From: Ascidia mentula
Lineage: Eukaryota > Chordata > Ascidiacea > Phlebobranchia > Ascidiidae
Direction of reading: 5' to 3'
DNA: 64,000 bases
Assembly (NCBI GenBank): GCA_947561715.1
Contig: OX387205.1
Coordinates: forward strand, 2,547,001 to 2,611,000
Shown here: positions 1 through 64,000 of the stretch, piece after piece
Position numbering within the stretch: the stretch's first letter is position 1
Layout: the number at the start of each line of letters is the position of its first letter
Program-made: the position numbers and the translations under genes
Notes under the pieces: model-generated
Seen by the model: the letters and a program-made list of their open reading frames with translations, nothing else
Told to the model about the DNA's origin: nothing
Databases searched by the model: none

Positions 1-168
1 GGGGACCTTAACATAAACAGGCAAAGTGACTACAGAAAGTCAGCTTTTTAATTTGAAGAGTATTTTTTGTAGTATTATTAGCATATCCAAATGATGATTT
101 GAAAGAATGTAGAAAAAGTGTTTCAAGTATAATTTCTATTTTCAAGCTTGGATAAGTTTTTGTAATAC

Positions 169-3100
169 CTGATAATAACGCTGAACCTGGCTTAGGGGAC
201 AGTGTGTTTCGATTTGAATATAACAGAGCAGCATCTTTTTGTGAAGGCAAAAACTGATGTGTTTGAAATGCACCACGATCTAGAAACAAACAAAGAAACA
301 TTGTCAAGTCTGTGAATATTTAACATTCAGACAGGTACTTACTTTCTTTTGTTGATTCACTGCTTTCTGAACCAGTAATGGACCCTGAAAGTAAAAAAAA
401 AACTTTAATTTTACTTTCTGTGCAATGGCATTCGTTGGTATATTAATGTAAACGCTTACCTTCGCTTGGCGTTGTTTCTTGGTAACCACCGCTCTCCTCT
501 GTTGTGAACGAGGAAGATTGAGAATATTCTGACTTCTGACTCACACTTTCTGTTGTCGTTTTGTCGCCACGCCGGGTGATTGGAGGCATCAAGATACTCG
601 ATCTTGGACCTAACAAATAAATAGTTAAACATTCACACATTTTTAATAAATAGTAAATAAAATATTCACAAATAAATAGCACCGAACCCTAAAAACTAAC
701 ATTACTCGCTGTAATATTAAAATCAATGTGTGATTTAATACTTGTGTTGAAGTGTATTGGTTTGAACTTATGACCGTGGGCTTACCAGGCCCAAACCTCT
801 ACTGACTGGCCTACTAGTGCCCAACTGTTTACAGGGTATACTGTGGTCAAGAAACCGGTGTGCAAAACTGCCAATCATGTGATTTCATGAAACATTGCTA
901 CATATATTAAACTGTTTAAGGATCTTTCTCTGTGTATGATAGTCAGGTAGAATGACATCGCAGCAAAGTAGAAGCCAATTTTCCTAATATTGAGGTACGT
1001 TCTCACTTTCACTTATTAACTTGGCTCTGATCCAACTTTGCTGTGATGCCATTGTACCTAATGATTAAAACTAAAAGTGTTTGCAATTGCTAAAACTATG
1101 TGCATTTTTTTTTCTCTTTTAAGTTAAAAATGGGCCTTCCTTTATCGTCATATAACACCAGAATTAATTTGAACTTCGTTAGTAAGTTATGTACCAGATG
1201 TCGCTCGGACTGGAGTGGTTTTACGATTTCCGAGCATCTGAGAAAGTTGGCTCGTCTTCAATGGTGATATTTTGGTGAGTGGACTTTCCTTGCGTTCTGC
1301 TTGAGTTTGTGGCTTTGGTGTCTGCTGGTGAATGAGAACATCCGCAAGGGTGGATAGGTCAGCACTGAAACCAAGGCAAAAACAGCCATATTTCATATGT
1401 GGAATTATTAAATATTTATTGTGCAGAAGAAATAGATATTAAACTATGTTGCATGATATCTCACAATAAATTTCACAAAAAATTTGGTGTGTTTTACAAT
1501 GTGTCATAATATGAACACAGAGAAAGCAAATTCCACATGAATGCAAGTTTGTTCATAAGGTTTAAATTATTCCAACCTTTCGGGAGCTGTAAATGATTCT
1601 TGGAGTTTGCTCTGTTTGTAAAAACTGGCAGTGGTAGATTGCATTGCACTGTTACGAAGAAGTTTCAATCTGCAGCAAAGAAAAATTGAACAAATCAAAA
1701 TGATAAACAACATAGTTTGGCCATTTTCTGTGATGTCAACAACTTTTGTAATCTGTCGGTTCCAAACAAATTTTCTAGAAATATCACTTTATTGGGCATA
1801 AGTAATAGTTGCCATGTTTTAATGATCTGATACAAGTCATCACATGTAAAGTGTTGCTTTACAATAATTACAAAAATTGCTAACAAACATTAGAAACCTC
1901 ACTCCATGAACAAAAATTTATGTCAAAAGATAAAATATTCAAATAAAAACAAATTTGCACAACATACAAAAAATGAATGTGAGGAAGAAATTATTTTGTC
2001 CAACGTTAAAATATTTTTATCTATCATTCATCATGCTGTTAACCTGTCTATTTGTTGGCTCAATTCCATGACAACTCTTTCTTTTTTGTGTAGGATTTGC
2101 ATTTGGTTCTGGACAACTCTAGTGATCATATCTGTTTCCTCCAGCTAAGCACAAAATTGCAAAATTAAGCTTTTACCCAAAATTGCTTTGTATGAAAAAC
2201 CCCACAATACAAGAAAAACAAATTATGAAGCAGTTGCAAAATACCCATGCCATAAATGAATTGAACAGCTTTTCAAAAGCCAAAATAAGCAACACTACAC
2301 AAATATAATTTTAGAAATCGCGGCAATGCTTGTTGCCCAACCTTCTTATTGCAGCCAGTCGCTTAACACATTCAGAAGTAAAAACAATGGAGCCAATAAT
2401 ATTTTAAGTAGGCTGCAGACAGACACCAAGCTGCACTGATAGAGGTCCAGTCTACAGCCCACTTTGATATTCTGTAGTATTTAAATTTTTAATTCCCTAT
2501 AGGTCGAATTTCCATGGGTGGCAACCTATATTTTTGTAAATAGTTAAATATAGTCCCATTCCATCAAACTTAAAAATCAGTGTGATGGTTTAGTCTGTAA
2601 TTTTCCTTTTCTACATGACAAGTTTAGTGCCTAGCTTGCGGAAATTGACAATTTAAAGAAAAACACTCTAGTGCTGCAACAGTTGCACGACAATAGTGCA
2701 GCTATTATAACATTCTCAGGAGGTGTAAAAGCTTTTGGTTATAAAATAAATTCACATCATATTGGTGATGTGTTTACCTGCATTCTCCTTTTTGACTTTC
2801 GGAGGCTTGATGACTTTTGGTTCTGCTGAAATTTGTGCCACTGGTCGTCCAAAGCAGCATTGGTTTGCTTGATTGCCTCCCTGACGTACTGGAAAGATGC
2901 CTGAATTTCCTTCAAACAAAAAATTGTTATCAACTAATGACCATGTTAAGCTGCTAACAAATAAAAAATTTTTGCACATGTAAAGTGTGAATGTATTTTT
3001 ATTATATGTTTACATGATTAAGTGACACAAATATTTCAATTTAAAAATTTTCATTTTAAAAAATGTTAGAACACATCATACCCACACATTGTATGCAAAC

Positions 3101-6100
3101 GATATTTTACATTTTCATGCGAATTAGTTTGGTTCAAGGCCATAAATTTTATGAAGATACTTTTACCTTCATTTTTCGTTGATCGTCAAGGTCAAGAGGT
3201 CGAGAATAAAGTGCATTCCTGTATGCTGGATTTTCCATTCTTTCTTTTCTCATTTCAAGATTCTTAAGTGCTGAATACATCTCAAGGAAATGTGTTCGGC
3301 CTGTTTGAATTTCCTCATGTTGATCAGAAGTCGTTTTCTTGATATCGTCTCGGAACTTAGACATATCTTCAACACACTGCAAACAGGTTTTAATATTCTT
3401 TGAACATTTGCCAACACCTATTCAGGAAAGGTTTGCTTTTAACCCTAACTGAACACAATTATGTTGGAAACACACTAGCTTCTGATTAATATTGTCCAGC
3501 AAACTCTAGATTCACTGGCATTGCAGCCAAGCTGGATCAGCCGTTATTTTTCTAATAAGTCACGACATGAACCTTAGGTTAATTAGGCCAACTGTTTTAC
3601 CAACTTATTGTTAGCGTTTTGCATACCCTTTTAATAGCAGACTTATTGATCTCTTCATCTAGTGATGCAACATTTCGATCAATAGAAGACGATTCCTGCA
3701 GAAAATTTGTCAACTCCTGATCAAAATCCATTATTTCGCTGCGAAGGCTGTCGGCCAATACGTCAGCTTCCACCGACTGAAGAGAGTTAACTCGTTCTGT
3801 CCAAATTAAAAGGACAAATATATGAATCCATGAAGAAAACAAGTTTCAAAAGACCAAGAAAATGTAAAATGTGATACAGGCAAAGATTTTTAGCTCTGTC
3901 ATTCCTTTTTGACCTTACTAAACCACAATGTTTAACTTAAAGACTATTCAAATGTAAGCAACATCAGTGTTTACCTCTTGTTTTTCCGATAACTTGCTTG
4001 CGTTTGAGTTTTTCTGCACTGCCAGGCGTTACCTCATTTAATGACTGCAGTGAAGACACTAAAACATAAAAAGAGTCACATTGAATAATTTTTCTCAGGA
4101 CAAAAACATAAGTAATATAACACAGATACACAATACATCAAAAACAAAAACCAAAGTTAATCATTGTTCTTTTGCTCATTTCTGTGAACACAAAAGATGA
4201 AATTCGATGCCAAACAAATCCAACCCCATTGTTATCAGTGAAATGTTTATCATGTATTTCCATAATTTTTTTACAAAGGAACCTGTCAGTAGCAGCACCG
4301 TCAAAACAGAGTTTAAAAACATTTCAATGCTTTTCAGTTTACTGACAAATAACTGTTAAAAAGGATATTAAATAACCTCTGTTAATTGGAGCTTGTGGTT
4401 GAACTTCATGAGGTGGTTGTGACATTGGTTGGGGAACTTTAAATGGAGAATTGGTCCCAATAGTAGGAGGAGTTTGAGACTTTGTGGCTTCAACTCTCAA
4501 GACAGATGAACTAAATTGTAGAATGGTACATTAACAGATGAAACTTTCCTGTTAGCTTTTTGGTCGACATAAACTTGGCAACATATCTTTTCTACAACTT
4601 AAGTACAAAATCCCAAGTCGTTTTGCAACGTTGTTATATATATTTCACCTGCTTGTTGCCATTATTGGTATCACTTCTTCAAAAACCGTGTTTATTTTAT
4701 ACTAAAGTTGATGACACACTAACTTAAATTGCTTTGTCATGATTATTTTTAACAATACAGATATCAGATATCATGTTTCTTTGCGGAAAAAAGCAACTAC
4801 GTGAAAAAACCATATACAAGGAAATGAAATGGCATGGGCACCGATAAAACTATAAAGGTTATCGAGATACATCAAAGCAGATCATTGCAGGGTTATATCG
4901 GAATGTTGTTAATTGAAAATTTTCATCTTCTTTTAATTCGCAACGTTTTTTTAACACAACCTATTGCTAAATGTTAACCAAAAACTATCTACTTACTTTG
5001 TCTTGCTGAGTTGTGGGGCTGTTACCAGTTGTGGAGGTTGTTGCATGCCACTGGTCACATCATGGTCTGGTGTGCTTGGCACAGGTGATTCTGGTAATCT
5101 CTGTGTAGGTAAATTGTAAAATCACTACCTTTTTGTAACTTCTGTAGTGTGCACACACAACAACTCCGTGTTATTCTCAATTTCCTGTCTAGTTGGCAGA
5201 ACAAAAGCAACTTCACATGCTACAGACAATGCCTACGAGCACGCAAACAGCCACACAACACACATTACGACAAATGACTTGAGAATTTTGCAAAAAGCAT
5301 CAATTTTAGTGTCACTTATATTTCCTAGAGAATGTAAACTGAAAGAATTCTTTAAAAAAGTATTAATAAAACAACGATAGTTGATCATAATAAGTAATTA
5401 TTTCCCAAATCTTTGATTTTGATCATGCATTTGTAAATACCAACAAATAATGCCAGTTAAACACTTTCAACTTACCATAAAACCAGGATTGTTTTTGAGC
5501 ATGGTGAAAGTGTTGGTCAGAGATTTTGCGACAGGCGACACTCCCCTGGCAGCCTTTTCATCTGGTAATGGTTTCTGGGGTTGCTGAAACCCTTGCACAG
5601 GGGTCAATGACAACTGTGGATAGTTTAATCGAATTGGTTTCAATATTTAAAAAAAATATAAATTTATTGAGAACCACTGCGGTTCTGCAGGGAACACATA
5701 AAATTGTAACAACTTTACACCTGCACAAAAAAAATGGTTTCTTTTTAAGTTAGGTACATGCTAACTGAGTATAAATTTAACTATTTGTTAATATACCTAT
5801 TTAAGTGCTAGGCTAGCATCATACATACAAGTTTCATGCCATTTTGTTGGTCATTGACTGGATTTTTAAAGAAATGTTAGAAAAATGGCAACATTGTTTG
5901 GGGGAAAATGCAAAATTTTTTTAAAAAAAAGAAGCAGCAATGTGATTAGGTAAGAATGAGATCCTTTGGATTGCTGCAAAATTCACAAAAACTCTCTGTG
6001 AAAATTAATTGGTGGAACAAAATAATAAATATCCCTTGCACATATTTTCACCTGAGAAGTGTTGTTCTCTTGTGAAACACCAAGGTTAAGTTTTGGTGTA

Positions 6101-9100
6101 CTGGTTTTCATCAGGATCGACGGCTTGCTGACTAGCTTCTGCTTGCCACTAGGTGTCATCAGCGGTTTTGCAGATGCAGCGTCCAAACTTCCAGACTGTA
6201 AAGAATGAATCCACATTTCATGCTTTACATTAACACTCGGTTTTATTAAAAATTGTTATGTAGATTTCAAATCACAAAAATTTTGTGCAATCAAGTGACC
6301 CATAATGATTAGGAGTTGCCAGTCATTGCACATTGACACCGACATATTGGATCCCATCAGTGATATGGTGGCAAACATTGTCTTGCTTTTTGTCAGGCTA
6401 GCTAAGTGACAAGGCCATACTCAGTCACCAGCTGCACTGATGAGGTTGGTAAGTTTGAACAGTCTGCAGCTTACCGATGGGTTTGCTTGTATGATTCACT
6501 ACAATTTTAAGAAACTTTTCTTGTTAAAACAAAGATCAAGTACAAACGGATACGACAAGGACACAGTACCTACTTTTTTTTTTTTTTCTGTAAATGTTAT
6601 TTTAAAAGTAAAATTCCAACAAAATTCACTTGAAACATTAAGAGTGCCCATTACTTACATTGCTTGGGACAGCGGATCGTTCACCTTCCGCTAAAAGCTG
6701 TTTAGCTTCCACTATCAAGTTTGGGTATTCCTCTACAGATTGCAAATTAATCATGTGGAAAAGGCATAGGTGGCCTTCGTTTGATAACATCGCATACACT
6801 GGCATCGGACCACTCTCTCTGGTGTCATCTGGAAACATATTGATGTGTTAAACTGTTATTATTGATACCAATGCAGACATTTTGCATGCTATCGCATGAC
6901 AAGGCAGGATCACCACACCACACAGCACAGGCCCTTGTACACTTGGTGAACACTCGATCATAAGGTTCACTGGCTTTTTGCTTTTGTCTGATTTCGGTGG
7001 TGAAGATTCCGTCCATGTAAAGGCTACCAGTCAAGTTGTGCGATTGCGCACAAGTGTACCTTGACTACAATATACGCAAAACCATTGAGCTCCTGTGGTT
7101 CAGTCGGTAGGGCATTGGGCCTGATTAACTCAGGGTCATGAGTTCAAATCTCACCGGGAGCTTGGTTTTTCAGATCTCGCTCAGACTAGTCAGGAGAAGT
7201 GGCTGCAATGCCAGTGAACCTTAAGAGTGTATAAACCTAAGGACAATCTTGGAGGATTGTAATTATTTTAAAATGACAAACTTTGACTGGGATTTTGAAA
7301 GATATTTTTAAAGCTGTACATGATTTTTCTTAAAACATTTTACTAACCAACTATTATTCTCTTTTTTGCTGTGTAGATGACAGCGCTTCCTAGTGGCAGG
7401 AGTTCTGTATCTTCCTGCATCGGAAGTTGAGCTCGACATGAATCATCGAGGTTCCAAATTTCCCAGATGTTCTTAAAGAAGATGTGTGCATGTATTTATT
7501 TTATTGAGTATTTTTTAAACAACTTTTGAAATAAATCCTTAAGCTGTTTGTTTCACAAGGTTTTCAATTGATGAAATATATTTCTTCTATGCTTGTCGGC
7601 ATCATTATCACTTTTTCAATTAGAACAGTATTATTTGGACAACCAGTATTATTTGGACAACAGTTAGCATGTGTGACGTCGGTCAGGTCAGCTCCTTATA
7701 ATGATGGAGCTACACCAATCACGTCAGTCAAACTGATGATGACGTAAGTTTTTGTCGAAACGTCTTATTTTAACATGACAGTGTTAATAACAATATGGGC
7801 CAGTCTCTTTATACTCAGAATTATCATGTTTTTGTGTTTCAATTATTCTGTTTCTTCTGGCATTATACTTTTACAATTGAAATACAATATGTGTGGCAGC
7901 AACAGCAACACAAATGTGATTGCAAGTCACACAAAGTTGACAATAGGAGCAGAATACAACATATATATAATCCATAATAATGTAACCGGGTACCTTGCCA
8001 CCGAAGGTTTCTTGTTTAGCTTTTTTTGAAACAGATTAGCTAAAAATATGCAGAATTATATTAACGAAGAAATAATTTACCTCTTTACTTTTGCCGAGCA
8101 CAGCAGTTTCAGAAGCTTTCGAAGAAGCAAGTACAAACATGTTCCATTTATCAACGTATGAAGTTTGAAAGTGAGAAGCTTGTGGATTTGCAGAACCTTC
8201 GGGAAGAAAATGTTTCAAGCTTGTCAGTGAAAATTTCACACTGATCATTATGTTGGTTCGAACACATTGTGGAAAAATAAAGTAATTTAGCTCGCCGACA
8301 AAACCATACAATATTCTTTAAAAAATTAACATATTAAAATGTGACAATGAAAAGTACATTCGAAATAAAATAATAAGGATTGGAAGCTTCATCAATAATT
8401 TCACTTAACACAATTAGTTGGATGATACCAAAGAGTAAAGCCTAAAATTTGTTGGTTTGGTTGCTGTCACAAACTACATCGCAACTCCTTTTGTTTCAAA
8501 ATTTAACTGAAAATTTTTTTTTTTTTTTTTGCAAAAACTAAATAATTAAGTTCAAGTAGTTGTTGTGTATATTGTGATTACAAGGGTTACCATAGCAAGG
8601 GTCATCAAAGCTTATCCATTTCACAGTTTTGTCTTGTTCCTTTGCAGAAGGAAGATTGGCAAGGAACAAATTTGGCTGCTCGTTACGCTCCTCGTTTCCT
8701 GTATCTTCGGTCACGGCAACATACGCCACCATAACTTGAAGAGTTGAAACCCAGAGAACATCACAGACTCTCATCTGGGCCCCCACATTCTCACAAACGG
8801 GAACAGTTCGGCGAATCTCCATTGCCTGTGGTATTATACATACATGACCATTAGGTTTGCAGACTGGGCAGTCCAGGCATTGCAGCCTAGCTGGATCAGC
8901 CACTTTTTCCGGATAAGTTGGAGCAAGATTTGAAAAATCAAGCTTCCGGTGAGGTTTTGAACTTACAACCCTGGGCTAACCAGGCCCAATGCTCTATCAA
9001 TTGAGCTACAGGAGCTCAGTGGTTTCACGGGGTATATTGTGGACAATGCATGAAATATTACTGCATATACAGACATGTTTGGGTTTTTAAAATGCAGACT

Positions 9101-11355
9101 TTGTTTGGTGTTTTTTATTTACCGGAGTGTATTGCTGTATGGAACCATCTCTTCTTCCAACCATCATCTGCTTTCCTCTTGGACTCCAACAAACTAACAA
9201 CAGTTTGTGTTCGTAACATCATGTTAACGACAAACGAGGAACTTAATCTTTATTTTGCAACAATGATTTTTACAAAAGTTTTTTGTGTAAACAAAACATC
9301 CCAAACAGTTTATCGTTTAACGATCATTTACATCATATATATTACCGAATTGTTCAAGGCTGATATGTTGATTCTACAGTAAATTTCAAATGAGCTTTAC
9401 AAAAATAAAACCAAGCACAGAGCATTTAGTTAAGATTGTTAATTTGAAAAAGCTTCTTGATGGTAACATGTTACAGCAATACCTGCACAAGCTCCAAATT
9501 CTGTTGACTTCTTGGCAATTTCCTGCACATTATCTTTCACTGATAAAATTTGAAAGGTTCCATCTGACACACATCTGCAGATATAAACACATTTTTGGTT
9601 TGGTACTTACCACTTTTTACAACAGAAACCTATAACACAAATACTAAATACATGTAGGGTAGAATTACAATAGGAAACCTGCATTCTAAAAACTACATAA
9701 TGTTTTATACATTGCCAGATATTGTGCGTTTTCCTGTGAAGGATTCCAGTGCATGTCAACCACATGTTGTGCAGATTTGCTGACCAAGTGAACGGCAAAT
9801 GGAGTTTTGGTTGATTTTGTCTGAAATAAATGCAGTATTTCTGTATTTTCTATTGTCAAGCTCTGTTTACTGGTCTACAAAAGGTACAATAAGTTACATT
9901 TGAATTTTGCTTTGATAATTTTTGTGACTGACATAGACTTGGTATGTAACAGAATAAGTGATACTGTTAATGCATAAGTCGGTAAAAATCACCATTAAAC
10001 CCATAACCTTATAAGATAAACTACCTAGGATACAAAAGCTATGGAAACAAACATGTTATGTTTACTACATACTTTAGAAAACTAAATTACAAATTTAAAT
10101 TTTTTGGATAGTTACCAATTACAATTTTAATGTAATTTAGTTAAATTTAAACCGACCCATAATCTAGCTTACCTTATTTACAAAGTTTCTAGTGTCAAAG
10201 AAAAGCACTTGTAAGCCTTTGTCGCTGTTGCTGCAGACAGCAAGAGTCAAATTGTCAGAACTTACAGCAACCCAGTGTGGGGCAGATCTAAGCGGAACAC
10301 TTGCTACAGATTCTGGGCAAGTCTTCTCCTTGCCATTATCCAGCAGTTGTTCACATAGGAAAACCTGATATATATATGACAAACTTAAATTGCATGCATA
10401 TATATTTTTTGGGGACTTACAACATCGCAGATTGAAATTTTTTTTTATTTGTGCTGAGGATGTTTTTCGGTGTTTGTTAAATGCATGGACAATTGCAACG
10501 TTTTTCGTATGTTGATGCATATTAAAAATTTTTTTATGGGGCAGAATATTATAAAATTTTCGCAAAAGTGCACGACAATTTTTCATATTAGGCAAAAGTA
10601 TATAAATTTCAGAGCAACACGATTTAAATGCAAATATTACTAGTTACTGATCATATGATAAGAAAAATATTTATTCTAAAATGTGAAGAACATACTAATT
10701 CAAAAACATTAGCTATTGTTTTGTTTTCACTCAAGCATCAAACAAAATAAGGTTTCGAAACTGCAATAATTTGCCATACAAGCACTTGAACATTTTACCA
10801 TTCAATTGGAAAACATCACTTAAATAAGTTCTGTTTAAAATTACGAATTCTTTTGTACCTTAACCCCATCAAGACATCCAACAAATGCAAGTCCATATAT
10901 ATTTGCAACAGCCAGCAAACTATGTCGAACTTTCTCCGTCCACTTTCCTTCTCCATTCTCAATATGGATATTTCCAAACTCCCGGAATCCAAATTCGGTC
11001 GGCTGAATGAAACAATTATTTTTGGTAAGAAGAACTTTTAAAGTTTAAATATCCTATGTTTATGCTGAATTAAAAAATCAGTTCAATGGTTTGGCAGATC
11101 GTTTAAAGGTCACCCCCATTACATGTAGAATTCGTCGCCAAATATTGAAACCCACCTACATTCGGCCAAATCCTAATATTTGTTTTCCGTTGGGCAAATC
11201 CCTGATGGTTGTTTGTTGCCAAGACTTAATCTGAACTAACTACTGTAACGCCGCATTTACAACTGTAACAAAACGATTAAGTGATGCATATTCAGACTGA
11301 ATAAATAATATTTTCTTACCAACTTTTCACATTCTGGAGGATAATCTTCAGTCAT
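169..11355 (-). CDS. NUP214: Nuclear pore complex protein NUP214, N-terminal and central part (3' end outside window)
   Basis: Cytoplasmic-face nucleoporin; family members bind NUP88, the mRNA-export helicase DDX19 and CRM1. Exons read on the minus strand: 11320-11355, 10859-11002, 10173-10364, 9711-9820, 9483-9574, 9123-9193, 8591-8825, 8081-8196, 7348-7471, 6659-6828, 6052-6195, 5476-5613, 4997-5100, 4377-4510, 3975-4058, 3627-3796, 3167-3376, 2778-2909, 2044-2144, 1577-1669, 1195-1364, 460-609, 343-384, 169-279. All have GT-AG borders and their phases chain. The first ten exons encode the seven-bladed beta-propeller; diagnostic stretches are SLLAVANIYGLAFVG, VCWSPRGKQMMVGRRDGSI, RVCDVLWVSTLQVMVAYVA, DDPCYG and LSNEGHLCLFHMI, which match vertebrate NUP214 in order. 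Exons at 3,167-3,796 and 2,778-2,909 look coiled-coil, followed by a Ser/Thr/Pro-rich linker. The model has about 1,024 codons here against about 2,090 residues in human, so the FG-repeat tail should lie beyond position 1. The first ATG in the first exon gives MTEDYPPECEKL. Confidence 0.93.
735..830 (-). mobile_element. Diverged tRNA-derived SINE copy in a NUP214 intron
   Basis: On the minus strand 756-822 resembles the tRNA-like heads at 7089 and 8942: it keeps the GGGCCTGGTAAGCCCA anticodon arm and a GTTCAAACC B-box. It is more diverged than the other two copies. Confidence 0.6.
3505..3575 (-). mobile_element. SINE tail fragment in a NUP214 intron
   Basis: The minus strand carries GGCTGATCCAGC.TGGCTGCAATGCC, the same 3' body as the SINE copies at 8855-9020 and 7085-7265. 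No tRNA-like head is present, so this is a 5'-truncated copy. Confidence 0.5.
7085..7265 (+). mobile_element. tRNA-derived SINE in a NUP214 intron
   Basis: Positions 7089-7161 (73 nt) fold as a tRNA: acceptor stem GCTCCTG/CGGGAGC, A-box TGGTTCAGTCGGT and B-box GAGTTCAAATCTC. The anticodon loop CTGATTA would read GAT (Ile-like), but the anticodon stem has a mismatch. It continues into a body with GCTGCAATGCCAGTGAACC, which real tRNA genes lack, so it is a SINE and not a functional tRNA gene. Confidence 0.75.
7670..7765 (+). repeat. Relic with PLE-tail-like motif
   Basis: Contains CTGATGA (7733-7739), a short hairpin and GAAAC (7757-7761), the same arrangement as in the 3' end of the intact-looking PLE at 63,293-63,324. 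It sits inside a NUP214 intron. No coding remnant is visible. Confidence 0.4.
8855..9020 (-). mobile_element. tRNA-derived SINE in a NUP214 intron
   Basis: The minus-strand head (8942-9015) has A-box TAGCTCAATTGATAGAGC and a perfect five-pair anticodon stem TGGGC/GCCCA with loop CTGGTTA, giving anticodon GGT (Thr-like). The body reads on through the same GGCTGATCCAGCTAGGCTGC tail as the other copies. The tail stops just upstream of the exon at 8591-8825. Confidence 0.75.
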
Positions 11356-12612
11356 CTTCTCGCTGCAACTTCGGATTGGAAGTGACGCGCGCGGAAAGAA
11401 AATTTATTCATCCAAGTTTATTTCGAGGTAAAAGAGCAACTAAAACAATGTTTTACCTAAAATTCAACTTCATTAATTTAACTCAAAAAATATAAAACCT
11501 GGTAAGCTTTTTAACTTTTAGCTACAAATAATATTTGTACAAGCTAAACCTCGTTTTCATATTTATAATTATTTTTCTACATCTTGATGGCAAGTATAAT
11601 GTCGTTTAATTTGTGTTGTACCTAATTAAAATTTTTGAGAAACATTTTGATAATGATGACTTGCGTAAATGGGGATTTCCCAGATGTTAATTGTTCTAAG
11701 TCCTTGAATCATAAATATCCGAATCACCAAAATCAAAGTAATTTTTGTATCTTGCTCCGACTTTAAGATAAGTGGTGTAGAGAATACGACTTGTCATAAT
11801 CGAAATTAATTAAATATTTTGCTTGAATTCAGTTTTTCGAAATCGCTTTTAGTTCTTCGCTTCACTGCAACACCCAGTTTCTGATGCCTTCGTCAGTAAT
11901 TGCGCTTTTGTTACATCTTTCAACGTGAGCTATATTTTCGTTTCCTTTGTCTTGTGGTCGCAGCAATTATCTCCCTGCTTCTGTAATTGTAATTCTTTAG
12001 ACAAATAAATAGATCAGACTTATTAGGCCTACACTTGGACCCCGCCTCGTCTCGAAACAGATCAGACCCCCTGCAGACTTAAAAGGTCAGAGCAAAATGT
12101 CTGAAACTTGTCTTAGTATTGCGTCCCCTATGTAGCTTATTTAATCCACCATGATCTGGTATTACTGATTAGCATTAGGTAGGTGTGAAACCTCTATTTG
12201 AGCATAATTTAACAAAACCACTTGCGCATATTTTGAAAACCTCGATCAGAGCCCCTCAGTAAATTCAGTTGTTTTAAAAGTGAGATATTGCAACTTATTA
12301 CTGTTACAGCATTTAATTAAAACATTTGATTCTTGTGGTGCCGCAGATACTTTAGATTAGAAGACAAAAGAACAATTTTTTTAGGACCCAGTAATTTGAA
12401 ACCACACATGGAAATCAGAAGACATGCATGTGTGCGGGTGCCTCCCCCAATTTGGGCTACGTCATAATCAGTCATGCGTTCTGTTTGTTTTGTGTGTTTC
12501 CAGAAATCTTGTGCTGTTTTAATGACTTTTCGAGTACTTAGCTTGGCGTTTCATAAAAGTTTGTTCATGTTTCAAATCATTTTCAACTACATTGCAGACT
12601 ATCGCTTTTGGA
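11356..12612. other. Intergenic region between divergent NUP214 and FOXRED1
   Basis: About 1.25 kb without a convincing coding exon, AT-rich, between two genes pointing away from each other; it presumably holds both promoters. The 40 bases before the NUP214 start include a CG-rich patch (gtgacgcgcgcgg on the plus strand near 11,380). No TATA box can be called with confidence. Confidence 0.6.
12580..12598 (+). promoter_or_regulatory. Candidate spliced-leader (or 5'UTR intron) acceptor of FOXRED1
   Basis: A pyrimidine-rich run ends in CAG at 12,595-12,597, only 15 nt before the FOXRED1 ATG. No upstream donor or coding exon is apparent. In Ciona-type genomes many mRNAs receive a short spliced leader at such unpaired acceptors. 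An ordinary 5'UTR intron is the alternative. Confidence 0.35.
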
Positions 12613-15600
12613 ATGAAATTAGTTGCGCTGAATGCAAGCGTACGCTTGGGAAGAAGTCTATATGACTCTGTTCGTCCAGTTGTTTTTGCACACGCGCACA
12701 CCCCTAAGCACAGGGTCATAACAACAACATTCCGTGGTGCGAGTAAGTATTGGTCAAATTTTAAAGACAATGAGGCTTACGACATATGGAGTGACCGAAA
12801 AGATGGCCCTATTCTTTTGCCGCAAGGTATAAATACATGGTTTATCAACATTGCAATGTATTATTGTATTTGTAAAGTAATAGGCATGTAAGGTATAAAC
12901 ACAGCATTTATCAACAGTAATTTTCAATTTCTTTTGATGAAGCAGTGTGATTAAATTTGACATGAATATATACTCAAACTCCTGATTTTAACAATTGTGG
13001 CCAAAAATTTAACAGAAACATTAACATCCGTAAACGTTGATGGGCATAAAATCCACACCATCAACGTTTGCCGAATAAAATCCTCTGGGAACCTCAGCCT
13101 CTGAAAATCCAAACAAAAGCTTGTTGCAGATTACTAAGTGCTTCACTTTGTATTTTCCCACTGTATATATGCTAGAAGTTGAACCCTTTCTTTTGTGGTC
13201 AGGCAATCAATGTGATTTCTTTATTATTGGCGGCGGGATAATGGGCCAGGCATTGGCATACAGTCTATGGAAAAAAATTGAACGGGTCTCGGCTCTTAAA
13301 GCTAAAAAGGAGTATTCAAAAACAGTTATTTGTGAAATGGATCCAACCGTACGTATAGTGTTATTTTTCGACAGAAAAAAAATCAACGACTTGTTATTTG
13401 TGCCAACAGGGATATTGGTTGTTCAAATAGTCCCTTCTGGCTAAAAACAACATTTATACTTCAACATTTTGGTATTTAAATAGCCTTAATTGGGATTCAT
13501 ATGAGACTTATCTCATTTATCAGACAAATTTAATTTCGTGAAGTAACTCTTTCTGTCCATTTTATAGTTCTTTGTAGTTATTATTTTATGTGTTATTTTC
13601 GTAGATGTCAACGTCTGCTACAGCACTTTCAGCTGGAGGAATTCGTGCCCAGTTCTCCCACCCATCTAATATTGCGCTGTCGAGGATGACAGCTCAATTT
13701 TTAAACACGCTTGATTTGGTAAAGTACTCTTTGTCACCAATTTTTGCTTTTGTCAGTTGGTGTTATGATATTTTGATTTTCTGAAAATAAACTCCAATTT
13801 TGTCTAAAAGGTTAATTTTGTTATCAAAGAAAAAGAAATACCAAACCTTATTAGAAAACCTTTATGTAACAGACAAACTTTTTTTGCAGCACTTGAGTAC
13901 AGTTGACAACCCAACCCCAGACGTGCAGTTTCAGAGACAAGGGTACTTGATGTTAGCAACACCAGAAGGAGCACAACAGCTAATGAAAAATTATCAAGTT
14001 CAAATGTATTTTATAACAGCATTTTAATATCATTTATAAGTGAAAAGAGAATATTACAGATAAAACTTTTGCATTTTATTTGTCAAAATGGTTTGATAAT
14101 TAGGATTTTTTTTTGTAAAAACTTACCTTATAGCATGTAACATAATGTATCTTATAAAACTCAAACATTTACACTGTTGTAAAATTCTTTTTCTTCGCGC
14201 AAAAAGTCACTGTGCTCATGAACAATAAACATGAAACAGAAAATGACATATACAGGCACCGATATAACCATAAAAAAAAAACTAAACATCAAATTAAAAA
14301 TCCTAAATTGTAAATAATCTGTCTTTTGCAGGCATAAAGATAACCAGCCATTTTACCATCCCCAAACTTTCAATTGTAAAAGCTATTTTACTTATTTTAA
14401 TCAGAATTGTTCTTCTGGCACTCAAGTTTCTGAAGTGTTTATTTAAAACCGACGTTTCGTCTACCAAGTGCCAGTGGAACAATTCTGATTAATTAGTATG
14501 TCTGGCAGCAAAAAATAGCAGTACATTTACTTATTTTGTTGTAGAGATGCGGGAGCAAAGATCATGTTAATGACCCAAGACCAACTGAAGGAAATGTTCC
14601 CATGGTTAAACGTTGAAGGAATAGAAATGGCAACGTATGGACTTGAAGATGAAGGATGGTTTGATCCATGCCTGTTACATCAACATTTTAAGGTTTGAAA
14701 TTATAAATCCTGACTCAGGGGATTACTAGACAGAATTGCATATTTTCTGTTCAGTATAAGCAGTGGTTTTGTGTGCTGTTGTAGAAATGTTGCCAATTGT
14801 TTGTATAAAGTCAACCTATATTTTTAAAGCTTATTGAAATTTGTTTGGGTCTATGTGTAAGATTTGGCAAATTTGATTGATTATTTTAAATTAGCATATT
14901 CAGTGTGGAAATTTTCCTCCTGACAAACAAATCACATAAAAATTTGCCAAAAACATGATTTATTGCTTAACAATTGCCTGTTAAAAGTTGCACATTGTAG
15001 CAAATTATGAAATTAAATAGGTGGTGCAATTTGACCGAACATAGAACAAAAATCTATCACTGACCATTGTTCATTTTTGTATTACTGCGTTTTATGCTGT
15101 TATATTTATAGTTTCCTTAATTTTCAAAACAAAATAACAACACAAAATCATACATCGCAGAAGTAATGCCATGCTATCGCATAACAAGGCAAGATCGCCC
15201 CACTGAGAAGCCTGTGAACAAAATCATGTAGTTGATGCTTGTTTGCGAAACTAACCTAGTGGCATGTACAGCCATTACACATCAATGTAAAATGCTAAAA
15301 AGTTGTTGTTAAAAGCAAAACGAATGTGGTTTCACTACAGAATAAAAACCAAACCCTTGGAGTCCAGAATCTTAAAGCTGAGGTGGTTGGCTTTAAAAAA
15401 CAGATTTTTGACAAGGATCACCCAGAGAAGCGTCTCACAGTTTTTTCAAGTGATGGTAGTGTGCTTCACCCTGATGACAAGCCTATAGGAGTCTATGTAA
15501 GAAATTAACTGCCTGTGTACTTTTTACAATGCTTTGAATAATACGTAAGTCTCAAAAAAGTTTGCAACAAAAATAAATATTGGAAAATTATTGTTTTGTA

Positions 15601-17637
15601 TCACTGATCATTTTATTTAATTAATATCAATCATAAAAACACTATAGTTTGATCATTTTGTAGCTGAAAATCAGAAATGCACTATCATAGTTTTAACAAA
15701 CAAAAACTTTTTAAAAAAACTTTAAAAATTACCAGAAACAAAACAAATGTAATATAAATCAATAAAACTTCATTATTTTTTACTGTAGGTCAAACATCCA
15801 GAACATGACAAGCCAGTGTTTATTAAATCATCACAAATCATTAATTGCGCCGGTCCTCAATCCGGAAAGGTGGCAGAGCTTTGTGGGATCGGGTTGGATG
15901 ATCCTAAAGCCCATCCACTTTTGAAGCACAAGGTGGTTAGCTTGCTGTTGCATATCAATTTTTTAGGATTTCCTTTTCAGATTTGCTGAAAACATTTGCC
16001 CAATATTTAACTTAAACAGCAAGCTGTGAATGCCAAACAAAAATTTGTTGCTAAATGTTTAAGTATTTCTGCATAAATATTTAACAATAATATTAGCAGA
16101 AAAAAAAACATAGAAGAGATGAAAGTATTCTACACTTAATCCTAAGTTTATCAATTAATTTTGTGTTTTACGCATCTGCCGTTCCCAAGGTTAATTACCC
16201 AAGGGCAGAAACAAGCAAAAAATAAAATATGGAAGTTTTTATTTTTGAATTTGAGATTTGACTATTTTTCAGCTACCAGTGGAGCGCCGAAAACGATATG
16301 TTTATGTTGTCCACTGTCCCGATGGCCCCATGTTTGACTGTCCTTTCCTTATCGATCCTACAGGGGTTTACATTCGTCGCGAGGGATTAGGAGGAAAATA
16401 CATATGTGGGGCTTCCCCAACCTGCGAGGTTAGTGTGTATTTCTTGTCGTGTTTCCTAGGTCGTTTTGTTGCTAATTTATTCCCACTAGGTGGAAAGCGC
16501 CAGGTCATAATATTGATACCCTGATTTTAAGTTGTTTAAAAACAAATTAATAAGTAGCAGACAAAAGATTTCTGTTGGTTGAGCTTCCAAACTGTTTTGC
16601 TTCCTTTAAATTTGCTGCCAAAAGTCCTGCATTTTGTTCTGAAATTATTGTGTAATGGGTAAAGAAAAAAGGGTGAATATTTAATTATAGGTAAAGAAAA
16701 AAGGGTTAGTTATACACATGTAACTGTGGCCAAATCATGTTTAGGCGGATGAGCCCGACACCTCAGATCTTGAAGTCGATTACAAATTTTTCGATGAATA
16801 TATTTGGCCCAAACTTGCACACAGAATACCAGCATTTGAAAACCTTAAGGTCAGTTGGAGTGTCATATTTTTGTGGTGTATGTAGTCGGTTTTCACTGGT
16901 TGGTGCCCTAAAAAAATTTGGTGTGCTCCCATTTTCTGTAATGTTCGTTTCCATGCTGCCCTCCCCCCCAAAAAAAAAGAAAAAAAAACACAAAAATGCA
17001 TCATTTTTTATTTTCAGTTGACGTCAGCATGGGCTGGGTATTATGATTTTAACACATTTGATGAAAACGGAATCATCGGACAACACAACCTTTACCCTAA
17101 CTTGTGGTTCCTTACAGGATTCAGGTAAGGTTTCAGAAAATATCTGTGTTGTTGTTTGCACTTAACTGATCATCTTATATGTTAAAACAATTGGAGGTGC
17201 TTTCTTCATCTTATAAAGAAATTTGTGAGGTTTTGTTATGTGCAGGTTGACCGTTTGTAGATGAAACATTATTTTATTATTGTACATTACATACGCTAAA
17301 AAAATTAAGCAAGCCTCAATTACAGTTCCTGCACTGTCAGTTCAGTCTAATAGGGATTGTTTTTATTTAGAAATGAGAAAAAAATGTGTATTTTGCTTCT
17401 ATGAGTAAATTGATTGTGATTTATTTTTCACAACATTTCTAATACTTTCACAAACATGATTTCGAAAGTTAATTCTGTAAATATCATTTCAGTGGTCATG
17501 GGATTCAGCAAGCATATGGAGCATCAGACATGCTCGCTGAAATGATCATAAACAACAACCCACAACCAGAAGTTGCGCCGATGAGCTTCTCACGAATATT
17601 GAATAATCAACCAATGTTGGAAATCAATTGCATATAA
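12613..17637 (+). CDS. FOXRED1: FAD-dependent oxidoreductase domain-containing protein 1 (complex I assembly factor)
   Basis: Mitochondrial flavoprotein of the DAO family needed for assembly of respiratory complex I. Exons: 12613-12826, 13203-13348, 13605-13718, 13890-14005, 14545-14692, 15341-15496, 15789-15932, 16273-16428, 16745-16849, 17018-17124, 17493-17637. Coding length sums to 1,551 nt (516 residues; human about 486). The N-terminus is basic and poor in acidic residues, as expected for a mitochondrial presequence. The Rossmann FAD motif IIGGGIMG opens the second exon. Further family signatures are [72 protein letters not shown] and the C-terminal FAD motif [11 protein letters not shown]. 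The ATG at 12,613 was chosen because only a TTG lies upstream in frame and an acceptor lies 15 nt upstream. Splicing is phase-consistent throughout. Confidence 0.95.
14399..14525. mobile_element. Solo palindromic PLE end in FOXRED1 intron 4
   Basis: CAGAATTGTTCTTCTGGCACT is repeated in inverted form as AGTGCCAGTGGAACAATTCTG, followed by a short tail ending in ATAGCAGTA. Both arms and tail match the ends of the PLE at 61,846-63,408. It is flanked by a 12-bp direct repeat, TTTACTTATTTT (14,387-14,398 and 14,526-14,537), consistent with a target-site duplication. Only the terminal palindrome was inserted; there is no coding sequence. Confidence 0.65.
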
Positions 17638-18399
17638 AAATTTTAATTATGTTTGTAAAGAATGTGGTATTGATATGGTGGGGGGTATAATTTGGAAAGC
17701 TGATTTCTGGTGATTATTAAAAATTTACTTAATTTCCATTTCCAACTGTAATTGTCACTGTTGTGACCTTTTGCGTGTAATATTTTTAAATTTTTTTAGT
17801 TTTCCACACATTTTACATTATCTCTACACAAACAGTGATGCCTTAATTAAAATCTAACACAAGCTAACCTTTTACAAGCATACTAAAAAATCGTACCAAA
17901 GCTAATTCGATGCGTACTAAAACATTTTGTTGTGTTTTTAGTTCGTGCATTGGTGATCACACTGTTTGTTTTAATTTGTGCTTCACTTCAAATGCACGCA
18001 CCAATAAACAATAACTATGCAACAATTTGGTTTATCAGTAAGGTCGACTACTTAGAATTGCCAACAGGCAACTGACTGCAGCATAATGTTTGAAGACTTA
18101 CATGTTTAACTGGGGGGTAATGTACTTAATGAGCAAAATGTTTAACACTTAAAAAAAGTGGTGATTTTAAAATTCCTGTTGAGAAGTAACCTGGGCAACA
18201 TTAGAAATAAACATCTTTACATTTTCAAAATAAATGTATTATTCCGGTAAAACATATGTTTTTGGATAGATGTTAAGTAAACCACGACAAAACACATATG
18301 CAGCAGCTGTAAAGAAAAATAGAGCAACCCGCAGTTGTATGGCAGCAAAAAATCGATGATTTGCAAGGTGAATTAATGATCGTTTTTTTATTGCACAAA
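17638..18399. other. Convergent intergenic region FOXRED1 / TMCO1
   Basis: The 3' ends of both genes face each other here. AATAAA hexamers for the plus strand occur near 18,003 and 18,206. No coding exon or recognisable repeat is visible. Confidence 0.5.
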
Positions 18400-20082
18400 T
18401 TATTTAGTGGCTTGTTGTGGCGGTTGAAACAATCCACCCCCACTTTGTTTGGCTGCAGCTCTTGACGGCGCAAATCCAAGTAGTTTCTGAATATTCTAAA
18501 AACAAGAATATGTGCGATGTTGAATGTTTTCAAGGCGTCACAAGGAATGGTTTTTGTTAAAAATGTAAGATAAGGGTATGTTGTTTATATGCTATGTTTG
18601 CTCACTTCAGTCCTAGAAAATTTACAATTGAAATAGATTTCTTTAGCATGAACGCAAAATTAAGAAAAACAGTTTTTAATAGATGAAAAACAGCCTCTAC
18701 GTTTAGGCCAAGTACCAAGAAAATATTCTGTTCTTTTTTACTACAGCAAAGCACATGAATATTGTGCTACGAGTAGCAATTTTTTTGCAAATGTCACTCA
18801 CTTACCTGTCTAATAGACATTGTGCTTAGGATATACAAAAATATGAAAGAGCAATCAGTAAAATCAGTGCCCAGCAAACCCCGATGAGAAATGCCTTGAA
18901 GTAGGCTAATAGGAACAAAAGGTAACTTTGCCACAACTTTACCCTCGAACCTGAAAAACAAATAATTTGTATAAAATACAGTCACATGTCTACAATCTTT
19001 CTGTTGAAACAGCAAAGCACAAGAAACATGTTTACAAAAAGTTTTTCCTATTACATTTTAACACAAAAGGTTTATTTTAACATGCTTGATATACAATGAG
19101 TATTTGGGGCATGCTTCCTCTTTTTGTATAAACCCATTGGTGAAATACTGTGCATGTTAACACTCTTTTTATGTGCAATTAGGATTTTGATTGCATTTGG
19201 CTGCAAAACTATATTTCAGTTAAAGTTTGCAAAACAAGACACTTACACTGAACTCAAGGTCCCAAGAAGAGCAGTAAAACAAAATCCTATTGCCATCATG
19301 GACTTCATCCTAACAGCATTTAAATTTTGACTATTACTCTTTAACTTCTCCTCTTCGATATTCAGGCGACGCTTGACATTTTTGTTGGCCGAGGCATCCC
19401 CAATGGCCTCTTTACGCTTCTCCACTGAAATTTCGTAAAACAAAGATTTATATTTGTTTGGTTCCCAATGGTTCGACGTTGACCGAAAGGTACCACAAAG
19501 TGGAAATTAGTGTGCCCGCTAGTGTAAAAGCTAGCGCAGTGCCACAGTCAACAGCTGCGCTGATGAAACCTTACAGGTCGAAACAGTGTGTGTACACACC
19601 CTGTCTGCATCTCTCAATGAATTTTATTGCTTTTTTGCACATATATATATGAATTGGGTTTAACCCGAGCTGGTAGCATCCTTGGATACCAAGCACAATT
19701 CAATTATGTTTCTATCAATAATGCACAAGCACAACTATTTATCTTATGGTCATTTGAAGTTATTTTTTTCACAGGATAAATTCTTTGAGAGCTAGATTTT
19801 GACATTTGTCAAAGTTTAAACGTTCTGACAAACTTACATTTTTTGCTTTGCTTATCAACTTCTTGCTTCAGCTTCTGAAACTTTTCTGTTCTGTACACCA
19901 TCAGATAAGTCAAACCTAATAAAAATGTCATTTTAAACCATGACAAGTAAATACCACAAACCACCAATAACTTTGTCAACATAAAAAAAACTATTTACAT
20001 TGGTATTGAGCAACTTCTTACCTTCTGCCAAGAGTGCAGTTACTACAGATATAAAAACTATCAATAAACTGTCACCCAACAT
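18400..20082 (-). CDS. TMCO1: Transmembrane and coiled-coil domain protein 1 (ER Ca2+ load-activated channel / GEL insertase subunit)
   Basis: ER membrane protein of the Oxa1/GET1/EMC3 superfamily, described both as a Ca2+ load-activated channel and as part of the multipass translocon. Exons on the minus strand: 20022-20082, 19838-19915, 19247-19424, 18806-18950, 18400-18495; 558 nt, 185 residues (human 188). TM1 is LLIVFISVVTALLAEG; the coiled coil runs through KFQKLKQEVDKQSKKLEKRK to EEEKLKSN; TM2 contains MMAIGFCFTALLG. Then come FEGKVVAKLPF, DCSFIFLYILSTMSIRQ and the C-terminal KLLGFAPSRAA. Each block aligns with vertebrate TMCO1 in order. The ATG at 20,082 gives an N-terminus the same length as the human one; the upstream in-frame codons contain no ATG. 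An acceptor-like CAG at 20,116-20,118 suggests a spliced leader or 5'UTR intron. Confidence 0.95.
19500..19650 (+). repeat. Dispersed repeat with PLE-tail-like motif in TMCO1 intron 2
   Basis: Matches, in opposite orientation, the sequence around 32,170-32,290 and 53,360-53,470, for example GTGTAAAAGCTAG.GCAGTGCCACAG. It includes CTGATGA (19,560-19,566), a hairpin and GAAAC (19,580-19,584). No ORF. Confidence 0.5.
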
Positions 20083-20704
20083 TGTTGATAACGTTGTGAG
20101 TCCTAATCTAAACAACTGCAGATATAAAATTGAATTCTAACGGTCACTCAAATATTAAATGGAAATTACGCCAAAAGTAACTCTCATTTTACAACAAAGA
20201 AAAATTGTACGATAGAAGTTTTCTACGTGACAACCGAACACCACTTAGCCAGTGTGCAGAGTATGGCAGCTCAAGATTTTCTTCAACTTTTTTTGTTTGC
20301 ACGCCAAATTTTATTCGGCATGATAATGACTGAACATAAAACAACAAACAGAAAGCACCAAAGACGTTTTATCGTTTCTGTTGCACGCAGGTTTAGCGGT
20401 CGTGCACATAAAATGATTTAGTCTTATGCGCCCAAGATCTTGTCGGGAACTGCCATATTCTGCAGACTGGCCACTCAGAACATATCAATTGAATGGCCAA
20501 GAACAGGCAAAAGCATAACTTTTAGTCAGATCCCACACACATTTACCAAATTAGCCATTGAGAAAAAATGTCACAAGAGGCAATCTATGCCATCTTAAAA
20601 ATAAAAAAATTTTACAGTTGTATGCTAACTACTAGTGATATGTTTTAGAAATTACTGTGGAAGAAATATTGTTTGCGCAAAACATGTAATAATGGAAGCA
20701 CAGT
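20083..20704. other. Intergenic region TMCO1 / GET4
   Basis: About 620 bp between two minus-strand genes. It holds the 3' flank of GET4 and the 5' flank of TMCO1. The spacing is much longer than in compact tunicate operons. No convincing exon. Confidence 0.5.
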
Positions 20705-21646
20705 TTAATCCAAGTCTTCTACAGTCATCGATGAACTGGGAGCAGGCTGAGAATCACCAGTTGTATCCTCATTTTTCTCGTCAAATAAACTTTGCATCAA
20801 ACTCTCCAAAAGTCCCACTTTACCTCCCTTCTTTACTTTGACCCCAAAATAGTTCTGTCCAATTTTTTCTAAATACTCAATATATAACAGATCTCTCTGT
20901 AGCACCACTTGGTATTTATCACAGAGAATCTCAAAGACAACAATTTTTCCACTCTTAACTGCCATAAGGAGAAAAAACACAAAATTAATCAGTGGATATT
21001 GGAAAGGTGGCCCAGTCAACTCATGGGGGTGGTGGTTGACATAAGTTCGAAAACAGTCCTGGGCAACTTGCTCAGATTTTACACACAAAAGCTGCAGTAT
21101 TGCTTGAGCGATGAAAAGGTCTGCTTCCCCAGGAAGACCGTGTTCATAGGAAAATTCTTGCAACATTGTGCCAAACTTTTTTCCGTCATCGGCATACAGG
21201 AAATGCTGCCTTGCTTCATCATACATCTTTCTTTCCCAATAGTTTATGGCAAAAATAAGGCGCACCTGCCTGTTCCCAGTCTTTGGCGAGTTGTTGCAAG
21301 CTGCAGACCAGACAACAACTCGTGACGTAAACACCTCCAGTTCACTTAACGAACTAGGCATACGTTCTTGTATCTTACGTATCGTATCAAGGTCTGATTC
21401 CGCAATTTCTGTGACATGTTTCTCTAATGATTCAATGTATAGAAGACTTAAATGTGCAGCGCTCCCTGGCTGATTTTTTTCAAAAAGATAAAGTGCGCCA
21501 CTGCTAACAAGTTCTCTTGCCTGCTCAAAACATTTCTTTGAGTTGTAGCGGTAGTATAGGGTAGTGTACAGTTGGTGAGTTTCGTAGAAATTTCCACTTG
21601 CTTTACTGCTTTTAAGCTTTTCTTCGATTCTTTTCACGCCGCTCAT
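20705..21646 (-). CDS. GET4: GET4 homolog (TRC35), tail-anchored protein targeting factor
   Basis: Cytosolic component of the GET/TRC pathway; in animals it bridges BAG6/UBL4A and the GET3 (TRC40) ATPase that delivers tail-anchored proteins to the ER. A single uninterrupted exon encodes 313 residues (human 327). The whole length is an all-helical, TPR-like repeat solenoid; family signatures include GNFYETHQLYTTLYYRY, ARELVSSGALYLF, ARQHFLYADDG, GEADLFIAQAILQLLC and the conserved PLINFVFFLL helix. The C-terminus is acidic and Ser-rich. The lack of introns contrasts with neighbouring genes and could reflect retroposition or simply intron loss. The start ATG is the first in frame. Confidence 0.93.
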   Translation of the reverse strand: MSGVKRIEEKLKSSKASGNFYETHQLYTTLYYRYNSKKCFEQARELVSSGALYLFEKNQPGSAAHLSLLYIESLEKHVTEIAESDLDTIRKIQERMPSSLSELEVFTSRVVVWSAACNNSPKTGNRQVRLIFAINYWERKMYDEARQHFLYADDGKKFGTMLQEFSYEHGLPGEADLFIAQAILQLLCVKSEQVAQDCFRTYVNHHPHELTGPPFQYPLINFVFFLLMAVKSGKIVVFEILCDKYQVVLQRDLLYIEYLEKIGQNYFGVKVKKGGKVGLLESLMQSLFDEKNEDTTGDSQPAPSSSMTVEDLD

Positions 21647-22916
21647 CTTTCTTCCAGTAAAGAACTATGCTGATACGTTAGCAAACACAAATCATCGGTT
21701 TGACATTGCAAGTGTATAAGGTTAACGAGATACTATGTCAAATATCGGGTAACAACTCCGTGTATTCGGAGTAAACAACCAAAAGGGAACTGAAACAAAC
21801 AAACTTTCCCGAATCTTCGTTGGACAAGCAACGGTCTAAAGAAGACGTTGGTGATTCCACGGTTGAAAGATTTTCTCCATTTCACATGACCAATGGCAAG
21901 TAATAAGGATTCGCTTAAAAAAGCAAAACTTGAAAGATTTATTACTCTCAAATTATTAATATATATAAGCCCTATAATGTAGCTGTTTAGCAATTCTGAC
22001 GACTGCACAAAATCAAGATAAACTAGTATAATATTCGCTCATGCGAGATAGGGGTTACTTGAGCGCCATTGACTCACAAACATTTTGCTTTTGGGACACG
22101 CTTATGCATAGAGATCATACCAGAATCCTCTGAAAACGTTCGTAGTTGTAAACTGCAAAGACTCAACAGAATTGTGACATTTGTGTGCATGGATTGTAAC
22201 ACATTTTTATTAGTCCTTGTTCGCTTGTTATTTATGAACTGAAAAATTGAGAGATCCTCCCATACGACCAGAGCGCGGGTTGATTTTCACATTTGCATTT
22301 ACATTTTTGCCCACATCGACCGTCAAACCTTGTTAACTCTGGTTAGTAAAACGGATTGCTCGTTTAACTAATTGGGATTGTTAGAACACAAGTCTCATGT
22401 CGAACCTATTTGTGTTGGTATGCTCGACCTTGGCGGATTGTTTAGTTACTTACAAGTTATGATAATCGCGTTCACCATAATTTTTTCGTTGTGATGATAT
22501 TAGCGCTATAGTGACCTCACATGGTTGCGATTTTGTCCCTTATGCGGCTCGTAAACACAAGTAATTTATTGTCATTATTATTTATGTGGACGTTTTAAAT
22601 AACACCCCACAAATAAAATGTAGAAACGTCTCATAGAAACACAAGGATATAAAAATGGTGACGTAATTGATTTCACAAAATAAAAAAGACATTACATGAA
22701 GCACAGAAAATGCGTGATACGCGCAACTTGACCGTGTATGGTATATGGCTAAAGAGAGTATATGGACATGTAGCACTGCATAGAAAAGAAGAAACCGTGG
22801 AAAACGAAATGCTGACGTTGTCTCGTATATTTCTCAGTGGATTGTTCCCTGGTGCGATGTACTTTGGTCGCCTAAACCGTTTCTTCACTTCTGCATGTTT
22901 ATATTAGAGACAGACT
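21647..22916. other. Intergenic region GET4 / fucosyltransferase
   Basis: About 1.3 kb holding the GET4 promoter side and the fucosyltransferase 3' side. Short open frames are present but none has coding signatures, except a possible extra fucosyltransferase exon ending near 22,887 that is discussed separately. Confidence 0.4.
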
Positions 22917-25900
22917 TCACGTGTAACACTTACGGGATTCTCCACCAAAAAAATCTTTGTGTAAGTCGGCAACGATCTTAGTCTGGTGCAAATGGTCACC
23001 GTCGCTGAGTTTCTTGCATAAGTGACAGTGGGCGCTGACTTGGTAAGCTAAATATTGTTCTGGCATCTTGTCCCTTTCGTCCTTGGGCTCCCTCAGTTTT
23101 AACAATGGAAAGAAATTCGGGCCTTTCCACCAACTACAGTAAAACAAAAAAGTGTGTTTTGTCTTTAAAATAATGTAAGGTTAAAATTGAAAGAATGAAC
23201 AAATATAGCCTATAATGGACATTGTCAATAAATTCAGTAGTTCTAATATCCTCTAACTAGTTTTTTATATGATCTTATATGGCAACAATTATAGTCAAAT
23301 CAAAATGTTTGTAAACTTGACGTGGTAAATAAGCCAAATAACGATCACCTTTAAAGTAAAGCCTTACAGGTTGGCAAAAACAAGTCTTTCCTGCCCACAA
23401 TAACAATGAAACCGAAGCAAGCCGCTATAGGGTCACAAACTCTTGCACTCTTAATGGCAATCATTACCTAAAATATTGCTTGTATTTCGTATCGTCGTTT
23501 TCAACTTCTCTTAAATAAGCGGCCAAGAGTTTCGCGTCGTAATTGAAGTCCTCAGCATGTATGAAGGAATTCGGCGGGGCCAAACGTTCCATATTGGCTT
23601 TGGTGGGCCCCCAGACCACTGGAACACAACCGGCGTATAGCGAATTGGTCCAAAACTTCTCTGTGACGTAATCATTGCAGCCGAGGGTGTTTTCGAAAGC
23701 GAAATGAAATCTGGAAGAGGTATTGCAATTAAATTTTAGTATATATGAGAGGAGGTTCCCAGCATCTCGTCCTTAACTTCTATTATTTATCATATACCAA
23801 ATGTCTGCAGCTAACATAATTCTTATTACTGGTTCCATATTAATCTGAATATGAATGCCAAATGCTTCTCATTGAGCAGAGGTTTCGAAGCTACTTCGGT
23901 AACTGCTGGTTCCATATTGCTTACTTATATTGTCTGAGGTGGTTGTGAAAAACCGAGTTGGTTCCAACTAGAGGTCTGTGGTTACAAGCCCCGAACTGGT
24001 CCACGTTGTAGTGACGTTCAATCTCTTTCACGAACGTCATCCTCAGTTTCGCCCCTTTCGTAAATTCACAGTCTGTGATGACCGCCACCGCCGACTTCGT
24101 TTTCACCTTAAAAAGCATTCCTTCTAAGCAGTTGTGCCTTACAAAAGTTCCAATTACACATTCTATTCGCAAAGTTTGGAATTACCAGATAAGAGTTATT
24201 GGCGCAGACAAAAAAAAAACGTTTGCTCGGAGTCTTTTTGGAATTTATCCAGCAACAAAGTTCTTAGAACCGGTTCCTAAATGCGGAACTCAGGATAGTG
24301 AAAACTGATTAAAAACACCACTGCTTAGATGTGATTCTACACAAGTGATCCCCGGCTATCCAGGATGTTTTGAAAAAACCCTAGTTCTTTAAACTGATAT
24401 CAAAACAAAAAGTTATTCATTGTAAACACTGAACAGTTTGAGTGTCGCGCTATGTCCAATTCCGAAGTAAAGGTAGGCTACAACAGAAAAGCTGAATGGG
24501 CCAATTACCTTCATAAGTTTGTCAAAAGCCTCATCGAATTCCTCTTGACTAAAACCGGGTACTGGTGTTTTTATTGTAGCTTCGTCGCCTCTGATGCAAA
24601 AGAAAGAATTGTCAATACACGCAAAACTCTTCTTACTGTTCACATTTAATTATCTTAAATGTTTTTCTGTGACTACTTTCCATAGGGGTGAGAATAGATA
24701 GTTGTGACAATTTGTGAATTACTTTGACAGAAAACTGCCAAATTGCTTTAGAAATGGATAGCGTAACTGGAAAAAACTATACGTTTCCAAAAAAAAACAA
24801 GTTGACCCATGCCTCCAAAAATGCCCCCCAAAAATGCACAAACAACTTCTGCCTGTGTCCTCAATAAAGTTCAACAAACACGAAATGGAAGCCAACCTTC
24901 CAACACGATGGAGAAGCCAATCCCGGGCGGTATGTGGCATCAGTGTCGCCAGGACGTCTGAGTGCGGCTTGTAGTGCATTGTCCAGTTGAAGTAATTGTT
25001 GTATTCTTTGATAGATTTTCTGTAAAAATTTCGGACCGTCCAAGGGCTCTCCTCACACCACCAAGTGTACACTTTTCTTTCTCTGCAATAAGACGAAAAA
25101 CAACATGCTGACAGAAATTACTGCTCGAAAAAACGTTCAAATTAACAATTATGTGGTTGACTTTCATTTTTATGTGGTTGACTTTTCAACATTGACTTTC
25201 ATTCTTGGTGCGTCGTGTGAATCAATGGTTCTCAACCTCTTTGCACTTGCGATCCGGTGAAGTTGCCCAATAACTTTTAAGGCAGATAACTTGGTCAAAT
25301 TTTAGCCAAAAATTAACATATCAATAGAAAGTAAAAATTTAATAATGCAAAAACTCTTCACTTTGCAAAAGAAAAAATAAATATAATGAAAAGATTTATT
25401 TATTGAGTAATGGTTAAAAAGGGAACGCGTGTCGGAGGTTGAGAAACACTGGTGTAAATTGCTGTAAATTCGCCATATTTTGCATGCTTTAACCAAAAAC
25501 TCCCATAATCCAACAACCCGAGCTAAAACACTTGGCCAGCAAAATAAATATCGGCTCTCAACGCAGGACAAATTGAATTATTATGGACGAGCTCCAGCCT
25601 TACTTGAGCATAATCACAACGTTTTTCACACTGGTGTTTGGGAACAAGGACTGTCCGCTTATTAGCAGCATTTTCTGAACCTTTTTCACTAAATTCATAT
25701 TCCGCAGAACGTTTCATTTTGTTTCGTAATTCTTTTTTAGATATCAAAAATGACAGTAGCGCGTAATAAAGCTAAGCGGTCTCTGTATACAGATGAAATA
25801 CAGTCAAGTGAAAACAAACTTGCCCCCAGAACAACAACATACCTAGAATGTGTCCTCGGATTTGGAAGAACGTTCAACGCCAAACCTTTCATAAAGAACA

Positions 25901-28077
25901 CAACAGCGTCGCTTTGTGTGTACAAGCTTCGATTTTTGGTGACTATGCATCCGCCTCCACATGTGGCTGTCTCAGGTATCGTCCAATCTATGGGAGTAGC
26001 GGGTGGTATCCACAGTAGGATGATCGGCTTTCGTTTGACAGCTGATAAAAGTGAAAAATTGAGATTTTCGCTACCGACTGCAGTCGAGACATGCTGCTAC
26101 ATACAGTGCTGAAAACATGCAAGGCCACATATATTCCGTGGTATTAGTGTATTTTTTGGTTCAGTCTTTTGGTTAGCTGTGTTGGGCCAATTGGAAACGT
26201 AAATGAAGGAAGAAATTGCTGTACTCGTATGACAGCAGAAGGAGATGCAGTTTGTCAAGTCAGTAGAGTTAAGTCATACTTATTAGTACGGTTATGATGA
26301 CGATATTCTAAATAAGTGTGAAACATACGTTTTATCCACCCTACAAACATTTATGATATACGTTTACCACGTAATTTTTTTTTGCAACTATTTTAATGAA
26401 CCATATATTGTCTGTAATATTTAGACAAAACAACATGTGCTACAAAAAATAATAGTGGAGAAGACTACATATAAAAAGGCAGACATGCAGATGTTTAATG
26501 AACATGCACAAGTATACGCTTGTCAGCAATATTACTAATAACGTATGCATGTTTATGTGTTTTGCCGTGCGTCATTCATGGTGATCACAAAGCGTCCCAA
26601 GCATGGACAACCTTTGACGTTTTTCGCCTTGTTTCTTTGCAAGATTTTTGCAACGAACGAACGTGATTCGTTGCCCACATTTTTCTCTCGAGATTGTGCT
26701 TTAGTTTGTAAAAAATTCCAGTTGCTTTTCTGTGTGGTGGGAATTGGCTGGACGACGGTTACCTCTTCGTCTATAGTGAATGAAAATAACGTATCTACAC
26801 AAAATAACGTATCTACGCATAATCTAGCAATCGTGTCGACAAAAATGACATCATCTTTGTATTTGAACATATGATATCCAAGCAACCCTCGACCAGCATT
26901 TGTGGTTAAAATTTCTGTTTCAATGATTTGCTGCCATGGAAAGTGTCAGTCACCATATTCGGCACCATAACGTTGTTAGTATACAGGACAGTATACAGTT
27001 AAAAAAATGCTACACAGAAAAAGTATCACACGTCTGCACCACCCTTTAATTTATCGACTAAGAATGAAATTTGTTGACTCTAATAAACCACCCATAGCTT
27101 GGCAATGACAACTGTGTGTCCGTAGCTTTGGTTGGTTTTGAATGTATGATATTTTGATGGTTGCGTTCCAAAACTGGGCCATGAGTTTGAAATGTGCCAT
27201 AACGAAACAGAAAATTAAAATGTTGGAGTGTTGCCTATTACGAAATGAATTTTAGGCTCCTGGATGCAGGCCCAGTACGATCTGTTGGCAGCGCATAATT
27301 GTCCAAGAGACCCTCATTTCAATTGTATGCTATGTCTGTGGCAAAATATATTTCCATTTTATGTTAGAACTGTGTTTATTCGTTTAGTGCCGCGCTTATA
27401 CAACTAAGTGCGATTGAAATTGAATACTCCTTTGGCATAAAACGTTTCATCAAACCTGATGAAATCTGGCGCTATGACAGACGAAACGTCGAAAGAATAC
27501 AGTACGTTAATTTTATGCCAAAGCATCAATCTATTTTAAATTGTAATATGCTTGGCAGCAATAACAGTACAACTAAGTACAATCGACAACCGAATACGTC
27601 TTGTCCTAAAAAAAGAATTGTAGAGAGTTTTGTCAGTTCTTCTTTTTTCTCAACTCCTTCATTTTGTGCTTCCCATAAGTTCCAACGCTCAACTGTACGT
27701 GTTTTACGCATGGGCAGTCACTGGATATACTAGACGTCAACCCCATCGACAAAGCGATTTGGGTTTGTGAATCTGGGATTGGTCGAAACCTATACGACCT
27801 ATGTAGGGCATTAGATTTCGACTATTCGATTGTATCGTAACAGAAATTTCCTTTTCTATAACTATAGCTTTCATAACATACACCCACCATCTTATACTTC
27901 CCAAACTAAACAAAACATATGACACAATAAAATATAAGACTTACTGGAAGGCAGCACTTCGTTTAAAGGAGCCGTGTTCCTGTCTTGTACGCTTCCATTA
28001 GAGTAAAGAATGAACAAGTAAGTGATGCCGAAGGTAACTAACGACAAAACTACTATCCTGTATCTACGTTCCTTCAT
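22917..28077 (-). CDS. Alpha-1,3-fucosyltransferase, GT10 family
   Basis: Type II Golgi enzyme transferring fucose from GDP-fucose to GlcNAc of glycans. Exons on the minus strand: 27945-28077, 25843-26041, 24897-25082, 24509-24590, 23925-24106, 23468-23710, 22917-23133; they sum to 1,242 nt (413 residues) with consistent phases and a terminal TGA. The first exon gives a short basic cytoplasmic tail and a signal anchor, IVVLSLVTFGITYLFILY. The acceptor-domain part has ILLWIPP and NRSLYTQSDAVVFF; next come WWCEESPW and NWTMHYKPHSDV. The GDP-fucose site has FHFAFENTLGCNDYVTEKF followed by GCVPVVWGP, the hallmark of GT10. The C-terminal exon carries Cys pairs (CHLCKKL). Which GT10 member it corresponds to cannot be decided, since tunicate FUTs are lineage-expanded. 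Intron 1 (about 1.9 kb) and intron 2 hold transposon relics. Confidence 0.9.
25223..25451. mobile_element. hAT-type MITE in a fucosyltransferase intron
   Basis: Terminal inverted repeats CAATGGTTCTCAACCTC and GAGGTTGAGAAACACTG bound a 229-bp AT-rich body. The flanks GTGTGAAT / GTGTAAAT match at 7 of 8 positions, as expected for an aged 8-bp hAT target duplication. Non-coding. Confidence 0.75.
26553..26945 (-). other. Unassigned 130-codon open frame in fucosyltransferase intron 1
   Basis: An open frame on the same strand as the host gene. Its N-terminal part reads GRGLLGYHMFKYKDDVIFVD and has protein-like composition. A short internal direct repeat encodes CVDTLFCVDTLF. No ATG lies near its start, and I do not recognise the family. 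It could be a transposon ORF remnant or chance. Confidence 0.2.
27440..27560 (+). repeat. PLE-tail relic in fucosyltransferase intron 1
   Basis: CTGATGA (27,456-27,462), a TCTG/CAGA hairpin and GAAAC (27,483-27,487) mirror the 3' end of the PLE at 63,293-63,324. It also has an inverted repeat TTTGGCATAAAA...TTTTATGCCAAA around it. No coding sequence. Confidence 0.5.
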
Positions 28078-28774
28078 AGCAACGTCTGCACAATCAGATA
28101 CAAAAAACGGTGGGTTCGATTCGTCTGAATAGCAATAGGCTGTGCAAAGCGAACCTTTCATTGGAATTCATTCGACTCAAGTAAACCTCGGTTTAACGAC
28201 TGTCTGATCAGGTTACAAAAGCGGTTCAACTTACAAACGCTTTTTCGAACCCACCTTGTGGCACAGTTGTGAATAAACTAACTTGGTTTAGGGCCGCAGA
28301 CGCAAACCATTTCGTCAGACGAAAAAAAAGAACAGAAAAGCTTTTCTCTATAATACCTCTTGTTTTCGCATGGATGCGGTTCTACGATTTCACAAAAAAA
28401 TCACGTTACTTTGGATACGAAAGCCAAAGCTGATATGCTGATAACCATTCTTAAGCAGAAGTTTCGAACACGACTGTGCTCATCATCAGTGCTATGAACG
28501 AGCTACTAACTCACATTGCATTCATGTATATATTGACGGGCATCAATGGAATGGAAATATGTGCATGATGCTGGCATAATCACGTTCTTCTAAAGCAACA
28601 CGTTGTTTTGAAATGTCCACATTATGGCCAGGCTCCTCACCATACCGCGCGTTCTGAAACCAAGCAATCAACCGAATCGTCTTGTGCAAAAAAGGCCACG
28701 CACTTTGTCTGGCCAGCAACAACACTGATGCAAAAAGGTGCGTTTTGCTTATGACTGGCACGGATTTACTTAAC

Positions 28775-28926
28775 CAATGGCGTAGCTAGGCCAAAGGCGT
28801 CCCGCCGTTAAGCGCGCCAAATCATTCTGCTTCGTAAAGCAATGTTTTGAACCAAAAACTTTAACTCTCTTCGAACCCATCTAAGATTTGACTCCCACCA
28901 AACATTTTGGCCTGGCTACGTCACTG
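28775..28926. mobile_element. MITE with CAATGGCGTAGCTAGG / CCTGGCTACGTCACTG termini
   Basis: Terminal inverted repeats CAATGGCGTAGCTAGGCC and GGCCTGGCTACGTCACTG. The same element, with flanking host-repeat sequence, occurs in opposite orientation at 45,401-45,649. The surrounding 28,600-28,960 is also shared with 45,390-45,780, so this MITE sits inside a larger repeat. Otherwise 28,078-29,033 shows only a PLE-tail-like motif at 28,461-28,489 on the minus strand. Confidence 0.55.
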
Positions 28927-30122
28927 CACTCGACCACTTCAGCGTTTGCTGTCACAAGAAAGTAAAAATAAGTTTCAGTTTTTCTTGGCACTCAGATGCA
29001 CTCAAAACAACAAAAAAGCTTGTCTGACTTACTCAGAAAACCGAATTAAAACTGAAAATAGATTTTGATCACCAGGTATCATGATGAATAGTAATACGGC
29101 ATCTTTCATTGCCAAAAGTGAAGGTCAAGGTTACTCTGCTTTTTGAAACCGGCACTTCGGCACCCTAAAACACCTTACCGAATATTCTACCGAGCAAGAT
29201 GTGTTTGTACGTTCAAACGATCTACCCATGCGAAACTGCCATTCTTTTCCTGACAACCGACAGACAGTTTTTCACAGTCCAGTGGTTACAGGTTTTACCA
29301 AGCTTCCTGCATTGTATTCGCAAACTTATATGCACTGCCGACTTTATTTGTGTTTATATTGTAACACAACATAATTGAAGAACCTCGAAAAAGCAACATA
29401 ACTTATCGTAACGATGCTTAACAAAATCCATTAATGCTGCAGCCAGCGGAAGTCTAACATACGGGTGTCGTTTACCCACAATCCAAATCAATACAAATGA
29501 AATACTATAAATAATTCATCATTCCCCGGAAGTTGTGTAACAACCGTCACACGTCACTGTTGTGAGTCACCAATGTGTCACACTGTCCCATAGGAATACC
29601 TTGGCTTGTGTTCAACCATAGGTCGTTGGCCACGGCACACAGAAATCATTGCAAGCATTTTGACAACAAGCTATGCATGGACTTTATACGTTTCAACAAC
29701 CGCTAAAACATCCTCTCGGAGGGTGGACTTATTACGCCGGTATTGGAACCGCTTTTCGTTCCACGTGATCGCGCCAGGCACTAAGTTCGATGACGTCATA
29801 TGGCGCACGGGAGGAAACGACGTTGCGTCAGGAAATTGGAAACGTCAACCATTTCTCATGGGGGGCGCAAGCTATAATATCTGAAAAATCCGCATGTTAC
29901 TGTTACGTCACAAAAAGTATTGCGTCATAAAAACACTTTTTTTGATGACTCATATGTGTCGTCACCAACCGTTTATTCGTGGCGCAACTTTCAGTTAAAA
30001 TAAGCAAGCTATAATTTATACGTATTATGTTTTTATCGTGTTGCAGTGTTTAGTTAGCTAGCTGTAACCGCCACAGGACCGTTACCAAAGGGAGGCGTTA
30101 AAGAAATAAAGCCGCTCTAGGG

Positions 30123-30307
30123 CAATGTTTCCCAACCGGTGGTACGCGACGGCATTCCAGGTGGTACGCGAGCTCGTTCATAAAGTGATCTCAATATGTT
30201 TGTTACTTCAACCCCTAGGTTACTTTATAACACTCAACTTGGTGGTACGCGTCGAAATTGTTTTACCTCTGTGTGGTACGCAACCACAAAAAGGTTGGGA
30301 ATCACTG
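30123..30307. mobile_element. hAT-type MITE, 185 bp
   Basis: Inverted termini CAATGTTTCCCAACC and GGTTGGGAATCACTG are flanked by a perfect 8-bp duplication, CTCTAGGG (30,115-30,122 and 30,308-30,315). The body contains repeated GGTGGTACGCG motifs. The sister block at 50,770 shares only the first about 60 bp of this element. Confidence 0.85.
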
Positions 30308-30359
30308 CTCTAGGGGGTAGAACGCTGCATTCAGAATCATACACTGTGTTTTTTCTCCA

Positions 30360-31905
30360 AATGAGAAATATATGCAAACCTGCCAAAGGGAATAGTGTTG
30401 TCACATTGGAAAAATCATCTTACTTGTCCAAAATGCAACACACCCTATAGTAAACCAGCAAATTCAGAAGCTGTAAGGTCCATGACATCATTTTTACCTG
30501 GCCAAATTCCAAACTTTTCTTCGGAGCCTCAAACGCAGCAACTCGCTGGACGACGAAACTCCCAGGAAGATGTTTCCAACCTCATGTCGAACCCCAATCT
30601 ATACGACCTCCCGAAAGTACACAAAGTGCCCCTTTGACCGTTACTTTCTTCCATTGGGTCCTTTAACCACCAATGCGCAAAGTGGTTGTCAGACAACTTG
30701 TCGTTCACTCGAGACCATCGAACTGTCATCAATGACACATTTCGTTTCTTTCTCAAATAAAGAAACAAACCTTAGGGAATCAGACAATGGCAACTTTTGA
30801 TGTAACCAGTCTGTATTCATCAACATCCCGGTAACTTTCACGATTCAACTAATCCTGGACAAAGTTTTCTCTGCTGTCGTAACTGACTTTCAAGGTCTCA
30901 ATAAGGATCAATTAAAGAAACTTTTGTCATGGTGAGTCTGCCACACAACCTTCCGGTTCAACGACAAGTTGTACAGGCAAGTCGATGTTGTTGGAATGGG
31001 CTCACCGATATCGCCTCTAACGGCTGACGTCTTTATGAACTACCTATAGTTGACACAGCCTTGGCCCGTACCAAATCACACCTCAAGCCCGACGTCCTCT
31101 CAGGTATGTTGACGATCTGTTTTTATCATTTTGCGATGAGCCCACATTTTAACTCTTTTTAAATCAATATAATCACACAGGAATTAAGTTTACCCAAACG
31201 ATAAAATGTAACTACTCTATTTCATTTCTAGATGTACGCATTTGCAAGAAGGGGAGCTTTTTCGAAACAACAACCTTAGAAAAAACAACACACACCCGGC
31301 CTCTATTTAAATTAGAGACGATTCCCCCATCTCAACTACAAGTGCAACATTGTCGATGCCTTAGTACACCGTGCATATAACATATGTAACTCATTTAAAC
31401 TCGTGCACGAGGAATTTCAGGCAATAAAGACTACCCTGCGACGCAATGCCTACCCGATGGCTTTTATCGTTGCGTTTTGACATTCCTGCAAACGCGTCAC
31501 ACTCAATCCCAGGTTAAAGAGACGACAAAGCAACCCCAGCAACACCTGCTTATGCGTCTTCCTTATCTCGACCTTGCTTCAAAACAGTTATAAATGGAAA
31601 TTCGCGGTGGTGTCGCCCACACGGCAAAACACGCCTACGCCTTGCTTCCTCTGAAGGACCGGGAACCAACGCTGGAACGATCTAACGTTGTATACCGTAT
31701 CACGTGTTCCTGTGGTTAAACATATATTGGCCAGTCAAGACGAAACCTTGCCACGAGACTCAAGGAGCACAAGACGAGCCCTTCTTCGGGTGTTTGTCAA
31801 CATCTTGTGGTTAATCCAACGCACAAGGTCGACTTTAAAAATCCAACAATCCTTGGACAGATTGAAGGAAAACGGCGCCTCTCTTTTTTGAAAACAATTT
31901 ACATC
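30360..31905 (+). mobile_element. Eroded Penelope-like element, left-block copy (RT and GIY-YIG part)
   Basis: Degenerate reverse-transcriptase and endonuclease remnants of a PLE: CKPAKGNSVVTLEKS-type RT start, PKVHKVPL, LTADVFMNYL, a YVDDLFLSF-type palm motif, then a GIY-YIG segment with TYIGQSRRNLATRLKEHK. Several breaks make it non-coding. The sister copy at 51,187-53,130 keeps the N-terminal part but lacks the endonuclease end. Confidence 0.75.
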
Positions 31906-32159
31906 TAAACATTTCAGCCCCTGTTAAATGCAGATACATCCTCTGTGCCATTACGACTTTTTTTGTCATAAAAACCTCCCTTGGTCGCCGTGTATTTTAT
32001 AATATATTTTTTTTTATCGTGCGCAGTGCATTTAATTTGTTTTTTACCCTTTGTTTTTATCACGACAATTTCATTGACTATTTTGTTTGTATTGAATATT
32101 AACAAAACCGTCAGTTATGTTCCTAAGTCTTCTACTTAAATAAAATTAAACTTTGGAAT

Positions 32160-32290
32160 GAAGATTCGGTTTTTGTGCAAATCGTATACGTTGAGAGGCC
32201 ACAGACAGGGTATACACACTGTTTCGACCTGGGGTGGTCTCAGCAGCTGTTGACTGTGGCACTGCACTAGCTTTTACACTAACAGGCACA
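32160..32290 (-). repeat. Dispersed repeat also found in TMCO1 intron 2
   Basis: Minus-strand sequence matches 19,500-19,650; the sister copy is at 53,360-53,470. It carries the CTGA-hairpin-GAAAC arrangement near 32,221-32,251. Confidence 0.5.
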
Positions 32291-32655
32291 CAGATTACTA
32301 CTTTGTGGTACGTGTACATAGTTGTTGCAGCATTGTTTTTTGGCGGGCTGGCATCGCTTGCTGCAACACGCGGTTACAAATTCAATGATAACCAGCTGTT
32401 GGGGAAGCTGCTGAGTTTGCGCGCAGACAACAATGGAAACTTCCTGTTTTGAAAGTAAAAAAAAACATTTACCACCAAACGGACACGTCAGGTATTTAGT
32501 TTTGGTGTTAGTGATTCAATCAGACAGTCGCACCGACCAATTGCAAGAAAATATTTTCAAAAAATTACCTTGTGTTCGTAATTTTGCATAGGAAAAAGTT
32601 GTTTGTGTCTCATTTGCGTTGCAACTTGCAGAAAAATCAGAGTTGTTTTTTAAGA

Positions 32656-32781
32656 ATGTGGACACATGTTGTTTTGATTTTTTTCTGCCTCTGTCATGTT
32701 ACATATTCTCAATATGATCCCACTTTCTCGGGGTTTCCAGCCAGTTATCAACAGAATGGGAATCATGCTGAGCCAGAAACA
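32656..32781 (+). CDS. Signal-peptide exon of a putative secreted protein, left-block copy
   Basis: A 42-codon exon starting MWTHVVLIFFCLCHVTYS, a clean signal peptide with predicted cleavage before QYDPTF, and ending at the donor ACA|GTAAGAAG. A CAG acceptor-like site lies about 25 nt upstream. It differs from the sister exon at 53,845-53,970 by one synonymous base. The candidate second exon in this copy (near 34,190) carries an in-frame TGA where the sister reads TGT, so this copy may be dead. Family not recognised. Confidence 0.35.
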
Positions 32782-32954
32782 GTAAGAAGTTCTTTAAACA
32801 AAGAAGTTCTTTAAACAAAGATTTAAAATCTGACATTAAACATTTAAATATTGGGATCTGACCAAAACGACAGATGCAAGCCTAGCGACCACTGTAACTT
32901 TCGTAATCACACAAAAAGGCTGTAGCTTTTTATTACAGGATCAGCCTTGCTATT

Positions 32955-33120
32955 TATCAGGAATATATATTTCGCCCAGTGGGCATCTTCAGTTCCTTAC
33001 AGTAAACACAATAAAACGATTTTTAAAAAAACGTCTGAAAAACAACAACAGTAGAGAATAACCCATTCTTTTTTGGAAGGAACTGCTCATGGGGCGAAAT
33101 ATATATTCCTGATAAAGCCA
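32955..33120. repeat. Fold-back repeat, left-block copy
   Basis: Arms around GGAATATATATTTCGCCC and GGGCGAAATATATATTCC, about 100 nt apart, form a long inverted repeat ending in TGATAAA-type sequence. The sister copy is at 54,130-54,300, where the right arm is 6 nt longer. It resembles the palindromic ends of PLE insertions but shows no coding part. Confidence 0.5.
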
Positions 33121-34589
33121 AGATTTAAAACCCTTTTTTACGGTTATTGTTGTGTTTGTAAGTCGCATGCACTATGTATTATTCTCTATGACATCGTCCA
33201 AAACCACTCCATCCGTCAATCAAATTGCTTCTTAATTGTAATCGATGCAGAGGTTATTGTGATTCGGATGTTCAAGTGATAGATTGAGTATTCCATCATA
33301 TTAAAACCGTTTAGTTCGGTTCGTCAAATGCATTCGACCGTTGGTTTCCACACAGCTGACTTAGTTTCGGCTTGTAATTTCGTGATAATGACTAAATCTA
33401 AGCTGGGCATTTGCTTTACTGTAAAAAACGTTCTTTTTGTGACAGCATTCCGAGGAAAACCCATCGGGACGTGACGTTGCAACAACAGATGACGTCATCG
33501 CCCCAGCATAGTATACAGCATTTTTCCCGAGAAAGTAAAATCTTTCGCGACGAACGTCAATAAAAATTAAAAGAAAAAATGTTCCCAACAAATTTGCAAG
33601 GAGGATTGTAATGGGAATAAAAATGCTTGTGTAGAATCTTTAGGACCAGGCACATAAAAGATATTTGAAAAACCAAAGCACAAATCGAGCAGACGTCACG
33701 GATACGAAAGAGTTCTGAAATTCATTCATTTTCTCTTATTATTAAAGGAGCAAAAGTGCTGTTGGTTCTCTAGTCAATTATTGTTGCCAAGTGAAGTCCG
33801 TATTTCTTGTAATATCCTAGCGTTTTTATGTAGATTGGGATATGGTGTGATTTAAAAACACTTTCGCAACAAAACAAAGCCTTATATTCAAATAGTGAAC
33901 AACTGGAAGATGACTTTCCCGGTTTATCATATTTCGTTTTCGATAATCACTAATCTCCTATATAAAAAATTGACCCGCGCCAAGAGAAATTGCCGAGCTT
34001 ATATTACACATATATAACTACAGCCTCGCATGGCTGACAAACTTATGAACTAGACTTTGTTGTAGTTTTAACACTTTAATGCCAGGTATTAACACATTGA
34101 GTTAAACAAGATCCAAATACGCATTAATGCAAAACGTGAAAACGAGTTTTTGTGCAAGAGATATTTTCCCCTGAATACGTTGCAGGTTTTGGTAACGAAT
34201 GCACAAATGACGCCAGGCAATTGAAAGCATATTAGCAAAAAAATCAACGTTTTTATTAATGTTCGGTTTAAAGGAATAGAGCCAGGTGATAAAAATGATT
34301 CAATGTTGTATAGATTCTGTGAATCACGGCTGTTTGTATAACTTCAAGTTCCTAGTGAAGCAAAAATTTACATGTTATTTTAGAACTTTTTGTTAAATGT
34401 CTGCATGTGAAAAATCAGTTTTCACGCTTACTAAGCCTATAATAAACAGAAATGTTAAAAGTAATCCAGGTGAAATGCTACGCTAACCTTTATAGTCAGT
34501 TTACTTACAGCCGCTAACGTACAAAGCATGACTTTACCTGCGATTCACAGCTTCGGCCAAGCGCCCCAATAGCCCTACAAGTATTATGA

Positions 34590-34745
34590 CAACCTGAGTT
34601 GCCAACAATAACCTGGTTTCCAAAACCGATGCGGCAAAAGACCACATAACACCCGGGATATCCCGGCCACGAATCCCGAACAGGTTTTTCTTGGTATCTG
34701 GGTTGAGCGCTTGACCAATATTTTAATTGTACCTGCTTCGGTGCT
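34590..34745 (-). mobile_element. tRNA-like SINE-type repeat
   Basis: The minus strand carries a TTGGTCAAGCGC A-box-like start, then ACCAAGAAAAACCTG and a repeat body. A related copy at 35,230-35,425 has a clear GGGTTCAAACCCC B-box. Both recur in the sister block at 55,770-55,940 and 56,420-56,610. Confidence 0.45.
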
Positions 34746-35229
34746 TTTTATGCCAAAATGTTTTAATCTTATTTTGAAGCTTGACAAAACTGCATATTGT
34801 AAACCCACCTCACCAGTAACATTCCTTGAAGTCTATTATAGTGCAAGAAAAATCATTTAATCTTGACTGAATCAGTTACTTATCAGTAATTATCCACAAT
34901 ATAACACTAATAGAACAAAAAAAAACAATACTAAAGTACTGCGGTTGACCTCTAACGGCTTTTGTCTTCTGAAACCATCACACGGGCATCAACCTTCGTT
35001 AATCTATCCACTATTAGAATCCCAAACAGGGTACGGGTTCCGAAACTCATCAATTTTGAACTGTTACTAAATGAGCAAAAAGTGTCACTGGTTACTTCAG
35101 TTGATTAGTCGATAGGTTTGGACATTAGCAATGAAACTCGATAATGTTATAAAATTTTGGTGTTTTTAAGTGGGTTGGTGGGGATATGGTGATTACAAGC
35201 CATAAGTTAAAAATACTTTCGCAAGAAAA

Positions 35230-35425
35230 CAAAGCTTTTTTATGGTACCTGGGATGAGCACTTGACTGATATAGTCGACTGTATCTGCTTCGGTAGTACT
35301 CACAATTTTTATGACCACACCGGGGTTTGAACCCAGAACAACCTGGGCACAAATCCATATCAGGTTTTCTTCTTGGTACACGGGTCGGGCGCTTGACCAA
35401 TGCTGCCAATAACCCGCCCGACAGG
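35230..35425 (-). mobile_element. tRNA-like SINE-type repeat with clear A and B boxes
   Basis: On the minus strand TTGGTCAAGCGCCCGACCCG is followed by an insert-like stretch and GGGTTCAAACCCCGGTGTGG. This is the Pol III promoter layout of a tRNA-derived SINE. The sister copy is at 56,420-56,610. Confidence 0.5.
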
Positions 35426-35459
35426 CGGAACTCACAATAAATGGGAAAACAACTTTTAC

Positions 35460-35545
35460 AACTATCTAGCCCCCATCTAACGTAAAAAAGGACTTTCTAA
35501 AACCATTACACGGAGATCAATTTTCGTTTATCTAACCTCTACTAG
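35460..35545. repeat. 3'-flank block of the channel-gene units
   Basis: Contains a CTAACG...TTCT.AAACCATtACACGGaGATCAA...TTCGTTTATC motif also seen near 34,950, 46,975, 56,130 and 56,650. It lies roughly 550-670 bp past the stop codon of channel genes A, B and D. The copies at 34,950 and 56,130 have no channel gene beside them, suggesting lost units. Confidence 0.55.
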
Positions 35546-36093
35546 AATCACCTTCTGGGCCCTTCCTTACATTATTTCACAGCAAACCAGAGAGTGAACG
35601 CGAATATTTTGCTACTTTCTATCGCGATTTAAAGGACAGTTTTAGCTTTTTATTAGGGGTGTTAAGTGATCTGATTAGTTAGTGGTGGTGCCGAAAGGTT
35701 TGATTGTGTAACGTCGAAAAAAAACACATGTTTGTGTGTTGCGACCTATATGAAAAATGTTAGCCTAAATCTGGGTCTTAACAATATTATATATGATCGA
35801 TCAGAAATCCTATTTGATCAACGCATTTAACATATAAGATCGCACGTGAGTTCTAATTGCTGTGTTTCCTAACCTGACTTTGAATGGAAACCCGATGCAA
35901 ACACGACACAAATATTTATTTTATCACGATCAATTTTGGATACACTATTAACACACGCAATGATACCAACGCGAAACTAAGTGAATTTGAAGACACCCAA
36001 TCGCTTACTGTGCTGCGCCGACATATTTTTGGACATATTTTGAAAACACTATACACTGCGTTTATCGCTGGTGACGTAACCATATGGTTATAA

Positions 36094-38764
36094 TCAAGAT
36101 CCGGATGGACCGGGTATTTCGGAACTGTCAACATTTCTTTCGGATATTAGTGGTTGTTCTTCACTTGCTTCACCTTCTACAGGGATAACAACATGTTTCT
36201 TCTCTTGAAATTTTTGGGATCCGGACAGGTTGAGAAACTCGACAGTAGAAGTCGAACGTTCCATTTCACCTTCTCCCACTTCCGTATGGTCAACATCAGA
36301 TGTATATCCTCCACCGCTTGAGGACTGGCCTCCTTGCCCAATGGTAGCCCCACCGCTTGAGGACTGGCCTCCTTGTCCAATAGCAGCCCCACCGCTTGAG
36401 GACTGGCCTCCTTGCCCAATAGCAGCCCCACCGCTTGAGGACTGGCCTCCTTGCCCAATAGCAGCCCCACCGCTTGAGGACTGGCCTCCTTGCCCAATAG
36501 CAGCCCCGCCGCTTGAGGACTGGCCTCCTTGCCCAATAGCAGCCCCACCGCTTGAGGACTGGCCTCCTTGTCCAATAGCAGCCCCACCGCTTGAGGACTG
36601 GCTTCCTTGCCCAATAGCAGCCCCACCGCTTGAGGACTGGCCTCCTTGCCCAATAGCAGCCCCACCGCTTGAGGACTGGCCTCCTTGTCCAATAGCAGCC
36701 CCATCGCTTGAGGACTGGCCTCCTTGTCCAATAGTAGCCCCACCGCTTGAAGACTGGCCTCTGTTTCTTAACTGTTTCCCCAACGTTTCTAGTTCAGAAA
36801 GGAATTTTGCAATCTTTTCATCCTTGTTGGTCTTGACAAAACTATTGTTAAAAAATTCAGTCAAATCTTCATTTGTAATATCTAAGAAAAAATGGAAAAA
36901 ACCAACATCACCCAATATTGCAGCCTTGGGCATATTATCTTTTAACTTAGTTTTCATATTTTGTTTTTGTTCTTCAACACCCTTCCGCAGTTTTGTAAAG
37001 GTTTTCACGCCCTTGCTTTTTCCACTCTGTTCGCAAAGAAACAAAAATAAGTCCAAGCTACAAGTTATGAAGCAAAAGGTGCAAAGGCTAATAATGTTCA
37101 GATGTAGGATAAAAGACAACAACACGACCTGTACGATAGTTATGACATACAGTGTGTTGAATGAGTTGTCGACACACTTGTAGGATCCATCGCACACAAA
37201 TTCTGTACTTGGGTATTGCAATACAATTGAGTATATTATAACTGCAATCGTTGCAAAGATAAAACTTCCTATGTTTCTCCAAAAGTAAACTGTTTTAAAG
37301 GAGTTGAGACAAGCTGTTTTCTTGAGGTTCGAGGGAAAGCTCGAAGTTTGGACTACTCTGGCGTAATTTTCCAGCAATTTGGCTGACTGTTACTATCTGA
37401 CGCAATGCAAGAAGTTGCCTGTACGCATCAACCATTCGCACATGGTCTACAAAGTCCGTTACCACTCTTTCCCCCACGTCGTTTGGTTTATCACTAAGAT
37501 TCACAAGCTGCAATTCCGCTATTTTGTTTCTTAAAGATTCAAGACGTTCTATAATATTAAGTTTATCAATATTATTTGAAAAGAATTCAAAATCTGGCAG
37601 ACTTCCACCCCAAAATCCAAAAAATGATTTTCCAAGTTTTGATAAATCTACTTTCCTTAATTTTTCAATAGTTTGGATTTCATGACACCGCCAGTAAGCA
37701 TGATCAGCGCGTACGGTGGCATGGTGCAAGTTCTCTAAAGTCAGTAGTTCCTCACTGTTTTTTTGCAACTTTATCAGAAAAATCGCAGCAACTTGGATTT
37801 CTTTAAGGATGCGAAACTTAATTGGGAGGCAATCTTTCTGCGTCAGTTTTCGGATGTTTTCAATTTGATATAATGCTAAAAGTTGTATCAAACTGCCAGC
37901 TAACTCAACACATGGTTTGGCTTCGAAACTGCTGTGCAGCGCTGTTTTTGGTGGTAATCTTAATGTCTCAATGGCAGGATGCTTGTGTTGAGCACAAGTC
38001 ACGTTTATTACACTCTGCAAAGAAAAGGACTTGTTTTGCTCTGAAACGGCTAGTAATTCCAAATTTTCTGTGGAAGGTTGTTTGAGGATATCTTCTTTTG
38101 TTCGGTTTCTTGGGGGATCTAATATCGTTTTAAATTCAAAATCATAAAAATTCAAGACATAATGGCTCACAACGTCATTTAGCAGTTGTGTTTGAAACTC
38201 TGGTGTCGAAGGAATGCCAGTGTTTTTCCATTTACCAAACTCTCTTGCAAAGCGTCTACATCTTTGTTTTTCCTGCGCAGTTAAGTCTGATACGTCGGAT
38301 GGGTCAGGGGATGTAACTAGAGTTATAAACTCATCAACAGACTTCTCGAAATTTGAAACAAGTTCAAACAGCTTATGAAACTGGGCAATCTCATTTCTTA
38401 CAGTGGAAATATGTTCCCATAGGTTCATTGCCATGTACAAGCAAATGGAGGACAGCACAAAGATCCACCAGAAGTTCGACTGAATGAAATTTGCCTCTGC
38501 TTTGCATTGTTCATTTACAAACAACATTTTGGGGTTTGTGAATGATTCAACATTGCTTCCATTGGCAAGTAAACAGTGCGATAGGGTAACATCACTTTCT
38601 TTACAAGGAAAACAATGCAATGAGTTGCTATCAGTTTTGTACAGCAAAAATATATTGGAAGCGACTATTGCCAACATTAAGTGCTTACGCATGGTTTCCC
38701 ACCATGGCGTCAAGCCATAAGTTGGCAACAAGTTGCCTGTAAGGTAAATATCACTCATTGACAT
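36094..38764 (-). pseudogene. LRRC8-like pannexin-domain channel protein without LRRs, copy A (frameshifted)
   Basis: Same architecture as the intact copy B at 57,323-60,094. It starts at MSMSDIYLTGN (ATG at 38,764), with PWWETM before TM1, loop-1 cysteines HCFPC, SHC and EQC, TM2, a long cytoplasmic loop, TM3, the C-x5-C loop and TM4, then a repeat tail. The 5' frame runs to 37,295 and the 3' frame from 37,377 to 36,094. Relative to copies B and C, five bases are missing near 37,300 (between the loop and TM3), which shifts the frame. The tail has 12 units of the 39-bp repeat. The rest is uninterrupted, so the lesion is young, polymorphic or an assembly error. It is single-exon, as LRRC8 coding regions usually are. 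The LRRC8 assignment rests on motif order and cysteine pattern read by eye. Confidence 0.65.
36305..36765. repeat. 39-bp coding minisatellite, copy A (12 units)
   Basis: Twelve near-identical 39-bp units encode GQSSSGGAAIGQG on the minus strand. Unit length is a multiple of three, and other frames, including antisense ones, are open too; the long antisense frames rich in PPLEDWPPCPI are shadows. Confidence 0.95.
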
Positions 38765-39980
38765 AACGAGTAAAATTTGCCGTTCCTCAAATAGTTTAAT
38801 GCAGATAAACAAGCATCACAAAATTACTTTGCCATCTAAATCTAATAATCTTTTTTTTCAAATTTGTCTAATTCAGCATCAATGCTTCTGCAAATCAAAC
38901 AAATGGTTTAGTGTTTGTTTCGTCCAATAGATTTTTATACACATCACAGATAAACCAACATACACAACAATCTTGATTACATAATGTAAAGACGACAAAC
39001 CTAAAATCACGTCATTCAGAAACGTCCAATCGTATGCAAGTTTTTCTTTGTGTACTTTTTCTTTGGCTCAACTGTTTTGAAACTCATATAAAAAAAACGC
39101 GTTGTGCATATATCCCCCTTTTCAGTCCGTTTCATTTTGTCATTAACACAAATTTGTGTGTACCTGTATTTACAATTTAGTAATAAAGTGTGGGCATTGT
39201 TACTTGCGTTATTGTGGCCTGCAAACCTTGACAAACCAATTACCTAACCCCGGTAACAATCCTCACCAGAAACCATTGCAAAATAAAAACGGGTGAGAAC
39301 AAATTACTACTACTAACTCATGCTGCTATTTGAATCGGCCAACGAGGCTAACACTCTTGCTGATACAGCACTTCGCGCTTCACTGGCATTCAAAGAACTT
39401 CTACCAATCAAGTCGACGCAATATTAAAATGTCACACATTTTTTGCTTTTTGTTGCAAAACTCCTTGACAATCAAGTAAAGCACGCCTGCTTAATTTTGC
39501 TACAAAAGATAATATTAATAAGGATATGGCATCCGCAGTTTATAGAGACGTATTGTGCCGTTGGACGTAATGAGTGAATTTCTGAACCCCGTTGCGTTCT
39601 TCTAATATTGTTTACGGGCAAACCTGCTCCATCGCAAGCAATTTGTAAAGTATTTATAGACGTATTGCAAACTTTAACGCTTTAATTGGTGTGCAGGGGT
39701 TACCCATGCATTAAGTACGATTTATGAGCGCCGTCTCCACCGATGGGTATTTTTGCTTTGTATCACATTGGTCGTTGTGACGTTTTTACGCTTAAATAAT
39801 TAATTACTCTGTCATAATGTGCTGATATCATATAAACATCAAATTGTGTTGGCAAAGTGGTATTATACCATTCCTCTTTATTTTTATTACGGCTAATTGT
39901 GTAAGGAGTAAATCACTCGACCAGCTGTTTGGTTTTCGAACCAAATGTGTAGTATTTTTAGCTTGTTTCTGGTAGCGTGA
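38765..39980. other. 5' flank of channel gene A
   Basis: Conserved with the 5' flanks of copies C (43,552-44,200) and B (60,095-61,300). The shared part likely holds the promoter and 5'UTR. No TATA box or exon can be assigned with confidence; the short frame at 39,016-39,234 is not specific. Confidence 0.4.
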
Positions 39981-40197
39981 TCAAATGCCTAATACTTTAC
40001 TTTTTCTGGTATCAGGCAACAGTGAACCTTCGACGAGATTTACAAAATGCTGACCAAGATCACAACACTTTTCTTTACTACATACGATAGTTGCTGTATA
40101 TGAGTTTCCCTGCCCTTTTATTGCACCGTAATGGGGATTCTGGAATGCCAAAGTATATTTGCTGTTTGACACTTTGGCAATACATATCGCATGTCCA
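39981..40197 (-). CDS. Conserved exon-like ORF upstream of channel gene A
   Basis: Open frame from a possible acceptor CTGTTAG|T (exon edge 40,197) to a TGA at 39,981; a donor-like AAAAA|GTAAAG lies just before the stop. It contains KYTLAFQNPHYGAIKGQG, SYTATIVC and CSKEKCCDLGQ. Against the sister exon at 61,308-61,524 there are two base differences in 217, both synonymous, while flanking DNA differs more. The pattern of a hydrophobic strand, Tyr-Gly, then T.T-I-x-C is loosely like a mannose-6-phosphate-receptor homology (MRH) domain, but that is a guess. It could be an exon of a separate gene or an upstream exon of the channel gene. Confidence 0.35.
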
Positions 40198-41307
40198 CTA
40201 ACAGCACATTATAAACCGCAAGAAGAACTTGTCCTCTTTGGATATTTTTAAGTACTTTATCCATGCCTACCTCTGCAGACATTACTGCTAATGTACATTT
40301 AATGCTTCAGGTGTGTTGTTATAATGATAGGCCACTACTGCTTCATAGAAAAAGCTTAGCAAAGCGACAGACAAAAAGGAATTGACAAAGCCACCGGATC
40401 GAGCATGTAAATAGCATTTGGCAACACCGAACTGCGTTAACCTAGCATTACCACAGACGTCGCTAGTGACGTAACAGTATGGTTATTTTGCTCACATTTA
40501 TGATAATAATTGTCTAGTTCTTGCATTTCTCCCCCGCCAATTCGTTAGCCGAACACAAAACCGGCTTTTAACGGGACAAAGCCGAACACAATATACTTGT
40601 TCGGCGAAGAATAGATGAACAAAACACAATTAACCACACGAAAACATATACATACATACGTTTGTGAAAAGAACAACACACAATAATGCAAACAGGAAAA
40701 TACAAGCATGCAAATTTACTAGAATCACCTTCTGGGCCCTTCCTTACATTATTTCACAGCAAACCAGAGAGTGAACGCGAATATTTTGCTACTTTCTATC
40801 GCGATTTGAAGGACAGTTTTAGCTTTTTATTAGGGGTGTTAAGTGATCTGATTAGTTAGTGGTGGTGTCGAAGGGTTTGATTGATGTCACGGCGAAAAAT
40901 ATGTAACCAAAACACATGTTTTGGATTTATTTTGTTGTGAATCACTTGCCTGTGTGTTCTATATGCCAAATATTAGCCTAAATCTGGGTCTTAACAATAT
41001 TATATATGATCGATCAGAAATCCTAGTTGATTAACGCATTTAACATATAAGATCGCACGTGAGTTCTAATTGTTGTGTTTCCTAACCTGACTTTGAATGG
41101 AAACGTGGTGCGAACACTACAAAAAATATTTATTTTATCACGATCAATTTTGGATACACTTTTAACACACGCAATGATACCAACGCGAAACTAAGTGAAT
41201 TTGAAGACACCCAATCGCTTACTGAGCTGCGCCGACATATTTTTGGACATATTTTGAAAACACTATACACTGCGTTTATCGCTGGTGACGTAACCATATG
41301 GTTATAT

Positions 41308-43551
41308 TCAAGATCCGGATGGACCGGGTAATTCGGAACTGTCAACAATTATTTCGGATGATAGTGGCTGTTTCTTCACAGATACATATTTCTTCTTTTG
41401 AAATTTTTGGGATCCGGACTGGCTGAGTAACCAAGTATCAGCTCCACCTCCAGAAGACTGGTCTTCTTGCCCAGTATCAGCTCCACCTCCAGACAACTGT
41501 TCTCCTTGCCCAGTACCAGCCCCACCGCTTGAGGTCTGGCCTCTGTTTCTTAACTGTTTTCTCAACGTTTCTAGTTCAGGAAGGAATTTTGCAATCATTT
41601 TATCCTTGTTGGTCTTGACAAAACTATTGTTAAAAAATTCAGTCAAATCTTCATCTGTAATATCTAAGAAAAAATGGAAAAAACCAACATCACCCAATAT
41701 TGCAGCCTTGGGCATATTATCTTTTAACTTAGTTTTCATATTTTGTTTTTGTTCTTCAACACCCTTCCGCAGTTTTGTAAACGTTTCCACACCCTTGACT
41801 TTTCCACTTCGTTTGCAAAGCAACAAAAATAAGTCCAAGCTACAAGTTATTGCACTTGAACAAAAAATTGTGCAAAGGATAAAAATGTTCAGACATAGGA
41901 TACAAGACAACAACACGACCTGTACGATAGTTATGACAATTAGTGTGTTGAATGAGTTGTTGACACACTTGTAGGCTCCATCGCACACAAATTCTGCACT
42001 TGGGTTTAACAATACGTATATTAAGTATATTATAACTGCAATCGTTGCAACGATAAAACTTGCTATGTTTCTCCCAAAGTAAGCTGTTTTAAATGACTGG
42101 AGTTGGGACACGCTGTTTTCTTGAGGTTCGGGGACAAGCTCGAAGTTTTGACTACTCTGGCGTAATTTTCCAGCAATTTGGCTGACTGTTACTATCTGAC
42201 GCAATGCAAGAAGTTGCCTGTACGCATCAACCATTCGCACATGGTCTACAAAGTCCGTTACCACTCTTTCCCCCACGTCGTTAGGTTTATCACTAAGATT
42301 CACTAGCTGCAATTCCGCTATTTTGTTTCTTAAAGATTCAAGACGTTCTATAATATTAAGTTTATCAATATTATTTGAAAAGAATTCAAAATCTGGCAGA
42401 CTTCCACCCCAAAATCCAAAAAATGATTTTCCAAGTTTTGATAAATCTACTTTCGTTAATTTTTCCATAGTTTGGTTTACATGACACATCCTGTAAGCAT
42501 GATCGGTGTCATAGAGCAATTTCTCTAGTTCCTTACTGTTTTTCAGCAACTTTATCAGAAAAATCGCAGCAACTTGGATATCTTTAAGGATGCTAAACTT
42601 TAACTTAATTGGGAGGCAATCTTTCTGCGTCAGTTTGCGGATGTTTTCAATTTGATATAATGCTAAAAGTTGTTTCAAACTGCCAGCTAACTTATCACAT
42701 GTTTTGGCTTCGAAACTGCTGTGCAGCGCTGTTTTTGGTGGTAATCTTAATGTCTCAATGGCAGGATGCTTGTGTTCATCACAAGTCACGTTTATTACAC
42801 TCTGCAAAGAAAAGGACTTGTTTTGCTATGAAACGGCTAGTAATTCCAAATCTTCTGTGGAAGGTTGTTTGAGGATATCTTCTTTTGTTCGGTTTGTTGG
42901 GGGTTGTAATATCGTTTTAAAATCAAAATCATAAAAATTTAAGGCATAATGGCTCACAACGTCATTCAGCAGTTGTTTTTGAAGCGCTGGTGTCGAAGGA
43001 ATGCCAGTGTTTTTCCATTTACCAAACTCTCTTGCAAAGCGTCTACATCTTTGTTTTTCCTGCGTAGTTAAGTCTGATACGTCGGATGAGTCAGGAGATG
43101 TAACTATAGTGATAAACTCATCAACAGACTTCCCGAAATTTGAAACAAGTTCAAACAGCTTTTGTAACTGGGCAATCTCATTTCTTACAGTGGAAATATG
43201 TTCCCATAGGTTCATTGCTATGTACAAGCACGTGGTGAGCAGCACAGAGATCCACCAGGAGTTCGACTGAAAGAAATTTGCCTGTGCTTTGCATTGTTCA
43301 TTTACAAACAACATTTTGGGGTTTGTGAATGATTCAACATTGCTTCCATTGGCAAGTAAACAGTGCGATAGGGTAACACCACTTTCTTTACAAGGAAAAC
43401 AATGCAATGAGTTGCTATCAGTTTTGTACAGCAAAAATATATTGGAAGCGACTATTGCAAACATAAAGTACTTACGCATGGTTTCCCACCATGGCGTCAA
43501 GCCACAAGTTGGCAACAAGTTGCTTGTAAGGTAAATATCACTCATTGACAT
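41308..43551 (-). pseudogene. LRRC8-like pannexin-domain channel protein without LRRs, copy C (one nonsense codon)
   Basis: Starts at MSMSDIYLTSN (ATG at 43,551). TM1, the CxxC...C...C loop and TM2 are intact in the first frame (to 42,826); the second frame (42,807-41,308) covers the loop helices, TM3, C-x5-C, TM4 and post-TM4 region. The two are in the same phase and separated by a TAG where copies A and B have GAG, just after LLAVS. The tail has only three degenerate repeat units (QTSSGGAGTGQG, QLSGGGADTGQ, QSSGGGADTW) and lacks the linker seen in A and B. It is otherwise uninterrupted. It is either a recent pseudogene or a case for testing stop-codon polymorphism. Confidence 0.65.
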
Positions 43552-45400
43552 AACGAGTAAAACTTGTGGTTGCTCAAATAGTTTAAAACAGATAAACAAC
43601 TGTGTCACAAAATTACTTTGTTATCTAAATATAATGATCTTTTCTTTCAAATTTCTCTAATTCAGCATCAATGCTGCAAATCAAACAAATGGTTTAGTGT
43701 TTGTTTCGTCCAATAGATTTTTATACACATCACAGATAAACCAACATACATAACAATCTTGATTACATATTGTAAAGACAACAAACCTAAAATCACGTCA
43801 TTCAGAAACGTCCAATCGTATGCAAGTTTTTCTTTGTGTACTTTTTCTTTGGCTCAACTATTTTGAAACTCATATAAAAAAACGCGTTGTGCATATATCC
43901 CCCTTTTCAGTCCGTTTCATTTTGTCATTAACACAAATTTGTGTGTACCTGTATTTACAATTCAGTAATAAAGTGTAGGCATTGTTACTTGCGTTATTGT
44001 GGCCTGCAAACCTTGACAAACCAATTACCTAACCCCGGTAACAATCCTCACCAGAAACCCTTGCCAAATACAAACGGGTGAGAACAAACTTCTACTACTA
44101 ACTCATGCTGCTATTTGAATCGGCCACGAAGCTAACACTCTTGCTGATACAGCACTTCGCGCTTCACTAGCATTCAAAGAACTTCTTCCTGTCAAGTCGA
44201 CAAGTCTCGTTGAGCTTGAGGAATTTAACTCGCTGTGTCTGAAACGTTATTGAAGAATTTGATTTCCCAGCCCAGTGGTCCAGCGGGTGAAAAGTTGTAT
44301 GCTCAGCAACCTAAAGGCATATGGCATTGAATGTACTTCGTACACACATGTTTTTGACAAATCGCTATTAGGCTTGAGTGTCGCTGTGAATTAAAATGAG
44401 ATGCATATCTTTTAAGTATCAATTGAACAAAAGAATAAATTCGCCTCACCCTGCGTTTGTTGACAAATTTATGGTCGACATTGATACAAGAGTAGAAGAT
44501 CCAAATATAAAATTATGTATACGCTTGCGTGATTATTTTTCTGCAAACCCATCCAAACCTGAGCTGAATTTCCAAACACCCTTCAGCACCAATAGGGACA
44601 AAACAAAATTGCTTCCAAAATTCCTCAAAAAGCATCAGCAACTGCCGACGCTTTTGTGTGCATTTATCCGTTATAAAAGCGTGATACCTGCACGTCAGGC
44701 TGCTTAAGATTGTTTGGTAGAAGATCGCATATCAGAATTTCTATTTAAGTTTCCAACGGGAAATGCCTTTCTTTGGTCCTGTTTCATTGCTGGTTACAGA
44801 GCAACCGGTAATGCACAAGTGTCATTACGGTGGAATCAGTGTTACTAGTGCCAATTTAGGCATTCTTTAGTGTGATTTTGGGTAAAGCTATTTGAAAGTT
44901 TTAACTTTACGAAAGTTGAACAAGCCGGCATCTCGTCTACACATTTAAGTCCAAATATAACTTCGGGGCAATAACAAAATACCAACCATGCGCCTTGATA
45001 AATTGTAACTCGTGTTATTCTGCGAAAGAGTAGGTTTAGAGGGAGTTTTAAATTTTCCATTCTGTTGGAAGATGGAAATAGGAACGCTTGTTCAATGAAA
45101 ATGGTCAACAGCATTGCTAAAGTGAAGTCATTTTTCCGGCATGAAACAATACACAAGCTGTAAGTTTCCGACACATACTGAAACTAATACAATGTAGTTA
45201 GCTTGGTAAAACCTGTAAGTGTCGGTTTCAAAAAGCAGTCATTTTTGGTGATGAAAGATGCTGTATTAGTATTAATCATTTTTTCAGTTTTTGGTTTTCT
45301 GAGTAAGTCAGATAAACTTTTCGGTTTTCTAAGTACATCTGCGTGCCGAGAAAAACTGTTATTTCTTTCTAATGACAGCAATAGCTGAAGTGGTCGAGTG
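43552..45400. other. Channel-gene flank and unique spacer
   Basis: 43,552-44,200 is homologous to the 5' flanks of copies A and B and ends abruptly near 44,200. The rest is unique here. A 103-codon plus-strand frame at 44,396-44,707 has no recognisable domain, and no repeat is apparent up to 45,390. Confidence 0.4.
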
Positions 45401-45649
45401 CAGTGACGTAGCCAGGCCGAAAAGTTTGGTGGGAGTCCAATCTTAGATGGGTTTAAAGAGAGTTAAAGTTTTTGGTTCAAAACATTGCTTTACGAAGCAG
45501 AATGATTTGGCGCGCTTAGCGGCGGGGTCTGTGGCCCCTGTGGCCCCTTTGGCCCCTTTGGCCCCTTTGGCCCCTTTGGCCCCTTTGGCCCCTTTGGCCC
45601 CTTTGGCCCCTTTGGCCCCTTTGGCCCCTTTGGCCCAGCTACGCCATTG
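45401..45649. mobile_element. MITE carrying an expanded 9-bp minisatellite
   Basis: Inverted termini CAGTGACGTAGCCAGGCC and GGCCCAGCTACGCCATTG. Near the right end a GGCCCCTTT unit is repeated about eleven times (45,530-45,635). The copy at 28,775-28,926 has a single comparable unit. No convincing target duplication. Confidence 0.6.
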
Positions 45650-45882
45650 GTTAAGTAGATCCTTGGCAGTTAAACGCACCTTTTTGCATGTTGCTGCCAG
45701 CCAGACAAAGTGCGCTGCCTTTTTTGCACAAGACGATTCGGTTGATTGCTTGGTTTCAGAACGCGCGGTAGCTTTGTGATGGAAAATACTCTACCCGACT
45801 TTCGTGTGGTGCCTGACCATCATTTTTCCATTTCATTGCTGCGAAAAGGTAAAACAAACATGACAAATTACGTTGGATTTTT

Positions 45883-46650
45883 CCACAAGCGAACGGCTTG
45901 GTGGAGGGATTTCATCGCCATTTAAAGAGCGCGTTGATGGCGCGTCTAACTGACTCCAATTGGTTGGACGAGTTACCGTGGGTGTTACTTGGTGTTCGTA
46001 CCGCACCCAAAGATGACCTGCAGGCCTATTCCGCGGAGCTTGTTTACGGTACTACTTTGACCGTTCCTGGTGATTTTATTGCCCCTGCAGGCGACTCCAC
46101 CGTCAAGTTTTTGCCGTCATTGCGGGACACATTGCAACGAATTTTGCCGCAGCCGATGTCACGTCACGCCAACCTTCGGCCGTCCGTCCCTTCCTCGTTG
46201 AGAACCAGCCCATATGTGTTCGTTCGTTGCGACGTTCATAGACCTCCGCTGACCAGACCATACGATGGCCCGTACAAGGTGTTGCTAGCGTCGGACAAAA
46301 CTTTCACTTTGGACATTAGAGGTCGTTCACAAACGATTTCGATCGACCATCTTAAGCCGGCTCACGTCGACATTACGGTACCAGTTCCAGTTGCCGTACC
46401 CCCAGCGAGAGGCAGACCACGGCGCAATGTACGACCACCGCAACGCTATTCAGCGTGACACTTGCCCGCTTCTGGAGGGGGGTCCTGTGGCGACCGAACT
46501 GTAGTGTTCGCCTGTGCATTGAAGCGTGCTATTGCCTTTTTCCCGTGTCGCGATTGCCGCCTTATATACTCGTGTTTATTGTGTTGCTCGCCCCTTTCTA
46601 ACTCTCGCAATAAAGCATCAACCGCTTTCATACAGTATTTCTTTTTGTTG
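45883..46650 (+). mobile_element. Fossil Ty3/gypsy LTR-retrotransposon fragment (integrase end and 3' LTR)
   Basis: The fragment holds the C-terminal part of an integrase, recognisable from ANGLVEGFHRHLKSALMAR and LPWVLLGVRTA, ending near 46,458. A polypurine tract follows, and a probable short 3' LTR starts TGTGGCGACC near 46,486 and ends around 46,640. The gag, protease, RT and 5' LTR are absent, so it is a truncated relic. Age cannot be estimated without a second LTR. Confidence 0.8.
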
Positions 46651-46925
46651 CGATAAGTAAAATTCACATTTACGAACATTGATAAAAAAATCACAAATTT
46701 CGTTAAGGTCGAGTTCGTTTCCGCATACTTGCTCATGCAAATAACATATCTTGCACATAACATCGCACAATTTAAGAAAAGGTTACTTGGTATATCAAAA
46801 TGAATTGCAAATAATTTTTCTGAATCTGTTAAATTTAGATTTTGTCGAATTCTAGCGCTTAAAAATGAAATAACATCTTCCCAGTAAACAATGACAATGG
46901 GGCACAAACAAAAAAGATGACACAC
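46651..46925 (-). mobile_element. LINE ORF2 C-terminal fragment
   Basis: The minus-strand frame contains CHLFCLCPIVIVYWEDVI, then about 40 residues later LNCAMLCARYVICMSK, the typical zinc-finger-like and downstream helical C-terminus of L1-type non-LTR retrotransposons. It abuts the gypsy LTR at 46,650, so the LTR element may have inserted into or next to it. No RT core is left. Confidence 0.55.
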
Positions 46926-47514
46926 AGTTAACGCAACTTATTTTCTTAAATTATCAGAAACTTTCAACTATCTAACCCCCTCTAACGGAAATTTTATTTT
47001 CTGAAGCCATCACACGGACATCAATCTTCGTTAAACTATCCACTACTACAATCCCAAGCAGGGTACCACCTTCCTGAAGCTAAGTCCTTCGTTACACAAT
47101 TTCACAGAACATCATAAAGTAAGTTTGCTGCTCTTTATTGCGATTCTGAGGACAACAATTCGAGAAGGCCCTGAATCCTTTGATTGTGTAATGACATAAA
47201 ATATATGACTAAAACACATATTTGGGAATGTGAATCACCAGCCTGTAGTAAACCTTTTGGCCTACTTTGTATGGTATGCCACGATTATAATGTTGAATTT
47301 TACATAAAGTTACTCCTTTCATTACTTCTCTATCATTTTAACCTCTAAACAGATCTGAAGAGAAACAAAGCAGATTTTCAAGGATACAATCGTTATATAC
47401 AAATATTGTGCAAAACTACATCCACATATATACATGTAATTAAATGATAGACACGCAAACTAGTCCAAACATACAACACAATTAATAATTTCCGCACATG
47501 ATAGCAAAAATACT
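46926..47514. other. 3' flank of channel gene D
   Basis: Shares diverged sequence with the 3' flanks of copies A, B and C, including the CTAACGG...CCATCACACGGACATCAA block at 46,965-47,060 and the AAAATATATGACTAAAACACAT stretch. This confirms that D is an old member of the same array. No coding sequence. Confidence 0.55.
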
Positions 47515-49170
47515 TTATGTTTTCCTGACCGATGGATCTCGTTGAGGCTCTTCTATTTCCATAGCAACAGGTTCGAATCCTTTCACGTTTTTTGATCTAG
47601 TTTTCTTTTCGTGCTTGTGCTTTGTATCCTTTAACTGGCCGCTCGCTTGGGGTGTTGTTTTATTTCCTAACCTTTCCAGTGCTGGTAGGAACTTTGCAAT
47701 CTTTTCATCCTTGTTATTCTTGACAAATTTACTGTTCAAAAATTCGCTGATATCTTCATTGGTGATATCAAGGTAAAAATGGAAAAAACCCAAATCTTTC
47801 ATTGATGCAGCAGAAATCATACCTTTTTTTAATTTTATGATTATCTCTTGTGCTCTTTCTTCAATACTTTTACGAAGCGTTCTAAAAATTTCTGCTTCCT
47901 TAGTCTTTCCGCTTTGTTCGCAAAGCAACAAAAACAATTCCAAGCTACAAGTTATTGTGCTCAAACAAGGACCGAATTTTGCAGAAAGGACACCGCAAAT
48001 CAGACATATCACAAGTGACAAACAAACCTGGACAACAGCAATAACATACATTATGTTAAAAGAGCTGTATATGCACGTGTATGTCTTGTTGCAAGTAAGT
48101 GCCTCACTTGTGCTTTGGTATGTTAATAATGAGATGTATACACCAGCTATTATGAGTGCATTTGCAAGACTGATCGCGTTTCTAATAAAGTAAGCATTTA
48201 GAAGGACATGTTGGAGCTGTCTTTTGCTCTGGTCAACGACTACATTACTCTCAGGTTCTTGAAAAGTATGAACTAATTTTCTAACTGTTACAATCTGTTG
48301 CAGTGCAAGAAGTTGTTTATATGCTTCAACCATTCGGACACGATCCACTAAATCCTGATCTGTGTTTGTAAAATCTTCAGTGTCTGTAAAATCTTCAGTG
48401 TCATAAATTTTACTTAGCTTTTCTAGTTGGTCTTCTGGGATAAGATCTCTTATTGTTTCAAGATAAGTAAGGTGTTTATCCAATTTTTGCATGATATCAA
48501 CGAAATTTACTGTTTGGTCTTTATTTGTACCAAGCCAACCAAATCCATTTCTTTTCTGACTAATTTGTTCCAGTTTCTTCTTGGTTTCATTTTTTCGTTG
48601 TTCGAAGTAGTTGTGCAACTGTTCTCCCGTTACTTCATATATCTCATCAATATTTGGTGAGAAAGTTTTAGGAAAACCACGCAATGATTCTAAACTTTGA
48701 AGTTCTTCACTGTTTTTACATAACTTTATTAAGCAAATTGCATCAGCTTGTATCATTTCAAGAATGTGAAGCTTTTTTTCTACTGATTCAACCATTCCGT
48801 CATTTAGCTTGCGAATATTCTCAATCTGGCGCAAAGCCAGAAGCTGCCTCAAGACTGAACATGATTCACGACTACGAGGGATTCTGTGTAGTTTATTGAG
48901 ATTGCGCAATGCTCTATGAGGTGGTAATGTTAATGTCTTAGTATCAACAGGTGGTTCGTTTTCGCCATTAAATTGTGTTGTACTCTTTCTTGGCGGTGAT
49001 GTTGATGTCTCAACTTCAGCAGGTGGCTCGTTTTGGTGATTGCAAACTTTTTGTTATCAACGTGTCCAACTCAAATGACATATCTCCTTCCAACACATCC
49101 AGCAATTTCAGATTTTCTTCATGAGGTTCTCCAACTAAATTATTCACTGAGGTAAATTCGTTCCCGTTAT
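47515..49170 (-). pseudogene. Diverged LRRC8-like channel paralog D, lacking the first two TM segments
   Basis: The main open frame 47,515-49,053 (first ATG at 48,909) aligns with copy B from about residue 250 to 675: QLLALRQIENIRKL, a second KQLLALQQIVTVRKL, TM3, TCNKTYTC (C-x5-C), TM4, then LGFFHFYLDITNEDISEF. The tail is short and basic (KHKHEKKTRSKNVKG) with no minisatellite. Above 49,053 the homologous sequence continues in another frame (ENLKLLDVLEG...) for about 40 codons. Homology then ends at the hAT MITE (49,207) and the start of the duplicated block, so TM1, loop 1 and TM2 are gone. It is a truncated gene, though the remaining frame of 464 residues is clean enough that expression as a two-TM protein should not be excluded. 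Confidence 0.6.
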
Positions 49171-49206
49171 ATCCATTTGATATAAGTAACAATAATGGAT
49201 AATTAA

Positions 49207-49636
49207 TAGTGATGCACCGAAACAGCTATTTTTATATTCGGCCGAAACCGAATATTCGGCAAAAGTTGCCGAATTAATTCGGCCGAATAAACCGAAACTA
49301 ATTTTGGTATATCATCTCTTTCAACGCAATAAATTTAAACAAAACATGTGCTGGATTGGATCTAATCTTATCGTACAGCCTTTTTTGGCTCATAAAGAAT
49401 AACCGCGTATTGTTCTAACTGCTATAACTTGATTTTTATCCTTTTACCCAACACATTCGTACAGTTTAAACAAGGATTCTAACCTTTTCTAAACTTAGCG
49501 TATCAGCGTTACATGCAGTAAAAAAGTTTCGGTTTCGGCCGAATTTTGCAGAAATATTCGGCCGAAACCGAATAATTGCGAAAACCTTAGTTTCGGCCGA
49601 ATAAATTCGGCAAACCGAACTTTCGGTGCATCCCTA
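49207..49636. mobile_element. hAT-type MITE, 430 bp
   Basis: Termini TAGTGATGCACCGAAA and TTTCGGTGCATCCCTA are flanked by a perfect 8-bp duplication, ATAATTAA (49,199-49,206 and 49,637-49,644). The body holds many TTCGGCCGAA-type palindromes near both ends. No transposase remnant. Confidence 0.9.
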
Positions 49637-50769
49637 ATAATTAAAGTCGAATTCAGGAAACGCATCATAATGGCGCACTTATTTAGAAAACCGAATTAAA
49701 ACTGAAAATAGATTTTGATCACCAGGTATCATGATGAATAGTAATATGGCATCTTTTATTGCCAAAAGTGAAGGTCAAGGTCACTTTGCGTTTTGAAACC
49801 GGCACTTCGGCCCCCTAAAACACCTTACCGAACATATCCTAACCGAGCAAGATGTATTTGTACATCCAAACGATCTACCCATGCGAAACTGCCATTCTTT
49901 TCCTGACAACCGGCAGACAGTTTTTCACAGTCCAGTGGTTACAGGTTTTACCAAGCTTCCTGCATTGTATTCGCAAACTTATATGCACTGCCGACTTTCT
50001 TTGTGTATATATTGTTACACAACATAATTGAAGATCCTCGAAAAAGCAACATAACTTATCGTAACGATGCTTAACAAAATCCACTAATGCTGCAGCCAGC
50101 GGAAGTCTAACATACGTGTGTCGTTTACCCACAATCCAAATCAATACAAATAAAATACTTTAAATAATTCATCATTCCCCGGAAGTTGTGTAACAACCGT
50201 CACACGTCACTGTTGTGAGTCACCAATGTGTCACACTGTCCCACAGGAATACCTTGGCTTGTGTTCAACCATAGGTCGTTGGCCACGGCACACAGAAATC
50301 ATTGCAAGTATTTTGACAACAAGCTATGCATGGACTTTATACGTTTCAACAACTACCGCTAAAACATCCTCTCGGAGGGTGGACTTACGCCAGTATTGGA
50401 ACCGCTTTTCGTTCCACGTGATCGCGCCAGGCACTAAGCTCGATGACGTCATATGGCGCACGACAGGGAACGACGTTGCGTCAGGAAATTGGAAACGTCA
50501 ACCATTTCTCATGGGGGGCGCAAGCTATATTACTGAAAAACCCGCATGTTACTGTTACGCCACAAAAAGCATTGCGTCATAAAAACACTTTTTTGATGAC
50601 TCATATGTGTCGTCACCAACCGTTTATTCGTGACGTCACTTTCAGTTAAAATAAGCAAGCTAAAATTTATCCATATTATGTTTTTATCATGTTGCAGTGT
50701 TTAGTTAGCCAGCTATAACCGACACAGGGCCGTTACTAAAGGGAGGCGTTATAGAAAAAAGACTGCTCT

Positions 50770-50830
50770 AAGGCAGTGTTTCCCAACCGGTGGTACGCGA
50801 CGGCATTCCAGGTGGTACGCGAGCTAAGCG
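50770..50830. mobile_element. hAT MITE left-end fragment
   Basis: Shares the CAGTGTTTCCCAACCGGTGGTACGCG end with the complete 185-bp MITE at 30,123. The homology stops after about 60 bp, and no matching right end was found downstream. The sequence from 50,831 to 51,186 is unique and unassigned. Confidence 0.55.
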
Positions 50831-51186
50831 TTTTTTTTTTTGTTTTTCGGCCCCCTCTTTCCCAGAGAATCAGCCAAGCTCACTATAAAACAGCTGGAAA
50901 AACACACACAAACTATACGTAAATTTTAATGCTCAAATTTATTATCTGTGCTACATGCTAAGCTAGGCTGAAACAATGAAACTCCATAAAACCATCCCAC
51001 AACCCCTTCTTTAGGTACGCGAACACTAAAAGTAAAAACTTTGATTCTACTACAGTATCTGTGTATAAAGCAACATATGCACAAATATTGTAGTCGAATA
51101 CTCCCCCTTTACACTTGTCGCAACTTCACCGTACCATTTTGCAGGTTCGCCTCCAATTTACACTGAAAACTTTTGTAGTACAACAA

Positions 51187-53130
51187 TCGAAACGTTTGTA
51201 GCATGAAATTCTCGACAATTGCATTGGCTAGTTTGTTTGTATTAAAGATATATAAAACCGTCTGTTATGTCCCTAAGTTTATTGAAAGCCACTACGGTTC
51301 AGCTATTCAGAAGGTGTTGAGGAATATTGAGCGCCTTCACAGAAAGGCAGAGAGACAAAAATGCATCGGACTATTTACAGACTTGCATTTTGTATAAACT
51401 TCGACCAAAATTTTTATATTTTCAGCTCTACCAAACTGAAATTCAGCACTTGAGGAAAACATTTACTTTTAAAATGTTTTTGTTGGTTGGTGAGTTGCAC
51501 TTTAAAAGTCGGCTTTTGTTACAGTTAAAACAAATCGATATTGGCATCAGCCTCGCGTTCCTCGCTGTGCAAAGATTTCTTATCTATGACAGAAAACAAG
51601 AATGCGATAAAGTGTTGCGTCTACATCAGCACAAAGTAAGATCTCTAGACTACAACCCACCTTCCTGCCTGTCTCAGGTGGTTTTCAATCTTTTCAACCG
51701 CAAATTATCAGCGCCGTAAAGAAATGCACTGAGTAATGGATAGGAATTTTCGTTTTTTTCTCTGACGACTCAACATTTCCAAAATTCAAGTTGAATTTGA
51801 ATTTCTTTATAACGAGCTTAGGTGCCGTCTAGTCAGGGAGGTTTGTTTGGCCCTCAAACAAAAGTTGATAAGTTTTTACTCGCGTTACATCTCAACCTAT
51901 TTCTTTGAGCGCCGTAGAAATATTCATTGCATGCCGACAGCGGAACGAGATGCAGTTGACTCCCTTAGACGTGACAGATCTATTGTAATATGCAAACCTG
52001 ACAAAGGGAATAGTGTTGTCATATTGGAAAAATCATTTTACTTGTCCAAAATGTAACACATCCTATGGTAAACCAGTAAATTCAGAAGCTGTAAGGTCGA
52101 TGACAACATTTCTAATCGGGCCAAATTCCAAACTTTTCTTCGGAGCCTCAAACGCAGCAACTCGCTGGACGACGAAACTCCCAGGAAGATGTTTCCAACC
52201 TGAAGTCGAACCCCAATTCTATACGACCTCCCGAAAGTACACAAAGTGCCCCTTGAACCGTTACTTTCTTCCATTGGGTCCTTTAACCACCATTGCGCAA
52301 AGTGGTTGTCAGACAACTTGTCGTTCACTCGAGACCATCGAACTGTCATCAATGACACATTTCGTTTCTTTCTCAAATAAAGAAACAAACCTTAGGGAAT
52401 CAGACAATGGCAACTTTTGATGTAACCAGTCTATATTCATCAACATCCCGGTAACTTTCACGATTCAACTAATCCTGGACAAAGTTTCTGCTGTCGTAAC
52501 TGACTTTCAAGGTCTCAATAAGGATCAATTAAAGAAACGTTTGTCATGGTGAGTCTGCCACACAACCTTCCGGTTCAACGACAAAATGTATAGGCAAGTC
52601 GATGGCGTTGGAATGGGCTCACCGATAGCGCCTCTAACGGCTGACGTCTTTATGAACTACCTATAGTTGACACAGCCTTGGCCCGTACCAAATCACACCT
52701 TAAGCCCGACGTCATTCTCAGGTATGTTGACGATCTGTTTTTATCATTTTGCGTTAAGCCCACATTTTAACTCTTTTTAATCACTATAATCACACAGGAA
52801 TTAAGTTTACCCAAACGATGGAAAGTAATTACTCTATTTCATTTCTTGATGTACGCATTTGCAAGAAGGGGAGCTTTTTCGAAACAACAACCTTCAAAGA
52901 AACAACACACACCCGGCCTCTACCTAAATTGGAGAAGCTTCACCCATCTCAACTACAAGTGCAACATTGTCGATGCCTTAGTACACCGTGCATATGACAT
53001 ATGCAACTCATTTAAACTCGTGCACGAGAAATTTCGGGCAATAAAGACTACCCTGTGACGTAATGGCTACCCGATGGCTTTTATCGTTGCGTTTTCGCAT
53101 TCCTGCAAACGCGTCACACTCAATCCAGGG
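51187..53130 (+). mobile_element. Eroded Penelope-like element, right-block copy (N-terminal and RT part)
   Basis: Remnants of a PLE protein: an N-terminal helical region (LRNIERLHRKAERQKC), then RDRSIVICKPDKGNSVVILE, followed by the same RT remnants as the left-block copy, with LRYVDDLFLSF. It stops near 53,130, before the GIY-YIG domain that the left copy keeps. Several breaks make it non-coding. Confidence 0.75.
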
Positions 53131-53844
53131 TTAAAGAGACTTTTTTGTCATAAAAACCTCCCTTGGTCGCCGTGTATTTTTTATATTTTTAATTCTTTTT
53201 ATCGTGCGCAGTGCAGTTGATTTGTTTTTTTACCCTTTGTTTTTATCACGACAATTTCATTGATTATTTTGTTTGTATTGAATATTAACAAAACCGTTGG
53301 TTATGTTCCTAAGTCTTCTACTTAAATAAATTTAAACTTTGGAATGAAGATTCGGTTTTTGTGCAAATCGTCTACGTTGAGAGGCCGCAGACAGGATGTA
53401 CACAGTGTTTCTACCTGGAGGGTCTTATCAGTGCAGCTGTTGACTGTGGCACTGCACTAGCTTTTACACTAACATGCACACAGATTACTACTTTGTGGTA
53501 CGTGTACATAGTTGTTGCAGCATTGTTTTTTGGCGGGCTGGCATCGCTTGCTGCAACACGCGGTTACAAATTCAATGATAACCAGCTGTTGAGGAAGCTG
53601 CTGAGTTTGCGCGCAAAAACAATGGAAATTTCCTGTTTTGAAAGTAAAAAAAAAAACATTTACCACCAAACGGACACGTCAGGTATTTAGTTGGTGTTAG
53701 TGATTCAATCAGACAGTCGCACCGACCAATTGCAAGAAAATATTTTCAAAAAATTACCTAGTGTTCGTAATTTTGCATTGGAAAAAGTTGTTTGAGTCTC
53801 ATTTGCGTTGCAACTTGCAGAAAAATCAGAGTTGTTTTTTAAGA

Positions 53845-55524
53845 ATGTGGACACATGTTGTTTTGATTTTTTTCTGCCTCTGCCATGTTACATATTCTCA
53901 ATATGATCCCACTTTCTCGGGGTTTCCAGCCAGTTATCAACAGAATGGGAATCATGCTGAGCCAGAAACAGTAAGAAGTTCTTTAAACAAACCAAGATTT
54001 AAAATCTGACATTATAAACATTTAAATATTGGGATCTGACCAAAACGACAGATGCAAGCCTAGCGACAACTGTAACTTTCGTAATCACACAAAAAGGCTG
54101 TAGCTTTTTATCACAGGATCAGCCTTGCTTTTTATCAGGAATATATATTTCGCCCAGTGGGCATCTTCAGTTCCTTACAGTAAACACAATAAAACGATTT
54201 TTAAAAAAACGTCTGAAAAACAACAACAGTAGAGAATAACCCATTCTTTTTTGGAAGGAACTGAAGATGCTCATGGGGCGAAATATATATTCCTGATAAA
54301 GTCAAGATTTAAAACCCTTTTTTACGGTCATTGTTGTGTTTGTAAGTCGCATGCACTATGTATTATTCTCTATGACATCGTCCAAAACCAGTCCTTTCAT
54401 CAATCAAATTGCTTCTCAATTGTAAACAATGCAAAGGTTATTGTGATTCGGATGTTCAATTGATAGATTGAGTATTCCATCATATTAAAATCGTTTAGTT
54501 CGGTTCGTCGAATGCATTCGACCGTTGGTTTCCACACAGCTGACTTAGTTTCGGCTTGTAATTTCGTGATAATGACTAAATCTAAGCTGGGCACTTGCTT
54601 TACTGTAAAAAACCTTCTTTTTGTGACAGCATTCCGAGGAAAACCCATCGGGACGTGACGTTGCAACAACAGATGACGTCATCGCCCCAGCATAAAATAC
54701 AGCACTTATTCCCGAGAAAGTGAAGTCTTTCGCGACGAATGTCAATAAAAATTGAAAGAAAAAATGTTCCCAACAAATTTGCAGGGAGGATATTGTTATG
54801 GGAATAGAATGCTTGTGTAGAATCTTTATGACCAGGCACATATAAGATATTGGAAAAACCAAAGCACAAATCGAGTAGACGTCACCGATACGAAAGAGTT
54901 TTGAAACTCATTCATTTTCTCTTATTATTAAAGGGGCAAAAGTGCTGTTGATTAAGTCATTTATAGTTACCAAGTGAAGCCCGTATTTCTTGTAATATCC
55001 AGCCGTTTTTATGTAGGTCGGGATATGGTGTGATTTCAAAACACTTTCGCAACAAAACAAAGCCTTACATTCAAATAGTGAACAACTGAAAGATGACTTT
55101 CCCGGTTTATCATATTTTGTTTTCGATAATCACTAATCTCCTATATAAAAAATTGACCCGCGCCAAGCGAAATTGCCGAGCTTATATTACACATATATAA
55201 CTACAGCCTCGCATGGCTGACAAACTTATGAACTAGACTTTGTTGTAGTTTTAACACTTTAATGCCAGGTATTAACACATTGAGTTAAACAAGATCCAAA
55301 TAAGCATTAATGCAAAACGTGAAAACGAGTTTTTGTGCAAGAGATATTTTCCCCTGAATACGTTGCAGGTTTTGGTAACGAATGCACAAATGACGCCAGG
55401 CAATTGTAAGCATATTAGCAAAAAAATCAACGTTTTTATTAATGTTCGGTTTAAAGGAATAGAGCCAGGTGATAAAAATGATTCAATGTTGTATAGATTC
55501 TGTGAATCACGGCTGTTTGTATAA
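53845..55524 (+). CDS. Putative small secreted protein, two-exon model
   Basis: Exon 1 (53,845-53,970) encodes a signal peptide, MWTHVVLIFFCLCHVTYS, then QYDPTFSGFPASYQQNG and ends at ACA|GTAAGAAG in phase 0. A candidate exon 2 (55,369-55,524) begins after TACGTTGCAG in phase 0, reads VLVTNAQMTPGNCKHISKK and ends CESRLFV*. The joined product would be 93 residues, secreted, with two cysteines outside the signal peptide. Exon 1 is well supported by its near-perfect conservation in the left block; exon 2 is weaker, since the left block has a stop at its Cys codon. No family recognised. The intron contains the fold-back repeat at 54,130-54,300. Confidence 0.35.
54130..54300. repeat. Fold-back repeat, right-block copy
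   Basis: Inverted arms running through AATATATATTTCGCCC and a CTTCAGTTCC/GGAACTGAAG pair about 70 nt apart; the left-block copy is at 32,955-33,120. The remaining 54,300-55,330 shows no exon supported in both blocks. Confidence 0.5.
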
Positions 55525-55769
55525 CTTCAAGTTCCTAGTGAAGCAAAAATTTACATGTTATTTTAGAACTTTTTGTTAAATGTCTGCATGTGAAAAATCA
55601 GTTTTCACGCTTACTAAGCCTATAATAAACAGAAATGTTAAAAGTAATCCAGGTGAAATGCTACGCTAACCTTTATAGTCAGTTTACTTACAGCCGCTAA
55701 CGTACAAAGCATGACTTTACCTGCGATTCACAGCTTCGGCCAAGCGCCCCAATAGCCCTACAAGTATTA

Positions 55770-55940
55770 TGACAACCTGAGTTGCCCACAATAACCTGGT
55801 TTCCAAAACCGATGCGGCAAAAGACCACATAACACCCGGGATATCCCGGCCACGAATCCCGAACAGGTTTTTCTTGGTATCTGGGTTGAGCGCTTGACCA
55901 ATGTTGTAAATTGTACCTGCTTCGGTGCTTTTTATGCCAA
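55770..55940 (-). mobile_element. tRNA-like SINE-type repeat, right-block copy
   Basis: Sister of 34,590-34,745. The 91-codon open frame across it (55,717-55,992) is broken in the left block and is considered chance. Confidence 0.45.
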
Positions 55941-56419
55941 AATGTTTTAATCTTATTTTGAAGCTTGACAAAACTGCATATTGTAAACCCACCTCACCAG
56001 TAACATTCCTTGAAGTCTATTATAGTGCAGAAAAAATCATTTAATCTTGACTGAATCAGTTACTTATCAGTAATTATCCACAATACAACACTAATAGAAC
56101 AAAAAAAAAACAATACTAAAGTACTGCGGTTGACCTCTAACGGCTTTTGTCTTCTGAAACCATCACACGGGCATCGACCTTCGTTAATCTATCCACTATT
56201 AGAATCCCAAACAGGGTACGGGTTCCGAAACTCATCAATTTTGAACTGTTACTAAATGAGCAAAAAGTGTCACTGGTTACTTCAGTTGATTAGTCGATAG
56301 GTTTGAACATTAGCAATGAAACTCGATAATGTTATAAAATTTTGGTGTTTTTAAGTGGGTTGGTGGGGATATGGTGATTACAAGCCATTTAAGTTAAAAA
56401 TACTTTCGCAACAAAACAA

Positions 56420-56610
56420 AGCTTTTTCATGGTACCTGGGATGAGCACTTGACTGATATTGTCGACTGTATCTGCTTCGGTAGTACTCTCAATTTTTATG
56501 ACCACACCGGGGTTTGAACCCAGAACAACCTGGGCACAAATCCATATCAGGTTTTCTTCCTGATATACGGGTCGGGCGCTTGACCAATGCTGCCAATAAC
56601 CCGTCCGACA
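56420..56610 (-). mobile_element. tRNA-like SINE-type repeat, right-block copy
   Basis: Sister of 35,230-35,425, with the same A-box-like TTGGTCAAGCGCCCGACCCG and B-box GGGTTCAAACCCC. Confidence 0.5.
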
Positions 56611-57322
56611 GGCGGAACTCACAATAAATGGGAAAACAACTTTTACAACTATCTAGCCCCCATCTAACGTAAAAAGGACTTTCTAAAACCATTACACGGA
56701 GATCAATCTTCGTTTATCCAACCTCTACTAGAATCACCTTCTGGGTCCTTTGTTACATTATTTCACAGCAAACCATAGAGTGAACGCGAATATTTTGCTA
56801 CTTTCTATCGCGATTTAAAGGACAGTTTTAGCTTTTTATTAGGGGTGTTAAGTGATCTGATCAGTTATTGGTGGTGTCGAAGGGTTTGATTGAGTGTCAC
56901 GGCGAAAAATATGTAACCAAAACACATGTTTTGGATTTATTTTGTTGTGAATCACTTGCCTGTGTGATCTATATGCCAAATATTAGCCCTAAATCTGGGT
57001 CTTAACAATATTATATATGATCGATCAGAAATCCTATTTGATTAACGCATTTAACATATAAGATCGCATGTGAGTTCTAATTGTTGTGTTTCCTAACCTG
57101 ACTTTGAATGGAAACCCGATGCAAACACGACACAAATATTTATTTTATCACGATCAATTTTGGATACACTATTAACACACGCAATGATACCAACGCGAAA
57201 CTATGTGAATTTGAAGACACCCAATCGCTTACTGAGCTGCGCTGCGCCGACATATTTTTGGACATATTTTGAAAACACTATACACTGCGTTTATCGCTGG
57301 TGACGTAACCATATGGTTATAA

Positions 57323-60094
57323 TCAAGATCCGGATGGACCGGGTATTTCGGAACTGTCAACATTTCTTTCGGATATTAGTGGTTGTTCTTCACTTGCTTC
57401 ACCTTCTACAGGGATAACAACATATTTCTTCTCTTGAAATTTTTGGGATCCGGACAGGTTGAGAAACTCGACAGTAGAAGTCGAACGTTCCATTTCACCT
57501 TCTCCCACTTCCGTATGGTCAACATCCGATGTATATCCTCCACCGCTTGAGGACTGGCCTCCTTGCCCAATGGTAGCCCCACCGCTTGAGGACTGGCTTC
57601 CTTGTCCAATAGCAGCCCCACCGCTTGAGGACTGGCCTCCTTGCCCAATAGCAGCCCCACCGCTTGAGGACTGGCCTCCTTGCCCAATAGCAGCCCCACC
57701 GCTTGAGGACTGGCCTCCTTGCCCAATAGCAGCCCCACCGCTTGAGGACTGGCCTCCTTGTCCAATAGCAGCCCCACCGCTTGAGGACTGGCCTCCTTGT
57801 CCAATAGCAGCCCCACCGCTTGAGGACTGGCCTCCTTGCCCAATAGCAGCCCCACCGCTTGAGGACTGGCCTCCTTGTCCAATAGCAGCCCCACCGCTTG
57901 AGGACTGGCCTCCTTGCCCAATAGCAGCCCCACCGCTTGAGGACTGGCCTCCTTGCCCAATAGCAGCCCCACCGCTTGAGGACTGGCCTCCTTGTCCAAT
58001 AGCAGCCCCACCGCTTGAGGACTGGCCTCCTTGTCCAATAGTAGCCCCACCGCTTGAAGACTGGCCTCTGTTTCTTAACTGTTTTCTCAACGTTTCTATT
58101 TCAGAAAGGAATTTTGCAATCTTTTCATCCTTGTTGGTCTTGACAAAACTATTGTTAAAAAATTCAGTCAAATCTTCATTTGTAATATCTAAGAAAAAAT
58201 GGAAAAAACCAACATCACCCAATATTGCAGCCTTGGGCATATTATCTGTCAACTTAGTTTTCATATTTTGTTTTTGTTCTTCAACACCCTTCCGCAGTTT
58301 TGTAAACGTTTTCACGCCCTTGCTTTTTCCACTCTGTTCGCAAAGCAACAAAAATAAGTCCAAGCTACAAGTTATTGCACTTGAACAAAAAATTGGGCAA
58401 AGGAGAATAATGTTCAGACATAGGATACAAGACAACAACACGACCTGTACGATAGTTATGACAATTAGTGTGTTGAATGAGTTGTCGACACACTTGTAGG
58501 ATCCATCGCACACAAATTCTGTACTTGGGTTTAACAATACGTATATTAAGTATATTATAACTTCAATCGTTGCAACGATAAAACTTGCTGTGTTTCTCCA
58601 AACGTAAACTGTTTTAAATGACTGGAGTTGGGACAAGCTGTTTTCTTGAGGTTCGAGGGAAAGCTCGAAGTTTGGACTACTCTGGCGTAATTTTCCAGCA
58701 ATTTGGCTGACTGTTACTATCTGACGCAATGCAAGAAGTTGCCTGTACGCATCAACCATTCGCACATGGTCTACAAAGTCCGTTACCACTCTTTCCCCCA
58801 CGTCGTTTGGTTTATCACTAAGATTCACAAGCTGCAATTCCGCTATTTTGTTTCTTAAAGATTCAAGACGTTCAATAATATTAAGTTTATCAATATTATT
58901 TGAAAAGAATTCAAAATCGGGCAGACTTCCACCCCAAAATCCAAAAAATGATTTTCCAAGTTTTGATAAATCTACTTTCGTTAATTTTTCAATAGTTTGG
59001 ATTTCATGACACCGCCAGTAAGCATGATCAGCGCGTACGGTGGCATGGTGCAAGTTCTCTAAAGTCAGTAGTTCCTCACTGTTTTTTAGCAACTTTATCA
59101 GAAAAATCGCAGCAACTTGGATTTCTTTAAGGATGCGAAACTTTAACTTAATTGAGAGGCAATCTTTCTGCGTCAGTTTTCGGATGTTTTCAATTTGATA
59201 TAATGCTAAAAGTTGTTTCAAACTGCCAGCTAACTCAACACATGGTTTGGCTTCGAAACTGCTGTGCAGCGCTGTTTTTGGTGGTAATCTTAATGTCTCA
59301 ATGGCAGGATGCTTGTGTTGAGCACAAGTCACGTTTATTACACTCTGCAAAGTAAAGGACTTGTTTTGCTCTGAAACGGCTAGTAATTCCAAATTTTCTG
59401 TGGAAGGTTGTTTGAGGATATCTTCTTTTGTTCGGTTTCTTGGGGGTTCTAATATCGTTTTAAATTCAAAATCATAAAAATTTAAGGCATAATGGCTCAC
59501 AACGTCATTTAGCAGTTGTGTTTGAAACGCTGGTGTCGAAGGAATGCCAGTGTTTTTCCATTTACCAAACTCTCTGGCAAAGCGTCTACATCTTTGTTTT
59601 TCCTGCGCAGTTAAGTCTGATACGTCGGATGAGTCAGGAGATGTAACTATAGTGATAAACTCATCAACAGACTTCTCGAAATTTGAAACAAGTTCAAACA
59701 GCTTATGAAACTGGGCAATCTCATTTCTTGCAGTGGAAATATGTTCCCATAGGTTCATTGGTATGTACAAGAAAATGGAGGACAGCACAAAGATCCACCA
59801 GAAGTTCGACTGAATGAAATTTGCCTCTGCTTTACATTGTTCATTTACAATTAACATTTTGGGGTTTGTGAATGATTCAACATTGCTTCCATTGGCAAGT
59901 AAACAGTGCGATAGGGTAACATCACTTTCTTTACAAGGAAAACAATGCAATGAGTTGCTATCAGTTTTGTACAGCAAAAATATATTGGAAGCGACTATTG
60001 CCAACATAAAGTACTTACGCATGGTTTCCCACCATGGTGTCAAGCCATAAGTTGGCAACAAGTTGCTTGTAAGGTAAATATCACTCATTGACAT
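57323..60094 (-). CDS. LRRC8-like pannexin-domain channel protein without LRRs, copy B (intact)
   Basis: One exon, 923 residues from ATG 60,094 (MSMSDIYLTSNLLPTYG); the 16 in-frame codons upstream contain no ATG, and LRRC8 proteins also have about 20 residues before PWW. Layout: PWW at 20-22; TM1 about 28-43; loop-1 cysteines C51, C54, C64, C87, matching the CxxC-C-C pattern of LRRC8; TM2 about 98-116; a cytoplasmic loop of about 380 residues (about 120-150 in LRRC8) with two QLLALxQI helices near 293 and 452; TM3 about 502-522; C529-x5-C535; TM4 about 541-570; GDVGFFHFFLDITNEDL near 626-642, like the LRRC8 segment leading into its LRRs. Instead of LRRs, residues about 677-857 are 14 repeats of a 13-residue G/S/Q/A unit, then an acidic tail. 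Role inferred: subunit of a large-pore membrane channel of VRAC/pannexin type. A pannexin relative or an unrelated four-TM family is the alternative. Confidence 0.7.
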   Translation of the reverse strand: MSMSDIYLTSNLLPTYGLTPWWETMRKYFMLAIVASNIFLLYKTDSNSLHCFPCKESDVTLSHCLLANGSNVESFTNPKMLIVNEQCKAEANFIQSNFWWIFVLSSIFLYIPMNLWEHISTARNEIAQFHKLFELVSNFEKSVDEFITIVTSPDSSDVSDLTAQEKQRCRRFAREFGKWKNTGIPSTPAFQTQLLNDVVSHYALNFYDFEFKTILEPPRNRTKEDILKQPSTENLELLAVSEQNKSFTLQSVINVTCAQHKHPAIETLRLPPKTALHSSFEAKPCVELAGSLKQLLALYQIENIRKLTQKDCLSIKLKFRILKEIQVAAIFLIKLLKNSEELLTLENLHHATVRADHAYWRCHEIQTIEKLTKVDLSKLGKSFFGFWGGSLPDFEFFSNNIDKLNIIERLESLRNKIAELQLVNLSDKPNDVGERVVTDFVDHVRMVDAYRQLLALRQIVTVSQIAGKLRQSSPNFELSLEPQENSLSQLQSFKTVYVWRNTASFIVATIEVIIYLIYVLLNPSTEFVCDGSYKCVDNSFNTLIVITIVQVVLLSCILCLNIILLCPIFCSSAITCSLDLFLLLCEQSGKSKGVKTFTKLRKGVEEQKQNMKTKLTDNMPKAAILGDVGFFHFFLDITNEDLTEFFNNSFVKTNKDEKIAKFLSEIETLRKQLRNRGQSSSGGATIGQGGQSSSGGAAIGQGGQSSSGGAAIGQGGQSSSGGAAIGQGGQSSSGGAAIGQGGQSSSGGAAIGQGGQSSSGGAAIGQGGQSSSGGAAIGQGGQSSSGGAAIGQGGQSSSGGAAIGQGGQSSSGGAAIGQGGQSSSGGAAIGQGSQSSSGGATIGQGGQSSSGGGYTSDVDHTEVGEGEMERSTSTVEFLNLSGSQKFQEKKYVVIPVEGEASEEQPLISERNVDSSEIPGPSGS
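57534..58070. repeat. 39-bp coding minisatellite, copy B (14 units)
   Basis: Fourteen units from 57,546 to 58,053 at exact 39-bp spacing, two more than in copy A and eleven more than in copy C. Units differ mainly at one C/T site (CCTTGCCCAAT versus CCTTGTCCAAT on the plus strand), a synonymous change. Confidence 0.95.
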
Positions 60095-61307
60095 AACGAG
60101 TAAAACTTGCCGTTCCTCAAATAGTTTAATGCAGATAAACAAGCATCACAAAATTACTTTGCCATCTAAATCTAATAATCTTTTCTTTCAAATTTCTCTA
60201 ATTCAGCATCAATGCTTCTGCAAATCAAACAAATGGTTTAGTGTTTGTTTCGTCCAATAGATTTTTATACACATCACAGATAAACCAACATACACAACAA
60301 TCTTGATTACATAATGTAAAGACGACAAACCTAAAATCACGTCATTCAGAAACGTCCAATCGTATGCAAGTTTTTCTTTGTGTACTTTTTCTTTGGCTCA
60401 GCTGTTTTGAAACTCATATAAAAAAACGCGTTGTGCATATATCCCCCTTTTCAGTCCGTTTCATTTTGTCATTAACACAAATTTGTGTGTACCTGTATTT
60501 ACAATTTAGTAATAAGGTGTAGGCATTGTTACTTGCGTTATTGTGGCCTGCAAACCTTGACAAACCAATTACCAAACACCGGTAACAATCCTCACCAGAA
60601 ACCCTTGCAAAATACAAACGGGTGAGAACAAACTACTACTACTAACTCATGCTGCTATTTGAATCGCCCACGAAGCTAACACTGTTGCTGATACAGCACT
60701 TCGCGCTTCACTGGCATTCAAAGAACTTCTACCAATCAAGTCGACGCAATATTAAAATGTCACACATTTTTTGCTTTTTGTTGCAAAACTCCTTGACAAT
60801 CAAGTAAAGCACGCCTGCTTAATTTGCTACAAAAGATAATATTAATAAGGATATGGCCTCCGCAGTTTATACAGACGAATTGTGTCGTTGGACGTAATGA
60901 GTGAATTTCTGAACCCCGTTGCGTTCTTCTAATATTGTTTACGGGCAAACCTGCTCCATCGCAAGCCATTTGTAAAGTATTTATAGACGTATTGCAAACT
61001 TTAACGCTTTAATTGGTGTGCTGGGGTTACCCATGCATTAAGTACGATTTATGAGCGCCGTCTCCACCGATGGGTATTTTTGCTTTGTATCACATTGGTC
61101 ATTGTGACGTTTTTACGTTTAAATAATTATTTACTCTGTCATAATGTGCTGATATCATATAAACATCAAATGGTTTTGGCAAAGTGGTATTATACCATTC
61201 GTCTTTATTTGTACTACGACGAATTGTGTAAGGAGTAAATCACTCGACCAGCTTTTTGGTTTTCGAACCAAAAGTGTAGTATTTTTAGCTTGTTTCTGGT
61301 AGCGTGA

Positions 61308-61524
61308 TTAAATGCCTAATACTTTACTTTTTCTGGTATCAGGCAACAGTGAACCTTCGACGAGATTTACAAAATGCTGACCAAGATCACAACACTTTTC
61401 TTTACTGCATACGATAGTTGCTGTATATGAGTTTCCCTGCCCTTTTATTGCACCGTAATGGGGATTCTGGAATGCCAAAGTATATTTGCTGTTTGACACT
61501 TTGGCAATACATATCGCATGCCCA
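61308..61524 (-). CDS. Conserved exon-like ORF upstream of channel gene B
   Basis: Right-block partner of 39,981-40,197; the encoded residues are identical over the whole frame. The possible acceptor (CTGTTAG) and donor-like AAAAA|GTAAAG are kept. Function unknown; see the left copy for the tentative MRH-like reading. It lies about 1.2 kb upstream of the channel start codon on the same strand. The rest of 60,095-61,845 is the conserved 5' flank without further exons I can support. Confidence 0.35.
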
Positions 61525-61845
61525 CTAACAGCACATTATAAACTGCAAGATGAACTTGTCCTCTTTGGATATTTTTAAGTACTTTATCCATGCCTACCTC
61601 TGCAGACATTACTGCCAATGTACATTTAATGCTTCAGGTGTGTTGTTATAATGATAGGCCACTACTGCTTCATAGAAAAAGCTTAGCAAAGCGACAGACA
61701 AAAAGGAAATGACAAAGCCACCGGATCGAGCATGTGAATAGCATTTGGCAACACCGAACTGCGTTAACCTAGCCTTACCACCGACGTCGCTAGTGACGTA
61801 ACAGTATGGTTATTTTGCTCACATTTATGATATATTATTATCTAG

Positions 61846-63408
61846 AATTGCTCTTCTGGCACTTAGTTTCTAACGTGTTTATTGGAAACCAACGTTTCGT
61901 CTGCCATCCGGCGAGACTTCTTCAGGGTTATGTCAACAGTAAAGCATCACGCACATAAAACACTAAAAACGTAGGAAAAACGCAGGAAAAACACAAGGAA
62001 AAAGGAATAGATAACACTGGCACCGCTTGCATCGTCACGTGAACCAGGTGTGTAGCGGGGCGTAACATTTACAACAAGTTGTTGTATACAGCAGGAAAAT
62101 ATACGCATTGCTCCTTATCGTTTATGCAATTGTCGTTTTTATGGATGTGGAGCGTCTCCAGGAACAGACGTTTTGTATGATCGTCCTCCATCTCTAGGAT
62201 TTGCACGTCATCAAAGTTAACTCGGTGGCCGAGTGTGGCAGCGTGTTTTGCCAGTCGTTACTGGAAGCGATATGTCGACGACACCTTCGCCATCGTTGAC
62301 GAAGCACAGCTCCAGTTGTTCCTTACCCACATTAACCATGTGGAAGATTCAATCAAATTCACTTTAGAAAAGGAAAGTGGTGGTAAATTACCGTTTTTAG
62401 ATACAGAGGTTATCCGTGATGAGAAAGGTTTGATCAGCACTCGTGTGTTTCGAAAGCCGACGCACACCAATCGGTACTTGTCGTTTAAGTCGGCACATCC
62501 GATACAACACAAGACAGCGGTAGTGCGGTCGCTGATGGATAGAGCCGAGGCTCTGGTTTCCCGAGAAGAAGACCGTGATAAAGAGGTGAAGTTCATAAAG
62601 AAGGTACTGCGGAAACATCTGTATCCGTCATGGATGTTTAGAAGAAAGCCTGCGGTCAAGCCACAAGAAACAGCGCCAACTACCGGTACGATCGTTTTGC
62701 CATATGTTCCGGTTCTAACAGACACGCTAAGGCGTATGATGTTGGACTATGGTATTGCGGTCTACACTAAGCCACACAGAACACTGGGCAGGATGTTGTC
62801 TCATCCTATCGAGAAGGGCACGGTCCAACCAAAAGGCGTTGTCTATTACATTCCGTGCAAGGACTGCGGTGGAGCGTACATCGGCGAGACAGGGAGAAGG
62901 TTACAGACTCGGTTAAAAGAGCATCGCCGCGACGTTGCAGCGAAGAACAGCCAGAGGACAGCACTGGCAAAACACGCTGCCACACTCGGCCACCGAGTTA
63001 ACTTTGATGACGTGCAAATCCTAGAGATGGAGGACGATCATACAAAACGTCTGTTCCTGGAGACGCTCCACATCCATAAAAACGACAATTGCATAAACGA
63101 TAAGGAGCAATGCGTATATTTTCCTGCTGTATACAACAACTTGTTGTAAATGTTACGCCCCGCTACACACCTGGTTCACGTGACGATGCAAGCGGTGCCA
63201 GTGTTATCTATTCCTTTTTCCTTGTGTTTTTCCTGCGTTTTTCCTACGTTTTTAGTGTTTTATGTGCGTGATGCTTTACTGTTGACATAACCCTGAAGAA
63301 GTCTCGCCGGATGGCAGACGAAACGTTGGTTTCCAATAAACACGTTAGAAACTAAGTGCCAGAAGAGCAATTCTGATTAATTAGTATGCCTGGCAACAAA
63401 AATAGCAG
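61846..63408 (+). mobile_element. Recent Penelope-like element insertion with inverted terminal arms
   Basis: A 1,563-bp insertion flanked by a 15-bp duplication, TATATTATTATCTAG (61,831-61,845 and 63,409-63,423). The unoccupied site is present in the left block at about 40,495-40,520. Inside, arms 61,846-62,254 and 62,964-63,372 (409 nt each) are inverted copies, followed on the right by a 36-nt tail ending ATAGCAGTA. The element is 5'-truncated: only the end of RT, the endonuclease and the 3'UTR were inserted, with an inverted copy of the 3' part placed in front. Such inverted pseudo-LTR layouts are known for PLEs. Confidence 0.9.
62255..63149 (+). CDS. PLE polyprotein C-terminal part: RT palm/thumb and GIY-YIG endonuclease
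   Basis: Open for about 298 codons without interruption. It begins YWKRYVDDTFAIVDE, the catalytic YVDD motif of reverse transcriptase, and LPFLDTEVIR follows as in PLE thumbs. Near the C-terminus are GVVYYIPCKDCGGAYIGET and TRLKEHRRDV, the GIY-YIG nuclease with the PLE-specific CxxC insert, then HAATLGHRVNFDDVQIL. The fingers and N-terminal domains are missing, so this copy alone cannot retrotranspose. The clean frame indicates recent insertion. The codons before 62,255 belong to the inverted arm, not to the RT. Confidence 0.9.
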
Positions 63409-63628
63409 TATATTATTATCTAGTTCTTGCATTTCTCCCCCGCCAATTCGTTAGCCGAACACAAAACAGGCTTTTAACGGGACAAAGCCGAACACAATAT
63501 ACTTGTTCGGCGAAGAATAGATGAACAAAACACAATTAACCACACGAAAACATATACATACATACGTTTGTGAAAAGAACAACACACAATAATGCAAACA
63601 GGAAAATACAAGCATGCAAATTTACTAG

Positions 63629-64000
63629 AATAACCTTCTGGGTCCTTCCTTACATTATTTCACAGCAAACCAGAGGGGGGAACGTGAATATTTTGCTACT
63701 TTCTATCGCGATTTAAAGGACAGTTTTAGCTTTTTATTAGGGGTGTTAAGTGATCTGATCAGTTATTGGTGGTGTCGAAGGGTTTGATTGAGTGTCACGG
63801 CGAAAAATATGTAACCAAAACACATGTTTTGGATTTATTTTGTTGTGAATCACTTGCCTGTGTGTTCTATATGCCAAATATTAGCCCTAAATCTGGGTCT
63901 TAACAATATTATATATGATCGATCAGAAATCCTATTTGATTAACGCATTTAACATATAAGATCGCATGTGAGTTCTAATTGTTGTGTTTCCTAACCTGAC
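63629..64000. repeat. 3' flank of the next channel-gene unit
   Basis: Homologous to 40,723-41,100 and 56,728-57,115, which precede the 3' ends of genes C and B. A further LRRC8-like copy on the minus strand is therefore expected starting about 200-300 bp beyond the window edge. Confidence 0.85.

Follow-up and report, generated by a model that had tools for sequence, protein, structure and literature searches.

Copy B, one of four related genes on the minus strand of a 64,000-nucleotide window from Ascidia mentula (contig OX387205.1), probably encodes a divergent large-pore channel subunit of the LRRC8/pannexin/innexin class. This assignment is based on its open frame, its cysteine pattern, its hydrophobic segments, selection on the part that it shares with a diverged paralogue, and a sub-threshold match of its N-terminal part to LRRC8. 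From these features we infer channel activity, oligomerisation, disulfide pairing, sidedness and gating. In our best reading, the place of the LRRs of LRRC8 is taken by a loop of 370 residues and a tail of Gly/Ser/Gln repeats. The four relatives, named copies A, B, C and D, lie between 36094 and 60142 of the window.

Copy B (57326–60094, minus strand, stop codon at 57323–57325) is a single exon of 923 uninterrupted codons, with its Met at 60094 and a product of 923 amino acids. An intron within B was considered and was not needed. Residues 1–120 (59735–60094, minus strand) make up the LRRC8-like part and contain a PWW motif, TM1, extracellular loop 1 with four cysteines (C51, C54, C64, and C87) and a sequon at N68, and TM2. 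Residues 121–490 (58625–59734, minus strand) form a long loop that is putatively cytoplasmic, a side predicted from the topology. TM3, a short loop with C529-x5-C535, and TM4 follow within residues 496–570 (58385–58609, minus strand), assigned from hydropathy and a low-confidence model. Downstream of TM4 there are ~115 residues, then a tandem array of a 13-residue (39-bp) unit (57540–58068, minus strand), and then a unique C-terminal tail that contains EEQPLI (57326–57539, minus strand).

Most of the residue-level features in the initial annotation were confirmed. Cysteines 51, 54, 64, 87, 529, and 535 were at the positions claimed, PWW was at residues 20–22 before TM1, and the loop between TM2 and TM3 was more than twice the length of that in LRRC8, with ~375 residues in B vs ~120 in LRRC8A. 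The C-terminus had been described as a 13-residue array; the array exists, but it is followed by the unique tail of ~70 residues. The description of four TM segments did not hold up as well, since TM1 was weak in a 19-residue Kyte-Doolittle window (1.14 vs 1.81 for LRRC8A) and no better than a stretch of the loop at residue 315 (1.27).

With the pattern used, we counted 13 full units of the array in B and 11 in A, while TRF reported 2.4 diverged units in copy C and had no row for an array in copy D. EEQPLI, which by its motif we take to be an acidic dileucine-type sorting signal, was retained in copy A and lost from copy C. Upstream of the ATG, copies A, B, and C had TTTGATTTGCAG in common at a distance of ~120–125 bp (found by eye and absent from the pattern-scan list), and this could possibly act as a 3' splice acceptor, either for an intron at the 5' end or for a trans-spliced leader. 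In A, B, and C, an AATAAA or ATTAAA follows the first base of the stop codon by 177–486 bases.

The N-terminal part makes the case for LRRC8 kinship of the family, which we consider suggestive and not established. A search of copy B with PF12534, as proposed in the initial annotation, gave the top Pfam model for residues 1–160 (E 0.02, 14.4 bits; runner-up ANK_LRRK2, 0.046) but fell short of the curated cut-off of 25 bits, which no match of copies A, B, or C reached, and PF12534 was not listed for full-length B, for which Pfam returned no usable hit. It was also the top model for residues 1–160 of C (E 0.036, 13.6 bits; runner-up 0.086), ranked second for B 1–315 (E 0.48, 9.9 bits), and was not listed for residues 1–160 of A, where the best model was Pho86 (0.04). 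Positions 18–74 of PF12534 aligned in register to B 20–77. PF12534 had 0 matches at E 0.001 in the 195.8 Mb and 79 contigs of the source genome, a count that is uninformative because 14 control genomes gave none either.

Profile and pairwise comparisons pointed in the same direction. With hhalign, the N-terminal part of the family aligned with LRRC8A/C/D across TM1, loop 1, and TM2 (P 6.6e-5) and the whole family profile gave P 9.1e-4, while P was at least 0.023 for the remaining 26 pairs out of the 28 with the family, reversed profiles among them. The accepted pair LRRC8-PANX1 gave 9.6e-4 as a control and LRRC8-CX43 gave 0.86. Smith-Waterman scores of B 1–150 were 60, 66, and 66 with LRRC8A, C, and D, and 0/300 shuffles reached them in each of six tests, whereas the score with PANX1 was 42 and was reached by 29/300 and 31/300. 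For B 1–690, the shuffles reaching the observed score numbered 4 and 2 of 300 for LRRC8A, 1 and 0 for LRRC8C, and 0 and 0 for LRRC8D. The N-terminal parts of A, B, and C scored 53–68 with LRRC8, compared with 55–63 for LRRC8-PANX1. A three-sequence LRRC8 HMM searched against 746 ORFs of the window (at least 40 codons) placed B (2e-4), A (2.1e-4), and C (0.013) ahead of the next ORF (0.59), and the ORF of D had a value of 6.2. Since LRRC8 was chosen by a reader viewing the same sequence, the E of 0.02, taken across the whole library, is to be preferred to the pairwise P as a measure. The LRRC8-like family of the initial annotation finds suggestive support across residues 1–120 in the PF12534 and hhalign results above, but its C-terminal half agrees with LRRC8 in topology only.

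An alternative reading is that the family is an unrelated, lineage-specific membrane protein whose first 120 residues resemble LRRC8 by chance, aided by PWW, CxPCK, and the hydrophobic stretches. Every LRRC8 match was sub-threshold with other Pfam models close behind, the C-terminal half had no match, and a harsher shuffle in 6-residue blocks, taking the best of the three references, reached the score of 66 in 19/4000 cases. PDB searches with family sequences listed LRRC8 in one of six (LRRC8D, E 2), and the sole entry listed by those with the N-terminal part was 3lmf, an unrelated protein (E 0.68 and 0.089). A chance likeness would nevertheless have to run in register across TM1, loop 1, and TM2, place PF12534 at the top of the Pfam models for two of three copies, and coincide with a loop-2 cysteine pair that lies outside the N-terminal match. 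We consider such an origin rather unlikely, though it deserves serious weight, and retain a divergent channel subunit as the preferred reading of copy B.

The gene family is real, and the initial annotation overstated both its copy number and the state of its copies. As that annotation had proposed, a block was duplicated: positions 29027–41091 (block 1, which holds copy A) are colinear with 49677–64000 (block 2, which holds copy B and extends to the window edge), and the matching pieces are 94.6–97.4% identical. Copy C is a further duplicate with 92.7% identity to A and 94.2% to B, and the duplications that gave A, B, and C were recent. At least four copies had been claimed, but only B has an open frame. 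Compared with B, copy A (36094–38764, minus strand) lacks 5 bp near 37300, a deletion that splits the frame just before TM3, copy C (41308–43551, minus strand) has a TAG at codon 242 (42826–42828) where B has GAG, and copy D (47515–48939, minus strand) is a diverged paralogue with 41% identity to B that covers approximately residues 266–669. When A, B, and C were masked and the window was searched by tblastn with B 1–300, the 12 best hits listed included no counterpart of TM1-TM2 upstream of D. Just upstream of D, a short stretch resembling B was seen by eye in a different frame. The fifth copy reported at the edge is 3' flank. This flank (63412–64000, 589 bp) is homologous to 40506–41091, and because the latter ends ~215 bp short of the stop codon of C, no coding part of a fifth copy falls in the window.

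With the frames of A and C broken and D partial, the cluster looks like a single candidate working gene surrounded by copies in decay. The duplication behind the proposed lineage-specific set of channel subunits was confirmed, but a working set was not, given that A, C, and D are each broken or partial. A more extreme version is that the cluster is decaying in its entirety and yields no working protein, with B as the copy that has not yet been broken. The defects in A, C, and D fit this version, as does the comparison of B with C, in which dN/dS by part was 1.23 and 1.14 and not distinguishable from 1 (Fisher P 0.69); the corresponding A-C values were 1.82 and 1.04. However, B is open across 923 codons, and A-B had dN/dS values of 0.47 and 0.63 with a mild non-synonymous deficit (Fisher P 0.037). 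Full units of the arrays in A (36311–36761) and B (57540–58068) also differed from the consensus mostly at synonymous positions, with 15 synonymous and 7 non-synonymous changes (15/22, pooled over A and B and not independent), which hints that the repeat peptide may be under selection. We think it unlikely that B belongs to a wholly decaying cluster.

The comparison of B with D covers only the part present in D, with the LRRC8-like N-terminal part outside it, and there dS was 1.56 and dN/dS 0.31. This dN/dS value shows old purifying selection on the shared part. Set against the values among A, B, and C, it indicates long constraint on the part shared with D and little constraint in the recent copies.

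Blocks 1 and 2 could also be two haplotypes of one locus that the assembler placed in tandem, making A and B alleles. Their colinearity and identity agree with this, as 94.6–97.4% is a level seen between alleles in highly polymorphic animals. On the other side, there is no N within the window, and synonymous divergence is much the same for each pair among the N-terminal parts of A, B, and C (dS 0.033 for A-B, 0.037 for B-C, and 0.030 for A-C) even though C lies next to A as a copy of its own; neither argument carries much weight. In the C-terminal parts dS was 0.091 for A-B and 0.041 for B-C. We regard misplaced haplotypes as improbable and continue to treat A and B as duplicated copies.

No LRR domain was found in copy B, in line with the initial annotation. 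Pfam listed no LRR family for the full-length protein at E up to 10, with filters dropping most matches >0.1, and the array and tail stand after TM4. The C-terminal half had no significant sequence similarity. Smith-Waterman scores of B 471–690 with LRRC8 were 32–35 and inside the shuffle range, and hhalign of the C-terminal half with LRRC8 gave P 0.079, with TM3, loop 2, and TM4 aligned in the register expected. This mismatch carries little weight because the C-terminal halves of the accepted pair LRRC8-PANX1 score just 38–48. AlphaFold models of B 1–684 (six rows) and of the C-terminal half (four rows) had very low confidence (pLDDT 33.6 and 43.5) and were too poor to lend support to a pannexin-class fold; the latter had a helix, a loop, a helix, and more helices, and we base no claim on either model. 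Using the C-terminal half alignment as the query, we obtained 110 and 192 pattern matches in viral and genome contigs, respectively, none of which was confirmed as a relative.

A post-TM4 helical stretch in the order known for LRRC8 had also been proposed, and this was not confirmed. Against the final 75 residues of the LRRC8A, C, and D sequences used, B 590–690 scored 28, 31, and 23, with shuffle means of 23–27, and the better match was found before TM3. When the loop (B 121–490) was compared with whole references, LRRC8D scored 61 (0/500 in both shuffles), with residues 436–477 (58664–58789, minus strand) tentatively matched to its post-TM4 segment. The loop scored 52 with LRRC8A (8 and 5/500), 52 with LRRC8C (5 and 5/500), and 44 with PANX1 (37 and 39/500). 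The QLLALxQI part recurred near B 285–310 with a score of 41, reached by 4 and 0 of 500 shuffles. The resemblance of residues 436–477 to the LRRC8 segment was also seen in a PDB search, but a search with B 420–490 alone listed eS30 and haloalkane dehalogenase and not LRRC8, and hhalign of the loop gave P 0.17, so we treat this stretch as a lead only. Taken further, it would describe a lineage-specific, rebuilt LRRC8 in which the post-TM4 helical segment was copied or moved into the loop (436–477, with a partial second copy at ~285–310) and the enlarged loop is a cytoplasmic gate that replaces the LRR ring in an LRR-free volume- or ligand-operated channel. We give this elaboration little credence.

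Compared with LRRC8A-E, the VRAC subunits that combine PF12534 (Pannexin_like) with LRRs, copy B likewise has PWW before TM1. B and LRRC8A both begin loop 1 with CxPCK and have four loop-1 and two loop-2 cysteines that fit three disulfides, a sequon after the third cysteine, NxW closing TM2, acidity close to position 6 (D5 in B beside E6), and hydrophobic segments in the same order. B differs from LRRC8 in having no listed LRR family, a TM2-TM3 loop about three times as long, shorter loops 1 and 2 with C-x5-C in loop 2 instead of C-x14-C, a post-TM4-like stretch before TM3, a repeat array and tail at the C-terminus, and a similarity under the family cut-off. Pannexins and innexins share with B the segment order, two cysteine-bearing extracellular loops, and the absence of LRRs, while the PANX1 sequence used carries two cysteines in each loop and B had no significant match in either half. 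That the family is of pannexin/innexin type and not LRRC8-like is very improbable. The C-terminal half and PANX1 did align at the register expected through EFVC and TM4 (score 44; 25/300 full and 95/300 local shuffles scored as high), but the N-terminal part scored higher with LRRC8 than with PANX1 (hhalign with PANX1, 0.037), loop 1 of B has four cysteines to the two of PANX1, and Innexin (PF00876) was not listed in Pfam scans of 12 family pieces at E up to 10.

As a channel subunit, copy B would contribute four membrane helices, and several subunits would surround one pore. The short N-terminus before PWW may fold into the pore, as proposed for LRRC8, and with D5 near the position of LRRC8 E6 it would line the pore; substitution of E6 is reported to alter permeation (PMC6120214). 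The two extracellular loops would form a cap held by three disulfides among C51, C54, C64, and C87 together with C529 and C535, and PMC6395065 describes three disulfides for the loop cysteines of LRRC8A. On the cytoplasmic side, the 370-residue loop and the helices after TM4 could build a vestibule in place of the LRRs, with the Gly/Ser/Gln array as a presumably disordered tail.

LRRC8 genes reportedly arose with the chordates, perhaps by the joining of a pannexin channel and an LRR domain (PMC5064130, citing Abascal and Zardoya 2012). A naturally occurring protein that has cap cysteines of the LRRC8 type but no LRRs would represent either the state before this fusion or a secondary loss, and it would be a natural test of the role of LRRs in gating. 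An LRR-free LRRC8 family was not described in the titles and abstract openings of the open-licence literature searched, which is a weak negative. Given the broken or partial state of A, C, and D and the sub-threshold kinship, the value of copy B depends on finding orthologues.

The remainder of the window contained several other features. Rfam at gathering thresholds found two tRNAs only. Two weak exon matches were below cut-offs, SHCBP_N at 3152–3421 (E 0.001) and EMC3_TMCO1 at 19246–19506 (E 0.00057). Block 2 carries an insertion of ~1.56 kb (61846–63408) that is absent from block 1 at 40506–40517. It has 420-bp inverted repeats (99.5%), a 15-bp repeated flank, and a GIY-YIG ORF at 62235–63149 (plus strand; PF01541, E 1.8e-5), and we take it to resemble a Penelope-type element. 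A nine-bp tandem array with 11.7 copies occupies 45532–45636, and an integrase-like retrotransposon ORF was recognized by eye at 45853–46458 (plus strand), where no Pfam family was listed. A GET4 homologue at 20705–21646 (minus strand) has an uninterrupted frame of 313 codons (PF04190, E 6.8e-59); vertebrate GET4 has introns, so this frame is either a retrocopy or a gene with few introns. A GT10 fucosyltransferase is represented by exons at 23467–25117 (minus strand; PF00852, E 5e-30; PF17039, E 5.7e-8).
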